NCBI RefSeq assembly: GCF_000186865.1
Contig: NW_008705576.1
Location: 96,524 to 160,523 of the forward strand
Direction of reading: 5' to 3'
From: Aureococcus anophagefferens
Taxonomy: Eukaryota > Sar > Pelagophyceae > Pelagomonadales > Pelagomonadaceae
Length of the DNA: 64,000 nucleotides
This document shows positions 1 to 64,000 of the stretch, piece by piece. The position numbers and the translations under genes are program-made. Each line of letters opens with the position of its first letter. The stretch's first letter is position 1. Under the pieces are notes generated by a model. The model was not told where the DNA came from, made no database searches, and saw only the letters and a list, made by a program, of their open reading frames with translations.

Positions 1-367
1 GCCGCGGCCGCGCGGCGAGCTCCACGGCCGTCCAGGCGCGCGCGCGCGCGAGGGCCTTGTGGGCGCGCTTCTCGGCCTCGCGGTCGATCTCCCGCACGAC
101 CAACGCGACGCCCTCGGCCTCCGCGGACCGCCAGAGCCGCTCCTCCTTCTCCGTGATGAGCTTCTCCCGCCACTGGGCGTCGGCCAGCGCTTTTTCCGCG
201 GCCGTCTGGGGCTTGATCATGCCCATGGACTCGAAGAACATGGTCAGCTCGTGCTCGGTCCAGGACTCCAAGGCCTCCGCGGGCACCTCCAGGCTCCCGC
301 AGTTCTGGTAGCGCGCGCGGCACGCGTCGATCCAGCGCAGCCGCGCCGCCACGCGGGACTCGGCCAT
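1..367 (-). CDS. Hypothetical protein, 3' end cut by window edge
   Basis: An open reading frame starts with ATG at 367 on the minus strand and runs off the left edge of the window without a stop, so about 122 residues are visible. The peptide begins MAESRVAARLRWID and is rich in charged and aromatic residues, with a likely helical, coiled-coil-prone second half (alternating Glu, Lys, Arg and Ala around EKEERLWRSAEAEG). There is no signal peptide or membrane segment. It is divergent from the ion-channel gene at 595, with about 230 bp between the two starts. I do not recognise a family. Coding reality is supported by an uninterrupted frame and non-repetitive composition. Confidence 0.55.
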   Translation of the reverse strand, partial: MAESRVAARLRWIDACRARYQNCGSLEVPAEALESWTEHELTMFFESMGMIKPQTAAEKALADAQWREKLITEKEERLWRSAEAEGVALVVREIDREAEKRAHKALARARAWTAVELAARPR

Positions 368-594
368 GGTGTGGCTTTGCAGTGGTTACATTGCTGCGAT
401 CCCGGGTTGCCGCCGCATCACTCCATACAAAAGAAGCGCAGCCCGGTGCAATGCAAACTATGCCGTGCAATCACCAGAGATATTGACCTGAGAACGACAG
501 AAACGCCAGCCCTGGGGTTTCATCCTTATCCGGGCCAGCTCTCCTCGCAAGAAAAGACGAGGCCCATCGCGCGCCGGCAAGGCGGTGTGCCGCC

Positions 595-3500
595 ATGGCG
601 TCGCCGGCGGGCTCGACGGGCGCGCCGTCGCCGAAGCTCGGCGCCAAGGAGCGCGAGGAGAAGCGGGCCCGCGAGAGCCGGGCGCGGGCCATGGCGAAGA
701 AGATGGAGCTCAAGAAGGCCATGGAGGAGCGCAAGGAGCCCGAGAGCAACGCCGAGGCCCTCGCGGGCATGCGCGACCTCCACCCGGAGCTCAAGAACCT
801 CGCGCGCCTCCAGGCGCAGCAGCAGCAGGTCTACGAGGCCACGGGCGTGGGCGGCGTCGCGCGGCGGCCGAGCCTCCTGAAGCACGACAGCGTCCGCGGG
901 TCGAACCTCCTCGGCCGCGGGTCGGCGACCATCGTGTCGCGGTCCTCGGACCAGGCCGGCGCCGGCGGCGCGCGCGCGTCCGTGAGCGCGCGCGGCCGGA
1001 GCAGCCTCGTGCCGCGCGCGTCGCTCGCCTTCGCGCCGTCCGCGGAGCAGATCCGCGTGGCCTTCGGGGGCGCGGCGCGGCGTCCCGGGGGCGCGAGCGA
1101 GGTCCCGGCCGGAACCGCTCCGTCGTAGGCAAGGAGGCGCCGGCGGACGACGCGGCGGCGGGCGACGCGGAGGAGGCGTACGTCGCGCCCCACAGGGCGG
1201 CAAAAGAGAGCGAAATTCCCAACTTCAAAGGCTCCGATTTCGGCCGTTTTCCACTCGTTTTGGCTGATTTTTAAACGAGCGATCATCTCTCGGAACGGTC
1301 TCGAAGCGTGGATGCTTTTTATGGAACGCGCTTGCGCGGAACACTCACGTTGAAGCGATGTTGAATCACTCTTTTGCTGCCCAGGCTCCCCAGGCGTCGA
1401 TCCTCGACTCGAACTACGTCGCCGTGCGGCGGCTCTGCAACCGGGACCACCCCTGGCGCAAGCGCTGGGACCTCGCGGTCATGATCGTCATCTCCCTGGA
1501 CTTCCTCATGACGCCCTTCCTCGCCGCGCGCGGACCCGGCGTCGCGAGTGTCTCGCGAAGGCGACGATCGTCCCGCGCAGGTTCAACCAGCATTATTCGC
1601 GCGCGGGGCGGGGCTTCGGCGTCGCCGCGGACCGCGACTACTTCCAGGGCCTCGTCGTCGGCTACGTCGTCGACTGTTTCCTGCTCGTCGACATGGGGCT
1701 CCAGGGCATCACGATCATCTACGACGTCCGCTGGGGCATCGTTGACACGGTCGACGAGCTCCGGCGCCGCTACGTGCGGAGCTGGCGCTTCGTCGTCGAC
1801 GCGGCGGCCTGCCTGCCCTGGGAGGTCGTCGCCCTCACGCTCGGCCGCGGGCCGAACTCGCTCCTGTTTTCGCAGCTCCGCATGAGTCGCGTCGTGCGCA
1901 TCTACCGCGTGCGCGAGACGCTCCAGCGCTGGGGTTTGAACATCCGCATGAACTCGAACGCCGTGGGCATCGTCAACTGCGTGTTCTTCATCGTCTTCGC
2001 GTCCCACTTCGTCGCCTGCGTCTGGTTCTGGCTCGCGTACACGTCGTCGAGCACGAAGCGCGACGTCGTCCAGCAGAGCGTCGAGTCGCTCCTGGCCTCG
2101 GAGCCGAACACGTGGCTGGACCTCGTGCTGGACTGGCAGGACATGAAGACGAGCCTGCTCTACGTCAAGTCGCTCTACTGGACCATGAGCACGATGACGA
2201 CCGTCGGCTACGGGGCCGCGAAGGGGCGCGACGTTCCCAACTTCTCTCTCGGCCGTGTTCCACTCGTTTCGGCTGATTCTTGGACGAGGGATCGTTTCAC
2301 GGAGCGTTTGCGACGCGCGGATGCCTTTTCTTTGGAACGCGCGCGCGCGGAACGCCCACGTCGAAGCGACGTCGAATCGCCCGTTCGCGGCCCAGGTCGG
2401 CTACGGCGACCTCACGCCCGTGTCCACGAAGGAGCACTGGTACGCGATCTTCGTCATGCTCTTCGGGTCCATCCTGTTCGGCTACATCTTCGGCCTCATG
2501 GCGTCGCTCGTCGCGAGCATGGACGTGACCATGGCGGCCTTCCGCATGAAGGTCGACTCCGTGCAGCGGTTCCTCCACTACCGGAACGTGCCGCGGGAGC
2601 TGTGCGAGCGCGTGCACCGCTACCACGACAACACGTGGGCGCAGACGCGGGGCTTCGACGAGCACGCCATCATGTGCGACCTGCCGAGCTCCATCCACCT
2701 CGACCTGGCCCTGCACCTCTACGGCGACATGCAGGGCAGGAAAAGAGTGCGACATTCCCAACTTCAAAGGCTCCTCTCTCGGCCGTTTTCCACTCTTTTT
2801 GGCTGATTTTTGGACGAGCGATCATCTCTCGGAACGGTCTCGAAGCGTGGATGCTTTTTTCTGGAACGCGCGCGCGCGGAACACTCACGTTGAAGCGACA
2901 TTGAATCTCTCTTTTCCTACCCAGGCGACATGATCATCTCCGTGCCGCTCTTCAAGAACGCGGAGCCCGCGTTCGTGCGCGCGATCGTGCTGCGGCTGCT
3001 GCCGACGGTCTTCCCCGAGAACGAGAAGGTCGTGCTCAAGGGCGAGGTGGGCCGCGAGATGTTCTTCATCCAGCGGGGCCACTGCGAGGTCGTCAACGAC
3101 GAGACGGGCGAGATGCTCGTCGAGCTCCAGGACGGCCAGTACTTCGGCGAGGTGTCGATCTTGTGCGAGGCGCGGCGGACGGCGACGGTGCGGTCCGTCA
3201 CGGAGGTCGACCTCCTCGTGCTGAACAAGCAGGACCTGGACCTCGTCTGCAGGGACTTCCCGCGGGTCGCCGCCTGTGTGGAAATCAAACAGTGGGTTAT
3301 CCCGACCAAACTTCAGAACTCTCTCGCTCGGTCACATCGAAGTCGATTCGGCTGATTTTTGGACGAATCGATTGCTCTCGTCGAGTTCTCGAAGCACGGC
3401 AGAAGCGCGCGCGTCGAACCCGTCGCATACGCTCGCATTGAAGTCGGGTCGAAGATTTGATCTCCACGCAGGTCGCGGCGAAGATGAAGGACCTCGCGGA

Positions 3501-4041
3501 CGAGCGGCGGAAGATCATCGGCGCGCGCGTCTGCAAGGTGCTCAACGGGAAGAAGCGCGACGACGCCGCCAAGCCGGAGACGGACGAGGAGCGGCGCCAG
3601 CGCGCGGAGAAGCGGAAGCTCGAGCAGAAATTGGAGGAGGTGTCCGCGAACACGGCCAAGTCGTCGGAGGCGCGCGAGGAGGAGCGGACGCGCATCGTCG
3701 GCCAGACCATGGTCCAGGCCTTCAAGGCGCGCCGCGCGTCGACGCTCGCGCCCGTCGAGGAGCAGAAGGCCGACGTCCAGGCGTCCGTCATGTACGCGGC
3801 GCCGAAGCCGACGCGCGTCGGCCTCGAGCGCATGTCGTCGAAGCGCCGGCTCTCGGCCGCGGGGGGGTCCGTCCGCGCCGTCAACGTCGCCGCGCTCCGG
3901 CAGGCGCCCAAGGTCGCGCCGGACCTCGTCGTCGAGGACAGCAGCGACAGCGACAGCGGCGACGACGACGACGCGCCGCCGCCGGCGTCCCCGGGCTCGA
4001 CGGGGCCGACGCCGGCGAAGCGGGACCTCGAGGAGGCGTAG
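595..4041 (+). CDS. Cyclic-nucleotide-gated / EAG-like K+ channel with four introners
   Basis: Six-transmembrane voltage/cyclic-nucleotide-gated channel acting in a membrane. Exons: 595-1081, 1129-1184, 1385-2202, 2396-2723, 2925-3265, 3472-4041 (about 866 aa). S1 (AVMIVISLDFLM), S2 (VVDCFLLVDMGLQ), an Arg-spaced S4 (LRMSRVVRIYRVR) and S5 (VFFIVFASHFVACVWFWLAY) precede a pore with filter TVGYGD, split by an introner exactly before the Val codon. S6 (MLFGSILFGYIFGLMASLVA), a C-linker and a cNMP-binding domain follow; the phosphate-binding cassette reads GQYFGEVSILCEARRTATV. The C-terminal tail is charged and Asp/Ser-rich. The exon phases agree if one nucleotide is missing near 1530-1550, in the S1-S2 loop; alternatively 1528-1580 is a 53-bp GC-AG mini-intron. 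All other junctions join in frame. Confidence 0.9.
1082..1128 (+). other. 47-bp GT-AG mini-intron in the channel gene
   Basis: The reading frame from 595 would stop at 1126-1128 (TAG). Removing 1082 (GTCCCG donor) through 1128 (CGTAG acceptor) joins phase 1 exons and gives GGAARRKEAPADD, which leads in frame into the next exon. It has no terminal inverted repeat or target duplication, so it is not a full introner. Confidence 0.6.
1185..1384 (+). mobile_element. Introner family A, copy 1 (channel gene, sense)
   Basis: A 200-bp intron: target duplication GCGCCCCA (1185-1192) plus an element starting CAGGGCGGCAAAAG and ending CTTTTGCTGCCCAG. The downstream duplication is GCTCCCCA (1385-1392), one mismatch. 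The donor GC comes from the duplication and the acceptor AG from the element end. Splicing gives EEAYV joined to APQASILD, phase 0. Confidence 0.9.
2203..2395 (+). mobile_element. Introner family A, copy 2 (in the K+ selectivity filter)
   Basis: A 193-bp, more diverged copy. The 8-bp duplication GTCGGCTA is identical on both sides (2203-2210 and 2396-2403). The element begins CGGGGCCGCGAAGG and ends TTCGCGGCCCAG. It splits ACC|GTC, so the spliced codons read T-V-G-Y-G-D. Donor GT from the duplication, phase 0. Confidence 0.9.
2724..2924 (+). mobile_element. Introner family A, copy 3 (channel gene, sense)
   Basis: A 201-bp intron with identical duplications GCGACATG (2724-2731 and 2925-2932). 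The element starts CAGGGCAGGAAAAG and ends CTTTTCCTACCCAG. GC donor, AG acceptor, phase 1. Spliced product reads LYGDMIISVPLFKN, the usual C-linker to cNMP-domain transition. Confidence 0.9.
3266..3471 (+). mobile_element. Introner family B, copy 4 (channel gene, sense)
   Basis: A 206-bp intron with ends CTGTGTGGAAATCAAA and TTTGATCTCCACGCAG, a different terminal repeat from family A. Duplication GTCGCCGC (3266-3273) versus GTCGCGGC (3472-3479), one mismatch. GT donor, phase 0. The product reads DFPRVAAKMKDL. Confidence 0.9.
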
Positions 4042-4274
4042 TCTTCTTATTTTGGGCTGTGTACCGGGGGTGATGACTGGGGGCTCGGCCTCGGGTTCGC
4101 CGATCTATGCGTCGGATAAACCCTTGCCGCAGCGCGAGGTAACACGCCACGCGCAAGCTGAGATTTCGAGTTTTCTGACTGCTCGACTCCTTATCCACTG
4201 CTCCGCGTGCACCGATTGCGACGCGCCGTCCGAGACCCACAAACCTCACACGAAATGCCTCGCCAGACGCCGGG

Positions 4275-4757
4275 ATGCTGCGCATGACCGACGCAAGCGA
4301 TGAGCGCCGCGCCGCAAACTGCTGGGCGATTCCCGTCCTGATCCTCTCCATCATTCAGATCATCTTCATCGTTATCTTGGACTTCCCCTCTTTTGTCGTG
4401 GGTGTCTTCGGCACCGTGACGTCGTCGCTTGTTGTTTGCGGCTGTCTGCCCGCGACCGGAGCGCAGGGTTGCGGCTACACCGCGGCGAAGGTCCTTGGCA
4501 TCATCACGTCGGTCCTCCAACTCGGCGCTATGATCGCGCACATCTCGTTGTGGGTGATATTTTCGGTGTCGGGCACAGAAGCGATTGGGTGGATCATATG
4601 GATCGTCATCAAGATCGCGTCGTTGGGGTGCACGGTCGCGCTCACGCAGAAGCTCTTCAAAGCGCACGCCGCGGCGCTGCGCGACGAGTCCTCGCGCCAA
4701 CCGTCGGTGATCATCGGATCCGTCGTCGAGATGACGCCGGCCCACGAGAAGGCGTGA
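4275..4757 (+). CDS. Small four-helix membrane protein
   Basis: 160 aa from the ATG at 4275. Four hydrophobic stretches are visible: about residues 17-38 (WAIPVLILSIIQIIFIVIL), 41-57, 71-96 and 102-122, with short loops and a hydrophilic C-terminal tail of about 35 residues. Size and topology resemble tetraspan/MARVEL-like proteins, but no diagnostic motif is present, so no function is given. Base composition is clearly less GC-rich than in the flanking genes, with more A/T third positions. About 230 bp separates it from the channel gene upstream. A downstream ATG at 4284 is an alternative start. Confidence 0.65.
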   Translation: MLRMTDASDERRAANCWAIPVLILSIIQIIFIVILDFPSFVVGVFGTVTSSLVVCGCLPATGAQGCGYTAAKVLGIITSVLQLGAMIAHISLWVIFSVSGTEAIGWIIWIVIKIASLGCTVALTQKLFKAHAAALRDESSRQPSVIIGSVVEMTPAHEKA

Positions 4758-4904
4758 AGCAAGTCCAAGTACCGCCCCGGCGCGCCCAAGAAACGCGCCT
4801 CCCCGTCGTGGAGCGGCTCCTCGAAGCTCCCCCCCCCCGTCGCAAACCCCTCGACGCGTCCCCCATCGCCCCGGTTCCTAAAGGCCCATCGGCCGCTCTC
4901 CACA

Positions 4905-6212
4905 TTACGCGACGAACACGTCGAGGTCGTCGTCCCAGTCCGGCACGTGGAGCCGGACGCGCCTCCGCGCGTTCGCGTCGCCGTAGGCCCAGAGGCGCAG
5001 GACCCCCGGCGCGCGGCGGAGGAGCTCCGGCGGGAACTCCGGCGGCGGCGTGCGCTTCGAGGGCCGCCACTCGCGGGTCTCGACGCGGAGAGGCGCGAGC
5101 GCGTGCGCCTCGAGGTCCGCCCGCCAAAGGTCGACGGTCCGCCCGACGCTCGTGAGGAGCACGTCGCCGTGCCTCGGGAACCGCGTCAGGAGGGCGTGGA
5201 CCTTGATGCGCCGCAGGTTCTCGAGCGAGAGCCGGCCGTGGACGCGCGTCTTCTGCCGCGGGTGCTGCCGCCAGCCGAAGAACGCCGTCTCCGGCAAACC
5301 ATCAACCGCGCCGCTCCGCGGCGACGCGACCCGCCCGCAGGTGAGCCCGAGGCGAAAGAACTCGAGCCACCACCAGAGGTCCACGGGCGTGTCCAGGTCG
5401 CACGCGCCGTGCGGGCCGTCGCGGTAGCAGCCGCCCGTCGCTTCTAAAACCCGGTCGACGGCGGCGCGCGCGAAGAGCGCGGTCTGGTGGAGCGCGGGGA
5501 TCTCGACGTAGCGCGCCGCGGCGAGGTCGGCGGGCGTCGCGAGCGCGTTCTGCCAGGACACGTACGCGACCATGCGCGCGCTCGGAGACCCGAACGCGAC
5601 CGCGTCCGAGCAGACGCCGTCCCAGCGCTCCGCCCGGAGCGCGTCCATCATCGTCCGGAAGGCCGCGGGGTTCGGCCGCGCGTCGTCGGCCTCCATCTGC
5701 GCGATGAGAGGCGCGGTCGCCTGCTTGAGCGCGAGCGACATCGCGCTGCCTTGCCCTCGGTTCAGACCGTCGCGGTAGCGGACGACGGTCAGCGCGTGCT
5801 CGGGGCGCGCGGCGCCCACGACGTCGGCGACGCTCAGCGCGTCAAAGGCCGCGCGCGCGACGCCCGGGTGGTCCTCGTCCTCGGCCTGGCGCGGCGCGGC
5901 GGCGGCGGCGGGATTGCCTGCGGGCGTCCGCGCGGGCGCGTCCGCGTCGCCGGGCTCGACTTCCTTCACGGCGCCGCCCAAACCCGCGGCGACATCCACG
6001 AGGAAGTCCCAGGCGTCCCGGTCGCCGCCGTCCCAGGCGCAGATCAGCTCAAGGCGCTCGCCGGCGGCGAGCTCCTGCCGCAGGACGTCGCGCACGGCGA
6101 CGGTCAAGTAGGGCATGGCGTTGTAGACCGGCAGGATGACGCTGAGGGCTGCAACGGCTGCTTCATCGACGGCTGCGGCATCGGCGCAGGGATCGGCCGC
6201 GAGGGCGGCCAT
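4905..6212 (-). CDS. Family 2 glycosyltransferase (B3GNTL1-like)
   Basis: 435 aa. The N-terminal GT-A domain begins about residue 22 with SVILPVYNAMPYLTVAV, the classic GT2 opening, followed by DGG/DRD and QMEADDARPNP, whose acidic EADD block matches the metal-binding DxD position. The middle HQTALFARAAVDRV and the later FFGWRQHPRQKTRVHG resemble the B3GNTL1 group of predicted N-acetylglucosaminyltransferases more than bacterial GT2 enzymes. No signal peptide or membrane helix is seen, so the site of action is unclear. An Ala/Pro-rich insertion lies around residues 90-115. It is divergent from the IMPase-like gene; the two starts are 74 bp apart and probably share a promoter. Confidence 0.75.
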   Translation of the reverse strand: MAALAADPCADAAAVDEAAVAALSVILPVYNAMPYLTVAVRDVLRQELAAGERLELICAWDGGDRDAWDFLVDVAAGLGGAVKEVEPGDADAPARTPAGNPAAAAAPRQAEDEDHPGVARAAFDALSVADVVGAARPEHALTVVRYRDGLNRGQGSAMSLALKQATAPLIAQMEADDARPNPAAFRTMMDALRAERWDGVCSDAVAFGSPSARMVAYVSWQNALATPADLAAARYVEIPALHQTALFARAAVDRVLEATGGCYRDGPHGACDLDTPVDLWWWLEFFRLGLTCGRVASPRSGAVDGLPETAFFGWRQHPRQKTRVHGRLSLENLRRIKVHALLTRFPRHGDVLLTSVGRTVDLWRADLEAHALAPLRVETREWRPSKRTPPPEFPPELLRRAPGVLRLWAYGDANARRRVRLHVPDWDDDLDVFVA

Positions 6213-6286
6213 CGCCTAGCCTCGCTTGTTGAGGTCAACCTCAGTGTTTTTTTGTGATTTGTGGCAATTCTGGGCCGCCCTACAGA

Positions 6287-7339
6287 ATGTCGCACAGCCG
6301 CAACGTCTTCGCCGCCGGCGTGGCCGTCGGCGCCTCCGCGACGCTCATCTCCTGGGCCGTCGTCCACGTGCGCGACAAATTGAAGCGCTTCGGCCGTGCG
6401 CGGTCGGAGCAGCTGACCCTGGCGCAGCTCGAGGTCGACAGCGTGCCGGAGGCGCTCGCAGCCTGGCGCCGCGAGGCCGAGGTCGCGGTCGAGCTCGCGC
6501 GCGAGTGCGGCCTCGCCATGCGGCGCGCCGCCGACGACGCCAAGGCCGTGGACTGGAAGGGCGCGGGCACGCTCGATCCGTGCACGGCGACGGACCGCGA
6601 CAACGAGGCGCTCGTCTGCCGGCGCCTCGCTCTAGAATTCCCGGCCCACGCCGTCGTCGGCGAGGAGGCCGCGGCCGCGACGGGCCGCATCCCCGCCGTC
6701 GATCCGGCCGTGCCGACGTGGGTCGTCGACCCCATCGACGGGACGCAGAACTTCTTCCACGATCTGCCTTTGGCCTGCGTGTCCATCGGGCTCATGCACC
6801 GCGGCGCGCCGCAGCTCGGCGTCGTCTACGACCCCTACCGCGACGAGATGTACGTCGCCGCGCGGGGCTACGGCGCGTTCGTCAACGGGCGGCGGCTCAA
6901 GCCCGCGGGCGGCGCCGGCGAGCCCGCGGAGCTCGCGGAGGCGCTCGTGCTGACGGACCCGGGCTACGAGCGGTCGCCGGGCGGCGTCGCGAAGCTCGTC
7001 GCGCTCCACGGGAAGCTCCTGGCCGCGCGGACGCGCGCGGTCCGCGTCGTCGGGAGCTCCGTGCTCTCGGTGCTCCTCGTGGCCTCGGGCCGCGCGTCGG
7101 CCTTCGTCGCGGGCGTCGGCGACGGCGGCGACTCGCCCAAGCCCTGGGACTGGTGCGCCGCCGCCGTGTTCGCGAGGGAGACGGGCTGCGTGCTGGAGCC
7201 CCTCGACGACCGCGTCCACGCGCCCGCGACGCCGAAGCCGCGGCGGCCCGGCGACGACTTCGACGTCTTCGCCATGTCGGGCGTCTGCAGCCGCTCCCGG
7301 GCCCTCGCCGATGCGATCATCAAGATCGCGCGGCCTTAA
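6287..7339 (+). CDS. Inositol-monophosphatase-family phosphatase, membrane-anchored
   Basis: 350 aa. Mg2+-dependent phosphatase of the IMPase / bisphosphate-nucleotidase superfamily. Visible motifs: GEEA (metal ligand Glu), the signature WVVDPIDGTQNFFHDLP, and a C-terminal PWDWCAAAVFARETG, matching the family's W-D-x-A-A-x-x-L/F motif. Substrate choice (inositol phosphate, histidinol phosphate or PAP) cannot be read from the sequence. A hydrophobic stretch at residues 6-25 (NVFAAGVAVGASATLISWAV) suggests a signal anchor. I chose the first ATG (6287); an upstream in-frame GTG at 6254 is unlikely to initiate. The stop codon overlaps the stop of the convergent deaminase gene. Confidence 0.85.
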   Translation: MSHSRNVFAAGVAVGASATLISWAVVHVRDKLKRFGRARSEQLTLAQLEVDSVPEALAAWRREAEVAVELARECGLAMRRAADDAKAVDWKGAGTLDPCTATDRDNEALVCRRLALEFPAHAVVGEEAAAATGRIPAVDPAVPTWVVDPIDGTQNFFHDLPLACVSIGLMHRGAPQLGVVYDPYRDEMYVAARGYGAFVNGRRLKPAGGAGEPAELAEALVLTDPGYERSPGGVAKLVALHGKLLAARTRAVRVVGSSVLSVLLVASGRASAFVAGVGDGGDSPKPWDWCAAAVFARETGCVLEPLDDRVHAPATPKPRRPGDDFDVFAMSGVCSRSRALADAIIKIARP

Positions 7340-8532
7340 TCTAGGCCCCGGCTCGACAGCCAGTCGCGGAACGGCGCGCGCGGCCCGGCGCAGAGCGCGG
7401 CGAACGCCGCGCGCCGCTCCCCGTCGTCCGCGGCGCGCTTGAGCGCCTCGTAGGGCGCCGCCGCGTCGACGGCGGCGCCCAGGGCGCCGCAGAGCGCGAC
7501 GTAGCGGCCCCGGGCCGCGCGGCGGCAGAGCGCGGAGGGCGCGCCGTCGGCGGCGACGCCCGCGGCGCCGTCGAGGTCCTCGGGCGCCTCGCCCGACGTC
7601 CACGCCACGCAGCCCCGCCCCAGGAAATCCGCGCCGACGCCGCCCAGGTACACGCCCTCGTCGCAGGGGATCGCCGTGCCCATGAGCGCCGGGTGCCTCT
7701 CGAGGAACGGCACGCGGCAGCAGAACGCGCGCCGCGCGTGCTCGAAGGAGAACTTGCGGCCCACGACCACGCCGCCGAGCGGGATCCGCACGAAGCGCGA
7801 CAGCAGGGCGCCCTCGAGGCCCAGGGCGGCCCAGCGCGCGACCTTGTCGCTGCAGCAGTGGGGCCGCAGGACGTCGCCGTCGACCGCGCAGCATCCGCCC
7901 GGCGCGTCGCCGCCTTCCGGCCGCGCGTCGTCGGGCCGCCGCTTGCCGAGGAGCGCCACCTGGCCCGGCGCCATCACATGGAAGGGCGCGTGGGGTTCGA
8001 GCGGCGGGCCGTCGCCCAGCTCTTCCCGGAAGACCTCGCGCTTCGTCTTCGCCCATTTCCGGATCGTGCTGTTGCCGCAGGGCGCGCTGCTGCAGTAGAG
8101 GTAGAACGCGACGCCCGCGCGTAACACAAAACTCCCGTCGCTGCGCCGCTCGAAGAAGTCGCCGCCGCCGCGGCCGAGCGCGGCGGCGACGTAGCGGCGG
8201 AACGCGCGCACGGCCAGGACCTCCGCGTGGCAATCCCGCAGGACCTCGCCGCGGGCGTCGTCGGCGACGGCGCTCCGCCGCGCGACCTTCGTGCCCGCGC
8301 CCAGCGCCAGGCAGGCGCACCGGGGCCCGACGGCCGCGACGATCGCCGCGACGCAGGTCTGGCCGGGCAGCTTCGAGGCGTCGAGCGCGCGCCACTCCGC
8401 CAGCGCCGATCGCGCGACGTTGTCCGCGAGCGCGCACGTCGACGCGGACCGGCGCTTTTCCGCGTGGCGCACGTTCGCCGGCGGCGCGCTGCACGCCTGC
8501 GGCTCGGTCGTGCCGCTCTCCATCGATGCCAT
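7336..8532 (-). CDS. ADAT1: tRNA-specific adenosine deaminase (ADAT1/ADAR type)
   Basis: 398 aa. Adenosine-to-inosine editing deaminase; ADAT1 acts on A37 of tRNA-Ala. The deaminase signature is present: DCHAEVLAVRAFRRY supplies the His ligand and proton-shuttle Glu, SSAPCGNSTI the first Cys, and CCSDKVARW the second. The family C-terminal block SRFVRIPLGGVVVGRKF follows. No double-stranded RNA-binding domain is present, which fits ADAT1 rather than ADAR. The chosen start is MASMESG at 8532; MESG at 8523 is equally possible. It is convergent with the IMPase-like gene: TAA on this strand occupies 7336-7338 and TAA on the plus strand 7337-7339. Confidence 0.85.
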   Translation of the reverse strand: MASMESGTTEPQACSAPPANVRHAEKRRSASTCALADNVARSALAEWRALDASKLPGQTCVAAIVAAVGPRCACLALGAGTKVARRSAVADDARGEVLRDCHAEVLAVRAFRRYVAAALGRGGGDFFERRSDGSFVLRAGVAFYLYCSSAPCGNSTIRKWAKTKREVFREELGDGPPLEPHAPFHVMAPGQVALLGKRRPDDARPEGGDAPGGCCAVDGDVLRPHCCSDKVARWAALGLEGALLSRFVRIPLGGVVVGRKFSFEHARRAFCCRVPFLERHPALMGTAIPCDEGVYLGGVGADFLGRGCVAWTSGEAPEDLDGAAGVAADGAPSALCRRAARGRYVALCGALGAAVDAAAPYEALKRAADDGERRAAFAALCAGPRAPFRDWLSSRGLD

Positions 8533-8697
8533 CTCGATCGTCAACATCGGCAAGATGAGCTTCAACCAGACGAAGTACCAGACGCGCTCGGCACCTGCGC
8601 CCGACTGCTGCGGCCGTGCTCTCGATCGTCAACCTGCGGTGCACGGCGTGCTTCAACGTACGAGTCGCGCAGGCAAAGATCGGGTTACGCCCCCCCC

Positions 8698-9868
8698 TCA
8701 CGCCGCCCCGACGATGGCGCGGTCCTCGGGCGAGAGCGCGGCCTTGGTCGAGACGTCGTCCTCGGCGGGCGGCGGCGCGTCGTCGCCGCGGTCCTCGGGC
8801 GGGAGCGTCGACGGGTGGCGCTCGTCGCCCGCGCGCGGTGGCTTGCGCGGCGACGCGGCGACGGCCGGCGGCGCCGGCGCGGCGGCCGCGGCCGCGAGCG
8901 CCGGGTTCAGGCTCACGCCCTCGAGGAGCGCCGCGAGCGTGCCGTGGTTCTTGCCCCGCGCGAGGTAGGCGGCCGTCGCCCCGTGGTTGTCCGCGTGCGC
9001 CGGGTCCGCGCCCGCCGCGAGCAGGAGCCGGCACAAATCGTCGCGGCCGGCGTAGGCCGCGGCCATGAGCGCGGTCTCGCCGCCCGCGGCCGCGCGGACG
9101 TGCGCGGCGTCCGCGCCGTTCGCTAGGAGCGCCTCGAGGGGCGCGAAGTCCTTGGACTTGAACGCGTCCCAGATCGCGCGGTCCATGCGCTTCTCGAGCA
9201 CGCGCTTCTGCTCCGCCGCGTGCGCCTCGGGCTCGACGGCCGCGGGCGCGCGGCGGCGCCGGCGGCGCCGTCGCCGGCGCCGGCGCCGGGCGCCGCGTCC
9301 GGCGCGTCGGCGAAGCGCGCGGACTTGCGCGACGACGACGACGCCTTCTTCAGCGCCGACCGCGGCGGCGGGCCCCGGGGCGTGAGCGGCGCGAGCGGCG
9401 CGGCGGATTCGCCGTCGTCGAACGTCGCCAGGGGCCGCGGCGCGGGCTCGGCCTTGACGCGCTTCGCGGGCGGCTCGTCGCTCGTCAGGTCCACGACGTC
9501 GCGCGGCGCGCGCGCCTCCTCCGCGCTCCGCTCCCCCGTGACGACGACGTCGTCGTCGTCGTCGCGCTCCGCGGGCTCGCGCGGCGGCGGTTCCTCGGCG
9601 CGCGGCGCGGCCTCGGCGCGCGGCCGCTTCTCGCGCCTGCGACGGTACGATGGAGACGCGCGTTTCGGATGCGCCTGGACGCGGGCCGCGCGCGGCGTCG
9701 CGAGCTGCCGGTCCACGGACGCGAGCCACGCGCCGAGCCTCGCCTGCGAGCGCGGAAACGCCTCGACGTTGCTTTCAGAGATTTCGATGCGGCGTGGCGC
9801 GAGGGCCCATGGAGATTTGGCGTGGCGCGAGGGCCCATGGAGATTTGGCGTGGCGCGACGGCCCATGA
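8698..9868 (-). CDS. Ankyrin-repeat protein with SUMO-interaction-like motif
   Basis: The C-terminal half (from about 9240 to the stop at 8698) encodes at least two ankyrin repeats, with GGETALMAAAYAGRDDLC and LLLAAGADPAHADNHGATAA, then a Pro/Ala-rich tail. The N-terminal half is basic and acidic by turns and contains DVVDLTSDEPPAKRVKAEP; VVDLTSD matches a SUMO-interacting motif and PPAKRVK a nuclear localisation signal. The two halves lie in different frames; one missing nucleotide in the GC repeat around 9250-9300 would join them. The 5' end is not settled: minus-strand ATGs occur in the 28-bp tandem repeat at 9791-9874, and the gene might instead continue the 12012 gene through a further intron. 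Confidence 0.55.
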
Positions 9869-9874
9869 AGACTT
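9791..9874. repeat. 28-bp tandem repeat, three copies
   Basis: Unit GGCGTGGCGCGAGGGCCCAT followed by GGAGATTT. Copies at 9791-9818, 9819-9846 and 9847-9874; the first two are identical and the third has a few changes. Each copy contains CCATG or CCATGG, so each gives a minus-strand ATG in a different frame. It lies at the probable 5' end of the ankyrin gene. Confidence 0.9.
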
Positions 9875-10589
9875 GTGTGGCTTTTGTGCGGTGCGACAGC
9901 CCGAGGGACGTCGTGCACTCGTGATTCCGCGATGCCGCGACGTAACGCGACGGCCGCGGAAACGGCGCGGCGACGGCCCTCGTCTTTTTTGTGTCGGCAA
10001 GCGAAGGCAGGTTCGATGAAGCGAGCGCCGGAAGGAAGGAACGGCGGCGGCTCGCCGCCGCCGGGGAAACGGACGTTTCCGCGGCGACGGAGCGCGCGCC
10101 GCGTCTTTTTCCGCGGGCTGTGTTCGCTGTTTCGTCGGCAAGAGAGAGAGAAGCCGCGTCGTCCAAGCCGCGGAAGCAGGCCAGGGCGGAAGCAGCGGCG
10201 CCGCCTCGTCGCTGTCGCCGCGAAAGCCGGCGTCCTGCCGCCCGCGAGTCCATCTGGATGGTCCGACGACGACCCGATCCGCGACGAGGGCCTCGGAGAC
10301 GCGCCTGCCCCCCGTGCCCAGCCGTCGCCGCGACGACCCGGGTCTCCAGGGGAGCTCCGGGCCGCCTGGGTGCGGACCCCTGACCGGTCCCCGAAGAGCC
10401 GCCGCGGCGCTCCCCGCCATCGCGGCCTCCTCGGCCTCCGCCGACGCCGCGCGCGCGCGCCGCCGCCCTCGCAACCGCCGCCCTCGCAACCGCCGACCAC
10501 CGACGACCACCGACCGCGGAGCGCGACGCGCGCCGACCGACGAAAAACGAGCGAACGGACGGACGCGGGCGCGGCACCTTCTGCTTCGA
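9875..10589. other. Stretch with no assignable gene
   Basis: About 715 bp between the ankyrin gene and the third exon of the gene starting at 12012. A minus-strand frame is open across it by base composition, but the peptide is an Arg/Ala/Ser-rich mixture without motifs. It contains short repeats such as two CGCAACCGCCGCCCT units at 10468-10500. It is best read as intergenic or intronic sequence. Confidence 0.5.
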
Positions 10590-12012
10590 CGTCGCGGCGT
10601 CGAGGCGCTTCGCGGCGCGGATGACGCGGCCGAGCACGCGGAGCGCGTCGTCGCGGTCGCCGTCGCCGAGCTTGCCGCGGTCCGCGTCGCCGACGGACTC
10701 CGGGCCCAGCGCTTGGACCTGTGTGGAAATCAACCACTGGTTTGGGGGGTCCCCATCAAACTTCAGCACTCTCTATCTCAATCAAATCCAGGTCGATTCG
10801 GCTGATTTTTGGACGGATCGATTGCTCTCGTCGAGCTCTCGAAGCACAGCGAAAGAGTCTGGTCCGAACCGTTCGATTACGCGCCCATTGAAGTCGGGTT
10901 GAAGATTTGAGTTCCACGCGGGCTCGCACCGCGTTGTAGAGCGCCGCGGCCGTCTTCGGGTTCCGGTAGGGGTCCGGCCGCGGCGGCGCGCCGGGCCGGT
11001 CGCCCTCGGGCCGCGCGGCGAGGCGCGCGTCGACCTAGGCGGCGGGGGTTTCGCGGGACAAGAGGGGGTTTCGCGAGGGAGACGCGGCGGTGCGGACGGC
11101 GCGGATCGCCGCGAAGCTGTCGGTCCGCGCGAGGGCCGCGGCGCGCTTGAGGGCGTCGTCCTCGACGTGGCAGGCGGCCTGGAGCAGCCCGTCGGCGCGC
11201 TGAACGGCGCGCTGCCAGAAGGGCGTCGCGCGGAGCGCCGCGGAGCACCGCTGCGTCTGCGGCGGCGGCCGCCGCGGCGCGTCCGCTAGCAGGAGCGTGG
11301 ACCGCAGGTGGCCCAGGAGCTGGCGGTCGACGAGCACGAAGGTGTCCTCGGCCTTGCGCACGCCCGGCGAGGCGTGGAGCTGGAAGAGGGGGCCGCACGC
11401 GTTCAGCACCGAGAAGAGGCCCCCGTGGACGTTGAGGTGGTCCTTGCCGCCGGCGCTGAGCCCGACGAGCGCGCGGCGCGCGCAGCAGGCCTCGTGGGTC
11501 CGGCTCGACGCGCGCGCCTCGCGGCCCGCCTCGACGCCGTCGAAGGCGCTGCCGTGGTCGCTCGGCGTCCGGGGGAGGCTCGCCGTCGCCGCGAGCTCGG
11601 ACAGGACGCCGTTGTGGAGCGCGAGCGGCGGCAGCGGCGGCGCCGGCGGCGCCGCGGGCGCCGCGCGGAAGGCCGCGCGGGGCGGCGCGCGGAAGCCGCC
11701 GCGGGCCGCCGGCGCCGCGGCGAAGCCCCGCGGCGCCGCGGGCGGGACGCCGCCGGGCGGCGCGGACGAGAAGTTCGAGAAGCCGCCGCGCCGCGACGGC
11801 GCGGGCGGCGGCGGCGGGGGCGCGGCGACGGCGGCCGCGACCTGCTCCTGGGCCGACAGGCGCACGGCGTCGGGGCCGTACTTCCTCGCCAGCTGCTCCC
11901 AGAGCACCTCCTCGCGGTCGCCGAAGGACGCGACGATGTTGTCGACGTTGCCGATGTTCTCGGGATTCCAGCGCGCGTAGAAGCGCCGCACGCGCTCGCG
12001 CAGGGAGTCCAT
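10590..12012 (-). CDS. Unknown protein with N-terminal helical module, 3' end unresolved
   Basis: Exons: 12012-11098, 11034-10930 and 10718 to about 10590. The N-terminus MDSLRERVRRFYARWNPENI continues with IVASFGDREEVLWEQLARKY, a short helical pattern I have seen at the start of many protist coiled-coil proteins, followed by a Pro/Ala/Gly-rich linker (residues 70-160) and a conserved-looking 190-residue region with GGLFSVLNACGPLFQLHAS. Removing the 63-bp intron and the introner gives AAIRAVDARLAARPEG and AAALYNAVQALGPESVGD, both in frame. After SKQK the frame stays open without a stop; a donor AAG|GTGCCG is likely there, but the next exon is not identifiable. No function is assigned. Confidence 0.55.
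10719..10929 (+). mobile_element. Introner family B, copy 5 (antisense to its host)
   Basis: A 211-bp intron of the minus-strand gene, while the element itself reads in plus orientation (CTGTGTGGAAATCAACC...). On the gene strand the intron starts GTGCGAGC (duplication) and ends TTTCCACACAG; the next exon starts GTCCAAGC, 6 of 8 matches. Phase 0. The antisense copy still presents AG because the family B inverted repeat is CTG...CAG. Confidence 0.85.
11035..11097 (-). other. 63-bp GT-AG mini-intron
   Basis: On the minus strand it runs from GTCCGC to CCGCCTAG. The last three bases would be an in-frame stop (TAG) if retained. Its removal joins SFAAIRA to VDARLAARPEG in phase 0, and that exon then leads in frame into the introner junction. 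The 3' part is C/T-rich. Confidence 0.6.
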
Positions 12013-12230
12013 CGCTAGATTTACGGGGGGTCGGCCCGCGCCCCGGGGCGGGCGCGCGACGACGACGCGCGCTCCTGGTCTGCGGCCGGGCCTGCAAGCG
12101 AGCGACAGTGAGTAGATGTTGCCTTTCGCCCAAGGATACAAGGCTGCCTCGGCGGGCGCTACTCAACGTGCTGGTGCCGGTCCGCGCTCCTCCGTGGTCG
12201 CGGGACGCGGCCCGGAGCGCCGGTGGCGCC

Positions 12231-14351
12231 ATGGTGGCGATCAAGTCGTCGTCGATGAGCGCGCTCACGGCGCCGCCCGGGTCGAAAAAGAAGCACACCA
12301 AGGGCATGCTCCTGGAACCCATCGAGAATCAGGGCGGCGCGAAGAGCTCGAAGCGGCCCATGTTCACGAAGAAGGACCTCACGGAGGCCGTGCGGCGCCT
12401 GACGCCCGGGGCGGGGACGACGGACCTCACGCACGGCGCGCCCTACAACACGACGTCCGTGGAGGCGTCGACGCGGCGCGGCGGGTCGAGCTCGTCGATG
12501 ACGCCGCTCGCGCTCATGGAGTGGGGCGTCAACTTCAACGCGCGCAAGTTCAACGAGCTGCGCACGTCGGCGGACCGCAAGGCCGCGGCGCTCAAGGCGC
12601 GCCTCGACCAGCTGCGGGCCCTCAAGATGGAGCAGGAGTCGCTCGAGAAGATGCTCTCGCCCGACTCGCCCGACGCGACGAAGATCGACGTGCTGCTCAC
12701 GGCGATCCAGGCCGTCAACGACGAGACGGACCGGCGCCTCCACTACCGGCGCCAGCTCGAGCACATACTCCGACGCCTCCAGAAGAACCAGGTGACCTTC
12801 GACAGCCACCTCTCGAACATGGACGAGGCCAGGACCGCGGCGCTCCGGGAGCACAAGGACATGAAGGCCATGACGCGGACCATCGAGGCGGGCCACACGC
12901 AGGCCGTCCTCGAGCTCGCCGAGGCCCAGCGCCTCGTCGCCGTGGAGAAGGGCGAGCGCCACCGGGCCATGGAGACGCGGAAGACGGAGGCCGAACAGGC
13001 GAGCCGCATGGACGCGTGGCGCAAGAAGCGCGAGATCGCGCGGCGCGAGTTCGCGAGCGAGCTCCGCGGCGACCTGAGCCAGGAGGAGGAGGTGCTGCTC
13101 CAGGCGCGTTTGACGTCCCAGAAGGCGAATTTGGCGACGCTCCGGTCCGACCACGAGAAGCTGCAGCGCGAGGCGAACTCGCTCGAGTCGGCCTTCGTCG
13201 CCGTGCGCCAGGCCACGGGCGTCAACTCGCTCGACGAGGTCGTCGAGAAGTTCCTGGGCCAGCAGGGCAACCGCCGCGCGCTCCTCCAGGAGAAGCGCGA
13301 GGCCGAGGAACGGCTCGCGAACGCGAAGCGCGCCAAGGAGGAGATCGAGAACCGCTTCAGCGAACTCAAGGCCTCGGGCATCGGGTCCACGGAGATGAAC
13401 CGCGAGATCGCCGAGCAGCTCGAGCGCGAGATCGCCGCCGCGCGCGTGGAGCTCAAGGCGTCGAACGCGGGCTGCGAGCGCCTCGAGGGCGTCCTCGTCG
13501 CGCTCCGCCAGGGCGCCGTGGGCCTCTACCAGCGGCTCCGGCCCTTCGGCCACCTCCTCGAGGGCGAGGGCGCCCTGCCGACGGCGGCCATGCTGCCCGG
13601 GGCCGTGCCGCCGTCCGCCGTCGCGTCCGCCGGCGGCGCGGGGCCCGAGGCGCCGACGATCGACTCCATCGACGCGATCCACCTCTCGGAGATCATGCTC
13701 TCGAAGATGGTCGAGATCATCTCGGGCGGCGAGCACGGCGCGGGCACGTCGGGCATCATGAACCTCCACGACTCGTCCGGCCCGACCGCGGACGACTTGG
13801 ACGACGACGAGTCGACGGCCGAGGACTCGCTGCCCCACCCGACGAACAACATCCGCGTGCGGTCCGAGGCCCAGCAGAAGGAGCTCGACCGCAAGATCAA
13901 CGAGAAGTCGGGCTCCTTCTTCATCACCGCGGGCGGCGACGACGACGAGGAGGACCGCGCCGAGGAAGCCAAGGACGACGAGGACGAGGGCGAGGACGGC
14001 GTCGGCCTCGCCGTGGGCCTGAGCGACGCCCAGGTCGCCGAGGCCCTCGACGACATGGTGCCCTCGCGCACCTTCCTCAAGCTCTCGAGCAGCCGCCAGC
14101 ACCAGGAGCAGATCCGCCGCAACGAGCAGGACGCGCGGAAGAAGCGCATGCTCGAGCGCATCGAGATGGCCGAGGGCGCCGAGCGCGCCCAGATGTCGTC
14201 GCGCGCCGCGCGCAAGAAGGCGCAGACGGAGGCGAACAACCGCCTCTCGAAGATGGTCAAGCAGGGGCAGCCGCCGCCGCTCTCCAAGACCAAGGACAGC
14301 GCCATCGAGCGGTCCATGATGTTCCTCAAGCAGGTGCCCGAGCTGCTCTAG
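12231..14351 (+). CDS. Outer dynein arm docking-complex-like coiled coil (ODAD3/CCDC151 type)
   Basis: 706 aa, almost entirely coiled coil from about residue 85 to 430. In this protein family the docking complex anchors outer dynein arms to axonemal doublets. The best family matches are DRRLHYRRQLEHILRRLQKN and, further on, RQATGVNSLDEVVEKFLGQQ, corresponding to the ATGV...EV..KF block shared by CCDC151, CCDC114 and CCDC63. An acidic segment (DDDEEDRAEEAKDDEDEG) and a basic C-terminal helix follow. I chose MVAIKSS at 12231; an in-frame ATG at 12108 would add 41 unconvincing residues. It starts about 220 bp from the divergent 12012 gene. Assignment to ODAD3 rather than its paralogues is inference. 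Confidence 0.65.
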   Translation: MVAIKSSSMSALTAPPGSKKKHTKGMLLEPIENQGGAKSSKRPMFTKKDLTEAVRRLTPGAGTTDLTHGAPYNTTSVEASTRRGGSSSSMTPLALMEWGVNFNARKFNELRTSADRKAAALKARLDQLRALKMEQESLEKMLSPDSPDATKIDVLLTAIQAVNDETDRRLHYRRQLEHILRRLQKNQVTFDSHLSNMDEARTAALREHKDMKAMTRTIEAGHTQAVLELAEAQRLVAVEKGERHRAMETRKTEAEQASRMDAWRKKREIARREFASELRGDLSQEEEVLLQARLTSQKANLATLRSDHEKLQREANSLESAFVAVRQATGVNSLDEVVEKFLGQQGNRRALLQEKREAEERLANAKRAKEEIENRFSELKASGIGSTEMNREIAEQLEREIAAARVELKASNAGCERLEGVLVALRQGAVGLYQRLRPFGHLLEGEGALPTAAMLPGAVPPSAVASAGGAGPEAPTIDSIDAIHLSEIMLSKMVEIISGGEHGAGTSGIMNLHDSSGPTADDLDDDESTAEDSLPHPTNNIRVRSEAQQKELDRKINEKSGSFFITAGGDDDEEDRAEEAKDDEDEGEDGVGLAVGLSDAQVAEALDDMVPSRTFLKLSSSRQHQEQIRRNEQDARKKRMLERIEMAEGAERAQMSSRAARKKAQTEANNRLSKMVKQGQPPPLSKTKDSAIERSMMFLKQVPELL

Positions 14352-14386
14352 GGCGCGCGCACGGGCTAAGGCGCGGGTTCTCTGTC

Positions 14387-15145
14387 TTAACACAGGAACA
14401 TCCCCGCGAGCGCGGCGCCGACGTCGCCGTCGTCGCCGGCGCCGGCGCCGCGCGCCGCCGCGCGCAGCGCGAGCTCCCTGAGCTCGTCGACGAGGGACCG
14501 CGTCGTCCGGTGCGCGCGGCGCACGCAGGTCCCGAAGAGCTCGGGGAAGACCGCGTCCCGGAGGCGCCGCGTCGCGGGCGCGAGGAGCTCGAACTCGAAG
14601 CGCGCGTCGACGGCCGGCGACCGCCGGAGCGCGCGCCGGAGCGCCGCGAGGGTCCGCCGCTCGAGGGCCCGGGGGACCCACATGGCGATCGTGAAGACGA
14701 CGATGCCGTCGCCCACCGACGACGCGAGGAGCCACGCCGTCGACTTGGCGACCTTCGCGAGGAAGACGCGGAGGAGCCGCGCGCAGCGGCCGCGGCGCTC
14801 GCAGCCGACGTCGGCGCGCACGACCTGCACGGCGTGCATGCCGCCGCAGGCGAGGTACGCCGCGCCGTCGGGCGTCCCGGGCGCCTCGCAGCCGAGGCCC
14901 ACGCGGACGACGAGGTCGCGCTCGGCGACGATCGCGGACGTCTGAGGCAGGAGGTGGGCGAGCGCGACGGTTTCGCTGACGGCGCAGGACGCGTCGCTGT
15001 TGAGGGAGTGCCTTTCTTGTAAAAGGAGCTCTTTGCAGCGCGCGCCTTCATCGGTGACGATGCGCTGCCGGAGGTGGATCCGTGGACCAGGGCGGAAGAC
15101 AGCGTTTCGCACCGCCGCGGCCTCGTATGCGATGGTGGGCAGCAT
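14387..15145 (-). CDS. Hypothetical protein
   Basis: 252 aa, starting MLPTIAYEAAAVRNAVF. The sequence looks like a globular domain, with several Cys (residues 38, 54, about 89, 99, 115 and 121) and a hydrophobic centre (STAWLLASSVGDGIVVFTIA, about residues 135-155) that may be a buried strand-helix or a weak membrane segment. The second half is Arg/Leu-rich and helical. I do not recognise a family. It is convergent with the docking-complex-like gene (35 bp apart) and divergent from the deacetylase fusion. Confidence 0.5.
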   Translation of the reverse strand: MLPTIAYEAAAVRNAVFRPGPRIHLRQRIVTDEGARCKELLLQERHSLNSDASCAVSETVALAHLLPQTSAIVAERDLVVRVGLGCEAPGTPDGAAYLACGGMHAVQVVRADVGCERRGRCARLLRVFLAKVAKSTAWLLASSVGDGIVVFTIAMWVPRALERRTLAALRRALRRSPAVDARFEFELLAPATRRLRDAVFPELFGTCVRRAHRTTRSLVDELRELALRAAARGAGAGDDGDVGAALAGMFLC

Positions 15146-15205
15146 GTTTCAGGATGTCGCGAGCGGTCATGGTGGCTTTGCGTTCGGATTAGCGCTGCAT
15201 GCTTG

Positions 15206-15256
15206 CGTCGGGTAGCGCTCGGGCAGCGCGCGGGCAGCGTTCGGATAGCGTCGGGC
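15206..15256. repeat. Degenerate 11-12-bp tandem repeat in a divergent promoter
   Basis: Four imperfect units of TCGGGTAGCGC / TCGGGCAGCGCG in the 261 bp between the starts at 15145 (minus) and 15407 (plus). It may be a simple repeat or a cluster of binding sites; the sequence alone does not decide. Confidence 0.6.
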
Positions 15257-15406
15257 GCCGCGTCGGTCGAGGAACGCGCTCGCAAATTGGGGTAACACTC
15301 CGCGGACCTGCCTCCCCTCCCCGGACGGACGCAGTCGGGCGCGCATCCCCTTCAATAACTAGTCCAACACAAACCTTGCACGGCACTTCCCCCGCAGCGC
15401 ACGAGC

Positions 15407-17575
15407 ATGGGGGGCTGCTTGCGCGGCTGTCTCGCGCTCGCCGCCCTCGTCGCGTCCACGACCGATGTCCGCGTCGCGACCTGGCAGAACGACGCGCGCG
15501 CCGCGATCTCGCTGACCTTCGACGACGGCAAGGTCGCGTCCCTCGGCGCCGGCGGCGACCTGCTCGACGCCCACGGCCTCCCCGGCACGTTCTACGTGTC
15601 GTCGGGCTACCTCGACGGGTCGTCGCCGCACGTCGTCGCCGGCGGCGCGGACCCGGCGGTGGCGCGCGCCCTCGCGCGGCGGCGCCTCGCCGGCGGCCAC
15701 GAGGTCGGCTGCCACGCGGCGACGCACGCGAGGCCGCTCCGCGACGAGACGCTCGCCAACGCCACGATGGAGCTGGCGGCCTGCGACGCGGCCTTTGCGG
15801 CGCTCTTCGGCGACCACCCGCGGGCGGCGGCGACCATGGCCTACCCCTGGGGCGCCGGCGACGGCGACCCGGGCGTCCGCGCGGCCGCGCTCCGGTACCA
15901 CGTCGCCGCGCGGGGCGTCCGCTACCACCTCGCGCCGGCGGCGGGCGTCGACCGCGCGGCCGTGCCCTGCGTCGTCGAGGGCCGCGACACGGGCCTCGAC
16001 GAGATGGCGTCGCGCGTGGACCGGGCCGTCGAGGAGCGCGCCTGGTTGTGCACCTTCAACCACGGCGTCGACCGGCGCGGCGGCGGGCCCTTCGCCGCGG
16101 ACCGGGCCTACTCGGCGCCGGACCGCGGGAACCTGACGCGCCACTACGCGGCGTTGGCGCGGCGGCGCGACGCCGGCGAGGTCTACGTCGCGCCGCTCTG
16201 CGACGTGCTGGCCTACGCCGCGGTGCGCGCGACCGCGTTCGTCGAGCGCGTCGAGGAGACGGCGGACGCGCTTGAGGCGTCGCTCGTCGCGCCGCTCGTC
16301 TGTGCGACGGACGCCGAGCGGCGGCGCTGGCGCGACGTGTCCGTCGACCTCACGGTCGTCGCGGCGCTCGACTGGGCGGACGCCGACGTTTTCGTCGACG
16401 GCCGCAAGGCGGCGGCCACGCGGACGGCGGCGGGCTGGGCCGCGAGCGCGCCCGTGGCGCCCTGCGCCGGCGCGCGGCGCGCGTTCGCCTGGCGCCGGCG
16501 GCCGCCGCCGCCGGCCGCGTCGGCCGAGGCCCTCGCGTCGGACGTGCTCCGGCTCTTGGGCTTCCAAGAACCCGACGAGCTCCGGCGCCTCCGCGACGAG
16601 CTCGTGGCCGCGGGCGCGCCGCTGCCGCTCCACGAGCTCCGCGCGACGCCGCTCTGGCGCGCGGGCGGCCCGCTGCTGCCCGAGCTGCTGCGGGAGGCGC
16701 TTTTTTTAGCAAAAGTCGACCGGTCGAGCGGCGACCTCGGCCGGCGCATCGTGACGACGCGCGGCGCGCCCATCGAGCGCGCGTCCCTCGACGCCTGGGT
16801 CGCCGCGACGGCCCCGAACGTCGACGCGCCCCGGGACTGCGTGGAGTGGGGCAGCGGCCACGCGCGGTACCTCGACCACTTCCGCTGCCGCTCGACGCAC
16901 GTCTTCGAGTACGCGAAGGAGCCCGCCTGCGGTGGAAATATTGGGCTCTTCGGGACCATGCGCTGCGGCGACCTCGAGGACCCGGCGACGGTGCCCGAGG
17001 CGGCCTACGACCTCGTCCTCTGCTTCCACGTCTTCAACATGCTCCCCGGAGCGTCGCCGAAGGTCCCGGCCGCGGCGCTCGCGCGCCTGCTGCGCCGGGG
17101 CGGCTCGCTCCTCTGGGCCGCGCCGTCGGCCGTGCCGTCCTTCACGGCGCTCCCGGACACGCTGCGCTTCACGCTGCGGGGCGCGACGGCGCTCTTCGCG
17201 GACGCGCTGTGCGTCGTCGACGCGGCGCCGTCGTCCGACGCCGCGACGACGCTCGCGGCCCTCGCGGGCTTCAGCGCCGAGGACGTGCCGCGCCGGGGGC
17301 CGCCGGACGCGGGCCTGTCGAGCATGGTCTACCTCTGGGCCGTGAAGCCCGCCGACTCGGGCTTCCGCGGCTGCGACGGCTACGCCGCCGGCGACGCGGC
17401 GGCGCCGGCCCCCGCGGGCGCCCCCGCGCCGCCGGTCACGGCGAGCTGCGCGGACCGGCCCCGCGCGCTCCGGGCGCTGTCGTCGGCGCTCGGCGCCGGC
17501 CTGGACCCGGACGCGGCGGCCGCCGCGCGGCGGCGGCTCGTCGACGATCGGACGTGTAGTAACGCGGCGCCATGA
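15407..17575 (+). CDS. Polysaccharide deacetylase (NodB) - methyltransferase-like fusion, secreted
   Basis: 722 aa with an N-terminal signal peptide (GCLRGCLALAALVASTTDV). Residues about 20-270 form a CE4/NodB deacetylase domain: ISLTFDDGKVAS gives the catalytic Asp and first metal Asp, GGHEVGCHAATHARP the two metal His, and a later AYPWGAGDGDPG block fits motif 3. The middle includes WxxVSVD. Residues about 470-680 look like a class I methyltransferase fold: VEWGSGHARYLDHFRC in place of the SAM-binding glycine loop, then YDLVLCFHVFNMLPGA and LLRRGGSLLWAAPS, matching motifs II-III. The glycine loop is degenerate, so the second domain may not bind SAM. The frame is continuous across both. Confidence 0.75.
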   Translation: MGGCLRGCLALAALVASTTDVRVATWQNDARAAISLTFDDGKVASLGAGGDLLDAHGLPGTFYVSSGYLDGSSPHVVAGGADPAVARALARRRLAGGHEVGCHAATHARPLRDETLANATMELAACDAAFAALFGDHPRAAATMAYPWGAGDGDPGVRAAALRYHVAARGVRYHLAPAAGVDRAAVPCVVEGRDTGLDEMASRVDRAVEERAWLCTFNHGVDRRGGGPFAADRAYSAPDRGNLTRHYAALARRRDAGEVYVAPLCDVLAYAAVRATAFVERVEETADALEASLVAPLVCATDAERRRWRDVSVDLTVVAALDWADADVFVDGRKAAATRTAAGWAASAPVAPCAGARRAFAWRRRPPPPAASAEALASDVLRLLGFQEPDELRRLRDELVAAGAPLPLHELRATPLWRAGGPLLPELLREALFLAKVDRSSGDLGRRIVTTRGAPIERASLDAWVAATAPNVDAPRDCVEWGSGHARYLDHFRCRSTHVFEYAKEPACGGNIGLFGTMRCGDLEDPATVPEAAYDLVLCFHVFNMLPGASPKVPAAALARLLRRGGSLLWAAPSAVPSFTALPDTLRFTLRGATALFADALCVVDAAPSSDAATTLAALAGFSAEDVPRRGPPDAGLSSMVYLWAVKPADSGFRGCDGYAAGDAAAPAPAGAPAPPVTASCADRPRALRALSSALGAGLDPDAAAAARRRLVDDRTCSNAAP

Positions 17576-17597
17576 TCGTACGTCCGATATAGCTCTC

Positions 17598-20500
17598 TTA
17601 GTGCGCGGGCGCCTCGGGCCCCGCCCCCTCGTCCCAGACCTTGGCCGGCGGCCACAGGTCCCGGCCCCGCTTGAACGCGCGGAGCTCGTCCAGGCTCCGG
17701 AGCACGACGCCGCCGGCCGGCGCGGCGTCGGCCGGCGCGTCCGCGGCGAGGTCCGGCGAGTAGACGCGGGACCGGAAGAGGCGCCGCTGCGGCGCGCCGG
17801 GGAGCACGTGCGCCTCGAGCACGCGGACGAGGTCCTCGCGCGACACGTCGCGGAGCTGCGCCGCGCGCGTCGCCACGTGGCTGAACTTGCGCCGCCCGGA
17901 CGAGATCTCGTGCCAGTCCCGCGACACGACGTCGCGCAGGCTCGCGGGCCGCTGGAGGATCTCCGTCGCCAGGCCCTCGCGCTTCAGCGCCAGGTCCGCG
18001 TCGCTCAGGTCCCGGAGCTCCTGGGCGAAGACCGCCAACCACGCCTCCACCCTGTCCTCCAGCTCGGGAGGGCTCTTGCCCGTCGCCGACTGGAGCAAAC
18101 ACGTAAAGCCGATGACGCCGCCCGAGCTATCGAGACCCGCCGACGCGATGTAGCCGAGCTGCTCCACCGTGCGCAGGCGGTTGAACGCGGACGCCTGCGC
18201 GAGGCGGCCGAGTAAGGTCGCCGCGGCGTCCCGCTTCGCCGCGGACGGCCAGCCCGCGTCGACGGCGTCGTCGTCGTCGCCGCTGCGGCCCAGCTGCCAG
18301 TACATCTCGACGGCGTTGTTCGGGTCCGACGGCTCCGCGGCCTTGGCGTTGGGCTCGCCCCGGAACCGCGTGCCGCTCGCCTCGCCCTCGCGGAGCGCCC
18401 GCAGCTCGACGGCGACGCCGAAGTCGCCGCGGGGGAGCCGCAGCGCGGGGTGCGGCGCCAGGGGTTCCGTGGGCTCCCCCGGGTCCGCGACGGCCGCCAG
18501 CGCCGCGGCCGCGTACGCGCGCGCGCCGGCGTCGTCGGCGTTGCCTGGGCAGCACAAGAGTGATTCAACGTCGCTTCAACGTGAGTGTTCCGCGCGCGCG
18601 CGTGACGGAAAAAGCATCCACGCTTCGAGACCGTTCCAAGAGATGATCGCTCGTCCAAAAATCAGCCAAAACGAGTGGAAAACGGCCGAGATAGGAGCCT
18701 TTGAAGTTGGGAATTTCGCTCTCTTGTGCTGCCCTGGGCGTTGCCCGCGACGTAGATCTCGAGGGACCCGTCGCGCAGCCGCGCCCGCGCGATGGCCGCG
18801 GCGACCTCCATGGTCAAGGAGTCGTCCGCCAACGCGGCGCCCAGCGCGTCGACGTCCAGCGCGTCCGCGTCGCCGTCCATGGCGTAGCGCGACCACGTCG
18901 TCACGAGCGACGACGGCTCGTCGCGCGTCGAATCGGAGCACCGCCGCGCGAGCTCCTCCTTCTCCGACTCGAAGAGCTTGCGCTCCGCGTCCGTGAAGTC
19001 GGACTTGGCGACGAGCTCCCGGAGCTTCGTCGCCGCGAGCTCGAGCGCGTCGCGCGCCTTGTCGGAAAATCCCGACGACCGGAGCACGAAGCCCGCGCGC
19101 GACGCGTCCACGGAGAACGACAGCCCCGCGAGCGACGCGTCGTAGGCCTCGTGGTTCATGAGCGCGAAGACCGTGTTGCCGATGGCCTTGGTCGCCGCGA
19201 GCGACCGCGCCGTGTGCTTCTCGGCCTCGCGGAAGAGCGCCGCGACCATGACCTTGGGCACCTTGGGCACCGTCGGCGGCGCGTCGGCGAGGTCCGCGCG
19301 GCGCCAGACCGTGGCCCGGCCCGTGCCCGGCAGGCGGTAGACGCCCGCGCGGTCGTCCGGGTCGTCGACGAGCGACAGGTCCCCGGCGACGTAGCGGTTC
19401 GGCTTCGGCAACGCGAGGCGGGAGTCCCCCGCGTCCGACGCGCGCGCCCAGCGCGCCAAGACGTCGTCGCCCGTGCGGTCCGACCGGTACGTCGCGCCGT
19501 GCCAGGGCTCCCGCGTCCAGCCGCCGTCCGTCGCGTGCTTGCGAGCGTCGAAGACCACGGAATTCTCCGGCGTCAGCGCGTCCAAGACGACCCGCACGGC
19601 CTCTTCGTCGAACGTGCCCGCGAGCGACGGGCCGCTCAGCGGCTGCGTGGGGTGGTCCCAGAGCGCGTCGGCCAGATCCGACGCCGTGTCCGCCGCGCTC
19701 CGCTTCTCCGCGAAGCGGAAGCGCGCGCCGTGGAGCGCCTGGAGTTCGTCGGACAGCGTCCGCAGCGCTTCCACCGGCGCGGACCGCACGGTGCCGACCC
19801 AGGCCCAGATGAGGTCCAGCACGTCGTCGACGCGCGCCTCCCCGAGCTCCGTGAGGTCCACGGAGAGTTCGAAGAGCTGCGCGTCGTCGAATTTCGCGGC
19901 CGTCCCGCAGCTCAGCGCGTCGACCCAGCCGCGGTCGCGCAGAAGCGCGTGCAGACTCTCCTCGCCCTCGTGGCCGAGCAGGTGGGACACGAAGAGCTCG
20001 GGCGTCGCGCCGCGTTCGTGCAGCGTGGACCGCGCGGGCAGCGGCCAGAGCAGCTGCAAAGAGCGCCAGTCGCGCACGGGCACGACCTTGACGACCCGCG
20101 GGACCTCCTCGCTCTCGGCGGCCCAGGGCGTGACCCGCGGCGCCTTGGCCCGGCCCGCGCCCGACGACGGGATGGCCCCGAAGCGGCCGTCGCCGGCGAC
20201 GAGCTTTTCGAGCTCGTCGAGCGACTCCCTGCCGACGACGGCCAAACGCATCTTGTCCCCCACGTAGTGCTCCGCGTTCCAGCGCTTCAGCTCGTCGTGG
20301 AGGCCCCGCTCGCCGTTCAGCGTGTCCAGCGACCCCGTGGAGAAGCGCGAGAACGGGTGCGCGCCGTTCGCCGTCGCCTTGAGGACCGAAAGCATGCGCC
20401 AGCCGTCGTCCTGGAGCGCCATGGCGTACTCCGAATCGACGGCCTTGACCTCCCGCTCGACGCAGTCCAGACTCAGCAGCGGATCCACGAAGAACTGGGC

Positions 20501-21001
20501 CAGGCGGTCCAGCGCGCCGTCGAGCGCGCCCGCGTTCACGTTCAAATAGTAGCACGTCTCCTCGTCGGCGGTCCACGCGTTCGAGCCGCCGCCGTGGGCG
20601 TTGAGGTAGGCCTCGTACTCGTCCTCGTCGGGGTACTTGCGCGTGCCGAGGAAGAGCATGTGCTCGTGGAAGTGCGCGAGCCCGAGCCGCGTGTCGTCGA
20701 AGCTGCCGGCCTTGACGGACAGCGCCGCGCCGGCCTCGTCCGCGTCGCCGTCGGACACCAGCAGCGCCTCGACGCCGTTGGCGAGGCGCACGAGGCGGTA
20801 CCGGCGCCGGTCCACGGCCGGCCGCTCGATGTCGGCGTCGTCGAGGACGATTTCCACGGCCTCGCTGATCGTCGACGTGCGCAGGGCCGTCCTGACGCTG
20901 CGCACGACGCTGCCGACGCCGGTGCGGCGGGGGCCCAGGGCGCTCGGCTTCAAACTCAGCGTGGCGCTCACGACCAGCGCCAGGAGCGCGACTGCGGCCA
21001 T
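17598..21001 (-). CDS. M16 metalloprotease (insulysin family)
   Basis: Exons 21001-18745 and 18544-17598 give 1067 aa, the usual length for insulin-degrading-enzyme relatives. The inverted zinc motif HXXEH is at residues 110-114 (HFHEHMLFLGTRKYPDEDEY), and the distal ligand Glu lies in the following EREVKAVDSEYAMAL block. The C-terminal half has FNRLRTVEQLGYIASAG, the LRT.EQLGY hallmark of IDE/nardilysin. The first 20 residues are hydrophobic (MAAVALLALVVSATLSLKPS), so the protein probably enters the secretory pathway or a plastid. The exon junction restores EIYVAG-NADDAGARAY. The first, catalytic half is better conserved than the second. Confidence 0.9.
18545..18744 (-). mobile_element. Introner family A, copy 6 (protease gene, sense)
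   Basis: A 200-bp intron. On the minus strand it begins with duplication GCAACGCC (18744-18737), then CAGGGCAGCACAAG, and ends CTTGTGCTGCCCAG. The downstream exon starts with an identical GCAACGCC (18544-18537). GC donor, phase 1. Confidence 0.92.
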
Positions 21002-21098
21002 CCTTGCCGGCCGAGCTGGCGGAGACGATCAGCACGCGCGAGAGGACAAGTGCGGGGTATCGGGGCAAGCAGCCGATCGTGCCGTAGATTGGCGGACG

Positions 21099-22019
21099 AT
21101 GGGGCGGGCAGCGTCCTACGAGCCCCTCGCCGGGTCGCGGTCCCGCATGGACCGCATCCTCGCGATGGCGGCCGTGTCCACGGCGCTCTGCGGCGCGGCG
21201 TACCTCAGCGTCGGCTTCGTCAACGGCCGCAGCCCGCGCTGGATCGACGCCCTCGGCGACGCGGCCTTCGAGGCCGACGCCGGCGGCCACGCCATGCTCA
21301 CGAAGCGCGCGGCCTGGGCCCACCTCCAGGAGACGTCCTACGACGTCACGTGCAGTGGCGTCACCTACGCCTACTGCGGCATGGCGACGTGCCGCTTGAA
21401 TGGGGACGGCGCGACGGCGTCCTGCGGCTGCAAGCGCGAGCGCGACGCCGAGGGCCGCCTCTTCCTCCACGCCAACTCGGCCTACCTCGTCTACAGCGAG
21501 ACCGTGCGGCGGGCGCTGTACGAGGACGTCGTCGAGGGGCGGCGCCACCGCTTCCGGGAACGTTTGTGCGCCGCGGTCGCCGACGGCTCTTTGTGGTCCG
21601 ACGCGGGCTTCAACGTGTCCTACGGCAGCTTCGCGGACCCCTCCGGCAACTACTGGGCCCAGCACGACATCGGCTGCTCCGAGAGCGGCGACTTCCACCT
21701 CGCGGACTGCGAGGGCGCGCCCTGCGACTTCAAGGACTTCGACGAAGTCTACGACGCGGTCTGCGCGTGCCCCTACGTCACGGCGACCATGGGCGCGACG
21801 GCGTCGACGAAGAAGATACGACGAGCGACGGCGAAGAGCTGCCGCGAGATCTCGGCGACCCACGGCGACTGCGCGCTCCAGGAGACGCTCGAGCCCGGCG
21901 AGCTCATGGCCGACTACGACGCCATGGAGACGCTGCGCGGGTACCTCGCCGACGCCCGCTTCCGGCGGGGCGGCACGGCGTGCAAGACCTACGACGACTA
22001 CTCCTACTCGTACTCGTAA
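21099..22019 (+). CDS. Cys-rich signal-anchored protein
   Basis: 306 aa from the ATG at 21099. A hydrophobic segment at residues 18-40 (RILAMAAVSTALCGAAYLSV) follows a short basic head, so this is a type II membrane protein or has an uncleaved signal. The rest contains at least 14 Cys, often paired (VTCSGVTYAYCGMATC, ASCGCKRE, CACPYV), which suggests a disulphide-bonded luminal or extracellular domain. The end is Tyr/Ser-rich (DDYSYSYS). It is divergent from the protease gene with 97 bp between starts. I do not recognise a family. Confidence 0.65.
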   Translation: MGRAASYEPLAGSRSRMDRILAMAAVSTALCGAAYLSVGFVNGRSPRWIDALGDAAFEADAGGHAMLTKRAAWAHLQETSYDVTCSGVTYAYCGMATCRLNGDGATASCGCKRERDAEGRLFLHANSAYLVYSETVRRALYEDVVEGRRHRFRERLCAAVADGSLWSDAGFNVSYGSFADPSGNYWAQHDIGCSESGDFHLADCEGAPCDFKDFDEVYDAVCACPYVTATMGATASTKKIRRATAKSCREISATHGDCALQETLEPGELMADYDAMETLRGYLADARFRRGGTACKTYDDYSYSYS

Positions 22020-22038
22020 TTAGCGGGCGGGTCTTTCT

Positions 22039-23736
22039 TCAGGGGAGGTTGCCGAGCTTCGCGGCCCGTCGCTTCTGCGACGCGGCGATGGCGTCGGCGA
22101 GGGACCCGCCGCCGCCGCCGCCCGCCGGTTTCGGCGCCGGCGGCGGCGCCGCGGCCTTGGGCTTGGCCTTTTTCAGCTGCTTGCCCGCGGCGATCTGCGC
22201 CATGAGGTCCATGCCCCCCCCCGCCGCGGGCTTCGGCGCCGGCGGGGCCGTGGACTTCTTCTTCAGCTTCTTCCCCGCCTGGATCTGCGACAGCAGGTCG
22301 CCGCCGCCGCCCGCCGGCGCGGCGGCCTTCTTCGTCGGCGGCGGGATCGACACCTTCTTCGGCGCGGGCGACGCCACCGACGCGCCGAAGAGCAGCGCGG
22401 GATCCAGGCCCTCGGCGCGCATCTTCTGCTCCACGGCGCCCTGGGGCAGGTGCATCTTGAGCATCATGTTGAATTTCTTCAGCTTCGGGTCGTCCGCGGC
22501 GCCGGGCTTGACGGCCGCGGCCGCGGGCGCCGGCGGCGCCGCGGGCGCGCCGCCGCCGCCGCCGCCGCCGCCGCCGGAGCCGCCGGAGCCGGCGCCGAAG
22601 AGGAGGGCCGGGTCGACGCCCTCGGCGCGCATCTTCTGCTCGACGGCGCCCTGGGGCAGGTGCATCTTGAGCATCATCTCGTACTTCTTGAGCTTCGGAT
22701 CGCCGCCGCTCGGCGCGGGCGGCGGCGCGGGCGCGGGCGCGGCGCGCGGCGCGGGCGGCGGCGCCGGCGCGGCGGCGACCGCGGGCGCGGCGGAAACGAC
22801 CGGCGGCGGCGGCGGCGCGGCGGCCTGCTTGTGGCCGAGGTCGAGCGTCCGCTGCGACGCGGCCGTCGCCTTCGCTTTCGACGTGTTCGTGATGCACCAC
22901 TGGATGGACGCGCGCCACTCGTCGAACTGGGCCTGGTCCGGCGCCCGCAGCGCGAAGCCGTCCTTCTTGGGCTTGCGCGTCTCGCCGTCGATGACGAGCT
23001 CGAGGCTAAAGTAGTACGCCTCCGCGGCGTCGGAGCCCTTGCCGTGCTTGCCCCGGAAGGTCTTCGCGCCGCCGTCGCCGAACTTCGAGAGGCCGCCCAA
23101 GAAGACGGAGCCCTTCTGCACCTTCAGCGTCTCGTCGGAGAAGTACTTGAGCTCCGAGCGCTTGAGGTCCAACACGAAGTGGCGGTACTGCCAGTTCCGC
23201 CGCCCGAAGAGGGAGCTGCCGCCGCCCTTCTTGAGCAGGACGCCCCGCGTCCGCAGGCGCGCGCCGTCTTTGGCGTCCTCGAAGCAGTCGGCCTCGGCGA
23301 CGCCCGCGCCCGGGAAGTCGCCCCTCTTCGGCGGCGGCGTCGCGGCCGCGGCCGGGCTCGGCGGCTCGTCGGCGGCGGCCGCGTCCGCGGCGCCGTAGAT
23401 GTCGCCGAGCTCGGGCTCCGGGTCCGCGACCTCCTCGACGCTCCAGCCCGTGGCGCCCGTGCGCGTGTTGCTGTAGTACGTGTAGCCCGAGCTCTCGTCG
23501 TAGCCGCTGACGACGCCGTCGGGCAGGCTCTCCGCGGCGCCGCCGACCTCCTCCCGGCTCCAGCCCGTCGCGCCCGTGACGGAGTTGACGTAGTAGGTGT
23601 TGCCCGCGCCGTCGTCGACGGCCTGGATCGGGTCCCCGAGGAGTTCTTCCCGGGACCAGCCGGTCTGGCCCGTGCGCTGGTTGACGTAGTACTTGTTCCC
23701 GGCGCCGTCGTCGGCCTCGACGATGTCGTCGGCCAT
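22039..23736 (-). CDS. WW(x3)-PH-Pro-WH2 protein, predicted actin-assembly regulator
   Basis: 565 aa. Three WW domains fill residues 1-105 (NKYYVNQRTGQTGWSREE, NTYYVNSVTGATGWS, YTYYSNTRTGATGWS; the second conserved Trp/Pro is partly replaced). A PH domain lies at about 165-290 (RGVLLKKGGGSSLF, WQYRHFVLDLKRSELKYFSD). Pro/Ala linkers carry two copies of a motif (KKYEMMLKMHLPQGAVEQKM then EGVDPALL) resembling the CCDC53/WASHC3 segment. Three WH2-like actin-monomer motifs follow (LLSQIQAGKKLKKK, LMAQIAAGKQLKKA, LADAIAASQKRRAAKL). By analogy with WASP/WAVE it should bind membranes and monomeric actin; this is inference. Confidence 0.75.
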   Translation of the reverse strand: MADDIVEADDGAGNKYYVNQRTGQTGWSREELLGDPIQAVDDGAGNTYYVNSVTGATGWSREEVGGAAESLPDGVVSGYDESSGYTYYSNTRTGATGWSVEEVADPEPELGDIYGAADAAAADEPPSPAAAATPPPKRGDFPGAGVAEADCFEDAKDGARLRTRGVLLKKGGGSSLFGRRNWQYRHFVLDLKRSELKYFSDETLKVQKGSVFLGGLSKFGDGGAKTFRGKHGKGSDAAEAYYFSLELVIDGETRKPKKDGFALRAPDQAQFDEWRASIQWCITNTSKAKATAASQRTLDLGHKQAAAPPPPPVVSAAPAVAAAPAPPPAPRAAPAPAPPPAPSGGDPKLKKYEMMLKMHLPQGAVEQKMRAEGVDPALLFGAGSGGSGGGGGGGGGAPAAPPAPAAAAVKPGAADDPKLKKFNMMLKMHLPQGAVEQKMRAEGLDPALLFGASVASPAPKKVSIPPPTKKAAAPAGGGGDLLSQIQAGKKLKKKSTAPPAPKPAAGGGMDLMAQIAAGKQLKKAKPKAAAPPPAPKPAGGGGGGSLADAIAASQKRRAAKLGNLP

Positions 23737-23969
23737 GGACGCGCGCCGAGTGGGTCCTCCGGGAGAAGACGCGGCCGACGGAGGCGGGGATCACCAATTT
23801 ATGGGCTGCCCATGGCCATCGTTTCCTTCCTGTTCGAGCGCTCGGAGCGGCCGAGCGCGCCGAAACCGAAATCATCGGGCCGGGCCGGCGGCGCGCGCGC
23901 GCCGCCGCCGACGCCGACGGCGGACGCGTCTTCGCAACATCTGGAGACAGGGCTTAGACAGTGGTGGCG

Positions 23970-24656
23970 CTAGAGCACGGAGGGCTCGGAGAGGTAGCGG
24001 TTGCCGGCGCCCGCCGTCGGGAGCGTCCGCTTGGCCTGCGGCGGCGGCGACCGGGGGCTGCCGATGTCCGCGGCCTCGCGGGCGGACCGCGGGGGCGTGT
24101 TCGCCGCGGGCGCCGTGTTCGCCCGCCCCCGGGCCGGCGTGCCCGGGGCGCCGGGCTTCACGGAGACGACGTCGTCGGGCCCCTCGCCGACGACGGCGGA
24201 GCCGGCGTCGCGCGAGGCGCGCGACCCCGGGAGCTGGAGGGCCCCGAGGCGCGTGGCGATGGACGACGCGGGGAGGTGGACCTTGCCGTCGGCGTGCTTG
24301 CGCATGGCGCTCTCGACCATGGCGGGCAGGTCCGCGAAGTCGTCGTCGCTGTCGGTGTCGAAGTCGGACGACGCGGCGCGCTTCATGGGCGGCGCGCCGT
24401 CGCCGCCGTCGAAGGCGACGGCCCAGGGGTGGGCCTCCCAGGCCTCGGGGTCGCCGTCGCCGGACGGCCGCGGCTCCGCGTCGTCGAGGTAGCGCCGGAG
24501 GCTGCTCGCGCGGTCGCGGTCGGCCGCGCGGATGGACCCGTCGCTGTGCGCCCGGTGCCGTCGTCGGCCCGTGCCGCCGCCGCAGAAGAGGGAGCCGACG
24601 AGGTCGGGCAGCTCCTTGAGGGCCTCCGTCACCGAGCTCGAGTCGCCCTTGGACAT
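23970..24656 (-). CDS. Hypothetical Ser/Asp-rich protein
   Basis: 228 aa starting MSKGDSSSVTEALKELPDLV. The protein is mostly low complexity, with basic RRRHRAHSD and SSDFDTDSDDDFADLP blocks and several Ser-Pro/Thr-Pro sites (PRSPP, TPPRS) typical of phosphorylated, disordered proteins. A short helix may exist near residues 110-140. No domain is recognised. It lies head-on to the formaldehyde-detoxification fusion, about 320 bp apart. Confidence 0.5.
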   Translation of the reverse strand: MSKGDSSSVTEALKELPDLVGSLFCGGGTGRRRHRAHSDGSIRAADRDRASSLRRYLDDAEPRPSGDGDPEAWEAHPWAVAFDGGDGAPPMKRAASSDFDTDSDDDFADLPAMVESAMRKHADGKVHLPASSIATRLGALQLPGSRASRDAGSAVVGEGPDDVVSVKPGAPGTPARGRANTAPAANTPPRSAREAADIGSPRSPPPQAKRTLPTAGAGNRYLSEPSVL

Positions 24657-24974
24657 GGTCGCTTCGCGATTCGCCGCGGGTTGGCGCGAGGCGTCGGCCG
24701 CGGCGGGGCAGCCCCGGTCGCGGCTGCCCCCCCCGGGTGCGGCTCGGCCGGGCCCCGCCGACGCGACTTAGGACGCCCGCGCCCCCGCGCGTGGAGACGC
24801 TGTTAAGACGGCTTGCTCGCGTTCCCAGCCGAGCGGCACCGAAACGCTCAGAGAGATGCAAGGTCGGCAGTGCTGCGGTGCTGCCATCTTGTGCCCCTGG
24901 CTCCTATCGCTTGATCGCAGAGCTGCCACTACCCCAGAGCATCGACTGCCGCATCGCAATCCTCGACGACCACC
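24657..24974. promoter_or_regulatory. Divergent intergenic region, 318 bp
   Basis: Between the starts at 24656 (minus) and 24975 (plus). I see no TATA box, repeat or open frame worth calling. The part just before 24975 is less GC-rich than the rest. Confidence 0.4.
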
Positions 24975-27053
24975 ATGGCGACGGTCATCAGCAAGGTGAA
25001 GGTGGGCGGCGGCACGCTGACGCGCGCGTCGCACGCGTCGGCGTGCACGCAGGGCACGATGACCTTCGCCGTCTTCGTCCCCGACAGCGTCTGCGGCCCG
25101 CCGGCCGGCGGGTGGCCCGTGCTCTACTGGCTCAGTGGCCTCACGTGCACGGACGAGAACTTCTCGACCAAGGGCGGCGCCTTCGGCTTCGCCGCCAAGG
25201 AGGGCGTCGCGCTCGTCATGCCGGACACGTCGCCGCGCGGCGCGGGCGTCGCCGGCGAGGACGATTCCTACGACCTCGGCTCCGGCGCGGGCTTCTACGT
25301 CGACGCGACGGCGCCCAAGTGGGCCAAGTACCAGATGTACACCTACGTCACGAAGGAGCTCCCGGCGCTCGTGGTGGCCGAGTTCGCCATCTCGCCGACG
25401 CTCCAGAGCGTCTTCGGCCATTCCATGGGCGGCCACGGCGCGTTGACGTTCGCGATGCGCGACCCGGCCGCGTACGCGTCCGTGAGCGCCTTCGCGCCCA
25501 TCACGCACCCGACGGCCGTGCCCTGGGGCCAGAAGGCCTTCGGCGAATACCTCGGCGGCGTCGAGGGCGCGCCGGACGCGTGCGACCTCGTCGAGAAAAG
25601 CGGCCCCTTCGACTTCGAGATTTTGGTCGACCAGGGCGACGCGGACACCTTCCTGACGGGCGACGTCGACCAGCTCATGCCGACCAAGTTCAAGGAGGTC
25701 TGCAAGGCCAAGAACCAGAAGCTGCGCCTGCGCACGCGCGAGGGCTACGACCACTCGTACTACTTCATCTCCTCGTTCGTGGGCGAGCACGTCGCGTTCC
25801 ACGCCGCGGCCCTCCGCGCGAGGGCCCTCGCGGCCGTCGTCGACCTGCCGCCGCCGGTGCCGACGACGGCGACGTCCGTCCTCTCCCAGCTCCACAGCGC
25901 CGTCGTCGGCTGCCCCGTGATCCACCAGCCCATCACGTGCAAGGCCATGGTCGCGTGGAAGGCCAAGGAGGACCTGAAATTGGAGACCATCGTCGTCGCC
26001 CCGCCGAAGGCCGGCGAGGTCCGCGTCAAGGTCGTCGCGAACGCGCTCTGCCACACGGACGTCTACACGTGGTCCGGCCAGGACCCCGAGGGCCTGTTCC
26101 CGTCGATCTTGGGCCACGAGGCCGGCTGCATCGTCGAGGCCGTCGGCGAGGGCGTCACGTCCGTCAGGGTCGGCGACCACGTCGTCCCGGGCTACACGCC
26201 CCAGTGCAGCGAGACGAGCTGCATCTTCTGCATGAGTCCGAAGACGAACCTGTGCCCGAAGATCCGGTCGTCGCAGGGCAAGGGCGTCATGCCCGACGGC
26301 ACGTCGCGCTTCTCCCTGGAGGACGGCACGGTGCTCTACCACTTCATGGGCTGCTCGACCTTCGCCGAGTACTCGGTCCTCGCGGAGATCTCCTGCGCGA
26401 AGATCGCGCCGACGATGCCGTTGTACAAGGCGTGCCTCTTCGGCTGCGGCGTCTCCACGGGCATGGGCGCCGTGCTCAACACGACGAAGGTCTACCCCGG
26501 CGCGACCGTCGCCGTCTTCGGCCTCGGCGCCGTCGGCCTGGCCGTGATCCAGGCGGCCAAGACCGTCGGCGCGCGGCGCATCATCGCCGTCGACATCAAC
26601 CCCGACAAGTTCGAGCTCGCGCGACAGATCGGCGCCACGGACACGGTCGACCCCACGGCCTGCGAGAAGCCCGTGCAGCAGGTCATCGTGGGCATGACCC
26701 AGTGGGGCGTCGACTTCTCCTACGACTGCACGGGCAACGTCCAGGTCATGCGCGCGGCGCTCGAGTGCGCGCACCGCGGCTGGGGCACGTCCTGCGTCAT
26801 CGGCGTCGCGGCGTCGGGCAAGGAGATCTCGACGCGGCCCTTCCAGCTCGTCACGGGCCGCACGTGGGTCGGCACGGCCTTTGGGGGCTTCAAGACGCGC
26901 ACGGACGTGCCCAAGCTCGTCGACCAGCACCTCGCGGGCGAGCTGCCCATCGACCACTTCATCACGCACACGCTCCAGGGCGTCGACAAGACCATGGAGG
27001 CCATCCACATCCTCGAATCCGGCAAGTGCCTCCGCTGCGTCGTCCTCTACTAG
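24975..27053 (+). CDS. S-formylglutathione hydrolase / glutathione-dependent formaldehyde dehydrogenase fusion
   Basis: 692 aa in one uninterrupted frame. Residues 1-285 are an esterase-D-type S-formylglutathione hydrolase: [17 protein letters not shown], the nucleophile elbow [11 protein letters not shown] (Ser about 150), and [20 protein letters not shown] with the catalytic His. Residues about 317-692 are a class III alcohol dehydrogenase (hydroxymethylglutathione dehydrogenase): catalytic zinc Cys in [14 protein letters not shown] and GHEAG, a structural zinc cluster ending CMSPKTNLC, the NAD loop FGLGAVGLA, and the C-terminal block GKCLRCVV. The two enzymes catalyse consecutive steps turning the formaldehyde-glutathione adduct into formate. 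The polypeptide order is reversed relative to the pathway. No targeting signal is seen. Confidence 0.93.
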
Positions 27054-27166
27054 GCTGGGTCGGGCGTCGCGCCGGGCCCGCGCGCGTTAAAGCTGCCAGA
27101 GGCGTGGCATCTCAGCGATCCGTTACTTGGGCCGCGCGCGGTGTGTGTGTGTGTGCAGGCCGCGGC

Positions 27167-27480
27167 CTAGTTCTTGTGGAGGAGGCCGAGCTCGAAGGCG
27201 ACGCGCCGGCGCTGGAGCCGCGCGGTGATGCCGATGTCCTCGAGGGTCTCGTCGAGCTCGTCGGGGGAGAGCGTCGCGAGGAAGGCGCCGTCGCAGCCGC
27301 CGTCGACGATCGCGGCCTCGTACTGCGCGAAGTTGGGCGCGATGCTCGAGACGCGCGCGGCGACGCCCGCGGGATCGAGCGTGATGAGCGCCGCGTGGAT
27401 CTGGTTCGTGCGCGGCGCGGCGACGGGCGCCGGCGGCGGCGGCGGCGGGGGCGCGGCGACGGGCGCCGCGGCGGCCGGCA

Positions 27481-27526
<46 letters not shown>

Positions 27527-27566
27527 GGACGCCGCGGGCGCCGCGGGCGGCCGGGGCGCGGCGACG

Positions 27567-27598
<32 letters not shown>

Positions 27599-28523
27599 GG
27601 CCGCGGCGGGCGCCGCCGGGGGCTTGGGCGCCGCCGGCGGCGCGGCGACGGCGGCGGGCGCCGCCGGACGCGCCGGGCGGCCGTCGTCGGCCGTCGCCTC
27701 GGCGACGAAGACGTTCTTCGCCTGCCCCAGCATGTCCTTGAGCGCGAAGACGAACTGGTCCGGCGGCTCGTCGCCGTTCTGCACCTGCTGCGCGTACTGG
27801 ATGAGGCCCGCGAGCGCCTTGGACACGCACTCCTTCTCGCGGGCCTCGAGCTCGACGCCCGCCACCGCGGGCTCGCGGTAGTAACTCGGGTCCGGCTCGG
27901 GCGCCATCACGGGCTCGGGCTTGGCCGGCGCCTCCCAGCGCTCGCCGGGCTTGAGCGGGTTCGCGTAGACGGAGTCGCGGAGGTCGACCTCGCCCTCCTG
28001 GTCGGGCCGCGCGCCGAACGTCCGGTCGATGACGTCGAGGGATCTGCGTCTTGCCGTGCACGGACCAGTGGCGCTCGCTGCTGTCGGCCGTGAGGTCGCT
28101 CAGGTAGCCCTCGCCCGTGTTGTAGTAGGGCGTGTAGCCCGCGGGCGCCCGCGCGAAGCGCTCCTTGATCGCGCCGCCCGTCTCGAGCTTGTCGGAGCCC
28201 GCGGCGCGCGACGCGCCGTAGTCCGCGCGCTCCGGGGGCGGCGGCGGCGGCGCCTCGAAGTTTTTGGGCGGCGGCGGGGGGCGCGTCAGCGTCGCCCCGG
28301 CGGGCGGCTCGTAGTCCTCGCCGCCCTGCATCTTCTGGATGCGCTCCGCGGCGCGCTGCGACGCCTCGAGCAGCGCCTGGCGCCGGGCCTCCCGCGCGGC
28401 GTCGTCGGACATCTTCACGACGGTGAGGGGCGCGGACCGCGGCTGGACGCTCAGGAACGCCTGCGCGGCGCCGCCGAGGAGGGCCAGGGCGACGACCACC
28501 CGGGAGTGATGCGGGCCCGTCAT
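27167..28523 (-). CDS. Plastid-targeted Pro-rich protein with C-terminal SAM domain
   Basis: About 451 aa once one extra nucleotide near 28045 (in ATCCCTC) is discounted; the two parts otherwise lie in different frames. The N-terminus VVVALALLGGAAQAFLSVQP is a signal peptide ending before Phe, the cleavage pattern of bipartite plastid-targeting sequences in red-lineage secondary plastids. Next come a helical Arg/Gln-rich region, a conserved YTPYYNTGEGYLSDLT segment, poly-Pro/Ala tracts, and a C-terminal sterile-alpha-motif-like domain (GAFLATLSPDELDETLEDIG then RLQRRRVAFELGLLHKN). The SAM call rests on that pattern. It is divergent from the urease accessory gene, 82 bp between starts. Confidence 0.65.
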
Positions 28524-28605
28524 CGTGCGGTTCTTCACGACCTCGCAAGACCTTCAAGCCATCGACGAGAAACGTCGGCTCATATCCGCCCGTGTTGCAC
28601 CAGGT

Positions 28606-30267
28606 ATGGGCTCGATGGACGAGAATGCACCACTTGCCGAGGCAGCCCCCGTGGGCGTCGCGAAGATCGTGTGCACGCTCCTGGAGGGCCGGAGCGTCCT
28701 GTCCACGGTCGCGCACCGGCAGCCCGTGCGCGTCCAGCCCCTGCCGTCGGCGCTCTCCGCCGCCGCCGGCGCGGCCTGCGCCGTGCTCTCGTCCCTCGGC
28801 GGCGGCCTGCTCGGCGGCGACGTCGTGGAAGTCGACGTGGACGTCGGCGCCGGCGCGACGCTCTGGTTCGGGTCCCAGTCGTCGAACAAGATCTACCGCA
28901 AGAAGCGGCGGCGCGGCCCGACGCGCGTCGACGCCCGATACAGAGTCGCCGGCGGCGGCCTGCTCGTCGTCGCGCCGGACCCGACGGTGCCCTACGCGCG
29001 GTCGCGGTACCGAGGGACGACGCGGCTGGCGCTGGACGAGGACGCGCGCGCCGTCGTCGTCGAGTGGCTCGGGAGCGGCCGCGCGGCCGCGGGCGAGCGG
29101 TGGGCGTTCGACGAGTTCGCCGCCGAGGTCGCGGTGTTCCGCGGCGAGGAGTGCATCTGCGTCGACGCCGTGTCCCTCGGCGGCGGCGACGACGGCGGCG
29201 CGGACGTCGGGGGCGTGCCGCGGGACCACGTCGCGACGCTCTACTGCCGCGGATGCCCGGACGTCGCCGCGCGCGTCGCGGCGACGTCGCTCGCGCTCAC
29301 CGTCGCCCGCGGCGCCCGCGCGCGCCGGGGCGGCGCCGAGGACGACGCGGCGAATCGCGTCGTCGCGTCGCTCGGCGGCGACGCGCTCCTGGGGTCGTCG
29401 GACGCGGGCGGCGGCGTCGTCGTCGCGCGCGTCGCGGCCGCCCGGGCCGAGGACGTCTACCGCATCCTCGCGGCCGTGCTCGCGCCCCTGGAGGCCGACC
29501 TCGGCTTCCGGCCCTACGCGGACCGCGTCGCGGCGACGAAGAGCCGCGGCGGCGTCGACGACGCGGCGCATCCGCCGCCGCCGCCGCCGCCGCCGCCGCC
29601 CGAGGAGTCGGCCCCGGTGCCCGAAGCGACGGCGTCGACGACGCGCCTCGCGTTCCAGCTCGCCGACGCGACGCTGCCGACGGGCGGCTTCGCGCACAGC
29701 GGCGGCCTCGAAGCCGCGTTCCAGCTCGGCGTCGTCCGCAAGGGCGACGACGCGGCCGTCGCGGCGTTCGCGCTCGCCGTCCGGTCGACGACCGCGACGC
29801 TCCACGCGCCCTTCCTCGCGGCGGCGCACGCCGCGGGGGGGGACGGCGCCGCCCTCGACGCGCTCAGCGCGCGCCTCGACGCGCTCCTCCGGTCCAACGC
29901 GCCCGCGCGCGACGCGAGCCGCCGCCTCGGCACGGCGCTCCGGCGCCTGAGCGCCGAGCTCGTCGGCCTGTCCGGGCCGCCGCGCCACGCGGCCGTCGCC
30001 TTCGGCGCGCTCGCGGCCGCCGCGGGCGTGGAGGTCGGAGTAGCGCTTCTGGCCTTCGAGCACGCGCAGGTCCGCGACGTCTTCTCCGCGGCCGTGCGCC
30101 TCGGCCTCGTCGGCCCGCTCAAAGCCGCGAAGCTCCAGTTCGACGTCGCGAAGCGGCCGCCGGCGCGGCGCCGCCCGGCCGTCGCGGACGCCGCGAACGC
30201 CGCGCCGATGCTCGACGCGATCCACTGCTGCCACGCGCAGCTCGACATGCGCCTGTTCCAGACCTAA
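28606..30267 (+). CDS. UreD-UreF fusion, urease accessory protein
   Basis: 553 aa. Residues about 15-330 match UreD/UreH: QPVRVQPLPSAL, a beta-rich region with GATLWFGSQSSNKIYR, VAPDPTVPYARSRYRGTTRL, and EEWxx-like AFDEFAAEVAVFRGEE. After a 13-proline hinge (about 325-340), residues 346-553 match UreF: AFQLADATLPTGGFAHSGGL, FLAAAHAAGG, RRLGTALRRLSAEL and DAIHCCHAQLDMRLFQT. In other organisms UreD and UreF are separate proteins that, with the GTPase UreG, deliver nickel to apo-urease. Here they are one polypeptide. The start is the first ATG; an upstream GTG frame at 28525 is ignored. The UreD half is the more diverged. Confidence 0.9.
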   Translation: MGSMDENAPLAEAAPVGVAKIVCTLLEGRSVLSTVAHRQPVRVQPLPSALSAAAGAACAVLSSLGGGLLGGDVVEVDVDVGAGATLWFGSQSSNKIYRKKRRRGPTRVDARYRVAGGGLLVVAPDPTVPYARSRYRGTTRLALDEDARAVVVEWLGSGRAAAGERWAFDEFAAEVAVFRGEECICVDAVSLGGGDDGGADVGGVPRDHVATLYCRGCPDVAARVAATSLALTVARGARARRGGAEDDAANRVVASLGGDALLGSSDAGGGVVVARVAAARAEDVYRILAAVLAPLEADLGFRPYADRVAATKSRGGVDDAAHPPPPPPPPPPEESAPVPEATASTTRLAFQLADATLPTGGFAHSGGLEAAFQLGVVRKGDDAAVAAFALAVRSTTATLHAPFLAAAHAAGGDGAALDALSARLDALLRSNAPARDASRRLGTALRRLSAELVGLSGPPRHAAVAFGALAAAAGVEVGVALLAFEHAQVRDVFSAAVRLGLVGPLKAAKLQFDVAKRPPARRRPAVADAANAAPMLDAIHCCHAQLDMRLFQT

Positions 30268-30451
30268 AAATGCGGGCGAGTCGTGTGTAGACGCGCGCGC
30301 AGATGTTGCCAGCACGGTCGGGGAATTCCGACTGGCCGGAGGCGTCGGCGAGTACTATCGACCTCTATCGGAGGTACGTAGTGCGGCGCCGAGTCGCCAA
30401 AGGCAATTTTTTGCGCCGCAGGCGCGACCCGGGCGCTGGGCCCCGCGCGAT

Positions 30452-31270
30452 ATGGTCCTCTCCTCCGCCGCCTTTATCGCAGCGTTCGATGGTGATTTCC
30501 AAGGCGTCGTTGCCGCGCTTGACACGGGCACGAACGTCAATGACAGAACAGCGCCGGCGAGCGAAGACGATCCGACTTATGATAGAATGCTCGTGGTCGC
30601 GGCCCGTTTCAAACACTACGAAATAATGCGTCTTCTGCTTGAACGAGGCGCGGACCCGAACCTCCCTGATTGCGAATATTTGTGTAACACGCCTCTGATG
30701 CTAGCCGGCGACGAGCGCGCGATCGACCTGCTCGTCGCGTATGGCGCCGACGTTAATTACGCGTCAAGAACAAACGTCGAATTCGAGGATGGCCTAGGCA
30801 AGACAGCGCTCATGAGCCAAGCCGAAATGCACCGCCTCGGATGTGTACGCGCTTTACTCAGACACGGAGCCTCGTTAAGTCTTCGCGCAGATAATGGTCG
30901 GACTGCGCTCGAGACTGTACAACGCGTGCAACGTTATATGATTCATACGCATGATTTGAGAACGAGAGAAAAATATCAAGATGTCATCGACCTGCTCACG
31001 GCCGTCGAAACCAGCGGGTCGTGGAAGAAGTACGTGCGGGAGCCCGTCGTCTCGCTCCTCTCGCTGCGCTACCTTTGCCTCGCCGGCCGCGCGACGCCGC
31101 CGCCGCATCTCTTGCGCTGCTTTGGATCGCCACTGATCGCGAACGCCGACAAGGCGCGAACACGCTCACGACGCCTCGCGAGCAGCGCCGCGCGAACATC
31201 GCTCCCCGACGAGGTCTTCGAGCACATCCTGACCTTCTGGAACTTCGCGCCGCGAATCGCGGGAACCTGA
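30452..31270 (+). CDS. Ankyrin-repeat protein with conserved C-terminal module
   Basis: 272 aa. Four or five ankyrin repeats fill residues 1-175 (LLLERGADPNLPDCEYL, LLVAYGADVNYASR, LLRHGASLSLRADNGRTAL). The C-terminus has a separate module with WKKYVREPVVSLLSLRYLC and a final LPDEVFEHILTFW, which resembles an F-box-like or helical cap. I recall this arrangement from multigene ankyrin families of this algal group, but cannot confirm it here. Base composition is visibly less GC-rich than in most neighbours. The partner protein is unknown. Confidence 0.75.
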   Translation: MVLSSAAFIAAFDGDFQGVVAALDTGTNVNDRTAPASEDDPTYDRMLVVAARFKHYEIMRLLLERGADPNLPDCEYLCNTPLMLAGDERAIDLLVAYGADVNYASRTNVEFEDGLGKTALMSQAEMHRLGCVRALLRHGASLSLRADNGRTALETVQRVQRYMIHTHDLRTREKYQDVIDLLTAVETSGSWKKYVREPVVSLLSLRYLCLAGRATPPPHLLRCFGSPLIANADKARTRSRRLASSAARTSLPDEVFEHILTFWNFAPRIAGT

Positions 31271-31288
31271 ATGCCCAGTAGTAGCGCC

Positions 31289-33107
31289 CTAGGTCGTTAG
31301 CTCTGCCCACCGCGGCCAGACCGCCGCCGCGGCGCAACCCGCGCCGCGGCACGCGAAGAGCTCCGCGAGGGCACCGTGCAACGCGGCTCGGCGCGCGGGC
31401 GTCGCGGCGCCGTAGGCGTTGCGCTGCTGGTAGGGGTCGTCCCCCAAGTCGTAGAGCTCGTAAAATTGAAGCTCCGTGGCGTTCCACGTCCACGAATTGT
31501 CGTATTCGACGTACGCCAGGTCCTCGTCCTCGGTGAGAACCCGGAGCATGCGCCAGCTGTTGGAGTGCGTCGAATCGACGATGTAGCAGTCGCCGTCGCC
31601 GACCTGGGCAGCAAAAGGGTGATTCAACGTCGCTTCAACGTGAGTGTTCCGCGCCCGCGCGTTCCGGATAGAGCATCCACGCTTCGAGACCGTTCCGAGA
31701 GATGATCGCTCGTCCAAAAATCAGCCAAAACGAGTGGAAAGCGGCCGAGATATGAGCCTTTGAAGTTGGGAATTTCGCACCCTTTTGCTGCCCTGTCGCC
31801 GACGCCCTCCGACTCGACGCATTCTGTCGTGTTCGCGCCGTCCGGACCGCGCGGGATGGGCCCGCACCTCGCGTCGCTGCTCCAGATCGACGTATGGTCG
31901 AAATAGTAGGTGCCGACGCTCATGTACTCCACGATGAACGCGCCCCGGCCTGCGGGGCCGTCGCCGCCGAGGAGCCGCGACGCGAAGGAGCTGCCGTCGA
32001 CGTCCTCTGGAATCGCGAGCCCCGCGAGGTCCAAGACCGTCGGCAACAGGTCGACGTTCCCCACGAGGTCCGGCAGCGTCGAGCCCGGCGCGATGCCCGG
32101 CCCGCGGACGATGAAGGGGATGCGCACGTCCGTTTCGTAGGGATGAGTTTTGCTCGTCGTCTGCCGCCACTGGCCGAACTTGTAGCCGTGGTCCGACGTG
32201 TAGACGATGTAGGTGTCGTCCAAAACGCCCATCGCCTCGAGCTTGTGGTAGAGGCTGAACACCAGGTCGTCGACGCTCAGCAGCGACGCCCAGCGATCGC
32301 GGAAATGTTGCGACTGCCAGCACTTGACGCGGTCGTCGATGGGCGGCGTCTGGCGGACGTGCTGGACCTTGTCCTCGTGGCTACAGTTGTAGTTCGGGGT
32401 TTCGGGTATGCCCACGTCGTCGAAGGCGTGCGCGTACCAGGGCGCGGGCGTCGCCGGGAAGTGGGGCGCGTGCGGGCCCACGTAGGCGAAGAACGGGCCC
32501 GTGTGCGCCCGTCGAGCCAGCGCAGCGTCCGGTTGCCGATCTGGGATGTCTGGTACACAGTACCGAACACCGGCGCCGTCTCGTTGAGGAGCTCTTCGTA
32601 GGGTTCCGAGCCCGCTTCGTAGCGGAAGTATTTCAGCCCGTCGTAGTCGTTGTACTGCGACGGGCTGTCGACGTAGGCCGCGGACCGCGCCGCGGCGATG
32701 CGCCGCAGGATATCCGGCTGGTCGTTCGTGACCTTGCCGAAGATGCCGACGTCGTAGCCCGCCGCGGAGAGGAGCCCGAAGAGGCCCGCGTCCGCGCGCT
32801 CCACGAACGACGTGTCCACGTGCATGCACGCGCCGCCCGGCGTGCCGAGGTTGTGGTACATGCGGCCCGTCAGGAACTCCGTGCGCGACGGGCAGCAGAT
32901 GGGCGTGTTGACGAAGGCGTTCGTGAGCAGCGCGCCCTCGTCGACGAGGAGCTTCTGGGTCTGGGGCATGATCTCGAGGCTGCCCATTGAAGTGTAGTCG
33001 CTGCTCCGCCCGAGGCGCGTGTCCTGGTCGTCCGTGAGGATGAACAGGACGTTCGGCTTCGCCGCGGCGCCGACGAGGAGCAGCGCGAAGGGCACGAACA
33101 TCATCAT
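31289..33107 (-). CDS. Secreted sulfatase (N-acetylglucosamine-6-sulfatase type)
   Basis: Exons 33107-31804 and 31603-31289, about 539 aa. Signal peptide MMMFVPFALLLVGAAA. The mature protein starts KPNVLFILTDDQDTRLG with the metal-binding Asp pair; the formylglycine motif is ICCPSRTEFLTGR (C-x-P-S-R). YTSDHGYKFGQW gives the second metal pair (DH). The CCPSR form and the FILTDDQD start are typical of lysosomal-type GlcNAc-6-sulfatases, though algal substrates are probably wall or environmental sulfated polysaccharides. One nucleotide is missing near 32512 (G run), between TLRWLDG and AHTGPFFAYVGPHAPHF. An in-frame upstream ATG at 33152 exists within a local duplication. Downstream exons join in phase 0. 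Confidence 0.85.
31604..31803 (-). mobile_element. Introner family A, copy 7 (sulfatase gene, sense)
   Basis: A 200-bp intron. Minus-strand start GTCGGCGA (31803-31796), then CAGGGCAGCAAAAG, end CTTTTGCTGCCCAG; the exon resumes with an identical GTCGGCGA (31603-31596). GT donor, phase 0. The spliced peptide is CVESEG-VGDGDCYIV. Confidence 0.92.
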
Positions 33108-33175
33108 GCTGCTCCTACAATTTAAGACGAGCGAGAAGGGCACGAACATCATAAGCTGCTCCCCTGCACCTTGAG
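33066..33175. repeat. Imperfect tandem duplication at the sulfatase start
   Basis: Two copies of a segment containing GAAGGGCACGAACATCAT, followed by GCTGCTCC and a T/A-rich end with AGACGA, at about 33066-33127 and 33131-33175. Each copy carries minus-strand ATG codons beginning MMFVPF, so two in-frame start regions precede the sulfatase signal peptide. Confidence 0.7.
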
Positions 33176-33222
33176 ACGATGCAGTAATCTTGCCGTAGAT
33201 GGTGAAGGAGAGCCCGTGAGCT

Positions 33223-35537
33223 ATGACGGCATCAATCCCTCAAATGGCGATCAGCCTCGCGCTGCTGCTCGCGGCAACCCATGCGCTCGCACCCTCGCAA
33301 CCACCGGTCACGCTCCACTACACGCCGAAGCACCGCTTGCACCGGAACCGCCGCGGCCACCCGGAACACCCCGGCCGCCTCGACGAGTTCATCCTCCCCA
33401 CGGCGCGAAATCTCGGCGACGCCGTCGCCTGGCGCGAACTCGGCGCGCCGCGGAGCGACGCGTTGGACGCCGTGCTGCGCGTGCACGACGGCGACCACGT
33501 GGCGCGCGTCGAGCGCGCGTCCGCGCGGCGCTTCGGTCGCGCGCGGCTCGGGCCGGACACGTTCGTGAACCGGCGATCGCACGAGGCCTTCCTCTGCGGC
33601 GTGAGCCTCTGGCTCGACGCCGTCGACGGCGCGCTGAACCGGTCGTCGGGCGTCGAGTTCGCCCTGAGCCGGCCGCCGGGCCACCACGCGGGCCGCGCCT
33701 CGGCGGACGGCTTCTGCGTCTACAATTACTGCGCGGCCGCCGCGGCGCACGCGCTCGACGTACATAAATGCGACTGGGTCGCGATCCTCGACTGGGACGC
33801 GCACCACGGCAACGGCGTCGCGGCCTACGCCGACGAGGACCCAAGAATTTGCTACGCGTCGGTCCACCAGGCGCCGCTCTGGCCGAACACGGGCGACGAC
33901 GCCAGCGACCGCGGCTTCCACGGGAACCGGTTGAGCGCGCCCGTGGCCCGCGGCGCCGGGCCGGCGGCCTTCGAGGCGGCGTGGCGGTCCTGCGTCGACT
34001 TCTGCGAAGCGTTCGCGGAGAAGAGGGGCGGCAAAGGCCTCGTGATCGTCTGCGCGGGCTTCGACGCGTTGGAGGACGATCCCCTGGTCCAGTGCCGCCT
34101 GGGCGTCGACGACTTCGCGCCCCTCATGGAGGCCGTGCTCGACTGGCAGCCAACCGTCGTCGCCGGCCTCGAGGGCGGCTACTGCGCGGCCATGGGGCCC
34201 GCGCTGCGCGCGGCGCTCGACCCGGCGCTCGGCGGCGACCTCGCCGCGCGCGTGCTCGCGGCGCGCGCGCCGGACGGCGGGAGCGACGACGGCGGGCGGG
34301 TCGCGCTGTGCTCGGAAGCGAACCTGCCGCCGCGGGGCGGCCTGAAGCGGTGCGAGGGCGTCGTCGTCTGCGTCGACGCCGACGGCGCGCCGCGCGCCGT
34401 CGCCGCGCGCCTGCCGCCGCTCGGGCTGCCCACCTCGGGCTTCGGCGACTTCGACCCGAACGTGCGCACGCTCCGGGACCGCGCCACGGGCACGAAGTTC
34501 TACGTCGACAGCGGCGACGTCCGCGGGCCCTGGTGCCCCGAGTGGGCCTTCGGGCGCCGGGGCGGCGACAAGCCGGGCCGGCCGAAGCTCTCGACCGTGG
34601 CCCGCAAGGCCGCGTCCTGGGTCCTCTACCGCCGGGCGCGCCGGGACCGCCGGACGCTGGCGACGGCGCGCATCGAGGTCGTCGACGGCGCCGCGACGGT
34701 GTCCCGCGCCGAGTACGACGCGCTGGTCGCCGCGGCCGCGAAGACGTCGATCCCGACGCGCAAGCGGCTCCGGCGGCTCGTGCTCGCCGGCGCGATCTCC
34801 CAGGGGAACTTCGACGCGTTGGCGGCGTCGGGCGCGGCGACGATCACGACGGCCTACGACGCGAGCGCCGGCACCGTGCGGTCGAGCTGCGTCACTTCCG
34901 GCGGCTTCGAGCTCGGCTCCTACCTCGTCCGCCTCTCCGGCGAGCCGACGCCCGGCACGGACGCCGTCATCGCCCAGCTCCTCCACGGCGGCGACTTCGC
35001 CCGGGTGAAGCGGTCCGCCGACGGCTTCGCGAAGATCGCCGCGGGCGTCGCGGTCTTCGTGGAGCCGGCGGCGCGCGGCCGGAACCTGGGGGTCGTGCTC
35101 TTCAAGGAGGCCATGCGCGCGTGCCGCGCGCTGGGCTTCGACTACATGCTCTTCATCGAGCAGGACACGGGCAGCGGGCGGCTCGTGGCGTGGTACGAGA
35201 GCATCGGCTTCGTCGTCGTGCCGTCGGAGGCGATCCCGGGCTTGGACCAGGGCAGCAAAAGAGAGCGAAATTCCCAACTTCAAAGGCTCCGATCTCGGCC
35301 GTTTTCCACTCGTTTCGGCTGATTTTTGGACGAGCGATCATCTCTCGGGACGGTCTCGCAGCGTGGATGCTTTTGTCGGAACGCGCGCGCGCGGAACGCT
35401 CACGTTGAAGCGACGTTGAATCACCCTTGTGCTGCCCAGGCTTGGACCGCGCGATGGTCGGCCCCCTGCCGGACGACGCGGCCTACTACGACGCGGACCG
35501 CGAGGACGCGATCCGCGTCGTTCAGTTCGAAAGGTAA
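33223..35537 (+). CDS. Histone-deacetylase-like domain fused to a GNAT acetyltransferase
   Basis: Exons 33223-35239 and 35440-35537, 704 aa. The N-terminus (MAISLALLLAATHALAPSQP) looks like a signal or bipartite plastid peptide. Residues 25-350 form a zinc hydrolase of the HDAC superfamily: SRPPGHHAGRASADGFCVYN contains the catalytic His pair (about 153-154), AILDWDAHHGNGV the zinc Asp and His, and AGFDALEDDPL the second Asp region. The form is closer to bacterial, acetylpolyamine and plastid HDACs than to Rpd3. Residues about 600-670 match GNAT: GVAVFVEPAARGRNLGVVL (acetyl-CoA loop RGRNLG) and RLVAWYESIGFVVV. The substrate is unknown. The middle 360-590 has no recognised domain. Confidence 0.8.
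35240..35439 (+). mobile_element. Introner family A, copy 8 (HDAC-GNAT gene, sense)
   Basis: A 200-bp intron with identical duplications GCTTGGAC (35240-35247 and 35440-35447). The element starts CAGGGCAGCAAAAG and ends TTGTGCTGCCCAG. GC donor, phase 1. Splicing yields EAIPG-LDRAMVGPLP and leaves a 32-residue last exon. Confidence 0.93.
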
Positions 35538-35719
35538 CAGCACGCGCGAGCTCACGAGAAGCTACGAGTGGTAGTGTTAGCGGGAGGCGCGCGCGCGCGC
35601 CGCCCGATGACGTCGCGGGTTCCGACGGGCGGGGGCCGGCGCCGGCGGCCCCCCCGTGCTCGGAGATGATGCTGGCGATGATCGCGAAATTGGACGCGGC
35701 CCCGCCGTCACCGGGCCGC

Positions 35720-36493
35720 TCAGTCCTTGTCGACGGCCGTCTTCTTGAGGCCGCGGAGGCGGCCCGTGCGGCGCGCGGCGATGAGGCCGACCTTCTTGCC
35801 CGCGGAGCAGATGCGCTTCGTCGTCGACGGGTGGCCGATGTGCTGGTGGTTGCCGCCGCCGTGGGGGTGCTCGACGGGGTTCATGGCGACGCCGCGGACC
35901 TTGGGCCACTCGTTGCGCTTGACGCGGTACTTGTGGTAAGCGCGGCCGGCCTTGAGCATGGGCTTGTCCGTGCGGCCGCCGCCGGCGACGATGCCGATCA
36001 TGGCGCGGCAGACGGACTTGACCGTCTTCTTGCCGCCGGACGGGAGGCGGAGCTTCGTCGTGCCGTGGTCCTCGTCGTGCGTCACGACGACGGCGTAGTC
36101 GCCCGAGCACCGCGCGAACGCGCCGCGGTCCCCCGGGCGCGCCTCCGCGTTGCAGATGACCGTGCCCTCGGGGATGGCACTGATGGGCAGCACGTTGCCC
36201 ACGGCGAGCTGGGCCTTGGCGCCGCAGTAGATGAACGCGCCCTCGTAGAGGCCCTCGGCCGCGACGAAGAGCTCGTTGTCGCGCTGGAAGCGGTACGAGT
36301 TCTGGAACTGGACCTTGGCGATGGGCGCGCCGCGGCCGGACTCGTGGACGATGGCCTTGACGACGCCCTTGACGTAGCCCGTCTTCTCCGCGTAGTCGGC
36401 CTTGCGCAACTTCACGGGGCCCTTGCGGAGCCGCGTGTGCGCCGTGAAGATGGTCCCCTTGCCCTTACGGCAGCCGCGGATGACCTTGCCCAT
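35720..36493 (-). CDS. RPL8: 60S ribosomal protein uL2 (L8)
   Basis: 257 aa, the family's normal length, with no introns. Component of the cytosolic large subunit near the peptidyl-transferase centre. Recognised throughout: [20 protein letters not shown] at the start, [19 protein letters not shown], and the universally conserved [20 protein letters not shown] loop with the functionally important His. The end [14 protein letters not shown] is also typical. The bacterial/plastid L2 form is excluded by the eukaryote-specific N-terminus. The 5' region contains hairpin-forming repeats. Confidence 0.97.
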
Positions 36494-37094
36494 GGTGTCT
36501 GCGGAGGGGGGGGAAGGTGAGGGTCCGGGGCTTTGGGGTGGTGGGGGGGGGCTCTCTCGATTCAGGGGAGGCGGCGATCCGGCGGCGGAGCGGCGGCGGC
36601 GCGCGGCGCTCGCGTAATTTTTGCGCGAGCGCCGCGACGCCGTCACGCAACTGCCGCCGTCGGGGAGCCCCACATCGCGTCGGCGGAGGCGGGGTTGGGG
36701 GTCCCGGGGGCGCGCGCGTCGCCCGCTCTCGTGCGGCGGCGGCCTCCGGCGGCGAGCGGCGGCGACGGCGTGCGGCGCTCGCGTTTTTTTGCGTGAGCGA
36801 CGAGCACACGGCGTCGTCGGCGTGCTGCCACCGTCGGAGAACCGCGCGTACCGCGTAAAGTCTCGCTCTCAGCCCGTCCCGACGGTCGCCCATCATCGCA
36901 CCTTGGTAGCCGCTGGCGACGCAAAGCGAGCGAGGATTGGATGTGGCCGGGGTCTTTGCCAGCCCGCGGAATGGTCGAGCAACGCGCGCGGACGCGCTGG
37001 CAGGGCTACGGGGTCGGCTCGCGCGGCGCGGGCGCCCGGCGACCGCCCTCGCGCGGGCCCGGGGCGTGCGGGGGGTGGCGGCGATGGATGTTGA
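36494..37094. promoter_or_regulatory. RPL8 upstream region with G-run and paired hairpins
   Basis: About 600 bp with no gene. It holds a dense G-run segment (36504-36555, several GGGG tracts), a perfect inverted repeat CGGCGCTCGCG / CGCGAGCGCCG around a T-rich loop near 36602-36633, and a second related imperfect hairpin near 36773-36803 with a T7 loop. These look like two diverged copies of one unit. Confidence 0.6.
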
Positions 37095-37318
37095 GCCGCC
37101 GGCTGCACGCGCGCGCCGGCGACGAGCTTGTCGAGCGCCGAGACGGTGTGCATCAGGCCCTTGCCGAGGAGGACGGAGCCGCTGAGCGCGAGGACGAAGA
37201 ACGGCCGGCCGTCGCTCGCGCGCTTCACGTAGATGAGGGTGTGGTTCGACAGGTCCTGGACGAGGCAGCCCAGCGTGTCCTCGACCTCAGGCTTGGCGTG
37301 GACGGCGCAGGACTCGGA
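37095..37318 (-). pseudogene. Orphan coding fragment without start
   Basis: A minus-strand stretch reads like a real protein (CAVHAKPEVEDTLGCLVQDL, later PFFVLALSGSVLLGKGLMHT and VSALDKLVAGARV) and then passes into Pro/Ala/Arg filler. No ATG precedes it. It ends abruptly at about 37318, where a plus-strand fragment begins. Probably the remnant of a rearranged gene, or an exon whose partners are not visible. Confidence 0.4.
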
Positions 37319-37319
37319 G

Positions 37320-37458
37320 GCGCGAGGCGCTCGCGGGCATCGGCTACGAGAAGTTCCGCGCCTTCCTGTCCCAGTTCTGCAAGGACAAGTTCGCGGCACT
37401 CCCGGAAAGCCAGAAGATCCGCCGCCTCGTGACGCTCTGGGCCAACTGCGTGCCGTAG
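37320..37458 (+). pseudogene. Orphan C-terminal coding fragment
   Basis: A plus-strand reading EALAGIGYEKFRAFLSQFCK, continuing with LPESQKIRRLVTLWANCVP and a TAG stop at about 37456-37458, looks like the last 45 residues of a protein. No convincing start or upstream exon is seen, and it abuts the minus-strand fragment head to head. Either a gene remnant or a last exon with unrecognised upstream exons. Confidence 0.4.
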
Positions 37459-37853
37459 CCGTAACGGTTGTAGCTCGCCTGTGGGGCACGAAGAATCCAT
37501 GGACATCGACGAGGCCGCGGCGGTGCACAGCCGGAGCCAGGCGATTGGTAGTTGGTGCTTGTCGATATCGACTCGCACGTCGACCCAGCCCCAGGCGCTC
37601 GCGGGCGCCGACGCGCGGTTCGCATGAGGCGGACCCCCGGTCAAAGTGCCTGCTCTCTGGACCTTGGCCGAGGACCTTGGCCGAGCTCGAGCTCGACCTC
37701 GACGCGCGCCGCCCCGGCCCGCTGCCCGCCCGCCCAAACCCGAAATTCGGCGCCGAAGCTCGAGAGCAGCTCGAGAGCAGCTCGACGCGCAAAGGCGCCG
37801 CTCAGCGGCCGCGCACGACCCCGGACGCGCGCCGCCACTCCAACCACTCGACC

Positions 37854-38423
37854 ATGAGCGCGTCGAGCAAGAGCCACGCGCGCATCGGCGAGCAGGTCTG
37901 GGCGAAGATGCCCAAGATCAACGCCGAGTTCTTCTGCCTCACCTACGGTACCATGGTCGTGCAGCTCATGAAGGACTTCGAGGACGTGCGCGAGGTCAAC
38001 AAGAAGCTCGAGAGTATGGGCCACGGCATCGGCATGCGGCTCATCGACGAGTTCCTCGCCAAGAGCGGCATCAACAACTGCCACGACTTCTCCGAGACCT
38101 GCGACGTCATCGCCAAGGTCGCGTTCAAGATGTTTTTGGGCGTCGGCGTCGACGTCGCGAACTGGAACGCGGACAAGACGGCGTGCTCGCTGCTCCTCTA
38201 CGACAACCCGCTCAACGACTTCGTCGAGATCCCGCCGAACACGAACTTGCTCTACTCGAACATCCTGTGCGGCGTCATCCGCGGCGCGCTCGAGATGATC
38301 ATGATGAAGGTCGACGCGTTCTTCGTCCGGGACGTGCTCCGGGGGGACGACGTCAACGAGATCCGTGTCGAGCTCAAGGAGCGCATGGTCTCCGAGATGG
38401 ACGACCAGTACAAGGAGGGCTAG
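37854..38423 (+). CDS. TRAPPC3: TRAPP complex subunit BET3 (TRAPPC3)
   Basis: 189 aa, the usual length. Core subunit of TRAPP, the tethering complex and Rab1/Ypt1 exchange factor at the ER-Golgi boundary. Characteristic segments: EFFCLTYGTMVVQLMKDFED near the N-terminus, NKKLESMGHGIGMRLIDEFL, a Cys in NNCHDFSETCDVIAKVAFKM at the acylation position, and YSNILCGVIRGALEMIMMKV near the end. No introns. ATG at 37854 follows CGACC and leads directly into the conserved part. Upstream sequence contains small tandem repeats (GGACCTTGGCCGA twice near 37658). Confidence 0.95.
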   Translation: MSASSKSHARIGEQVWAKMPKINAEFFCLTYGTMVVQLMKDFEDVREVNKKLESMGHGIGMRLIDEFLAKSGINNCHDFSETCDVIAKVAFKMFLGVGVDVANWNADKTACSLLLYDNPLNDFVEIPPNTNLLYSNILCGVIRGALEMIMMKVDAFFVRDVLRGDDVNEIRVELKERMVSEMDDQYKEG

Positions 38424-38595
38424 GGTCGTGGATCGTAAGCCGCATCGCGTCGACGTCGGGTCTTTCGGCGAACCGCCGCGCGAAGTCGCCGCGAACGGCC
38501 CGGGGAGAAACGCGAAGACACCGGGAGTTGGACACCGGTCGGGCGGAAGCCGATCGCCGGATCGTCGAATAAACACGAAGGGCACTTACGAACTC

Positions 38596-39684
38596 TCACG
38601 GGAGCCACGCGGTGGGGTAGGGCCCGCCCCGCTGGCGCGCGATCGGCGGGTGCGGCGTCGCCGGCGGCGGCGGCGCGAGGTTCGCCGCGACGCCCGGCGG
38701 CGGCGCGAGGGGCGGCGCCGGCGCGGTCAACGGCGCGGTCGGCGGCGGCTGGCCCGGGAGCCAGAGCGGCGGCGCGTAGGGCTGGAGGGGGAGGAAGACG
38801 TGGCGGGGGAAAAGGTGCGGCCGCGGCGCGAGGAGCGGCGGCGGCGGCGCGCCCGGCGACCGCGGGACCATGGCCGCGTAGGCCGGCGGCGGCTGCCAGG
38901 GCGGCAGGCCCGGCACGGGCGCCGCCGGCCCCCGGGGCGGCGCCTGGGCCGCGGCGATGGCCGAGAGCAGCGAGGCGACCTCGCTCGCCTGGCGCCGCTG
39001 GTGGTAGTGGAGGCTCGCGGCGATGTCCTCCTGGCGGCGGCGCTCGCGGCCCGCGGCGCCGCCGGGGAGCGTCGTCCGGTTCCGCCGGGGGCCGGACGGC
39101 GGCGTCGCGCCGATGTCGCGCGGCCGCGCCGAGAGCGTGCGGCAGTGCGCGAGGCCTCCGGGCGGCGCGAACGGCGCGGCGTCCGTCGTCTGGCCCACGT
39201 CGCGCTGGATGACGCGCCGGGCCGCGCAGACGTGGCCCTGCTTCGGCGCGCCGCAGATGCCGCAGCGGTAGGACCCGCGCTTCGCGGGGCGAGCGCTCGG
39301 CCCGTCGCCGCCGAGCGACGACCCGCCGTCGTCGGACTCGTCCATGGGCGCGGGCGGCCACTTGTCGGCGGGCAGGTCGGCGACGCCCGACGGCGACTCC
39401 TCGTAGGCCGGCGGCGGCGGCGGCGGCGGCGACAGCGCGGGGAGCGGCGCGCCGGCGTCGACGTCGAAGCGGTCGCGCGCCGCGGCGACGTCCGCGGCCC
39501 CGGGGTCCCCGATGGGCGGCAGGGCCCGGCTCTTCTTCGTCGTCGGGACGTCCGCCGCGGCCTCGCCGGGGCGCTTCTTCTCCACGAGCTCCTGGTCCTG
39601 CGGGCGGCGACGCGTTCGAGATCGCGTCGCGACCCGACTCGGATCGGGCGGGGCGGCCGCGCGCGCGACGAGGGTGGGGTACAT
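38596..39684 (-). CDS. Pro-rich protein with CxxC-H-C zinc knuckle
   Basis: 362 aa. Mostly disordered: acidic/basic N-terminus with KKRPG and TTKKSRALPP, poly-Pro (SPPPPPPPAYEESPSG), then one short metal-binding motif, YRCGICGAPKQGHVCAARRV, at about residues 143-162. This Cys-Cys-His-Cys knuckle occurs in protist and plant nuclear proteins. A helix (IAASLHYHQRRQASEVASLL) follows, then a long Pro/Leu tail. PPAY resembles a WW-binding site. A nuclear regulatory role is a guess. Confidence 0.6.
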   Translation of the reverse strand: MYPTLVARAAAPPDPSRVATRSRTRRRPQDQELVEKKRPGEAAADVPTTKKSRALPPIGDPGAADVAAARDRFDVDAGAPLPALSPPPPPPPAYEESPSGVADLPADKWPPAPMDESDDGGSSLGGDGPSARPAKRGSYRCGICGAPKQGHVCAARRVIQRDVGQTTDAAPFAPPGGLAHCRTLSARPRDIGATPPSGPRRNRTTLPGGAAGRERRRQEDIAASLHYHQRRQASEVASLLSAIAAAQAPPRGPAAPVPGLPPWQPPPAYAAMVPRSPGAPPPPLLAPRPHLFPRHVFLPLQPYAPPLWLPGQPPPTAPLTAPAPPLAPPPGVAANLAPPPPATPHPPIARQRGGPYPTAWLP

Positions 39685-40023
39685 ATCCCCGACGACGAAC
39701 GAGGGGCGTTTTTCGTTTGCGAGGAGGCGTCGTCGGGCGTCGCGTTCCCGACCCCCCGGGCGAAAGATGCGGCGGATTTATTTGTGATGACGCAGAAGCT
39801 CACCATGAGGTGGAGCAACCCGATACAGGCGTGGGTCTCGATGGACGGCGTGCGCACGTGGCCCGGCGGCGGCGGCGGCGCGCCGGGCGGCTTGGCGCCC
39901 GTTCCCCAGAGCGCGGGCATCTTGAGAATCCGCACCGAGCGCTCTCAGAGACTCGGAGAGGCTGTTGCCGAGCACCAAATTTTGACGAGATGTTGACTTT
40001 CGGACGACGCCTGGAGAGCTCCC
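39685..40023. other. Intergenic region, 339 bp
   Basis: Between the zinc-knuckle start (39684) and the stop of the next minus-strand gene. A 69-codon plus-strand ORF (39787-39996, MTQKLTMRWSNPIQAWVSMD) has plausible composition but no support. I see no repeat or clear promoter motif. Confidence 0.35.
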
Positions 40024-41917
40024 TTACGCCCACAACCCGTAGACGCAGACGACGGCGACGGCGGCCCCCAGGACCCCCAACGAGAAGGACGACGTCGGGT
40101 GGCGCACGCCGAAGAGGACCGCGTCCCGGAGCGCGAGGGACCCGTCCACGGCCGCGCCGTAGAGCGCGTCGTGCGCGTCCGCGAGGAAGCCGCCGAGGCG
40201 GTCGCCGAGGGACACGACGGGCGGCCGCTTCGCCGCGGCCTGGATGCGGTCGTAGAGCGCCTGGGCGTCGCGGAGCGCCGTGCCCAGGGGCGTGTTCACC
40301 GCGCCCTCGTCCTCGGACGACTTCCGCGACAGCGCCGCGCGCAGCGGGAAGTCGACGATGAGCCCGTAGGCCGCGTCGAGCGCCTGGGCGAGCACGGCGG
40401 CGTCGCGCCGGTCCATGGCCTCGCGCAGCGCCTCGACGGCCGCGAGCTCGCCGCGCAAGATGGTCAGCAACCGCTCCGCGTCCTGCCGCTCCTGGCCGGC
40501 GGTTTCGTCGTAGTCGTAGTGATCCCCCAAGTCCTCCGTCGTCGCCAGGGCGTTCTCCAGGTCCCGGACGGCGGCGAAGGTCCGCTCGGCGTCCGCGGCG
40601 GCCCGGGCCTGCGCCAGGGAGAACGCGCCGCGCGGCACAGGGCTCGCGGACTCGAGCGCCGCGACCGACCGCCGCGCTTGCTCCGCGAGCTCTCCCGAGC
40701 CGCCGTGGACGTCGCGCAAGAGGCGCCGCAGGGCCGGCACGTCGCGGCGCCGCAGCGCGTCCTCGAGGCCGTGGTCGATGACCTTGGCGCGGTGCCGCGC
40801 CGCCGTCGAGTCGGGCCCGTCGTCCTCGTCGTCGTCGTCCGAGAGCCGCGACGATTCCACGAGGTACAGGTCGTCGAGCACGCCCCGCAGCTCACCGAGC
40901 AGGCGCGACGACCCGCCGCGGGACCGGTCGACGGCCTCGACGACGACGCGCCGCAGCGCCGCCGCGGACACCGCGTCCTTCGCGGCCGCGTCGCGACACG
41001 CGCTCCGCGCGGCGTCGACGTCGGCGTCGTCGCCGGCGTTCGCCGCGCCCACCAAACCCTGGAGCGCCGCCTCGGCGGCCTCCTGCGCCGCGACCTCGAC
41101 GCGCAGCGCGCGCATCGCCGACGGCGACGGCGGCGCGGGATCGACCGGTTTGAAGATCGCGGCCGGCGAGCTCGCGTCGCCCCGGAGCGGCGCCGCGTAG
41201 GTCGCGCCCCGCGAGTCGACGCGGACGCGCAGGTCGCCCTGGCTGAAGGTGCGCTCGAGCTCCTCGTCGGAGCCGTAGGCCTTGTCGTCGTCGTCGGCGC
41301 GCCGCGCCTCGGCCTCGGCCGCGAGGTCCAATAGGCCGAGCGACGACCCGTGGAGCGAGCCCGCGGCGACGGGCTGGAACGCGCCGCCGCCGAGGGGGCT
41401 CGCCTCCGTGGAGGCGCTCGTCTGGCGCGACGCGGGCGGGGGGCTCTCGAGCGTCGCGAGCTCTTGAATGGACAAAGAGTCGAGCGAGTGGTCGCTGCCG
41501 AGCATGCCCTCGCGCAGGCTCCGCGACGGGCCCTCGGGCGTGGAATCGTCGTCGAGGGCCGCGATGACGTCGAGCTGGCGCGGCGTCAGGTCCGCGGCGC
41601 GCGCCGCCGCGAGCGCCTGCGAACGGTCGAGGCGATCGGTCCCGCGGCTCGCGCGCGCGCGACGCGCGGGGGGGGTCGGCGACGCGTGGAGGGGCGGCGC
41701 GGGCGCGCGCCGCGAGCTGGGCACGACTCATGGCCTTGAGCGCCGCCTCGTCGATGGCCTGGACCTCCTCGCCTACGACGAACGTTTTTTTAGAGAGCAT
41801 TTTTTGGAAGTTTATCGTACGGGTCGCGACGTCTTTCAGGTCGTCGTCGCCGCTGTCTGCTGGCGACAACGCGGGCTTCGGGAGCGTCGGGACGAAGGCG
41901 TTCGAGGACATCATCAT
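40024..41917 (-). CDS. Tail-anchored acidic protein
   Basis: About 630 aa after discounting one extra base in an eight-G run near 41668-41675; N-terminal and C-terminal parts otherwise lie in different frames. It starts MMMSSNAFVPTLPKPALSPA, continues with Ser/Asp-rich disordered sequence (SDHSLDSLSIQELATLESPP), then a long helical Ala/Asp/Arg-rich region (LLRDVHGGSGELAEQARRSV), and ends with a single hydrophobic helix SFSLGVLGAAVAVVCVYGLW, one residue from the C-terminus. That topology indicates insertion as a tail-anchored protein facing the cytosol. The family is not recognised. Confidence 0.6.
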
Positions 41918-42398
41918 TAGCTTGCACGAGGCGTCGCGCCGATCCTCTCGCTAGCGCTATAGCCGTCGGGCAGTGCTCGCCTCGAGCAGGCCGCGACACT
42001 CGCTCGGATCGCGCCCATGGACGCCTCCGCGGGCGATGCCCCGCCGGTCCACTCCAGAGCCACGGCCTCCCGTGCTCATCTTAGGGACTCGCAGTCTGCC
42101 GATCGCGTGCGGGCGCTGCCGATGCCGCGAACCGCGCCGCGTCGTCGCCGCCGCGGCGGACAACGGCGACACCGTACCACACGTGAAGCACGACCAGCGA
42201 CACCGCGCTTCTTGTCTTGTCGACACCCTTACCGAGAACCGCCTCCGACGCAGACCCTCTCGCGGGTGAGCACTGCCCAGGAGGCGCACACACGTTGGCC
42301 GGGGTTCAATAAGCCAAGGTTGCCGCCAAAGCCGACTCCACAGCTGGCGACGCGGCCGAACGCGCCGAGCCTCGACGCTGCGCGCCGCCTCCGCCGCC

Positions 42399-42860
42399 AT
42401 GTCGGAGGCCGACGACATGTCCGTCGCGGACTCGAGGAAGCCGTCGTCGAAGGGCCTCAAGCCGCGCAACGACCGCGTCAAACTCACGCGGGACGAGAAG
42501 GACGAGTTCATCAACTGGCTGGCCCTCGAGTTCGCCGAGGCGTCCCTGCGCCGCGCCTGGATGGAGACGAAGGTCCTCGCGCGCGCGCGCAACCTCATCC
42601 TCAAGGCCGCGCGCGGCGGCGCCATGGCGCCGCGGTCCAGGTGCCTCGAGCAGCCGAGCACGGCCAACGACGTCGTCGCGCGCGCGTGCGCCCAGGTCAT
42701 CGGCGACCACGGCGACCGCCTCCTCGCGCACTGGACGAAGCTGACCCACCACGCCAAGGGCTCGAAGAAGATCCTCGCGCGGCGCGAGAAGGAGAGCCGC
42801 AACGCGGGGCGCACGATCTTCCGCGCGAAGCAGAAGAAGCACCAGTGCCGCCACGGGTAA
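42399..42860 (+). CDS. Small basic hypothetical protein
   Basis: 153 aa from the ATG at 42399 (a second ATG at 42417). Basic and helical: RVKLTRDEKDEFINWLALEF, AWMETKVLARARNLILKAAR, and a Lys/Arg-rich C-terminus (RTIFRAKQKKHQCRHG). The DEFINWLALEFAEAS segment resembles a DNA-binding helix pair, but no family can be named. It sits between the start of the tail-anchored gene and the stop of a GT90 gene. Confidence 0.55.
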   Translation: MSEADDMSVADSRKPSSKGLKPRNDRVKLTRDEKDEFINWLALEFAEASLRRAWMETKVLARARNLILKAARGGAMAPRSRCLEQPSTANDVVARACAQVIGDHGDRLLAHWTKLTHHAKGSKKILARREKESRNAGRTIFRAKQKKHQCRHG

Positions 42861-42931
42861 ACTAGGAAGCTCGACACAGGCGCGGGCCGCGGGGGTGTCG
42901 GGTCGCCTCGCCCCGCCCCATAGCATAGGGT

Positions 42932-44560
42932 TTACTGCGACGCGGGGCCGGCCTCCGCGGGCGTCGCCGGCCGGCCCGCCTTCCGTTTCTTGCGGCGCCG
43001 GCCGAGCAGCTTCGACTTCCCCTTCCGCTCCCGGCGCCCGCCGGGGTTCGACTTCCCCTCGCACTTGCGCGTCGCGTGGTGGAGCAGGTAGCCGCAGCCG
43101 CCGAGGTCCCCGCGCGTCTTGTTCCCGACGAGCCGCGCGTCGACGAGCGCGTGGGTCCAGCCGCCGTGGGCCGACTTCTCCATGCGGGGCAGCTCGTCGA
43201 GGCGCGAGCCGTCGACGTCGTGGCGCGCGCCGTCTTTGGCCAGGGGCGTCCACGCCTCGAAGGAGTGCCGCCACGAGTTCACGTTCGACATGAGCTTGTT
43301 CTCGTAGGTCGCGACGATCTCCACGAGGTCCAGGCCCGCGCAGCCGATGGCGTCGGCGTCGGCTTCCAGGAAGGCGGCGAAGGCGCAGGGGTCGTCGAGG
43401 ACGACGTCGGCGCGCCAGCGGTCCCGCAGCCGCCGCAAGACGGCGTCGAAGTAGTCGGCGATGCAGTCCGCGCAGAGGAGGCGGCGGTCGACCGCCGTCG
43501 CGCCGTCGACGAGCCGCTTCGCGCGCGCCGGGTCGCCCTCGAGCGCCTCGACGACCTCGGGCAGCGTCGCGTGGTCGACCTCGACGTGCGTCGCGCCGTC
43601 GGCGAGCGCCGCGTAGTACCACTCGACCGCCGGCTGGCGCCACTGCAGCACGACGCTGCCCAGGAACCAGAGGTGGTTCAGGTTCCGCGAGTAGGAGCCG
43701 TGCGTCGACCCCGGCAGGTTCAGCAGGTACTTGTACTTGGCGTAGTCCTCCTGCATCGTCCACCGCGGCGACGTGACGATCGCCGGCTTTTTCGCCACGG
43801 CGACCATGTCCGGCGTGTAGGGCATGGGCGGCACGCCCTCGACGCCGTCGCAGAAGTGGGCGTCCTCGCGCGGCGCGCAGACGCCCGTGGACCCGCAGCG
43901 GACGTCGACGAACCGCGACGCGCTCAGCGTGAGGCTCGCGGCCTGGAGCCGCGCGTAGTTGCCGCCGGCGATGGCGCAGTCGTGCCTCCGGTGCGCCGGG
44001 TCCGCCTTCCCCGGGCGGATCGCGCCGCGCCAGAAGGCCCGGCGGCTCCGTTTCTCGAAGGGCGAGTCCTTGGCGACCGCGTGCAGCCGCTTCCGGAAGT
44101 CGTGCCAGTCGCGCCAGTCGCCGAGATAGGGGTTCGGGATCAGCACGCCCGGCCGGTCCGGCGGGTCCTTGGCCATGACGAGGCACGGCTCCCAGGGCTC
44201 GAGGCCCGGGCACTCGCCCGTCGACGTCGTCGAATACCGGTACGCGACGTTCGGCAGCCGCTTCGCGCCGTCGCGCGCGAGGAGCGACTTGACGAAGCTG
44301 ACGTGCTTCCGCGTCTTGTCGTTGTTCGCCTCGATGAACAAACGGTCCACGAAGACCTTGCCCTCGTAGATGAGGACCGTCGTCTTCTTGTCCCAGAGGT
44401 AGCTCCGCAGGAAGCGCCGCGCGCTGCCGCCGACGTCGCCCCGGACCCAGCCGGGCGGCGGCGGGTAGGCGTCGACGGACCGGTTCAGGGCCGCGTACAC
44501 GCGCGACGCGTCCAGGGCACCGCACCGCGCGACGACGACCGCCGCCAGAGCGATGAGCAT
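42932..44560 (-). CDS. GT90 / CAP10-like glycosyltransferase, copy 1
   Basis: 542 aa with a short signal peptide (MLIALAAVVVARCGALDA). Glycosyltransferase family 90 (CAP10, POGLUT) enzymes add glucose or xylose in the secretory pathway. Visible hallmarks: RAFWRGAIRPGKADPAHR, corresponding to the family's F-RG motif, and KYKYLLNLPGSTHGSYSRNL followed by FLGSVVLQWRQPAVEWYY, matching the KY-hydrophobic-D/N-G and nucleotide-sugar region. The C-terminal 40 residues are strongly basic (RRERKGKSKLLGRRRKKRKA), unusual for the family. A paralogue lies at 46058-47590 with a secreted kinase between them, all on the same strand. Confidence 0.8.
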   Translation of the reverse strand: MLIALAAVVVARCGALDASRVYAALNRSVDAYPPPPGWVRGDVGGSARRFLRSYLWDKKTTVLIYEGKVFVDRLFIEANNDKTRKHVSFVKSLLARDGAKRLPNVAYRYSTTSTGECPGLEPWEPCLVMAKDPPDRPGVLIPNPYLGDWRDWHDFRKRLHAVAKDSPFEKRSRRAFWRGAIRPGKADPAHRRHDCAIAGGNYARLQAASLTLSASRFVDVRCGSTGVCAPREDAHFCDGVEGVPPMPYTPDMVAVAKKPAIVTSPRWTMQEDYAKYKYLLNLPGSTHGSYSRNLNHLWFLGSVVLQWRQPAVEWYYAALADGATHVEVDHATLPEVVEALEGDPARAKRLVDGATAVDRRLLCADCIADYFDAVLRRLRDRWRADVVLDDPCAFAAFLEADADAIGCAGLDLVEIVATYENKLMSNVNSWRHSFEAWTPLAKDGARHDVDGSRLDELPRMEKSAHGGWTHALVDARLVGNKTRGDLGGCGYLLHHATRKCEGKSNPGGRRERKGKSKLLGRRRKKRKAGRPATPAEAGPASQ

Positions 44561-44711
44561 TATTGGTCGCCTCGAGAAACAGCTCGCTGGACAATCTGTG
44601 ACATTTCAGTAATTGCAAGGCCTCCGAGGCCTACTCGGCCGATAGGTGCCTCGCTAGACCTCGGCTGAAGAGGTGGGCACTGGGCTTCACTAAAACCACG
44701 CTTAAGGTCCG

Positions 44712-45877
44712 TCATCTCTCGCCCAGCTCCCGGAGCAGCGCGGAGAACGACGGCCGGCGGCGCGGGTCTTCGCTCATCATCCGCGGCAGGAGCCGCTCGA
44801 GCCGCGCGGCCGCGGCCCGGTCTTCCGCGACCGCGATGATGTGCGGCAGGATCCACTCTCGCGCGGCCGCGTCGAAGACGTGGACGCGCCAGTCGAAGGG
44901 CGCGCAGGCGCCGTCGACGCAGTCCGTCACCTCCGGGCCGCTCAGCCACCGTTCGCCGCACTTGCGCGGCATGTTTGATCGAGTGCGGCACCCGTTGTGG
45001 TACGGGTGCGTGCGCCGCGCGCACACGCCCGCGCCCGCGTCGGCGTCGTCGCTCGGGCAGGGCCGCGCGGCGCCCGGCTCGAGGTCCGGCTTGTCTGGCC
45101 GCTCCATGCCGATGCCCTCGACGTAGATCCGCGCCTCCTTGAGTTTGTGGGCCTGCTTCGTGCTGTTCGCCTTGTGCCACCAGCTGTGTTTCGGATGATA
45201 CCCCCGCGCCTGGAAGTGGCGGCGCGCGAGCCGGGCGATCGGCCCGGAGTTCGGCGCCGGGCCGTCGACGAGGTAGACGTCGCCGGCCGCGTCGAGCGTG
45301 AACTGGTTCGGCTTGAAATCCGTCAAGACGAAGCCGCCCCGTTCGCCGAAGCTCCGGAAGCACCGCAGCCACGCCCGCGCGAGGTCGAGGGGCGCGCCGC
45401 GCGCCCGAGCGTCGTAGACCTCCGAGTACTCGAGGTCGCGCTTCTCGGGGTCCGTGTTCGTCCCCGTCGCCACGCGGCCGCCGCCGTTCGACGTCGCCCA
45501 CACCACGTGCGTCGGCGTCTCGTACGCGCCGAACAGCTCCGGAATGCCCGGCTCGCCCCGGAGGCCCTCGAGGAAGAGGCGACGTCGCTCGCGCGGCCGC
45601 CGAGTTTGAACGGTTCTTCCTGGCGGAGCGCCTTGACGACGACGCGTCGGCCGTCGCGCAGCTGCGAGAGCCAGACGTCCTTCAGGCCGCCGTGCTCGAG
45701 GACGTGGTCCGTGCGGTTGTCCAGGTCGTCGGGGGAGCGCACGCGCCAGTGGGTGGGAGGAGCGGAGGCGTTCGTGAGCCAGGCGTCGAGGCGCTCGAGG
45801 CGTTTAAATGTTTGGAAGGCGGCGTCGGTGATCGTGAGGAGTGATGCGAGGGCGATGTGCCGCGCGAGGCGACACAT
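44712..45877 (-). CDS. Secreted atypical protein-kinase-like protein
   Basis: About 388 aa after restoring one missing nucleotide near 45580 (GCCTCTTCC). Signal peptide RLARHIALASLLTITDAAFQ. Kinase landmarks: LRDGRRVVVKALRQEE with the ATP-binding Lys, GGFVLTDFKPNQFTLDAAGD where D-F-K-P-N-Q replaces the usual HRDLKPEN, and VYLVDGP in place of DFG. A later Cys-rich insertion (CARRTHPYHNGCRTRSNMPR) suggests disulphides. The pattern resembles secretory-pathway kinases of the FAM69/DIPK and POMK type, which act on glycoproteins or glycans; activity is not certain. Flanked on both sides by GT90 genes. Confidence 0.7.
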
Positions 45878-46057
45878 CGTTGCGCCCTAAGGCGCCCGGC
45901 AAGGCCAAGATAGGGCGGCAACGTGTCGTCTCGCCACTCGAGAACTGCTCGCCGAAAATCGTAACCACCGCGGCGGCAAACTCGTACTCCGTGAACGCTC
46001 CCAAGGCCTCCCGACCAGCACTCCCGGGACACCGCCGCGGGACGAGAGACGCCACCC

Positions 46058-47590
46058 TTACCCGCCGCGTTTGGATCTGCACTCGACTGCCGCGTGGCTC
46101 GCGATCCAGCCGCAGCCTGGCGGCATGGGCCGAGCGTCGACGAGCGCGTGCGTGTGCCAGCCGTAGAGCTTGTCGCTCGGCAGGATGTCCGTGCGGGACG
46201 GTTTGCGCGCCTGGATCCGCGGGTCCTGCCAGTCCTCGAAGGAGTGCTGCCACGAGTCCACGCGCTCCCGGAACAACGTGTCGTGCGACGCGACGATCTC
46301 GACGAATTCGAGGCCGTCGCAGCCGACGGCCTCGCGGTTCGCGGCGTCGCCGAAGAACGCCGCCATCGCGCAGGGGTCGTCCAGCACGGTGTCCATGCGG
46401 TAGGCGTCCCGGAGCTTCTCGAGCACGGCGACGAAGAAGTCCGCGAGGCATTTCGGGCATAAAAGGTTTTGGTCGACGGCTTTCGCGCCCTCGACGAGCG
46501 CCGCCGCGCGCGACGCGTTCCGCTCCAGATCCTTCACCGTCGCGAGCAGGTCGTCGCCGTCGACCTCGAGGTGCGTCGCGCCCTCCTTGAGAGCCGCGTA
46601 GTACCACTCGACCGCCGGCTGGCGCCACTGCAGCACGACGGCGCCGAGGAACCACAGATGGTTCAGATTCCGCGAGTAAGAGCCGTGCGTCGACCCCGGC
46701 AAGTTCAGCAGATACTTGTACTTCGCGTAGTCCGCCTGCGACGTCCAATTCCCGTCGCTGAGCTTCTCCGGCTGTTTCGCGGCCTCCTCCAGCGCGTGCG
46801 TGTACGGCATCGGTTGGATTTCGCCGCGTTTATCCTTAACGCCGTCGCAGAGGGACCCGTCGGTGCGCGGCTTGCAGTGCCGCGCCTCTTGGCACTTGGC
46901 GTCGACGTGCGCCGGATCGTCCAACGTCAAAGCCACGGCGCGCAGGCGCGCGTAGTTCCCGAAATCCTTCTTGCATACCAGCCCGGCGTCCCCCGCGGCC
47001 GAGCCTTTCTCGCTGTGGCGGATCGCGCCGCGCCAGAAAGCGGTCTTTTCCCGCTCCGCGAAGGGGTGGTGCCGGCTCGCCTCGTGGAGCCGCGCGCGGA
47101 AATCGTGCCAATCCTGCAACGTGGCGACGTAGGGGTTCGGCACCATGATGCCGGGTCTTGGACGGTCCTTGGCCATGATGAGCACGGGCTCCTTGTCGTG
47201 CTTCGTCTGGCCCGTGGAGGTATGCGACCAGAGGTAGGCGGCGTTCGGGAGCTTGTAGCCGAGCTCGCGCATCGACGCGAGGAAACGGACGTGGTTCCGC
47301 TGCTTGCCCTCGTTGGTCGCGTCGACGAACGAGCGATCCACCAAAATCTTGTTGTTCCACAGGAGCACCGTGCCGTCCTCGTCCCCGGTCTTCCACAGGT
47401 AGGACCTGAGGAAGCGCGACGCGGACCCGCGCGGGTCGCTGGCGTTCCAGTCGGCCGTCGGCCGGCCGCCGTAGCGGTCGCCGTAGGCGTCGACGCTCGC
47501 GCGCATGGCCTCGTACATCTTCGCGACGTCAGTGGCGTCGTGCGCGGCGCGCGACGCGGCGAGGAGCACGAGGCCCAGGAGCGGGCGCAT
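46058..47590 (-). CDS. GT90 / CAP10-like glycosyltransferase, copy 2
   Basis: 510 aa with signal peptide MRPLLGLVLLAASRAAHDAT. Same family as the gene at 42932. Landmarks: TAFWRGAIRHSEKGSAAG and KYKYLLNLPGSTHGSYSRNL, the latter 20 residues identical to copy 1, then WFLGAVVLQWRQPAVEWYYA. It lacks the basic tail of copy 1. At DNA level the block 46590-46740 is nearly identical to 43610-43760 (the first 48 bases match exactly) although flanks have diverged, consistent with strong selection or gene conversion. Confidence 0.8.
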   Translation of the reverse strand: MRPLLGLVLLAASRAAHDATDVAKMYEAMRASVDAYGDRYGGRPTADWNASDPRGSASRFLRSYLWKTGDEDGTVLLWNNKILVDRSFVDATNEGKQRNHVRFLASMRELGYKLPNAAYLWSHTSTGQTKHDKEPVLIMAKDRPRPGIMVPNPYVATLQDWHDFRARLHEASRHHPFAEREKTAFWRGAIRHSEKGSAAGDAGLVCKKDFGNYARLRAVALTLDDPAHVDAKCQEARHCKPRTDGSLCDGVKDKRGEIQPMPYTHALEEAAKQPEKLSDGNWTSQADYAKYKYLLNLPGSTHGSYSRNLNHLWFLGAVVLQWRQPAVEWYYAALKEGATHLEVDGDDLLATVKDLERNASRAAALVEGAKAVDQNLLCPKCLADFFVAVLEKLRDAYRMDTVLDDPCAMAAFFGDAANREAVGCDGLEFVEIVASHDTLFRERVDSWQHSFEDWQDPRIQARKPSRTDILPSDKLYGWHTHALVDARPMPPGCGWIASHAAVECRSKRGG

Positions 47591-47754
47591 GGCTCGAGAC
47601 GTCGACGCGGGTCGCGACGTAGGACTCCTCGCACGATCGCCGACGGCGCATCCGGCCGACGGTGCTTTCTCAAGAGTTCCTCGGTTTCGGACGCGTGGGG
47701 CTGCCCGGCGCCCGCCGGGAGAGCACGATGTCCCACGCCGTCTGACACTCGAGC

Positions 47755-49359
47755 ATGGCCGAGTTCAACCCGTACGCGCCGCCGCGCGCCGCCCCGCCGC
47801 CGAAGCCGCCGAAACCGACGAAGCCGAAGCCCGCGGCCGCGCCCGCGGCGGCGCCGCCGCCCATGGTCTCCGGCAAGCCGCCGCCGCCGCTGCCGCCGCG
47901 GCGGGCCGACGCGCCGGCCGCGCCGGCGCCGGCGCCGCCGCACCCGGCCGCGGCGCCGGCGCCGCCGAGGCGCGGTCCGCCGCGCGGCCCGCCGCCCGTC
48001 GGCGGCGCCGCGCCCGGGCGCCCGCCGCCGCCCGTCGGCGGCGCCGCGGCGGCCGCGGGAGCGCCGTCGCCGGCGCCCGCGGCGGACGCCGCGAGCCCGA
48101 GCGCGCTGTCCGGAGTGGGCGCGGTCTTCGGGTCGGCCTTCGCGTCGCTGACGACGTCGATGCAGCGCTACGAGAGCATGGCCTACGACGCCGGCGGCGG
48201 CCGCGCGCGCGCGGCCGAGCTCGCGGCGCTCCTCCGCGGCGACGTCGCGGCGCCGCTCGCCGGCCGCCGCGTGCTCCGCGAGGGCCCGCTCAAGAAGGTG
48301 AACCGGGGCGGGCCGAAGCAGTACCTCTTCGTGCTCCTCGACGACGCGCTCCTCTACTGCCGCGCGGTGCCCAACGGCGACGCGCTCGAGCTCAACCACG
48401 AGCTACCGCTGGAAACCGTCGTCGCGGGCCTGGGCCACCACGGCGCGGCGACGGCGCTCCGCGTCGAGTCGCCCGCGAAGAGCTTCCTCTGCGTCTCCGC
48501 GGACGCGGGCCGCGACGGCCTGTCCGTCGAGTCGTGGGCCGAGGCCGTCGCCGCCGCGGCGGCCGCGCGGCGCGAAAAGACGGGCGCGGCACCGCCGGCG
48601 GCGCTGGCCCCCGTCTGGACCGTCGACGGCCACGGCGACGACTGCTCGCTCTGCGGGAAGCTCTTCACGCTCTTCGACCGCAAGCACCACTGCCGCAAGT
48701 GCGGCCGCCTCGTGTGCCACGCGTGCTCGGGCGAGAAATTGTTGCTCCCGGACGCGGACGCCAGGGCCGGCGAGTCGTTCCAGCGCGCCTGCGTGACCTG
48801 CCACGCGGCGCACGTCGACGGGACGGCCTACGGCGTCGACCGCGTCACGTCGTACGGCACGAAGATGGCGCCGCGGCCCCGCGGCGCCCCGGCGGCGCCC
48901 GCGCCGCCCCACGAGCACCCGCCGCCCGTGCCGCCCCACGAGAACGACGCGCCGCCGCTGCCCGCGCGCCGCGCGTCGACGATCCCGCCGAGCCGGCCGC
49001 CGCCGCCGCCGCCGCGGCCCGCGGCCGCGGCGGAGCCTGAGAAGCCCGCGTCCGGGAAGCCGCCGCCGCCGCCGCGGCGGCCCGCGGCCGCGGCGGAGCC
49101 TGAGAAGCCCGCGTCCGCGAAGCCGCCGCCGCCGCCGCCGCGGCCCGCCGCGGCGCCCGCCGCGGCGCCCGCGGCGCCGCCGATGGTGTCCGGGAAGCCG
49201 CCGCCGCCGCCCCGGCCCGCGGCCGCGGACCCGGCGCGGAAGGAGGACGCGCTCGACGACGCCGCGTTCGTCGCCGCGCTGGGCTGCGACCGGGCGGCCT
49301 TCGCGGCCCTGCCCCGGTGGAAGCAGGACCTCAAGAAGAAGAAGGCGGGCCTTTTTTAA
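47755..49359 (+). CDS. Pro-rich PH-FYVE-villin-headpiece protein
   Basis: 534 aa. A Pro/Ala-rich N-terminus (1-115) is followed by a PH-like domain (about 175-285: REGPLKKVNRGGPKQYLFVL) and a FYVE zinc finger (about 287-345: WTVDGHGDDCSLCGKLFTLF then KHHCRKCGRLVCHACSG, with the WxxD, R/KHHCRxCG and paired Cys of the family) that should bind phosphatidylinositol 3-phosphate on endosomes. After a second Pro-rich region with repeated AEPEKPAS units, the protein ends with a villin headpiece: FVAALGCDRAAFAALPRWKQ then DLKKKKAGLF, matching the F-actin-binding subdomain down to its terminal Gly-Leu-Phe. No DH exchange domain is present. Confidence 0.85.
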   Translation: MAEFNPYAPPRAAPPPKPPKPTKPKPAAAPAAAPPPMVSGKPPPPLPPRRADAPAAPAPAPPHPAAAPAPPRRGPPRGPPPVGGAAPGRPPPPVGGAAAAAGAPSPAPAADAASPSALSGVGAVFGSAFASLTTSMQRYESMAYDAGGGRARAAELAALLRGDVAAPLAGRRVLREGPLKKVNRGGPKQYLFVLLDDALLYCRAVPNGDALELNHELPLETVVAGLGHHGAATALRVESPAKSFLCVSADAGRDGLSVESWAEAVAAAAAARREKTGAAPPAALAPVWTVDGHGDDCSLCGKLFTLFDRKHHCRKCGRLVCHACSGEKLLLPDADARAGESFQRACVTCHAAHVDGTAYGVDRVTSYGTKMAPRPRGAPAAPAPPHEHPPPVPPHENDAPPLPARRASTIPPSRPPPPPPRPAAAAEPEKPASGKPPPPPRRPAAAAEPEKPASAKPPPPPPRPAAAPAAAPAAPPMVSGKPPPPPRPAAADPARKEDALDDAAFVAALGCDRAAFAALPRWKQDLKKKKAGLF

Positions 49360-49389
49360 CTCGGAAGGATCGCGGGGGCCCGGCCGCGC

Positions 49390-51404
49390 TCACCACTTGT
49401 GGACGTTGAGGCGCTTGGCGCCCGCGCGGACGGCGGAGGAGTCGCTGCACGCGGGGCTCGGCGGCGTCGCCGGCTCGCGGCCCGGGTAGCGGGGCTGGCT
49501 CCCGCGGAGCCGCGCCCGCGACACGGAGACGGCGGCCGCGGACGGCGGCGGCTCCGCGCCGCCCGCGTCGGAGATGAAGCTCGAGCCGTCGCAGGAGACG
49601 AACGCGAGGCCGTTGCGGCTCATGTCGTCGCCGAGGCGGATGTAGCCGACGCCGGCGGAGCGGAACTGGGGCGCGAGCTTCCGCGGCGGCACGTCCGTGT
49701 CCCAGTAGGGGCAGAACGGCGCCTCGTCGACGGCGACGGCCGACTTGGGCTGCTTGCCGTCGTCGCGGAAGCGCTGGGGGCTCAGGATGACGTCGACGCG
49801 GCTCTCGCAGCCCGCGAAGAAGGCCCGGACGTCGTCGGCGGTGCTAAAGGGCACGGGCGCGCCGTCGAGGAGCGAGAGGCACTGAAGGTCGCTCGAGCCC
49901 GGCCGCGTCCGCGACGCGAGGTCGACCAACCGCGCGTGGCAGCGGTCGAGCTCGAGGACCAGGGACCCCCGGTCCCCCTTCAGGAGCGCGCCGCCGACGG
50001 ACCGCGCGGCCTCGACGGGGCCGCTGTAGCGCACGCGGCCGTAGACGAGGCACAGCAGCGCGCCGCGCTTCGTCTCGACCAAGACTTCGCCCCGGCCGCC
50101 GAGCCGCGTCATGGCGTCGCCCAGGGGCCCGTTGTCGTGGGCGATGTAGAGCGGCGCCGCCGCCGGCGGCTCCTCGGCGAAGGGGATGGGCGCGACGGCC
50201 TTGGGGGTTCCCGCGGGCTGCGCGCCGTCGGAGCGCGTCCGCCGCGGCCGCTCGCTCGAGAGGCCGCCGTTCGTCGGCGACCGCGCGTCGGCGCCGCGCC
50301 GCGGCGCGCGGCTCACGTGCTGGGCCGGCGGCGTCGGCGGCGGGCTGTCGGCCGGCGGCGGCGGCGTCGGCGGCGGCGTCGCGTGCTGCTGCTGCCGCGC
50401 CATGAGCGCGCGCGCGGCGTTCGGCGGCCGCGCGGACGCACCCCCGGCGTCGTCGTCGAGCCACGTGCCGCCCTCGCGGCGCCGCCCGCCGCCCCCCCGG
50501 TGCGCGGGGCCGCGGCCGCCGTGGCCGAGGCGCGTCGGCGTCACGGACCTGGGCAGGAGAAGAGTGCGAAATGCCCAACTTCAAAGGCTGCTCTCTCGGC
50601 CGTTTTCCACTCGTTTCGGCTGATTCTTGGACGAGCGATCGTCTCTCGGAACGGTCTCGACGCGTGGATGCTTTTTTCAGAACAGGCGCGCGCAAAACAC
50701 TCACGTTGAAGCGAACTTGAATCACTCTTTCCCTGCCCCGTCTCGAACCCGAAGACGCCCTCGATGCCGTCGCGCGCGAAGAGGTTCTCGTCGGCGCCCC
50801 GCTGGTCGCTGGGGCCGAGCGCGTCGGCGGCGCTCTGGATGCGCCGGTTGTCCGAGTTGCGGTTCGCGCCGAGCACGCGCGACAGCGACGCGTCGACGGC
50901 CGACGACCGGAGCCGCGCGTTCTCGCTCTCGAGCGCGGCGATGCGCCGCGCCTGGTCCGCGACGACGCGCCGCAGGCGGGCGACCTCGCGCTGGGCGTCG
51001 TTGTGGTCGCGGTCGCGGCCCGGCGGCGGCGGGTCCTCCCGAGTCCCCCGCGCGGGGTCGCTCGCGGACCGGTCGCGCCGCGGGCTCGCGTCGCCGGGGA
51101 TCGTCACCGGCGGCGGCCGCGCGCCGGCGGCGGCGGCGGCGCCCTCGCCGTAGGAGAGGTCGTTCACGGCGGCCTCGTCGCGCCGCGCCTCGCCCCCCCG
51201 GCGCCCGGCGCCCGCCCCGGGGTGGCCCCGGGCGTGCTCGCTCGGGCGCGCCGCGCCGCGGCCGCGGTGCGTGCCGCTGCCCACGACGCCCAGGGCCCCG
51301 GGCCAGGAGTCGTGGGACGGCGCCGCGTCCGACGCACCGTAGGCCGTGCTCCGCCGCAGCTCGCTCGTCGCCCGGAACGGGTTCGCCTCGCGCGCTTGCG
51401 CCAT
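49390..51404 (-). CDS. Unknown protein with coiled coil, interrupted by antisense introner
   Basis: Exons 51404-50749 and 50548-49390, 604 aa. It starts [20 protein letters not shown]; a single coiled coil ([20 protein letters not shown]) lies near residues 150-185, and the C-terminal 300 residues look globular, e.g. [20 protein letters not shown] and [20 protein letters not shown]. Splicing joins [10 protein letters not shown] in phase 2. The end is Pro/Ser-rich ([20 protein letters not shown]). No family is recognised. It is divergent from the acyl-CoA dehydrogenase, with starts 103 bp apart, and its stop is 30 bp from the convergent PH-FYVE gene. Confidence 0.65.
50549..50748 (+). mobile_element. 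Introner family A, copy 9 (antisense to its host)
   Basis: A 200-bp intron of a minus-strand gene, but the element reads in plus orientation (CTGGGCAGGAGAAG ... CCCTGCCCCG). On the gene strand the intron begins GTTCGAGA then CGGGGCAGG and ends TTCTCCTGCCCAG; the next exon begins GTCCGTGA (6 of 8 matches). GT donor, phase 2. Confidence 0.88.
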
Positions 51405-51507
51405 AAGTACGGGCTGCCCCGACGCCCGGCACCGTGGAGCAAACCTCAACGACACGGCCGATCTCGACGGAGCACCGAGAGTTGCCTCTTCTTCATATCT
51501 CAAGAGC

Positions 51508-52794
51508 ATGGCTCTGTTGGCCTCCGCGTCGCGCCGCCTCGCCGCCCGGGCCGCCCGCCCGGGCCCGAAGAAGTTCAGCAGCCTCGCGGCCCTCGGCGAG
51601 GAGCACCAGCAGATCCGCGACGTCGCGCGGGCCTTCGCCGAGGAGCGGCTCTACCCCATCGCCGGCGAGGTGGACCGGCTCCACCGCTACCCCGGCGAGG
51701 TCGTGTCGGAGCTCGGGGAGATGGGCATGATGGGCATGATGGTCGAGGAGGCCCACGGCGGCGGCGACATGGACGCCCTGTCCTACGCGGTGGCCCTCGA
51801 GGAGGTGAGCCGGGGCTGCGCGAGCACCGGCGTGATCATGTCCGTGAACAACAGCCTCTACTGCGCGCCCGTCCGCGCCAACGGCGACGAGGCCCAGCTC
51901 GCCGAGTTCCTCGCGCCCTTCGCCGCGGGCGAGAAGCTCGGCTGCTTCGGCCTCAGCGAGCCGGGCAACGGCAGCGACGCCGGCGCGGCGTCGACGACGG
52001 CGCGCGACGACGGCGACGCGTGGGTCCTCAACGGCACCAAGGCCTGGATCACGAACGCCCACGAGGCCGACGCCGCCGTCGTCTTCGCGACGACGGACAA
52101 GTCCCTCAAGCACCGGGGCATCTCCGCGTTTCTTGTGGACACGAAGGCCGAGGGCTTCTCCGTCGGCGCCGCCGAGGACAAGCTCGGCATCCGCGGGTCG
52201 TCGACCGCGAACCTCATCATGGAGGACTGCCGCATCCCCAAGTCCTGCCTCCTCGGCGAGCGCGGCGACGGCTTCAAGATCGCCATGCGGACGCTCGACG
52301 GCGGCCGCATCGGCATCGCGGCGCAGGCGCTAGGCATCGGCCAGGCGGCGCTCGACGTCGCCGCGACCTACGCGGCGGACCGCACGGCCTTCGGCAAGCC
52401 GCTGACGAATTTGTACGCCATCCAGCTCAAGATCTCCGAGATGGCCTGCAAGCTCGAGGCCGCGCGCCTCCTCACGTGGCGCGCGGCCTCGCGCAAGGAC
52501 GCGGGCCTCGCCTACACCAAGGACGCGGCCATGGCCAAGCTCTGCGCGTCCGAGGCCGCGACCTTCGCCGCCCACCAGGCCATCCAGGTCCTCGGGGGCA
52601 TGGGCTACGTCTCCGACATGCCCGCGGAGCGCTTCTACCGCGACGCGCGCATCACGGAGATCTACGAGGGCACGTCCGAGGTCCAGCACGTCGTCATCGC
52701 CCTCAACGTCCTCAAGGCCTACGCCGGCGAGGCGACGGCGCTCCCCGCCGCGCCGCACAAGCCCGAGCACGAGGACGTCGCCGCCGCGGCCTAG
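51508..52794 (+). CDS. Acyl-CoA dehydrogenase, short-chain type, mitochondrial
   Basis: 428 aa. FAD enzyme for the first step of fatty-acid or branched amino-acid beta-oxidation. The N-terminus ([20 protein letters not shown]) is a mitochondrial presequence. Then [12 protein letters not shown] and [17 protein letters not shown] (FAD and substrate loops), the signature [20 protein letters not shown], and [20 protein letters not shown] with the catalytic Glu in EGTSE, as in butyryl-CoA dehydrogenase. No introns. It is convergent with the nucleoside hydrolase, 42 bp between stops. Chain-length preference is inferred only from resemblance to ACADS. Confidence 0.92.
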
Positions 52795-52836
52795 CCCGCG
52801 GCCGCCCCGCGTAACCGGCCCGCCCGGACCGCGCCG

Positions 52837-55502
52837 TTACTTGGGCGACTTGAGGGCGAGGATGCGCGCGAGGATGGTCTTGGAGATGGTCTCCTGCTTC
52901 GCGACGAGGCGCTCGTGGTGGAGGTCGACGCAGTCCGGGACCGCGTCGTCGAGGTCGACGGTGCCGACGCCGTCGATCGCGAACGACGGCGGGTCGTCCG
53001 GGAAGTGGGACGCGTTCATGAGGACGCCCTTGAAGATGAGGCGGCACAGGAAGAGCCGGAGCTCCGTGACGTCGCGCGCGCCCGGGTCCGCCTGCGTGGA
53101 CCCGACGACGTCGTGCGTCGTGCCGCGGACGTCGTAGCGCCGCGTGTCGTAGAAGTGGGCCGCGATGCGCGGCACCGCGGCGAGCAGCGCGAGGGGCGTG
53201 TAGACGTTGAAGCTCGACACGTAGGGCCAGACGTCCTCGGACGCCGGCGGCAGCGGCGGCGCGTCGCGCGACCGCCGCGGCGTCCGCGGCGTCGACGGGC
53301 TGCTCGGCGACGGCGGCGGGTCGACGAGCGCGTCGTCGTCGCCGCAGAACGTGTCGCGGAACCAGGTCGCGTCGCAGCGGTCCGCGAGCTTGCGCTGGCG
53401 GTCGCGGTGGCCCGCGGGCAGGTGCACCTGGCGCCACAAATGCTCGATGGACGCGCGCTGCGCGTCGCAGACCGACGCGCCGACGGGCCCGCCGCGCGCG
53501 CCGAGCGCGTCGTAGACGCTCCTCGGCAGGCGGCAGGCCAGGGCCAGGTGCCTCGAGATGACGGTCATGGGCACGCCCAGCGCCTGGCACCGCGCCGTGA
53601 AGAACGTCGCCGCGACCTCGTCCGCGCGGTTGTTCGACGCGTCCGCGTCGGGGACGAGCGCCGCGCAGGGGACGACGCCGTCGTCCTCCACGCCCAGGCC
53701 CGTGGCCACGACGCCGCCCATGACGACGGCGCCCAGCGTCTTCTCGCGGAAGAGCTCCGGCGACCGCGACGCGAAGTCCGCGGCGTCCGTCTGCGAGTGG
53801 ATGACGACGAGGCGCACGCCCGTCTGCGGCGCGCGCGCGTAGAGCTCCTCGAGCTGGCAGGCCCGCTTCGACGCGTGCTGCACCAGCACGCGCGTGTTGT
53901 GCAGGCCCAGGGCGTTGAGCGTCGCGCGCGTCCGCGCGGCCGCGGCCTCCAGCGTCGTCACCTCGCCGAACCGCTCCTCGGACGTGAGCACGATGCCCAG
54001 CAGGTCGACGGCCTGGAGCTCGATGAGCGCTCTCAGCAGCGCCAGGCCCATGAACTCGTCGGCCTTGTTCGGCTGGACCTGCATGGTCACGACGATCTGC
54101 GACTTGGCGTGGTGGTCCAGCACCAGGCCCGTCGCGTAGGCCGCGCGCAGCAGCGACGCGCATTCGGCCTTCGCCTCCGGGCTCGCGAAGCCGTCGTTCT
54201 CCTTGGACACGCCGATGAGCAGGTGGGACGCGCCCGTTCCCGCCGCCCCGCGTCGCCGGCACGTCGACGGCCACCGGGTCGAAGAGCAGGTCCCGGAGGA
54301 GCGGCACGGCGGCGATGAGCGCCAAGGTGTCGTACATGTTGAACGACTTCACCAGATCCCAGATGGGGTCCCCGGCGCCGCGGTCGTCCACGCCGCCATC
54401 CCCGCCGCAGAACGTCGCCTTGAACCACGCGGCGTCGCAGCGCGCCGGCAGCCCCGCGCGCGCGTCGCCCTCCGACGCCGCGCGGCGCCTGTGTGCAAAT
54501 CAACCAGTGAGCTGGGACGTCGGGGCCAAACTTGAGAATTCTCTAGCTCGGTCAAATCGAAGTCGATTCGGCTGATTTTTGGACGAATCGATTGCTCTCG
54601 TCAAGTTCTCGAAGCACGGCAGAAGAGTCTGATCATAGCCGTTTTAATACGCGCACATTGAAGTCGGGTTGAAGATTTGATTTGCACACCGCGCGGCGCC
54701 ACAACGCCTCGATCGACGTCCGCTGCGCGTTCCGCAGGCGCCAGCCGATGGGGCTGCCCGTGTGGGCCAGGCCCTCGTAGACGCGCCGCGTGATGGGCAC
54801 CTGGTAGGCCGCGTCGCGGCCGACGATTACCAGGCGCACGCCGAGCTCCTGGCAGCGCCGGTAGAAGAACGCGGCCGCCGTCGCGTCGAAGACGTTGTTG
54901 TGCGCCGTGTCCGGCTCCAGCAGGCCGCCCCGGTCCACGCTCGCCGCCGTGACGCCGCCCATGATGCTCACCTCCTTGACCTTGGCCGCGAAGAGCGCCT
55001 CGTTGTCGCGGAGGAAGAGCGCGGCGTCCTTGAGCGACGCGATGACGACGACGCCGACGGACTTGGGCTCCGCGGCGACGAGGATGCGGTAGAGCAGCGT
55101 CCGCCCCGTCTCCAGGGAGAAGGACCGCTCGGAGCCGTCCGGGGGCATGTAGGAGAACGACGCCGCGTCCGGCGCCTCGTTGCGGCCCGCGACGTCGCCG
55201 CCGTCCGTGCCGAAGGCCACGGGCACGGCGTGGAGGCCGATCATGTCCATGGTGCCCCGCGCGAGCTGCGCGCGCTTGAAGGACGGGTGGAGCACGGAGA
55301 CGACGCCCAGCAGGTCGATGAAGTTGAACTCGATGAGGTAGCGCGCGAAGATCATGGCCATCTCGTCGTCGAGGTCCGTCCCGGCGTCGGTGAACATGAC
55401 GATCTTCTCCGGCACGATGTCCATGCGCGACGGCGCCATGCTCAGCTGGCGGTGGAGGGGCTTGTCGCGCGTCTTCAGTGCGAGCGGCGGGAGGGATGCC
55501 AT
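52837..55502 (-). CDS. Tandem (two-domain) nucleoside-hydrolase-like protein
   Basis: Exons 55502-54700 and 54488-52837, about 817 aa after discounting one extra G near 54248. Domain 1 begins VMFTDAGTDLDDEMAMIFAR, an equivalent of the DxDxxxDD calcium/ribose site of inosine-uridine hydrolases; VKEVSIMGGVTAASVDRGG and DTAHNNVFDATAAAFFYRRC follow the family order. Domain 2 repeats the layout with VTMQVQPNKADEFMGLALLR, LGAVVMGGVVATGLG and DADASNNRADEVAATFFTAR, but lacks the acidic metal cluster (MQVQPNKADE). Both end similarly (FKATFCGGDGG / FRDTFCGDDDA and VKSFNMYDTLALIAAVP / VSSFNVYTPLALLAAVP). Domain 2 may be catalytically dead. Confidence 0.75.
54489..54699 (+). mobile_element. Introner family B, copy 10 (antisense to its host)
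   Basis: A 211-bp intron of a minus-strand gene, with the element in plus orientation (CTGTGTGCAAATCAACC...). On the gene strand the intron starts GCGCCGCG then CGGTGTGCAAATC and ends TTTGCACACAG; the exon resumes with an identical GCGCCGCG. GC donor, phase 2. It lies between the EALWR codons in domain 1. Confidence 0.9.
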
Positions 55503-55688
55503 GCGCCGGCCAAGCGGCGCGTAATGCGGGGCTGCCCAATGTCCAGGCGCTCCCGGCCGAGATTCCCGGCCGATCGGTTGGGTGAGCTGCAAAGCTGCAA
55601 CTCCAACTTCTTGCCACAGCTGGGAAGCGCGATATGGCGAGCTTTCATTGAGCTGCAGCTCAGCTTCTTTTGCGACAGGACCGAGAGC

Positions 55689-56345
55689 ATGGGCAAAGGC
55701 AATGTAGCGAGCGTCCTGGCGGCGCTGCGCGACGCCGGCGTCTCGGCGGACGCCCTCGAGTCCCTGGAGTGCGCGGAGCTGAGCGAGGCGCAGCTCCTCG
55801 CCATCGACGACGCGCAGCAGCTCACCGACGCCGAGGAGCTCGGCATCGACGCGCGCGACGCCGACGCCATCGTCGCGGCGCTCGAGGCGCTGCGGAACCG
55901 GGAGCGCGGCCCGCTCATCTTCCTCGACATCGACGGCGTGCTCAACCGCACGGTCAAGGCGACGCACGTCCGCCTCGACGACGATTTATGCGCGCGGCTG
56001 GGGGCAGTAGCAGAAACCACAGGCGCCAAGGTCGTCCTCTCGACGTTCTGGCGCGGCCACCTGGACTACGTCGCCTACGCGCTCAAACGGCAAGGCGTCG
56101 AGGCGCCCGTCGTCGGCGCGACGCCCGGCGACCCGACGGGCGACGGCTACGACGGGACGCGGCCGCGCGCGGACGAGATCGCCGAGTACCTCGCCGCCTG
56201 CGACCCCGCCTGCAGCTACGTGATCCTCGACGACCGCGACGACGCCGCGGCCGGCGCCATGCGCGACCGCTTCGTGCGGACGGATCCGGCCGTCGGCCTC
56301 TCCGAGGGCGACGCCGCGCGCGCCGCCGCGCTGCTGGCGTCCTAA
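55689..56345 (+). CDS. HAD-like phosphatase with N-terminal SAM-like helical domain
   Basis: 218 aa. Residues 5-65 are helical with SVLAALRDAGVSADALESLE and AQQLTDAEELGIDARDADAI, resembling a sterile-alpha-motif bundle. Residues 74-218 match the HAD hydrolase of the Swiss-Army-knife RNA-repair group: PLIFLDIDGVLNRTVKAT (nucleophile D-I-D), KVVLSTFWRGHLDYVAY (motif II Ser/Thr with the FWR feature), and SYVILDDRDDAAAGAMRDRF (motif IV DD). Substrate is not known. It is divergent from the nucleoside hydrolase, with starts 187 bp apart. Confidence 0.75.
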   Translation: MGKGNVASVLAALRDAGVSADALESLECAELSEAQLLAIDDAQQLTDAEELGIDARDADAIVAALEALRNRERGPLIFLDIDGVLNRTVKATHVRLDDDLCARLGAVAETTGAKVVLSTFWRGHLDYVAYALKRQGVEAPVVGATPGDPTGDGYDGTRPRADEIAEYLAACDPACSYVILDDRDDAAAGAMRDRFVRTDPAVGLSEGDAARAAALLAS

Positions 56346-56379
56346 CACTGAGGCTTTCGTTCTTACGCCGCTTCCTTGT

Positions 56380-57694
56380 TCACGCGGCGACGGCGCGGGG
56401 CGCCGTCGCCGTCGTCCGGACGAGGCGCGCGAGGTCCCGGGCCGCGGCGCCGATCCAGAGGTCCGCGGCGCGGTCCGCGTCGTCGCGCGCGGCGACCTCG
56501 GCCCGGAAGGCGCGCTCGCGGTCGTCGAGGTGGCGCTTCAGCGCGACGCGGGCGACGCGGTCGCCGTCGAGCTGCGCGAGCTCGCTGCGGAGCCGCGCGG
56601 CCGCGCCTCCCGGGTCCGCGCGCGCGGCGCGCTCGACGACGTACCGTAGCTTCTCGTCCGCGTGGTCCCGGTTCGCGTCGGCGGTCTTGAGGCACGTGGC
56701 CAGCGCGCGGACGTCGTCGGCGACGCGCGCGCGCGCCGCCTCGAGGTCGCGGAGCTCGCGGAGCGACCGCTTCTGGTCCTCGAGGTCGCGCTCGACGGCG
56801 AGCACCGCGTCCGCGGCGGCCGCGACGTCGGCCTTGGCGTCGGCGAGCCGGGCCGCGCCCGCGCGCGCGTCGGCGACGGCCGCGGCCTCGGCGTCGACGG
56901 CCGCGTCGTGCGCGGCGAGCGACGCCGCCGCGGCCGCGATCCGGGATCGGACCGCGTCGGGCGCCGCCGCGGCGTCGCCGCGGGCTTGGAGCTCGCGGCC
57001 CGCGGTCCGCGCGCGCTCGAGGTCCGCCGCGTGGCCCTGGGCCTGGCACCGCGCCGCGCCCGCGGCGTCGGCCGCGGCGCCGCGCGCCGCGCGCGCGGCC
57101 GCGGCGCCGCGCGCCGCGTCGGCCGCCGCGGCCTCCATGGCGTCGACGTCCGCGGCGACGGCGGCGGCCTCGCGGCGGTCGCCCGTCGTCGCGCCCTCGA
57201 GGACCTCGAGGGCGCGCGCGGCAACGTCGGCCTCGGCGCGCGCCTCGCGGACGCGCGCGAGCTGGCCGTCGCGCCACTCGCAGAGCTGCTTGTAGACGAT
57301 GAGCATGTCCTCGCGGTACTTGGCGAAGTTGAGCACGGCGCTCAGGTTCTTGCGCAGGCGCTTGGGCGTCGGGCTGAACCAGTCGCGGAGCCCGAAAGTC
57401 CGCGACGCCGCACGTCCGCATCATGTCCGCGACGGCGCGGAACATCGCGAGCTCCGTGATGCTGTCCTCGTGGAGCTCGGGGTAGCAGATCGTCTCGCGC
57501 CCGACGCTCACCTTGGCCGTGGACAGGTCCTCGCGCGTCACGCCCACGCACATCTCCATGAGCTGCTCGAGCACGACGCGGATGGCGACGCGGTGCCGCT
57601 CCGGGTCCCGCAGCTCCTCCTCGCTGATGCTGAACTCGAGCTCGCGCAGGCACGTGAGGATCTCGTCGTTCGTCAGCAGGGGGAAGGAGAACAT
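56380..57694 (-). CDS. NUF2: Kinetochore protein NUF2
   Basis: About 437 aa after discounting one extra T near 57395 (GACTTTCGG). Subunit of the NDC80 complex, linking kinetochores to microtubules. The calponin-homology-like head is clear: MFSFPLLTNDEILTCLRELE, GVTREDLSTAKVSVGRETIC, YPELHEDSITELAMFRAVAD, MMRTCGVADF, then GLRDWFSPTPKRLRKNLSAV and LNFAKYREDMLIVYKQ. The remaining 320 residues are Ala/Arg/Asp-rich coiled coil for pairing with NDC80. Length is close to other NUF2 proteins. The stop lies 35 bp from the convergent HAD gene. Confidence 0.9.
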
Positions 57695-57879
57695 GGTGGT
57701 GTTTTGCGTCTAGGTGCGGTCAGGGCGCCATGCGCGTTTGAACGGCTTCAACGACCGCTTCAAGAAGCTCGAGAGCGTCGGCAGCGTATCTTCCCCTGCC
57801 CAAGCTGAGGTGAGTGAAGCGCTGCGAACATGCGTCCAGCGCTTCGCGCGACAGGATGTAAAAAAAAAAATACCCCCGC

Positions 57880-58680
57880 CTAGCGCATGCGGCCCCAGTC
57901 GTCCTTGCCCTTGCGGACGAGGCGCATGCGCTCCGCGCGGTCGTCGCCCGCGCGCGGGCAGAAGGCCGCGATGGCCGGCGCGTCGACGCGCGCGAAGGGG
58001 TTGCAGGCGCGCTCGGCGCCGATCGTCGTCGGCACCGTGCCCCTGCCGCCGCCGTGGAGCGACCCGGCCTCCTTCGCCCAGTCGAGGCGCCGCCGGATCT
58101 CGTCGTTGTCCGGCTCCGCGTAGGCGGCGAAGCAGCAGTTCTTGCGCGTGTATTCGTGGCCGCACCAGACGAGCGTGTCGTCGGGGAGCGCGAGGAGCTT
58201 GTCGAAGGCGTCGAGCATCTGCCGCGGCGAGCCGCCGTTGAAGTTGCCGCAGCCGCTGACGAACATCGTGTCGCCCGTGAAGACGTTGCCGTCGACGACG
58301 AAGCAGACGTGGCCCTGCGTGTGGCAGGGCGTCGACAGCACGCGGATCGTCGACGCGCCCAGCGCGATCTCGTCGCCGTCCCAGACCTCGCGCGTGCACG
58401 CGGCGACGGCGTCGCCGCGCCCGCCGTAGACCGCGAGGCCCGGGCGCGACGCCGCGAGCTCCGCGTTGCCGCCCGCGTGGTCCCAGTGGCCGTGCGTCGT
58501 CAGGACCATCGCGATCGTCGCGCCGGCGGCCGCGGCGGCGGACGCCATGGCGCGCGCGTCCACGGGGTCGACGACGGCGGCCAGCTTCGTCTGCTCGTCG
58601 ACGAGGAGATACATGTAGTTGTCGGACAGCGCCGGCACCGGCGTGACGGTCACGCACGTGGACGACGACAGCGCGGCCAT
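57880..58680 (-). CDS. Glyoxalase II (hydroxyacylglutathione hydrolase)
   Basis: 266 aa, the family's normal size. Hydrolyses S-lactoylglutathione to lactate and glutathione. The metallo-beta-lactamase metal motif THxHxDH is present as TTHGHWDHAGG (about residues 61-71), followed by STPCHTQGHVCFVVDGNVFT (third metal His), FTGDTMFVSGCGNFNGGSPR (bridging Asp) and VWCGHEYTRKN (last His, also contacting glutathione). The C-terminal helix pair is short (RMRLVRKGKDDWGRMR). The start is MAALSSSTCV; upstream in-frame residues lack an ATG for a targeting peptide, so it is probably cytosolic. Confidence 0.92.
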   Translation of the reverse strand: MAALSSSTCVTVTPVPALSDNYMYLLVDEQTKLAAVVDPVDARAMASAAAAAGATIAMVLTTHGHWDHAGGNAELAASRPGLAVYGGRGDAVAACTREVWDGDEIALGASTIRVLSTPCHTQGHVCFVVDGNVFTGDTMFVSGCGNFNGGSPRQMLDAFDKLLALPDDTLVWCGHEYTRKNCCFAAYAEPDNDEIRRRLDWAKEAGSLHGGGRGTVPTTIGAERACNPFARVDAPAIAAFCPRAGDDRAERMRLVRKGKDDWGRMR

Positions 58681-58815
58681 GTCGACGACGACGACGCCGG
58701 GGTCGCGGCTGGCTTTGCGACGAAGACGACGCTGGCGCCGGTCCTTAGTCTGGCTGGCTGGGCTGCCACAAATCTGCCTCATCGACTTCAGCGACGACCA
58801 GGGTGACTCAGATTT

Positions 58816-59702
58816 ATGATGGCAGCATCGATGCGCTGGTTCGCGCGCCTCGCGCTGCTCGTCCACGCGTGCCTCGCGCTGCGCACGCCGTCGACGATCG
58901 CCAGGAAAGGTCCTTGCACGCTGCGCACGCCGTCGACGATCGCCAGGAACGCTCCTTGCACGAAAGCCTCGCGGCGCCGGCTCCTCTTCGGCGTCTCCGC
59001 GCTCGTCGCGCCGTCGGCGGCGCTGGCGCTCGACCCGTCGTTCCCGCGCGTCGACGAGGGCGCGCGGAAGCCGAACATCCTGCTGAACAAGCCGCTGGAG
59101 TGGATCCGCATCGCCGACCAGCTCGAGGCCGACGAGACGCTGGGCGAATTGGCGGATCCGAAGCAAAAGGACGCGCCGGCCGTGCGCCTCGCCAAGGTCG
59201 TGCGCCTCGACGACTCGCTCCGCGGCCTGGCGCCCCTCCTCGACTCGCGCGACGGGTCCGCGCGCGCCGCGTCCCGGAAGTTTCGATCGCGGCCGCCGCG
59301 CGCGCGCGGCAAAAGCCCCCGACGCGTAGGTGGACGAAGGCGCGAAAGACGCTCTCGGACCCCGCCTTCGAGAAGAAGAACTTCAAGCGCGCCTTCAACG
59401 CCTACAGCGACAACGTCTACTACGAGCGCAGCGACCCCGACCGCGCGAACCTCTACCTGCTCGGCGGCACGCCGCCGTCGAACAAGCAGACGATCCAGTA
59501 CCTCCACCGCAACGACGCCCTCGACAACGTCGAGAAGCTCCAGTCCGAGATCGACTACCTCCTGACGAACAAGGACGGCGACAGCGACCCGTCGGACGCG
59601 AAGGCGTTCTACGCCGCGGCGACGAAGGCGTTCGACGCGTACTTCGCGCTCTGCCCCGAGGAGGACAAGCGCGACGCGCGCGCGCTCCTCCGTAAGGCTT
59701 AG
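58816..59702 (+). CDS. Predicted thylakoid-lumen protein with bipartite targeting
   Basis: Exons 58816-59279 and 59330-59702, 278 aa. The N-terminus has a signal peptide (FARLALLVHACLALRTP), a duplicated transit-like stretch, then ASRRRLLFGVSALVAPSAAL and ALALD, a twin-arginine type thylakoid signal. The mature part is small, helical and charged (ADETLGELADPKQKDAPAVR; NVYYERSDPDRANLYLLGGT; FDAYFALCPEEDKRDARALL), reminiscent of lumenal four-helix proteins such as the PsbQ-like group, but this is not firm. Splicing gives ARAASRKWTKARKTLSD in frame. The stop overlaps that of the convergent gene by two bases. Confidence 0.7.
58879..58962. repeat. 42-bp tandem duplication in the transit peptide
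   Basis: Two 42-bp units (58879-58920 and 58921-58962) differ at only a couple of positions (GGAAAGGTCC versus GGAACGCTCC). Each encodes 14 residues beginning LRTPSTIAR, so the duplication is in frame and lengthens the targeting peptide. Confidence 0.92.
59280..59329 (+). other. 50-bp GT-AG mini-intron
   Basis: Donor GTTTCG at 59280, acceptor CGCGTAG ending at 59329. The two exons (464 and 373 nt) sum to a multiple of three only with this intron removed, and the joined peptide is continuous. Confidence 0.7.
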
Positions 59703-60115
59703 AACTGGGCGCGCTCGACGGCCTTGTCCGCGTCGTCGAGCTGGGCCGGGTCCTCGATCTCGACGTCGCAGATCTCCGGGATCCGCTCGATGAGGTACGC
59801 GCCGACGCGCTGGAGCACGTCGCTCCGCTGGTGCCAGAAGCGGCCCCCGAGGCGCACGACGACGTTGGGGCCCTCGATGCCCACGAAGTCCACCGTGCCC
59901 GTGATGCCCACCTCGCGGTTCTCCGCCTCGTACCCGAACAACGCGCTGAGTTCGCCGCGCGCGGCCTCGAGCACGCGCTCCACGGACTCGTCGCAGAGGT
60001 AGTCCTCCTCGGCGGCGAATCGCGGCGCGACCGACCGCGCCGGCGCCCGCGGCGGCGCGAAGGCGCCGGCCAGCGCCGCGACGCCGACCAGGAGGGCGAC
60101 GCGCTTGGCGATCAT
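59699..60115 (-). CDS. Plastid-targeted small protein
   Basis: 138 aa. MIAKRVALLVGVAALAGAFA followed by PPRAPA is a textbook bipartite plastid signal for red-lineage secondary plastids, with Phe just after the predicted cleavage (AGA|FAPP). The mature ~110 residues start EEDYLCDESVERVLEAARGE and include GTVDFVGIEGPNVVVRLGGR and ERIPEICDVEIEDPAQLDDA, a small alpha/beta domain that recalls NifU-C- or RimP-sized plastid proteins; no catalytic motif is seen, so no function is given. Its stop codon overlaps that of the lumenal-protein gene. Confidence 0.75.
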   Translation of the reverse strand: MIAKRVALLVGVAALAGAFAPPRAPARSVAPRFAAEEDYLCDESVERVLEAARGELSALFGYEAENREVGITGTVDFVGIEGPNVVVRLGGRFWHQRSDVLQRVGAYLIERIPEICDVEIEDPAQLDDADKAVERAQF

Positions 60116-60352
60116 GGTGCTTGAGAAGTTTTGCCAAACGTCGCGCGGCGATCGATGCGAGCGCGGCCGCTGGCGGCGCGGGGTGTGCTGCGCGAGGTGT
60201 CGTCGGCGCGGCGCTCGGCGCGGTGTGGGCTGCGCGTGGCGCGTGGTCCTGCTCGGCTCGCTGACCTTGTTTGAGATTTGCCGCAGCCGATGGTCGCAGT
60301 TCCGGCGCCGTTCCCGTGTGGTTTGAGCCCGTAGCGCCGGCAAACGAGCGCG

Positions 60353-61945
60353 ATGTCGAGCGAGGACGTGCTCACGTCGCGCCTGGCGGACCTGGAGAGC
60401 GACGCCTTCCACCTGAAGCTGCGGAACTACTACCTGGAGCGGCGCGTGTCGCGGTCCCTGCACGGCGCGGAGAACAGCGAGGAGCAGCTCGTGAAGCTCC
60501 TCGAGGACGCGCCGGAGGTGTCCCAGAGCAGCGGGCGCGAGGGGCGGCGGGACGGCGACGCGCGGCGGCGGCGGCGCGGCGACTCGTCCGACGACGACGA
60601 CGGCGGCGGCGCGGCGCGCCGGGGCGGCGCGGGCCGGCGCCGCGACGAGCTGCGGTCGCCGCGCCGCGACGAGCCGCGGTCGCCGCGGTCGGGGTCGCGG
60701 GGCGAGTGGCGGGGCCCCCGCGACGGGGGCGACCGGTCGCGCGTCCGGGCGCTCGAGTCGAAATTGGGCCGCTGCGAGGACGCGCTGGAGAGGGAGAAGA
60801 AGAAGCGGACGGCCGCCGAGGTCGCGCTCGAGATCCTCCGGTCGGAGCGGTCCGTCGCCGAGGGCCGCGTGCCCGAGGAGGCGGCGCGCGAGCTCCGGGC
60901 GCTGCGCGACGAGGTCGCGGCGATGACGCGGCGCCTCGCGGCGGCCGACGAGGCCGCGCGCGCGGCGGCCGCGCGGGCCGCGGCGGCGGAGGACGCGACG
61001 CGCGCGGCGCTGCGCGCCCGCGACGACGCCGAGGCGGCCGCCGCCGCGGAGCGGCGCACCGCCGAGGAGCTCGTCGCGTTCGAGGCCGAGCAGATCGCCG
61101 CGCTGGAGGAGGAGGCCGCGCTCCTGCGCCGCGAGCGCGACGCGGCCGCGGACCGCGCGGCCGACGCCCTCGCGGCGCGCCGCGCCGGCGCGCCCCGCGA
61201 CGACGCCCGCGGCGACGTGCCGCGCCTCGCCGCGGCGCCGGCCGCCGCGAGCGTCGGGACCGCGGCGACGGCGCGGCTCCGCGAGCAGATCGACGCGCTC
61301 TCCTTCCTGCCCGCGGCGCGCGCGCCCGCGCCGCCCGTCGTCGTCGTCAAGGAAAGCGACGCCGACGCGCGGCGCGCCGCCGGCGACGCGCTCCGCGCGG
61401 TCGAGGCGCTCGCGACGGAGGTCCGCGGCGCCCGGGCCGGCAACTCCGAGGTCGCGGAGCTCCGCGCGGAGGTCGCGGGCGTGGCGGCGCTGCGCGGCGA
61501 GGTCGCCGAGCTCCGGCGCGCGGGCGCCGGCGCGGCCGAGGACCGCGGCCTCGCCGACGAGGTCCGCGCGCTGCGGGCGGAGCTCCTCGAGCTCCGCGCG
61601 GCACCGCCGCCGTCGGCGCCGGGCGACGACGACGACGTCGGCGGGGCGCGCTGCGACGTCAACGGCCTGCCGGGCCGCGCGGCGCCGGGCCACGAGCCGT
61701 CGCGGCGGCCCGCCCCCGCGGCGCCCGCGTCGCCGCCGCGGCGCCACCGCCTCTCCCGGCCGCCGCCAAACGCGAGCTACCACAGCCTCCCGCCGCCGCC
61801 GCCGCGCCACTTCCCGAACACGACCGGCGAGCACAGCGCCTGGGTCGACCGCCAGCTCCGGTCGCCCGAGAGCCCGCGCCGCGCGCCGCCGCGGAGCTTC
61901 CCGCGCGACGCCCGCGACCCGCGCGCCGCCGACGGGCCGCGCTAG
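60353..61945 (+). CDS. Coiled-coil protein with centrosomin CM1-like motif
   Basis: 530 aa. The first 40 residues (TSRLADLESDAFHLKLRNYY then LERRV) match the Cnn_1N / CM1 pattern, L..L....F.LKLR.YFLE, which in centrosomin, CDK5RAP2 and fungal Mto1 binds the gamma-tubulin ring complex. An Arg/Asp-rich disordered stretch (60-125) precedes a long Ala/Glu/Arg coiled coil (130-425) and a Pro-rich tail. A role in microtubule nucleation is inferred from that one motif. The start MSSEDVLTSR at 60353 puts CM1 at the N-terminus as expected. Confidence 0.65.
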   Translation: MSSEDVLTSRLADLESDAFHLKLRNYYLERRVSRSLHGAENSEEQLVKLLEDAPEVSQSSGREGRRDGDARRRRRGDSSDDDDGGGAARRGGAGRRRDELRSPRRDEPRSPRSGSRGEWRGPRDGGDRSRVRALESKLGRCEDALEREKKKRTAAEVALEILRSERSVAEGRVPEEAARELRALRDEVAAMTRRLAAADEAARAAAARAAAAEDATRAALRARDDAEAAAAAERRTAEELVAFEAEQIAALEEEAALLRRERDAAADRAADALAARRAGAPRDDARGDVPRLAAAPAAASVGTAATARLREQIDALSFLPAARAPAPPVVVVKESDADARRAAGDALRAVEALATEVRGARAGNSEVAELRAEVAGVAALRGEVAELRRAGAGAAEDRGLADEVRALRAELLELRAAPPPSAPGDDDDVGGARCDVNGLPGRAAPGHEPSRRPAPAAPASPPRRHRLSRPPPNASYHSLPPPPPRHFPNTTGEHSAWVDRQLRSPESPRRAPPRSFPRDARDPRAADGPR

Positions 61946-62141
61946 GCCCCGAGTTACCAACCACACGCGAAATCGCCTCGTCTGCCCCGTCCATATTTTC
62001 ATATCACTGATGTCAGCGCGAACGCCGCCGGGTAGCTCGGCGACTCGAGTCGGCGAGAGCCAGGAATCGGCAAGGCCAAGCGCGACCCGCCCGCGCGCAA
62101 GCGCAGCATCTCGAGCTCGGGCGACGACGCGGCGTAACGAA

Positions 62142-63251
62142 TTAGGCTATACTCGCGTCGAGGCGCGCGAGCTCTCTTATAGCTGGCTCGTTGCCCTTGG
62201 CAGCGGCGCGCTCGAACCAGTATCTGGATTTGCCGAGGTCGACTTCCGTGCCGTCTCCGAGCCTGTAACAAATGCCAAGGCAAGCCTCTGCCAAGGTTAA
62301 GCCTTGCTCCGCCGAGAGCGCGAAGTACCGGAACGCTTCTTCATGTTTCTCCTCAGCAGTAAGTGAAACCCCTATTTTGAATTGCGCGGTCTCGTCGCCC
62401 CGATCTGCGGCCGTGCGATAGAGCCGCTCCGCCTTCTTCTTGTCCAGCTTGACGCCACTTCCAGTCATGTACAATTCCGCAAGATATACCATCGCCCGCA
62501 CATCTCCGAGCTCCACGGCGCGCTTCCAAATTTTTGCGGCTTTCTTATCGGATTTCACGAGGCCCAACCCACCGCTGTGGTACGCGCTTCCCAAACACGT
62601 AATTGCTTCCGGCACCTCGTTCTCCACGTGGCGGCGAAGACGTGCGAGCTGCCCCGCCTGGTTTCCTGGGTCCGGCATGCGACAGAGAGGACACGCGTCG
62701 GAGCCGATCTTCTCCTCGCACGATCGGCAGACCGTCCGGCAGCAACAGACGCGAAGCACGTCCTGCGCATTCACGTCCCACTCCTCGAGACAGATCGGGC
62801 ATCGCCCCCCGTACCGCGCCGAGAGCGGCTTTCGCTCCGGGTTCGCTTCGCGCCGTACGCGGGCCGCCTCGTGCTCCGCGGCGATGCGCGCGCGGATCTC
62901 GTCGGCGTGCGACCGAGGCGCGGGGCCATAGAACACCTCGCGCGGCGGCGACGGCGCGCGCGTCGGCGCTTCGGCCCGCGCCGCCTCCGCGGCCTGGATC
63001 TTCTTGCAGACCTTCCGGTGGCCCCGGTCGCGCCAGTCGATGCGTTGGCAGTCCGTCGAACAGTAGGCCGTCGTGCCGCACCCTTGGCACGCCTTGGCCT
63101 TGTCGGCGCCGCAGATCGTGCAGGTCTTGAGAGTGTCGAGTTTTTTGCCCCTCGCTCGGGCCATGCGATTCTCATACTCCAACTTCTTCTCCTGCCACGA
63201 CATGACTCGGCGCGCGTGCTTGACCTCTCTGTGGGCGTCGCTGTCGCTCAA
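62142..63251 (-). CDS. MYND - RING-like - Sel1-repeat protein
   Basis: 369 aa. A MYND zinc finger lies at about residues 44-82 (CTICGADKAKACQGCGTTAY then CSTDCQ, and HRKVCKK). A RING-like finger follows at about 150-195 (CPICLEEWDVNAQDVLRVCC, CRSCEEKIGSDACPLCRMPD). Residues 215-365 hold four Sel1-like repeats (AITCLGSAYHSGGLGLVKSD, AMVYLAELYMTGSGVKLDKK, AEACLGICYRLGDGTEVDLG). The set suggests a scaffold or ubiquitin ligase. DNA is less GC-rich than most neighbours. An alternative start is MSWQEKK, 16 codons downstream. Confidence 0.85.
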   Translation of the reverse strand: MSDSDAHREVKHARRVMSWQEKKLEYENRMARARGKKLDTLKTCTICGADKAKACQGCGTTAYCSTDCQRIDWRDRGHRKVCKKIQAAEAARAEAPTRAPSPPREVFYGPAPRSHADEIRARIAAEHEAARVRREANPERKPLSARYGGRCPICLEEWDVNAQDVLRVCCCRTVCRSCEEKIGSDACPLCRMPDPGNQAGQLARLRRHVENEVPEAITCLGSAYHSGGLGLVKSDKKAAKIWKRAVELGDVRAMVYLAELYMTGSGVKLDKKKAERLYRTAADRGDETAQFKIGVSLTAEEKHEEAFRYFALSAEQGLTLAEACLGICYRLGDGTEVDLGKSRYWFERAAAKGNEPAIRELARLDASIA

Positions 63252-63616
63252 GCTCCGGGTCGTCCGGCAAAATCGCTCAAAATCTTAATAAGTACCCCAG
63301 GCCCAGGCCCAGGTATTATTATTATTATTATGGGTGCTTTAACGTGGGACTAGGTCGGCGGCCCGTGGGCGGCCGACGGCGCACGCGGATCAGGTCGGAT
63401 ATCGTGAAGATGACGCGGCCGAGAGCCGAGGTGTTCAGGTAACCGGAGTATTATTATTATTATGGGTGCTTTAACGTGGGACTAGGACGGAGTACCCCAC
63501 GAACCCCCCTGGATAAGCGACGACCGCCCAAGCCCACCCCTACCAGGATTCAGGATGACAGGAACACGCACTACTCCGGAGGAGCCCGCTGGAGAGGACC
63601 TTTTAGTCGCGCGACT
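63252..63616. other. Intergenic region with direct repeats
   Basis: 365 bp upstream of the MYND gene. It contains a 38-41-bp direct repeat (63314-63354 and 63449-63486): a TTA microsatellite followed by GGGTGCTTTAACGTGGGACT and AGG, plus AGTACCCC flanking both ends (63291-63298 and 63491-63498). No open frame is called. Confidence 0.7.
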
Positions 63617-64000
63617 CTAGAAGTGGTGGTCGTCCTCGCAGTCCTTGCACTTGCGGACGCCCGGGCCGGCCTTCCACTGCTTCTTGCTGAACTTGCCGAG
63701 GGGCAGCGTCTGGCCGCAGTGGGCGCACTTCTTCCCGCCGGCGCCGCTGCTCTGCCGCCGCAGCGCGCCCTCCCGGGGGCTCGCGGCCGGCGCCGGCGGC
63801 GCCGGGGGCTCCTCGGCCACGGGCTCCTCGGTCACGACGGCGGGCTCGGGCGGCGGGACGGCCGGCGGCGCGGGCTCGGGCTCCGCGGCGGCGGGCTCGG
63901 GCTCCGGCGCGGGCGGCGGGACGGTCGGCGGCGCGGGCGACACGGCCTCGGGCTCCTCCGGGGGCGGCGGCACGCTCCGCGGCGCCCGCGAGACGGGCTC
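63617..64000 (-). CDS. Pro/Glu-rich protein with C-terminal CxxC-CxxC finger, 5' end cut
   Basis: The frame runs into the right window edge, so the N-terminus is missing. The visible part is Pro/Glu/Ala-rich (PPAPEPEPAAAEPEPAPPAV) and ends with a single zinc-binding module CAHCGQTLPLGKFSKKQWKA, then CKDCEDDHHF. The C-x2-C ... FSKKQW ... C-x2-C pattern resembles the Stc1-type treble-clef domain. The stop lies at 63617. An internal ATG (MPPPPEEPEA) is probably not the start because the frame stays open beyond it. Confidence 0.65.
   Translation of the reverse strand, partial: EPVSRAPRSVPPPPEEPEAVSPAPPTVPPPAPEPEPAAAEPEPAPPAVPPPEPAVVTEEPVAEEPPAPPAPAASPREGALRRQSSGAGGKKCAHCGQTLPLGKFSKKQWKAGPGVRKCKDCEDDHHF

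Follow-up and report, generated by a model that had tools for sequence, protein, structure and literature searches.

Ten segments in the 64,000-nucleotide window that we analyzed as a whole are, with a probability of about 0.95, introner elements of Aureococcus anophagefferens, that is, non-autonomous MITE-like DNA transposons acting as spliceosomal introns. One gene of the window and the gene next to it match a record of this species, and the genome appears to be that of A. anophagefferens or of a strain very close to it. The initial annotation had placed ten introns of 193-211 bp here, and self-comparison of the window followed by delimitation of the ends bore this out, yielding seven predicted introns of family A and three of family B. 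The elements measure 185-203 bp and carry the end motifs CWGGGCAGC or CTGTGTGG. All ten copies have terminal inverted repeats (TIRs), as had been claimed, whereas the 8-bp target-site duplications (TSDs) also claimed for all of them were complete in six copies (8/8) and imperfect in four (7/8 in two, 6/8 in two). The predicted introns start with GT in five cases and GC in five, and all end in CAG. Similarity between copies stops at the tips; the flanks are unlike, and every element is bordered by an 8-bp duplication specific to it. The density of elements in the window is about twice the average.

On the plus strand, A1 occupies 1185..1384 (element 1193-1384; TSD GCGCCCCA/GCTCCCCA, 7/8), A2 2203..2395 (TSD GTCGGCTA, 8/8), A3 2724..2924 (TSD GCGACATG, 8/8), B1 3266..3471 (TSD 7/8) and A6 35240..35439 (TSD GCTTGGAC, 8/8), the last close to the end of a histone deacetylase (HDAC)/acetyltransferase frame. 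The minus strand holds A4 at 18545..18744 (TSD GCAACGCC, 8/8), A5 at 31604..31803 (TSD GTCGGCGA, 8/8) and three copies that are inverted relative to the family orientation: B2 at 10719..10929 (TSD 6/8), B3 at 54489..54699 (TSD GCGCCGCG, 8/8) and A7 at 50549..50748 (TSD 6/8), whose tips are altered to CTG on the left and CCG on the right of the element strand.

A2, A3 and B1 lie in a cyclic-nucleotide-gated channel gene (1385..4041, plus strand) with Ion_trans and cNMP_binding domains, where A2 interrupts the selectivity filter TTVGYGD and B1 sits directly past the cyclic-nucleotide-binding domain. Removal of the three elements left a single reading frame to the stop, raised the Ion_trans score from 54.9 bits, with a match that ended just within A2, to 80.5 bits, and made the cNMP_binding match appear. 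The product aligned with 8vta_A, a channel of the SthK type, over 253 residues without a gap, spanning all three junctions; 8vta_A was nearly equal to 7rtf_A (SthK) as a match. We infer that A1 belongs to the same gene, with a further junction between A1 and 2203: the exon downstream of A1 was judged channel-like by eye. The codon model gave a weak call for the opposite strand at A1 (margin 19). In the sulfatase gene (31292..33104, minus strand), which holds A5, the relative P0001 was continuous across the A5 junction; the gene shows a one-base frame slip against P0001 near 32499. Of nine window frames submitted, these two and the HDAC/acetyltransferase frame had Pfam matches. Position and strand fit the proposed total of seven host genes, with the introns at 2203, 2724 and 3266 in one frame, that at 1185 probably joining them and the other six lying apart.

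The genome-wide search that the initial annotation had called for found 1916 core matches for family A and 1433 for family B in the 49-Mb genome, 3,349 in total, and the two families share a common core. Reversed-pattern controls gave no match, so the abundance exceeds chance. Many similar predicted introns thus occupy unrelated sites of one genome. For detailed counts we compiled a catalogue of 69 copies (57 A, 12 B): 40 A copies drawn at random from the first 50 listed places, all core-intact and on one contig; the six A copies that best matched A1; 12 copies (3 A, 9 B) from 20 random loci; the ten window copies; and one copy from locus L031. Loci L029 and L032 stayed outside it, as did L001, which is part of the window. 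Because the 40 drawn A copies were picked by an intact-core pattern, the A set is biased toward intact ones. The TSD was perfect in 44 of the 57 A copies and six of the 12 B copies. The earlier statement that no copy is intergenic stood within the window but not as a rule for the genome, where a strong bias was found: 64 of the 69 catalogued copies had confident coding flanks, compared with 283 of 468 random points. Of the 80 pairs listed among 158 remaining repeat pairs in the sample, most fell within one locus, and one 673-bp pair linked two loci at 98.5% identity.

To read the splice sites on the gene strand, which was set by codon usage alone, we dropped two copies whose strand call was weak and eight whose ends were unclear, copies with a 4/8 or 5/8 TSD being among the eight. 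This left 59 clean copies, 49 of family A and a thin sample of 10 of family B. The first TSD copy began with GY in 58 of the 59, against a background of 19.9%, and the 3′ tip was AG in 58 of the 59; one family A copy (L047) violated both rules on its called strand. An insertion thus carries one predicted splice site and takes the other from the duplicated target. On the other strand, 18 of the 49 A copies started with GY and one ended in AG. For family B the opposite strand gave GY starts in 3/10 and CAG ends in 6/10, and the B tip therefore says little about strand; these 6/10 copies have a splice-ready tip at both ends, and the family lies five and five in the two orientations in genes. The TSD end in family A was slightly enriched for RC (18/49, p 0.006); target preference may therefore account for some of the GY excess. 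Removal kept the reading frame in 45 of 49 A copies and in all 10 B copies (55/59; one third expected by chance), the exceptions being L007, L026, L047 and L072.

The inverted repeat of family A has one asymmetric base, at position 2, that goes with the predicted spliced strand. In 14 of the 49 A copies, 13 of them from the pattern-picked set, this base and the splicing strand were swapped jointly. The base was changed at both ends in this class, and the copies lie antisense in genes; overall, 15/49 A and 5/10 B copies are antisense. No swap intermediate was seen, since none of the 49 A copies had an AG-competent tip at both ends. The swapped copies clustered in the A tree, with 5 changes compared with 13.3 in shuffles, none of 500 shuffles being as low. 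The tree placed eight of 15 swapped copies in one group (84/82), three in a second (86/61) and four singly, two of these four among sense copies. The forks of the tree are weakly supported and its bootstrap had yet to settle; a single origin appeared in 0 of 200 bootstrap trees, and the starred branches still allow one. Because of the clustering, we set aside a rewriting of the tips at each insertion. A tentative explanation, at somewhat less than even odds, is that family A has reversed the polarity of its splicing, maybe repeatedly. In this scenario, an inversion would have turned the interior around relative to the tips, for instance through recombination between the inverted repeats, and the reversed element, spliced from the opposite strand, would have multiplied. 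The swapped copies point to a link between the spliced strand and a single, switchable base pair at each end.

The TIRs, the 8-bp TSDs, a 5′ site from the target, a 3′ site from the element and the restored frame make non-autonomous DNA transposons serving as spliceosomal introns, as originally proposed, the best reading of the sequence. A transposase acting in trans would make staggered cuts, 8 bases apart, in the target, and fill-in after insertion would duplicate the 8 target bases. If these start with GT or GC when read in the sense direction, and if CAG forms the downstream tip of the element, a GY...AG intron would result, consisting of the first target copy plus the element, and its exact removal would leave the mRNA unchanged. 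Insertions within genes that break the rule would be lost, selection presumably acting as the filter. Transposons that were instead retained in the RNA, disabling their genes, would hardly produce a strand-coupled GY/AG rule in 58/59 copies or a frame kept in 55/59, and three such insertions sit in the channel gene, whose protein is otherwise intact; we regard this reading as highly improbable. Old ordinary introns made alike by gene duplication or conversion could explain why three, probably four, of the ten window introns share one gene, but similarity that ends at the tips, differing flanks, locus-specific TSDs and 3,349 core matches across the genome leave this origin next to no credence. 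The genic bias is compatible with RNA-based spread, in which an intron is reverse-spliced and afterwards reverse-transcribed; passages of PMC9860276 describe this proposal for fungal introner-like elements. The TIRs, the 8-bp TSDs and the antisense copies would be unexpected under that route, which we consider very unlikely.

As to the mobilizing enzyme, the P superfamily makes 8-bp TSDs. Among five transposase families, PF21787 alone matched the genome, at one place (C25:178372-178818; its control was mute), and a piece of this region matched at 5.5e-8. However, the matched stretch contains three TAG stops, and a search of the readable sequence around it (all but 4,262 bases upstream), allowing up to 2 mismatches, found neither A nor B ends, making a P-type transposase a doubtful candidate. 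In exon-by-exon searches, PF05699 (hAT) and PF18758 (KDZ) had no genome match, with mute controls, and neither did PF10551 or PF12762, with controls ringing in 3 and 1 genomes, respectively. Given the mute controls and the exon-wise reading, a transposase of another family may be the mobilizing enzyme. Genome patterns with exact ends around a foreign interior, as expected of an autonomous partner, gave no match for B ends and two unsupportive ones for A ends: one can be read as an ordinary copy of 192 bp, altered at its right end (left end at C4:419418), and the readable part of the other, in locus L030, matched no element model. Diverged partners would escape both patterns, which demand exact ends. 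Viral contigs gave a single exact core match, which inspection of 601 bases by eye attributed to chance, with no element present.

Introners are strong evidence on the bulk origin of new spliceosomal introns, and the window clearly illustrates a case already in the literature. The agreement of the codon-usage strand with the tip and TSD strand in nearly every clear copy offers a test of splicing-driven selection that can be applied to any assembly. Introners of this kind are already known in A. anophagefferens and were reportedly treated by Huff, Zilberman and Roy in 2016. The small detail added here consists of the GY/AG counts on the gene strand and the joint swap of the A terminal base and the splicing strand. 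The coupling of TIR position 2 to the splicing strand and the common core of A and B do not figure in the literature passages on these introners, and may be in that 2016 account. Excerpts of PMC12768974 do not name Aureococcus, while passages in PMC9860276, PMC9481584, PMC7789003 and PMC10228655 cite A. anophagefferens introners of similar size and build, the last naming the species as one of two in which such introners were described. The excerpted accounts give a characteristic intron length of about 210 bp (PMC9481584), like our 193-211 bp; direct repeats, TIRs of constant length and canonical splice motifs (PMC7789003); and splice-site co-option with insertion both ways round (PMC10228655), all as read from the sequence here. 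In the part of PMC9860276 that covers the Aureococcus sp. MAG TARA_AOS_82 (Fig. 2F), introners of the same genus likewise have an 8-bp TSD, but both splice sites lie inside the element and the transcript gains 12 bp, whereas the predicted transcript is unchanged here. Those of Symbiodinium microadriaticum (Fig. 2B of the same source) share with ours the TIRs, a 3′ site of their own and a 5′ site from the TSD, which is 4 bp long there and 8 bp here.

Self-comparison of the 64-kb window gave two sets of alike segments, family A with seven members and family B with three. The ends of these ten elements were placed by hand on printed sequences and then checked. Each element is 185-203 bp long, is bounded by terminal inverted repeats (TIRs) and adjoins an 8-base direct repeat, the target-site duplication (TSD), which is perfect in six copies and matches at 7/8 positions in two and at 6/8 in two. 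On the gene strand the layout is exon, GYNNNNNN, element with a CAG end, GYNNNNNN, exon. Five of the introns begin with GT and five with GC. Intron length is not divisible by three in nine of the ten; the exception, A3 (2724-2924, + strand), contains two stops when the gene frame is read through it. The initial annotation had described ten introners here, which to it looked like non-autonomous DNA transposons that became introns on insertion; the observation is true and was correctly read, in a species already known for such introners.

A2 (2203-2395, +), A3 and B1 (3266-3471, +) all lie within one gene, and taking them out of the sequence gives one frame that is open to a stop at 4041. The predicted spliced product is a cyclic-nucleotide-gated channel, with Pfam matches to Ion_trans (80.5 bits), cNMP_binding (59.1) and Ion_trans_2 (45). 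In the unspliced frame (1354-2904), Ion_trans scored 54.9, with a match that stops at residue 287, just within A2, and Ion_trans_2 scored 21.2, under the cut-off; because this frame terminates within A3, the comparison of spliced and unspliced scores is only partial. A 272-residue piece of the spliced channel aligned without a gap over 253 residues to residues 185-437 of the structure record 8vta_A, spanning the A2, A3 and B1 junctions. This record is named a Crp/Fnr-family regulator, and near-equal matches include 7rtf_A, named SthK. The selectivity filter of the channel, TTVGYGD, is split by A2. The exon following A1 (1185-1384, +), upstream of A2, is open in a different frame (frame 0); if A1 and A2 belong to one gene, at least one further junction must therefore lie between them.

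A5 (31604-31803, -) lies in a sulfatase gene (31292-33104, -). The related protein P0001 matched this gene at 98.0% and 97.4% identity in two upstream pieces and at 93.3% downstream, and read straight through the A5 junction. At 32499 the gene shows a frame slip of one base relative to P0001, either an assembly error or a genuine change. Three pieces of the gene matched P0052, whose source name is Aureococcus anophagefferens sulfuric ester hydrolase, at 90.7-90.9%; the differences are clumped between long identical runs, a pattern that suggests slips of frame or errors in the models. The P0052 record also matched a gene at 28253-27683, one piece at 70/70 residues and another at 63% with a gap. 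Elsewhere in the window, 43255-44423 and 46234-47423 form a diverged duplicate close by (~1.2 kb, 69% identity). The GC content of the window is 72.4%; the published genome is given as 56 Mb with 67.4% GC (PMC9481584). We regard the present genome as that of A. anophagefferens or of a strain very near to it.

The splice rule was examined on the gene strand, called by a codon model that was first trained on 1,486 codons from homology-supported genes and afterwards on the loci that had been fetched. Sufficient flank was available for 69 of the 75 copies found; 61 of these had clear ends, and the strand call was confident for 59. Unclear ends removed eight copies (six A, two B), and weak strand calls removed another two: A1, which the model placed on the opposite strand with a low margin, and one just below the limit (locus L052). 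The TSD copy begins with GY in 58/59 copies (A 48/49, B 10/10), and the 3′ tip is AG in 58/59 (A 48/49, B 10/10). When the opposite strand was read, GY was present in 18/49 A and 3/10 B copies, and AG in 1/49 and 6/10. The GY background in flanking exons was 19.9% (p = 1e-39). The reading frame is kept in 45/49 A and 10/10 B copies, with all three intron phases in use. The sole A exception to both the GY and AG rules (L047, C1:858492-859715) also does not keep the frame on the called strand and is possibly an unspliced or intergenic insertion. Introns starting with GT and with GC numbered 29 each among the 59 clear copies. In animals, fungi and plants, 1.2-2.1% of introns are reported as non-canonical, GC-AG being the commonest among them (PMC7789003). 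Flanks were confidently coding for 64/69 copies versus 283/468 random points (p = 1.2e-8), and at two stricter limits for 57/69 and 54/69 versus 251/468 and 204/468 (p = 3e-6 and 6e-8). With only the window, itself picked for its introner copies, and the random loci, the count was 20/22 (p = 0.003), and 17/22 and 16/22 at the stricter limits (p = 0.046 and 0.008).

The family A inverted repeat, C[A/T]GGGCAGC, carries a constant mismatch at position 2. The right tip is CAG in 34 sense A copies, and 14 antisense A copies have the tips swapped. Across both classes, the upstream tip on the gene strand is CAG in 39, CGG in 8, CCG in 1 and CTG in 1, and the downstream tip is CAG. No A copy of the 49 is AG-competent at both tips. 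In a tree of 52 A copies built without the element ends, the 15 swapped copies cluster: one group holds eight, another three, and four stand alone, with 5 changes required versus 13.3 in shuffles, although the forks are weak. Because of this clustering, the swap appears to be passed on between copies and not to form anew with every insertion, and it may have arisen more than once. If the segment between the TIRs were to invert, the swap would follow in one step. In family B, AG-competent tips are present at both ends in 6/10 copies, and five copies are sense and five antisense.

Core patterns matched 1916 times for A (≤1 mismatch) and 1433 times for B (≤2 mismatches) in the 49.05 Mb (86 contigs) searched, together 6.8 per 100 kb; reversed control patterns gave 0 matches genome-wide. 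Twenty random 10-kb loci (200,000 bases, 23,488 of them unreadable) held 4 A and 10 B copies, or ~7-8 per 100 kb, which agrees with the genome-wide density. The density in the window (10 per 64 kb) is ~2x the average. Two of the random loci share a dispersed repeat of another kind, a 673-bp segment at 98.5% identity (L027:3372-4044 and L028:8588-7916). In the window and random loci, all-pairs median identity was 91.1% (nearest 94.8%) for A and 80.3% (nearest 87.2%) for B (n = 10 each), and the closest A pair in the full set was 99.5% identical. Because A copies are more alike, family A looks younger than B. The two families have ~147 bp of interior in common (A 26-173, B 38-185; E down to 4.5e-10), and their inverted repeats differ.

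Exact-pattern searches found no A or B ends around a foreign interior. PF21787, the core of P-type transposases, had one match in the genome with a silent control; the hAT, KDZ, MULE and IS1595 transposase families had no match, with silent controls for hAT and KDZ. No A or B ends were found beside the P-type gene in its readable flank. A predicted intron of this gene contains an antisense A-like copy (L031:5554-5713, contig C25; GT...AG, 160 bp, TSD 6/8), which is old. The frame is open over the predicted junction for a stretch, which we take to be transposase-like in look, and then meets a stop.

Our literature search, covering the titles and abstract openings that were listed but not Huff et al. 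2016, found no account of tip polarity among them, a weak negative. Introners of A. anophagefferens were already published (Huff et al. 2016, as described in citing papers). Both orientations were seen by Huff et al. according to PMC10228655, and by that account introner orientation itself is therefore already known. Beyond this known case, the present analysis adds the polarity detail and a test of the splicing rule without RNA.
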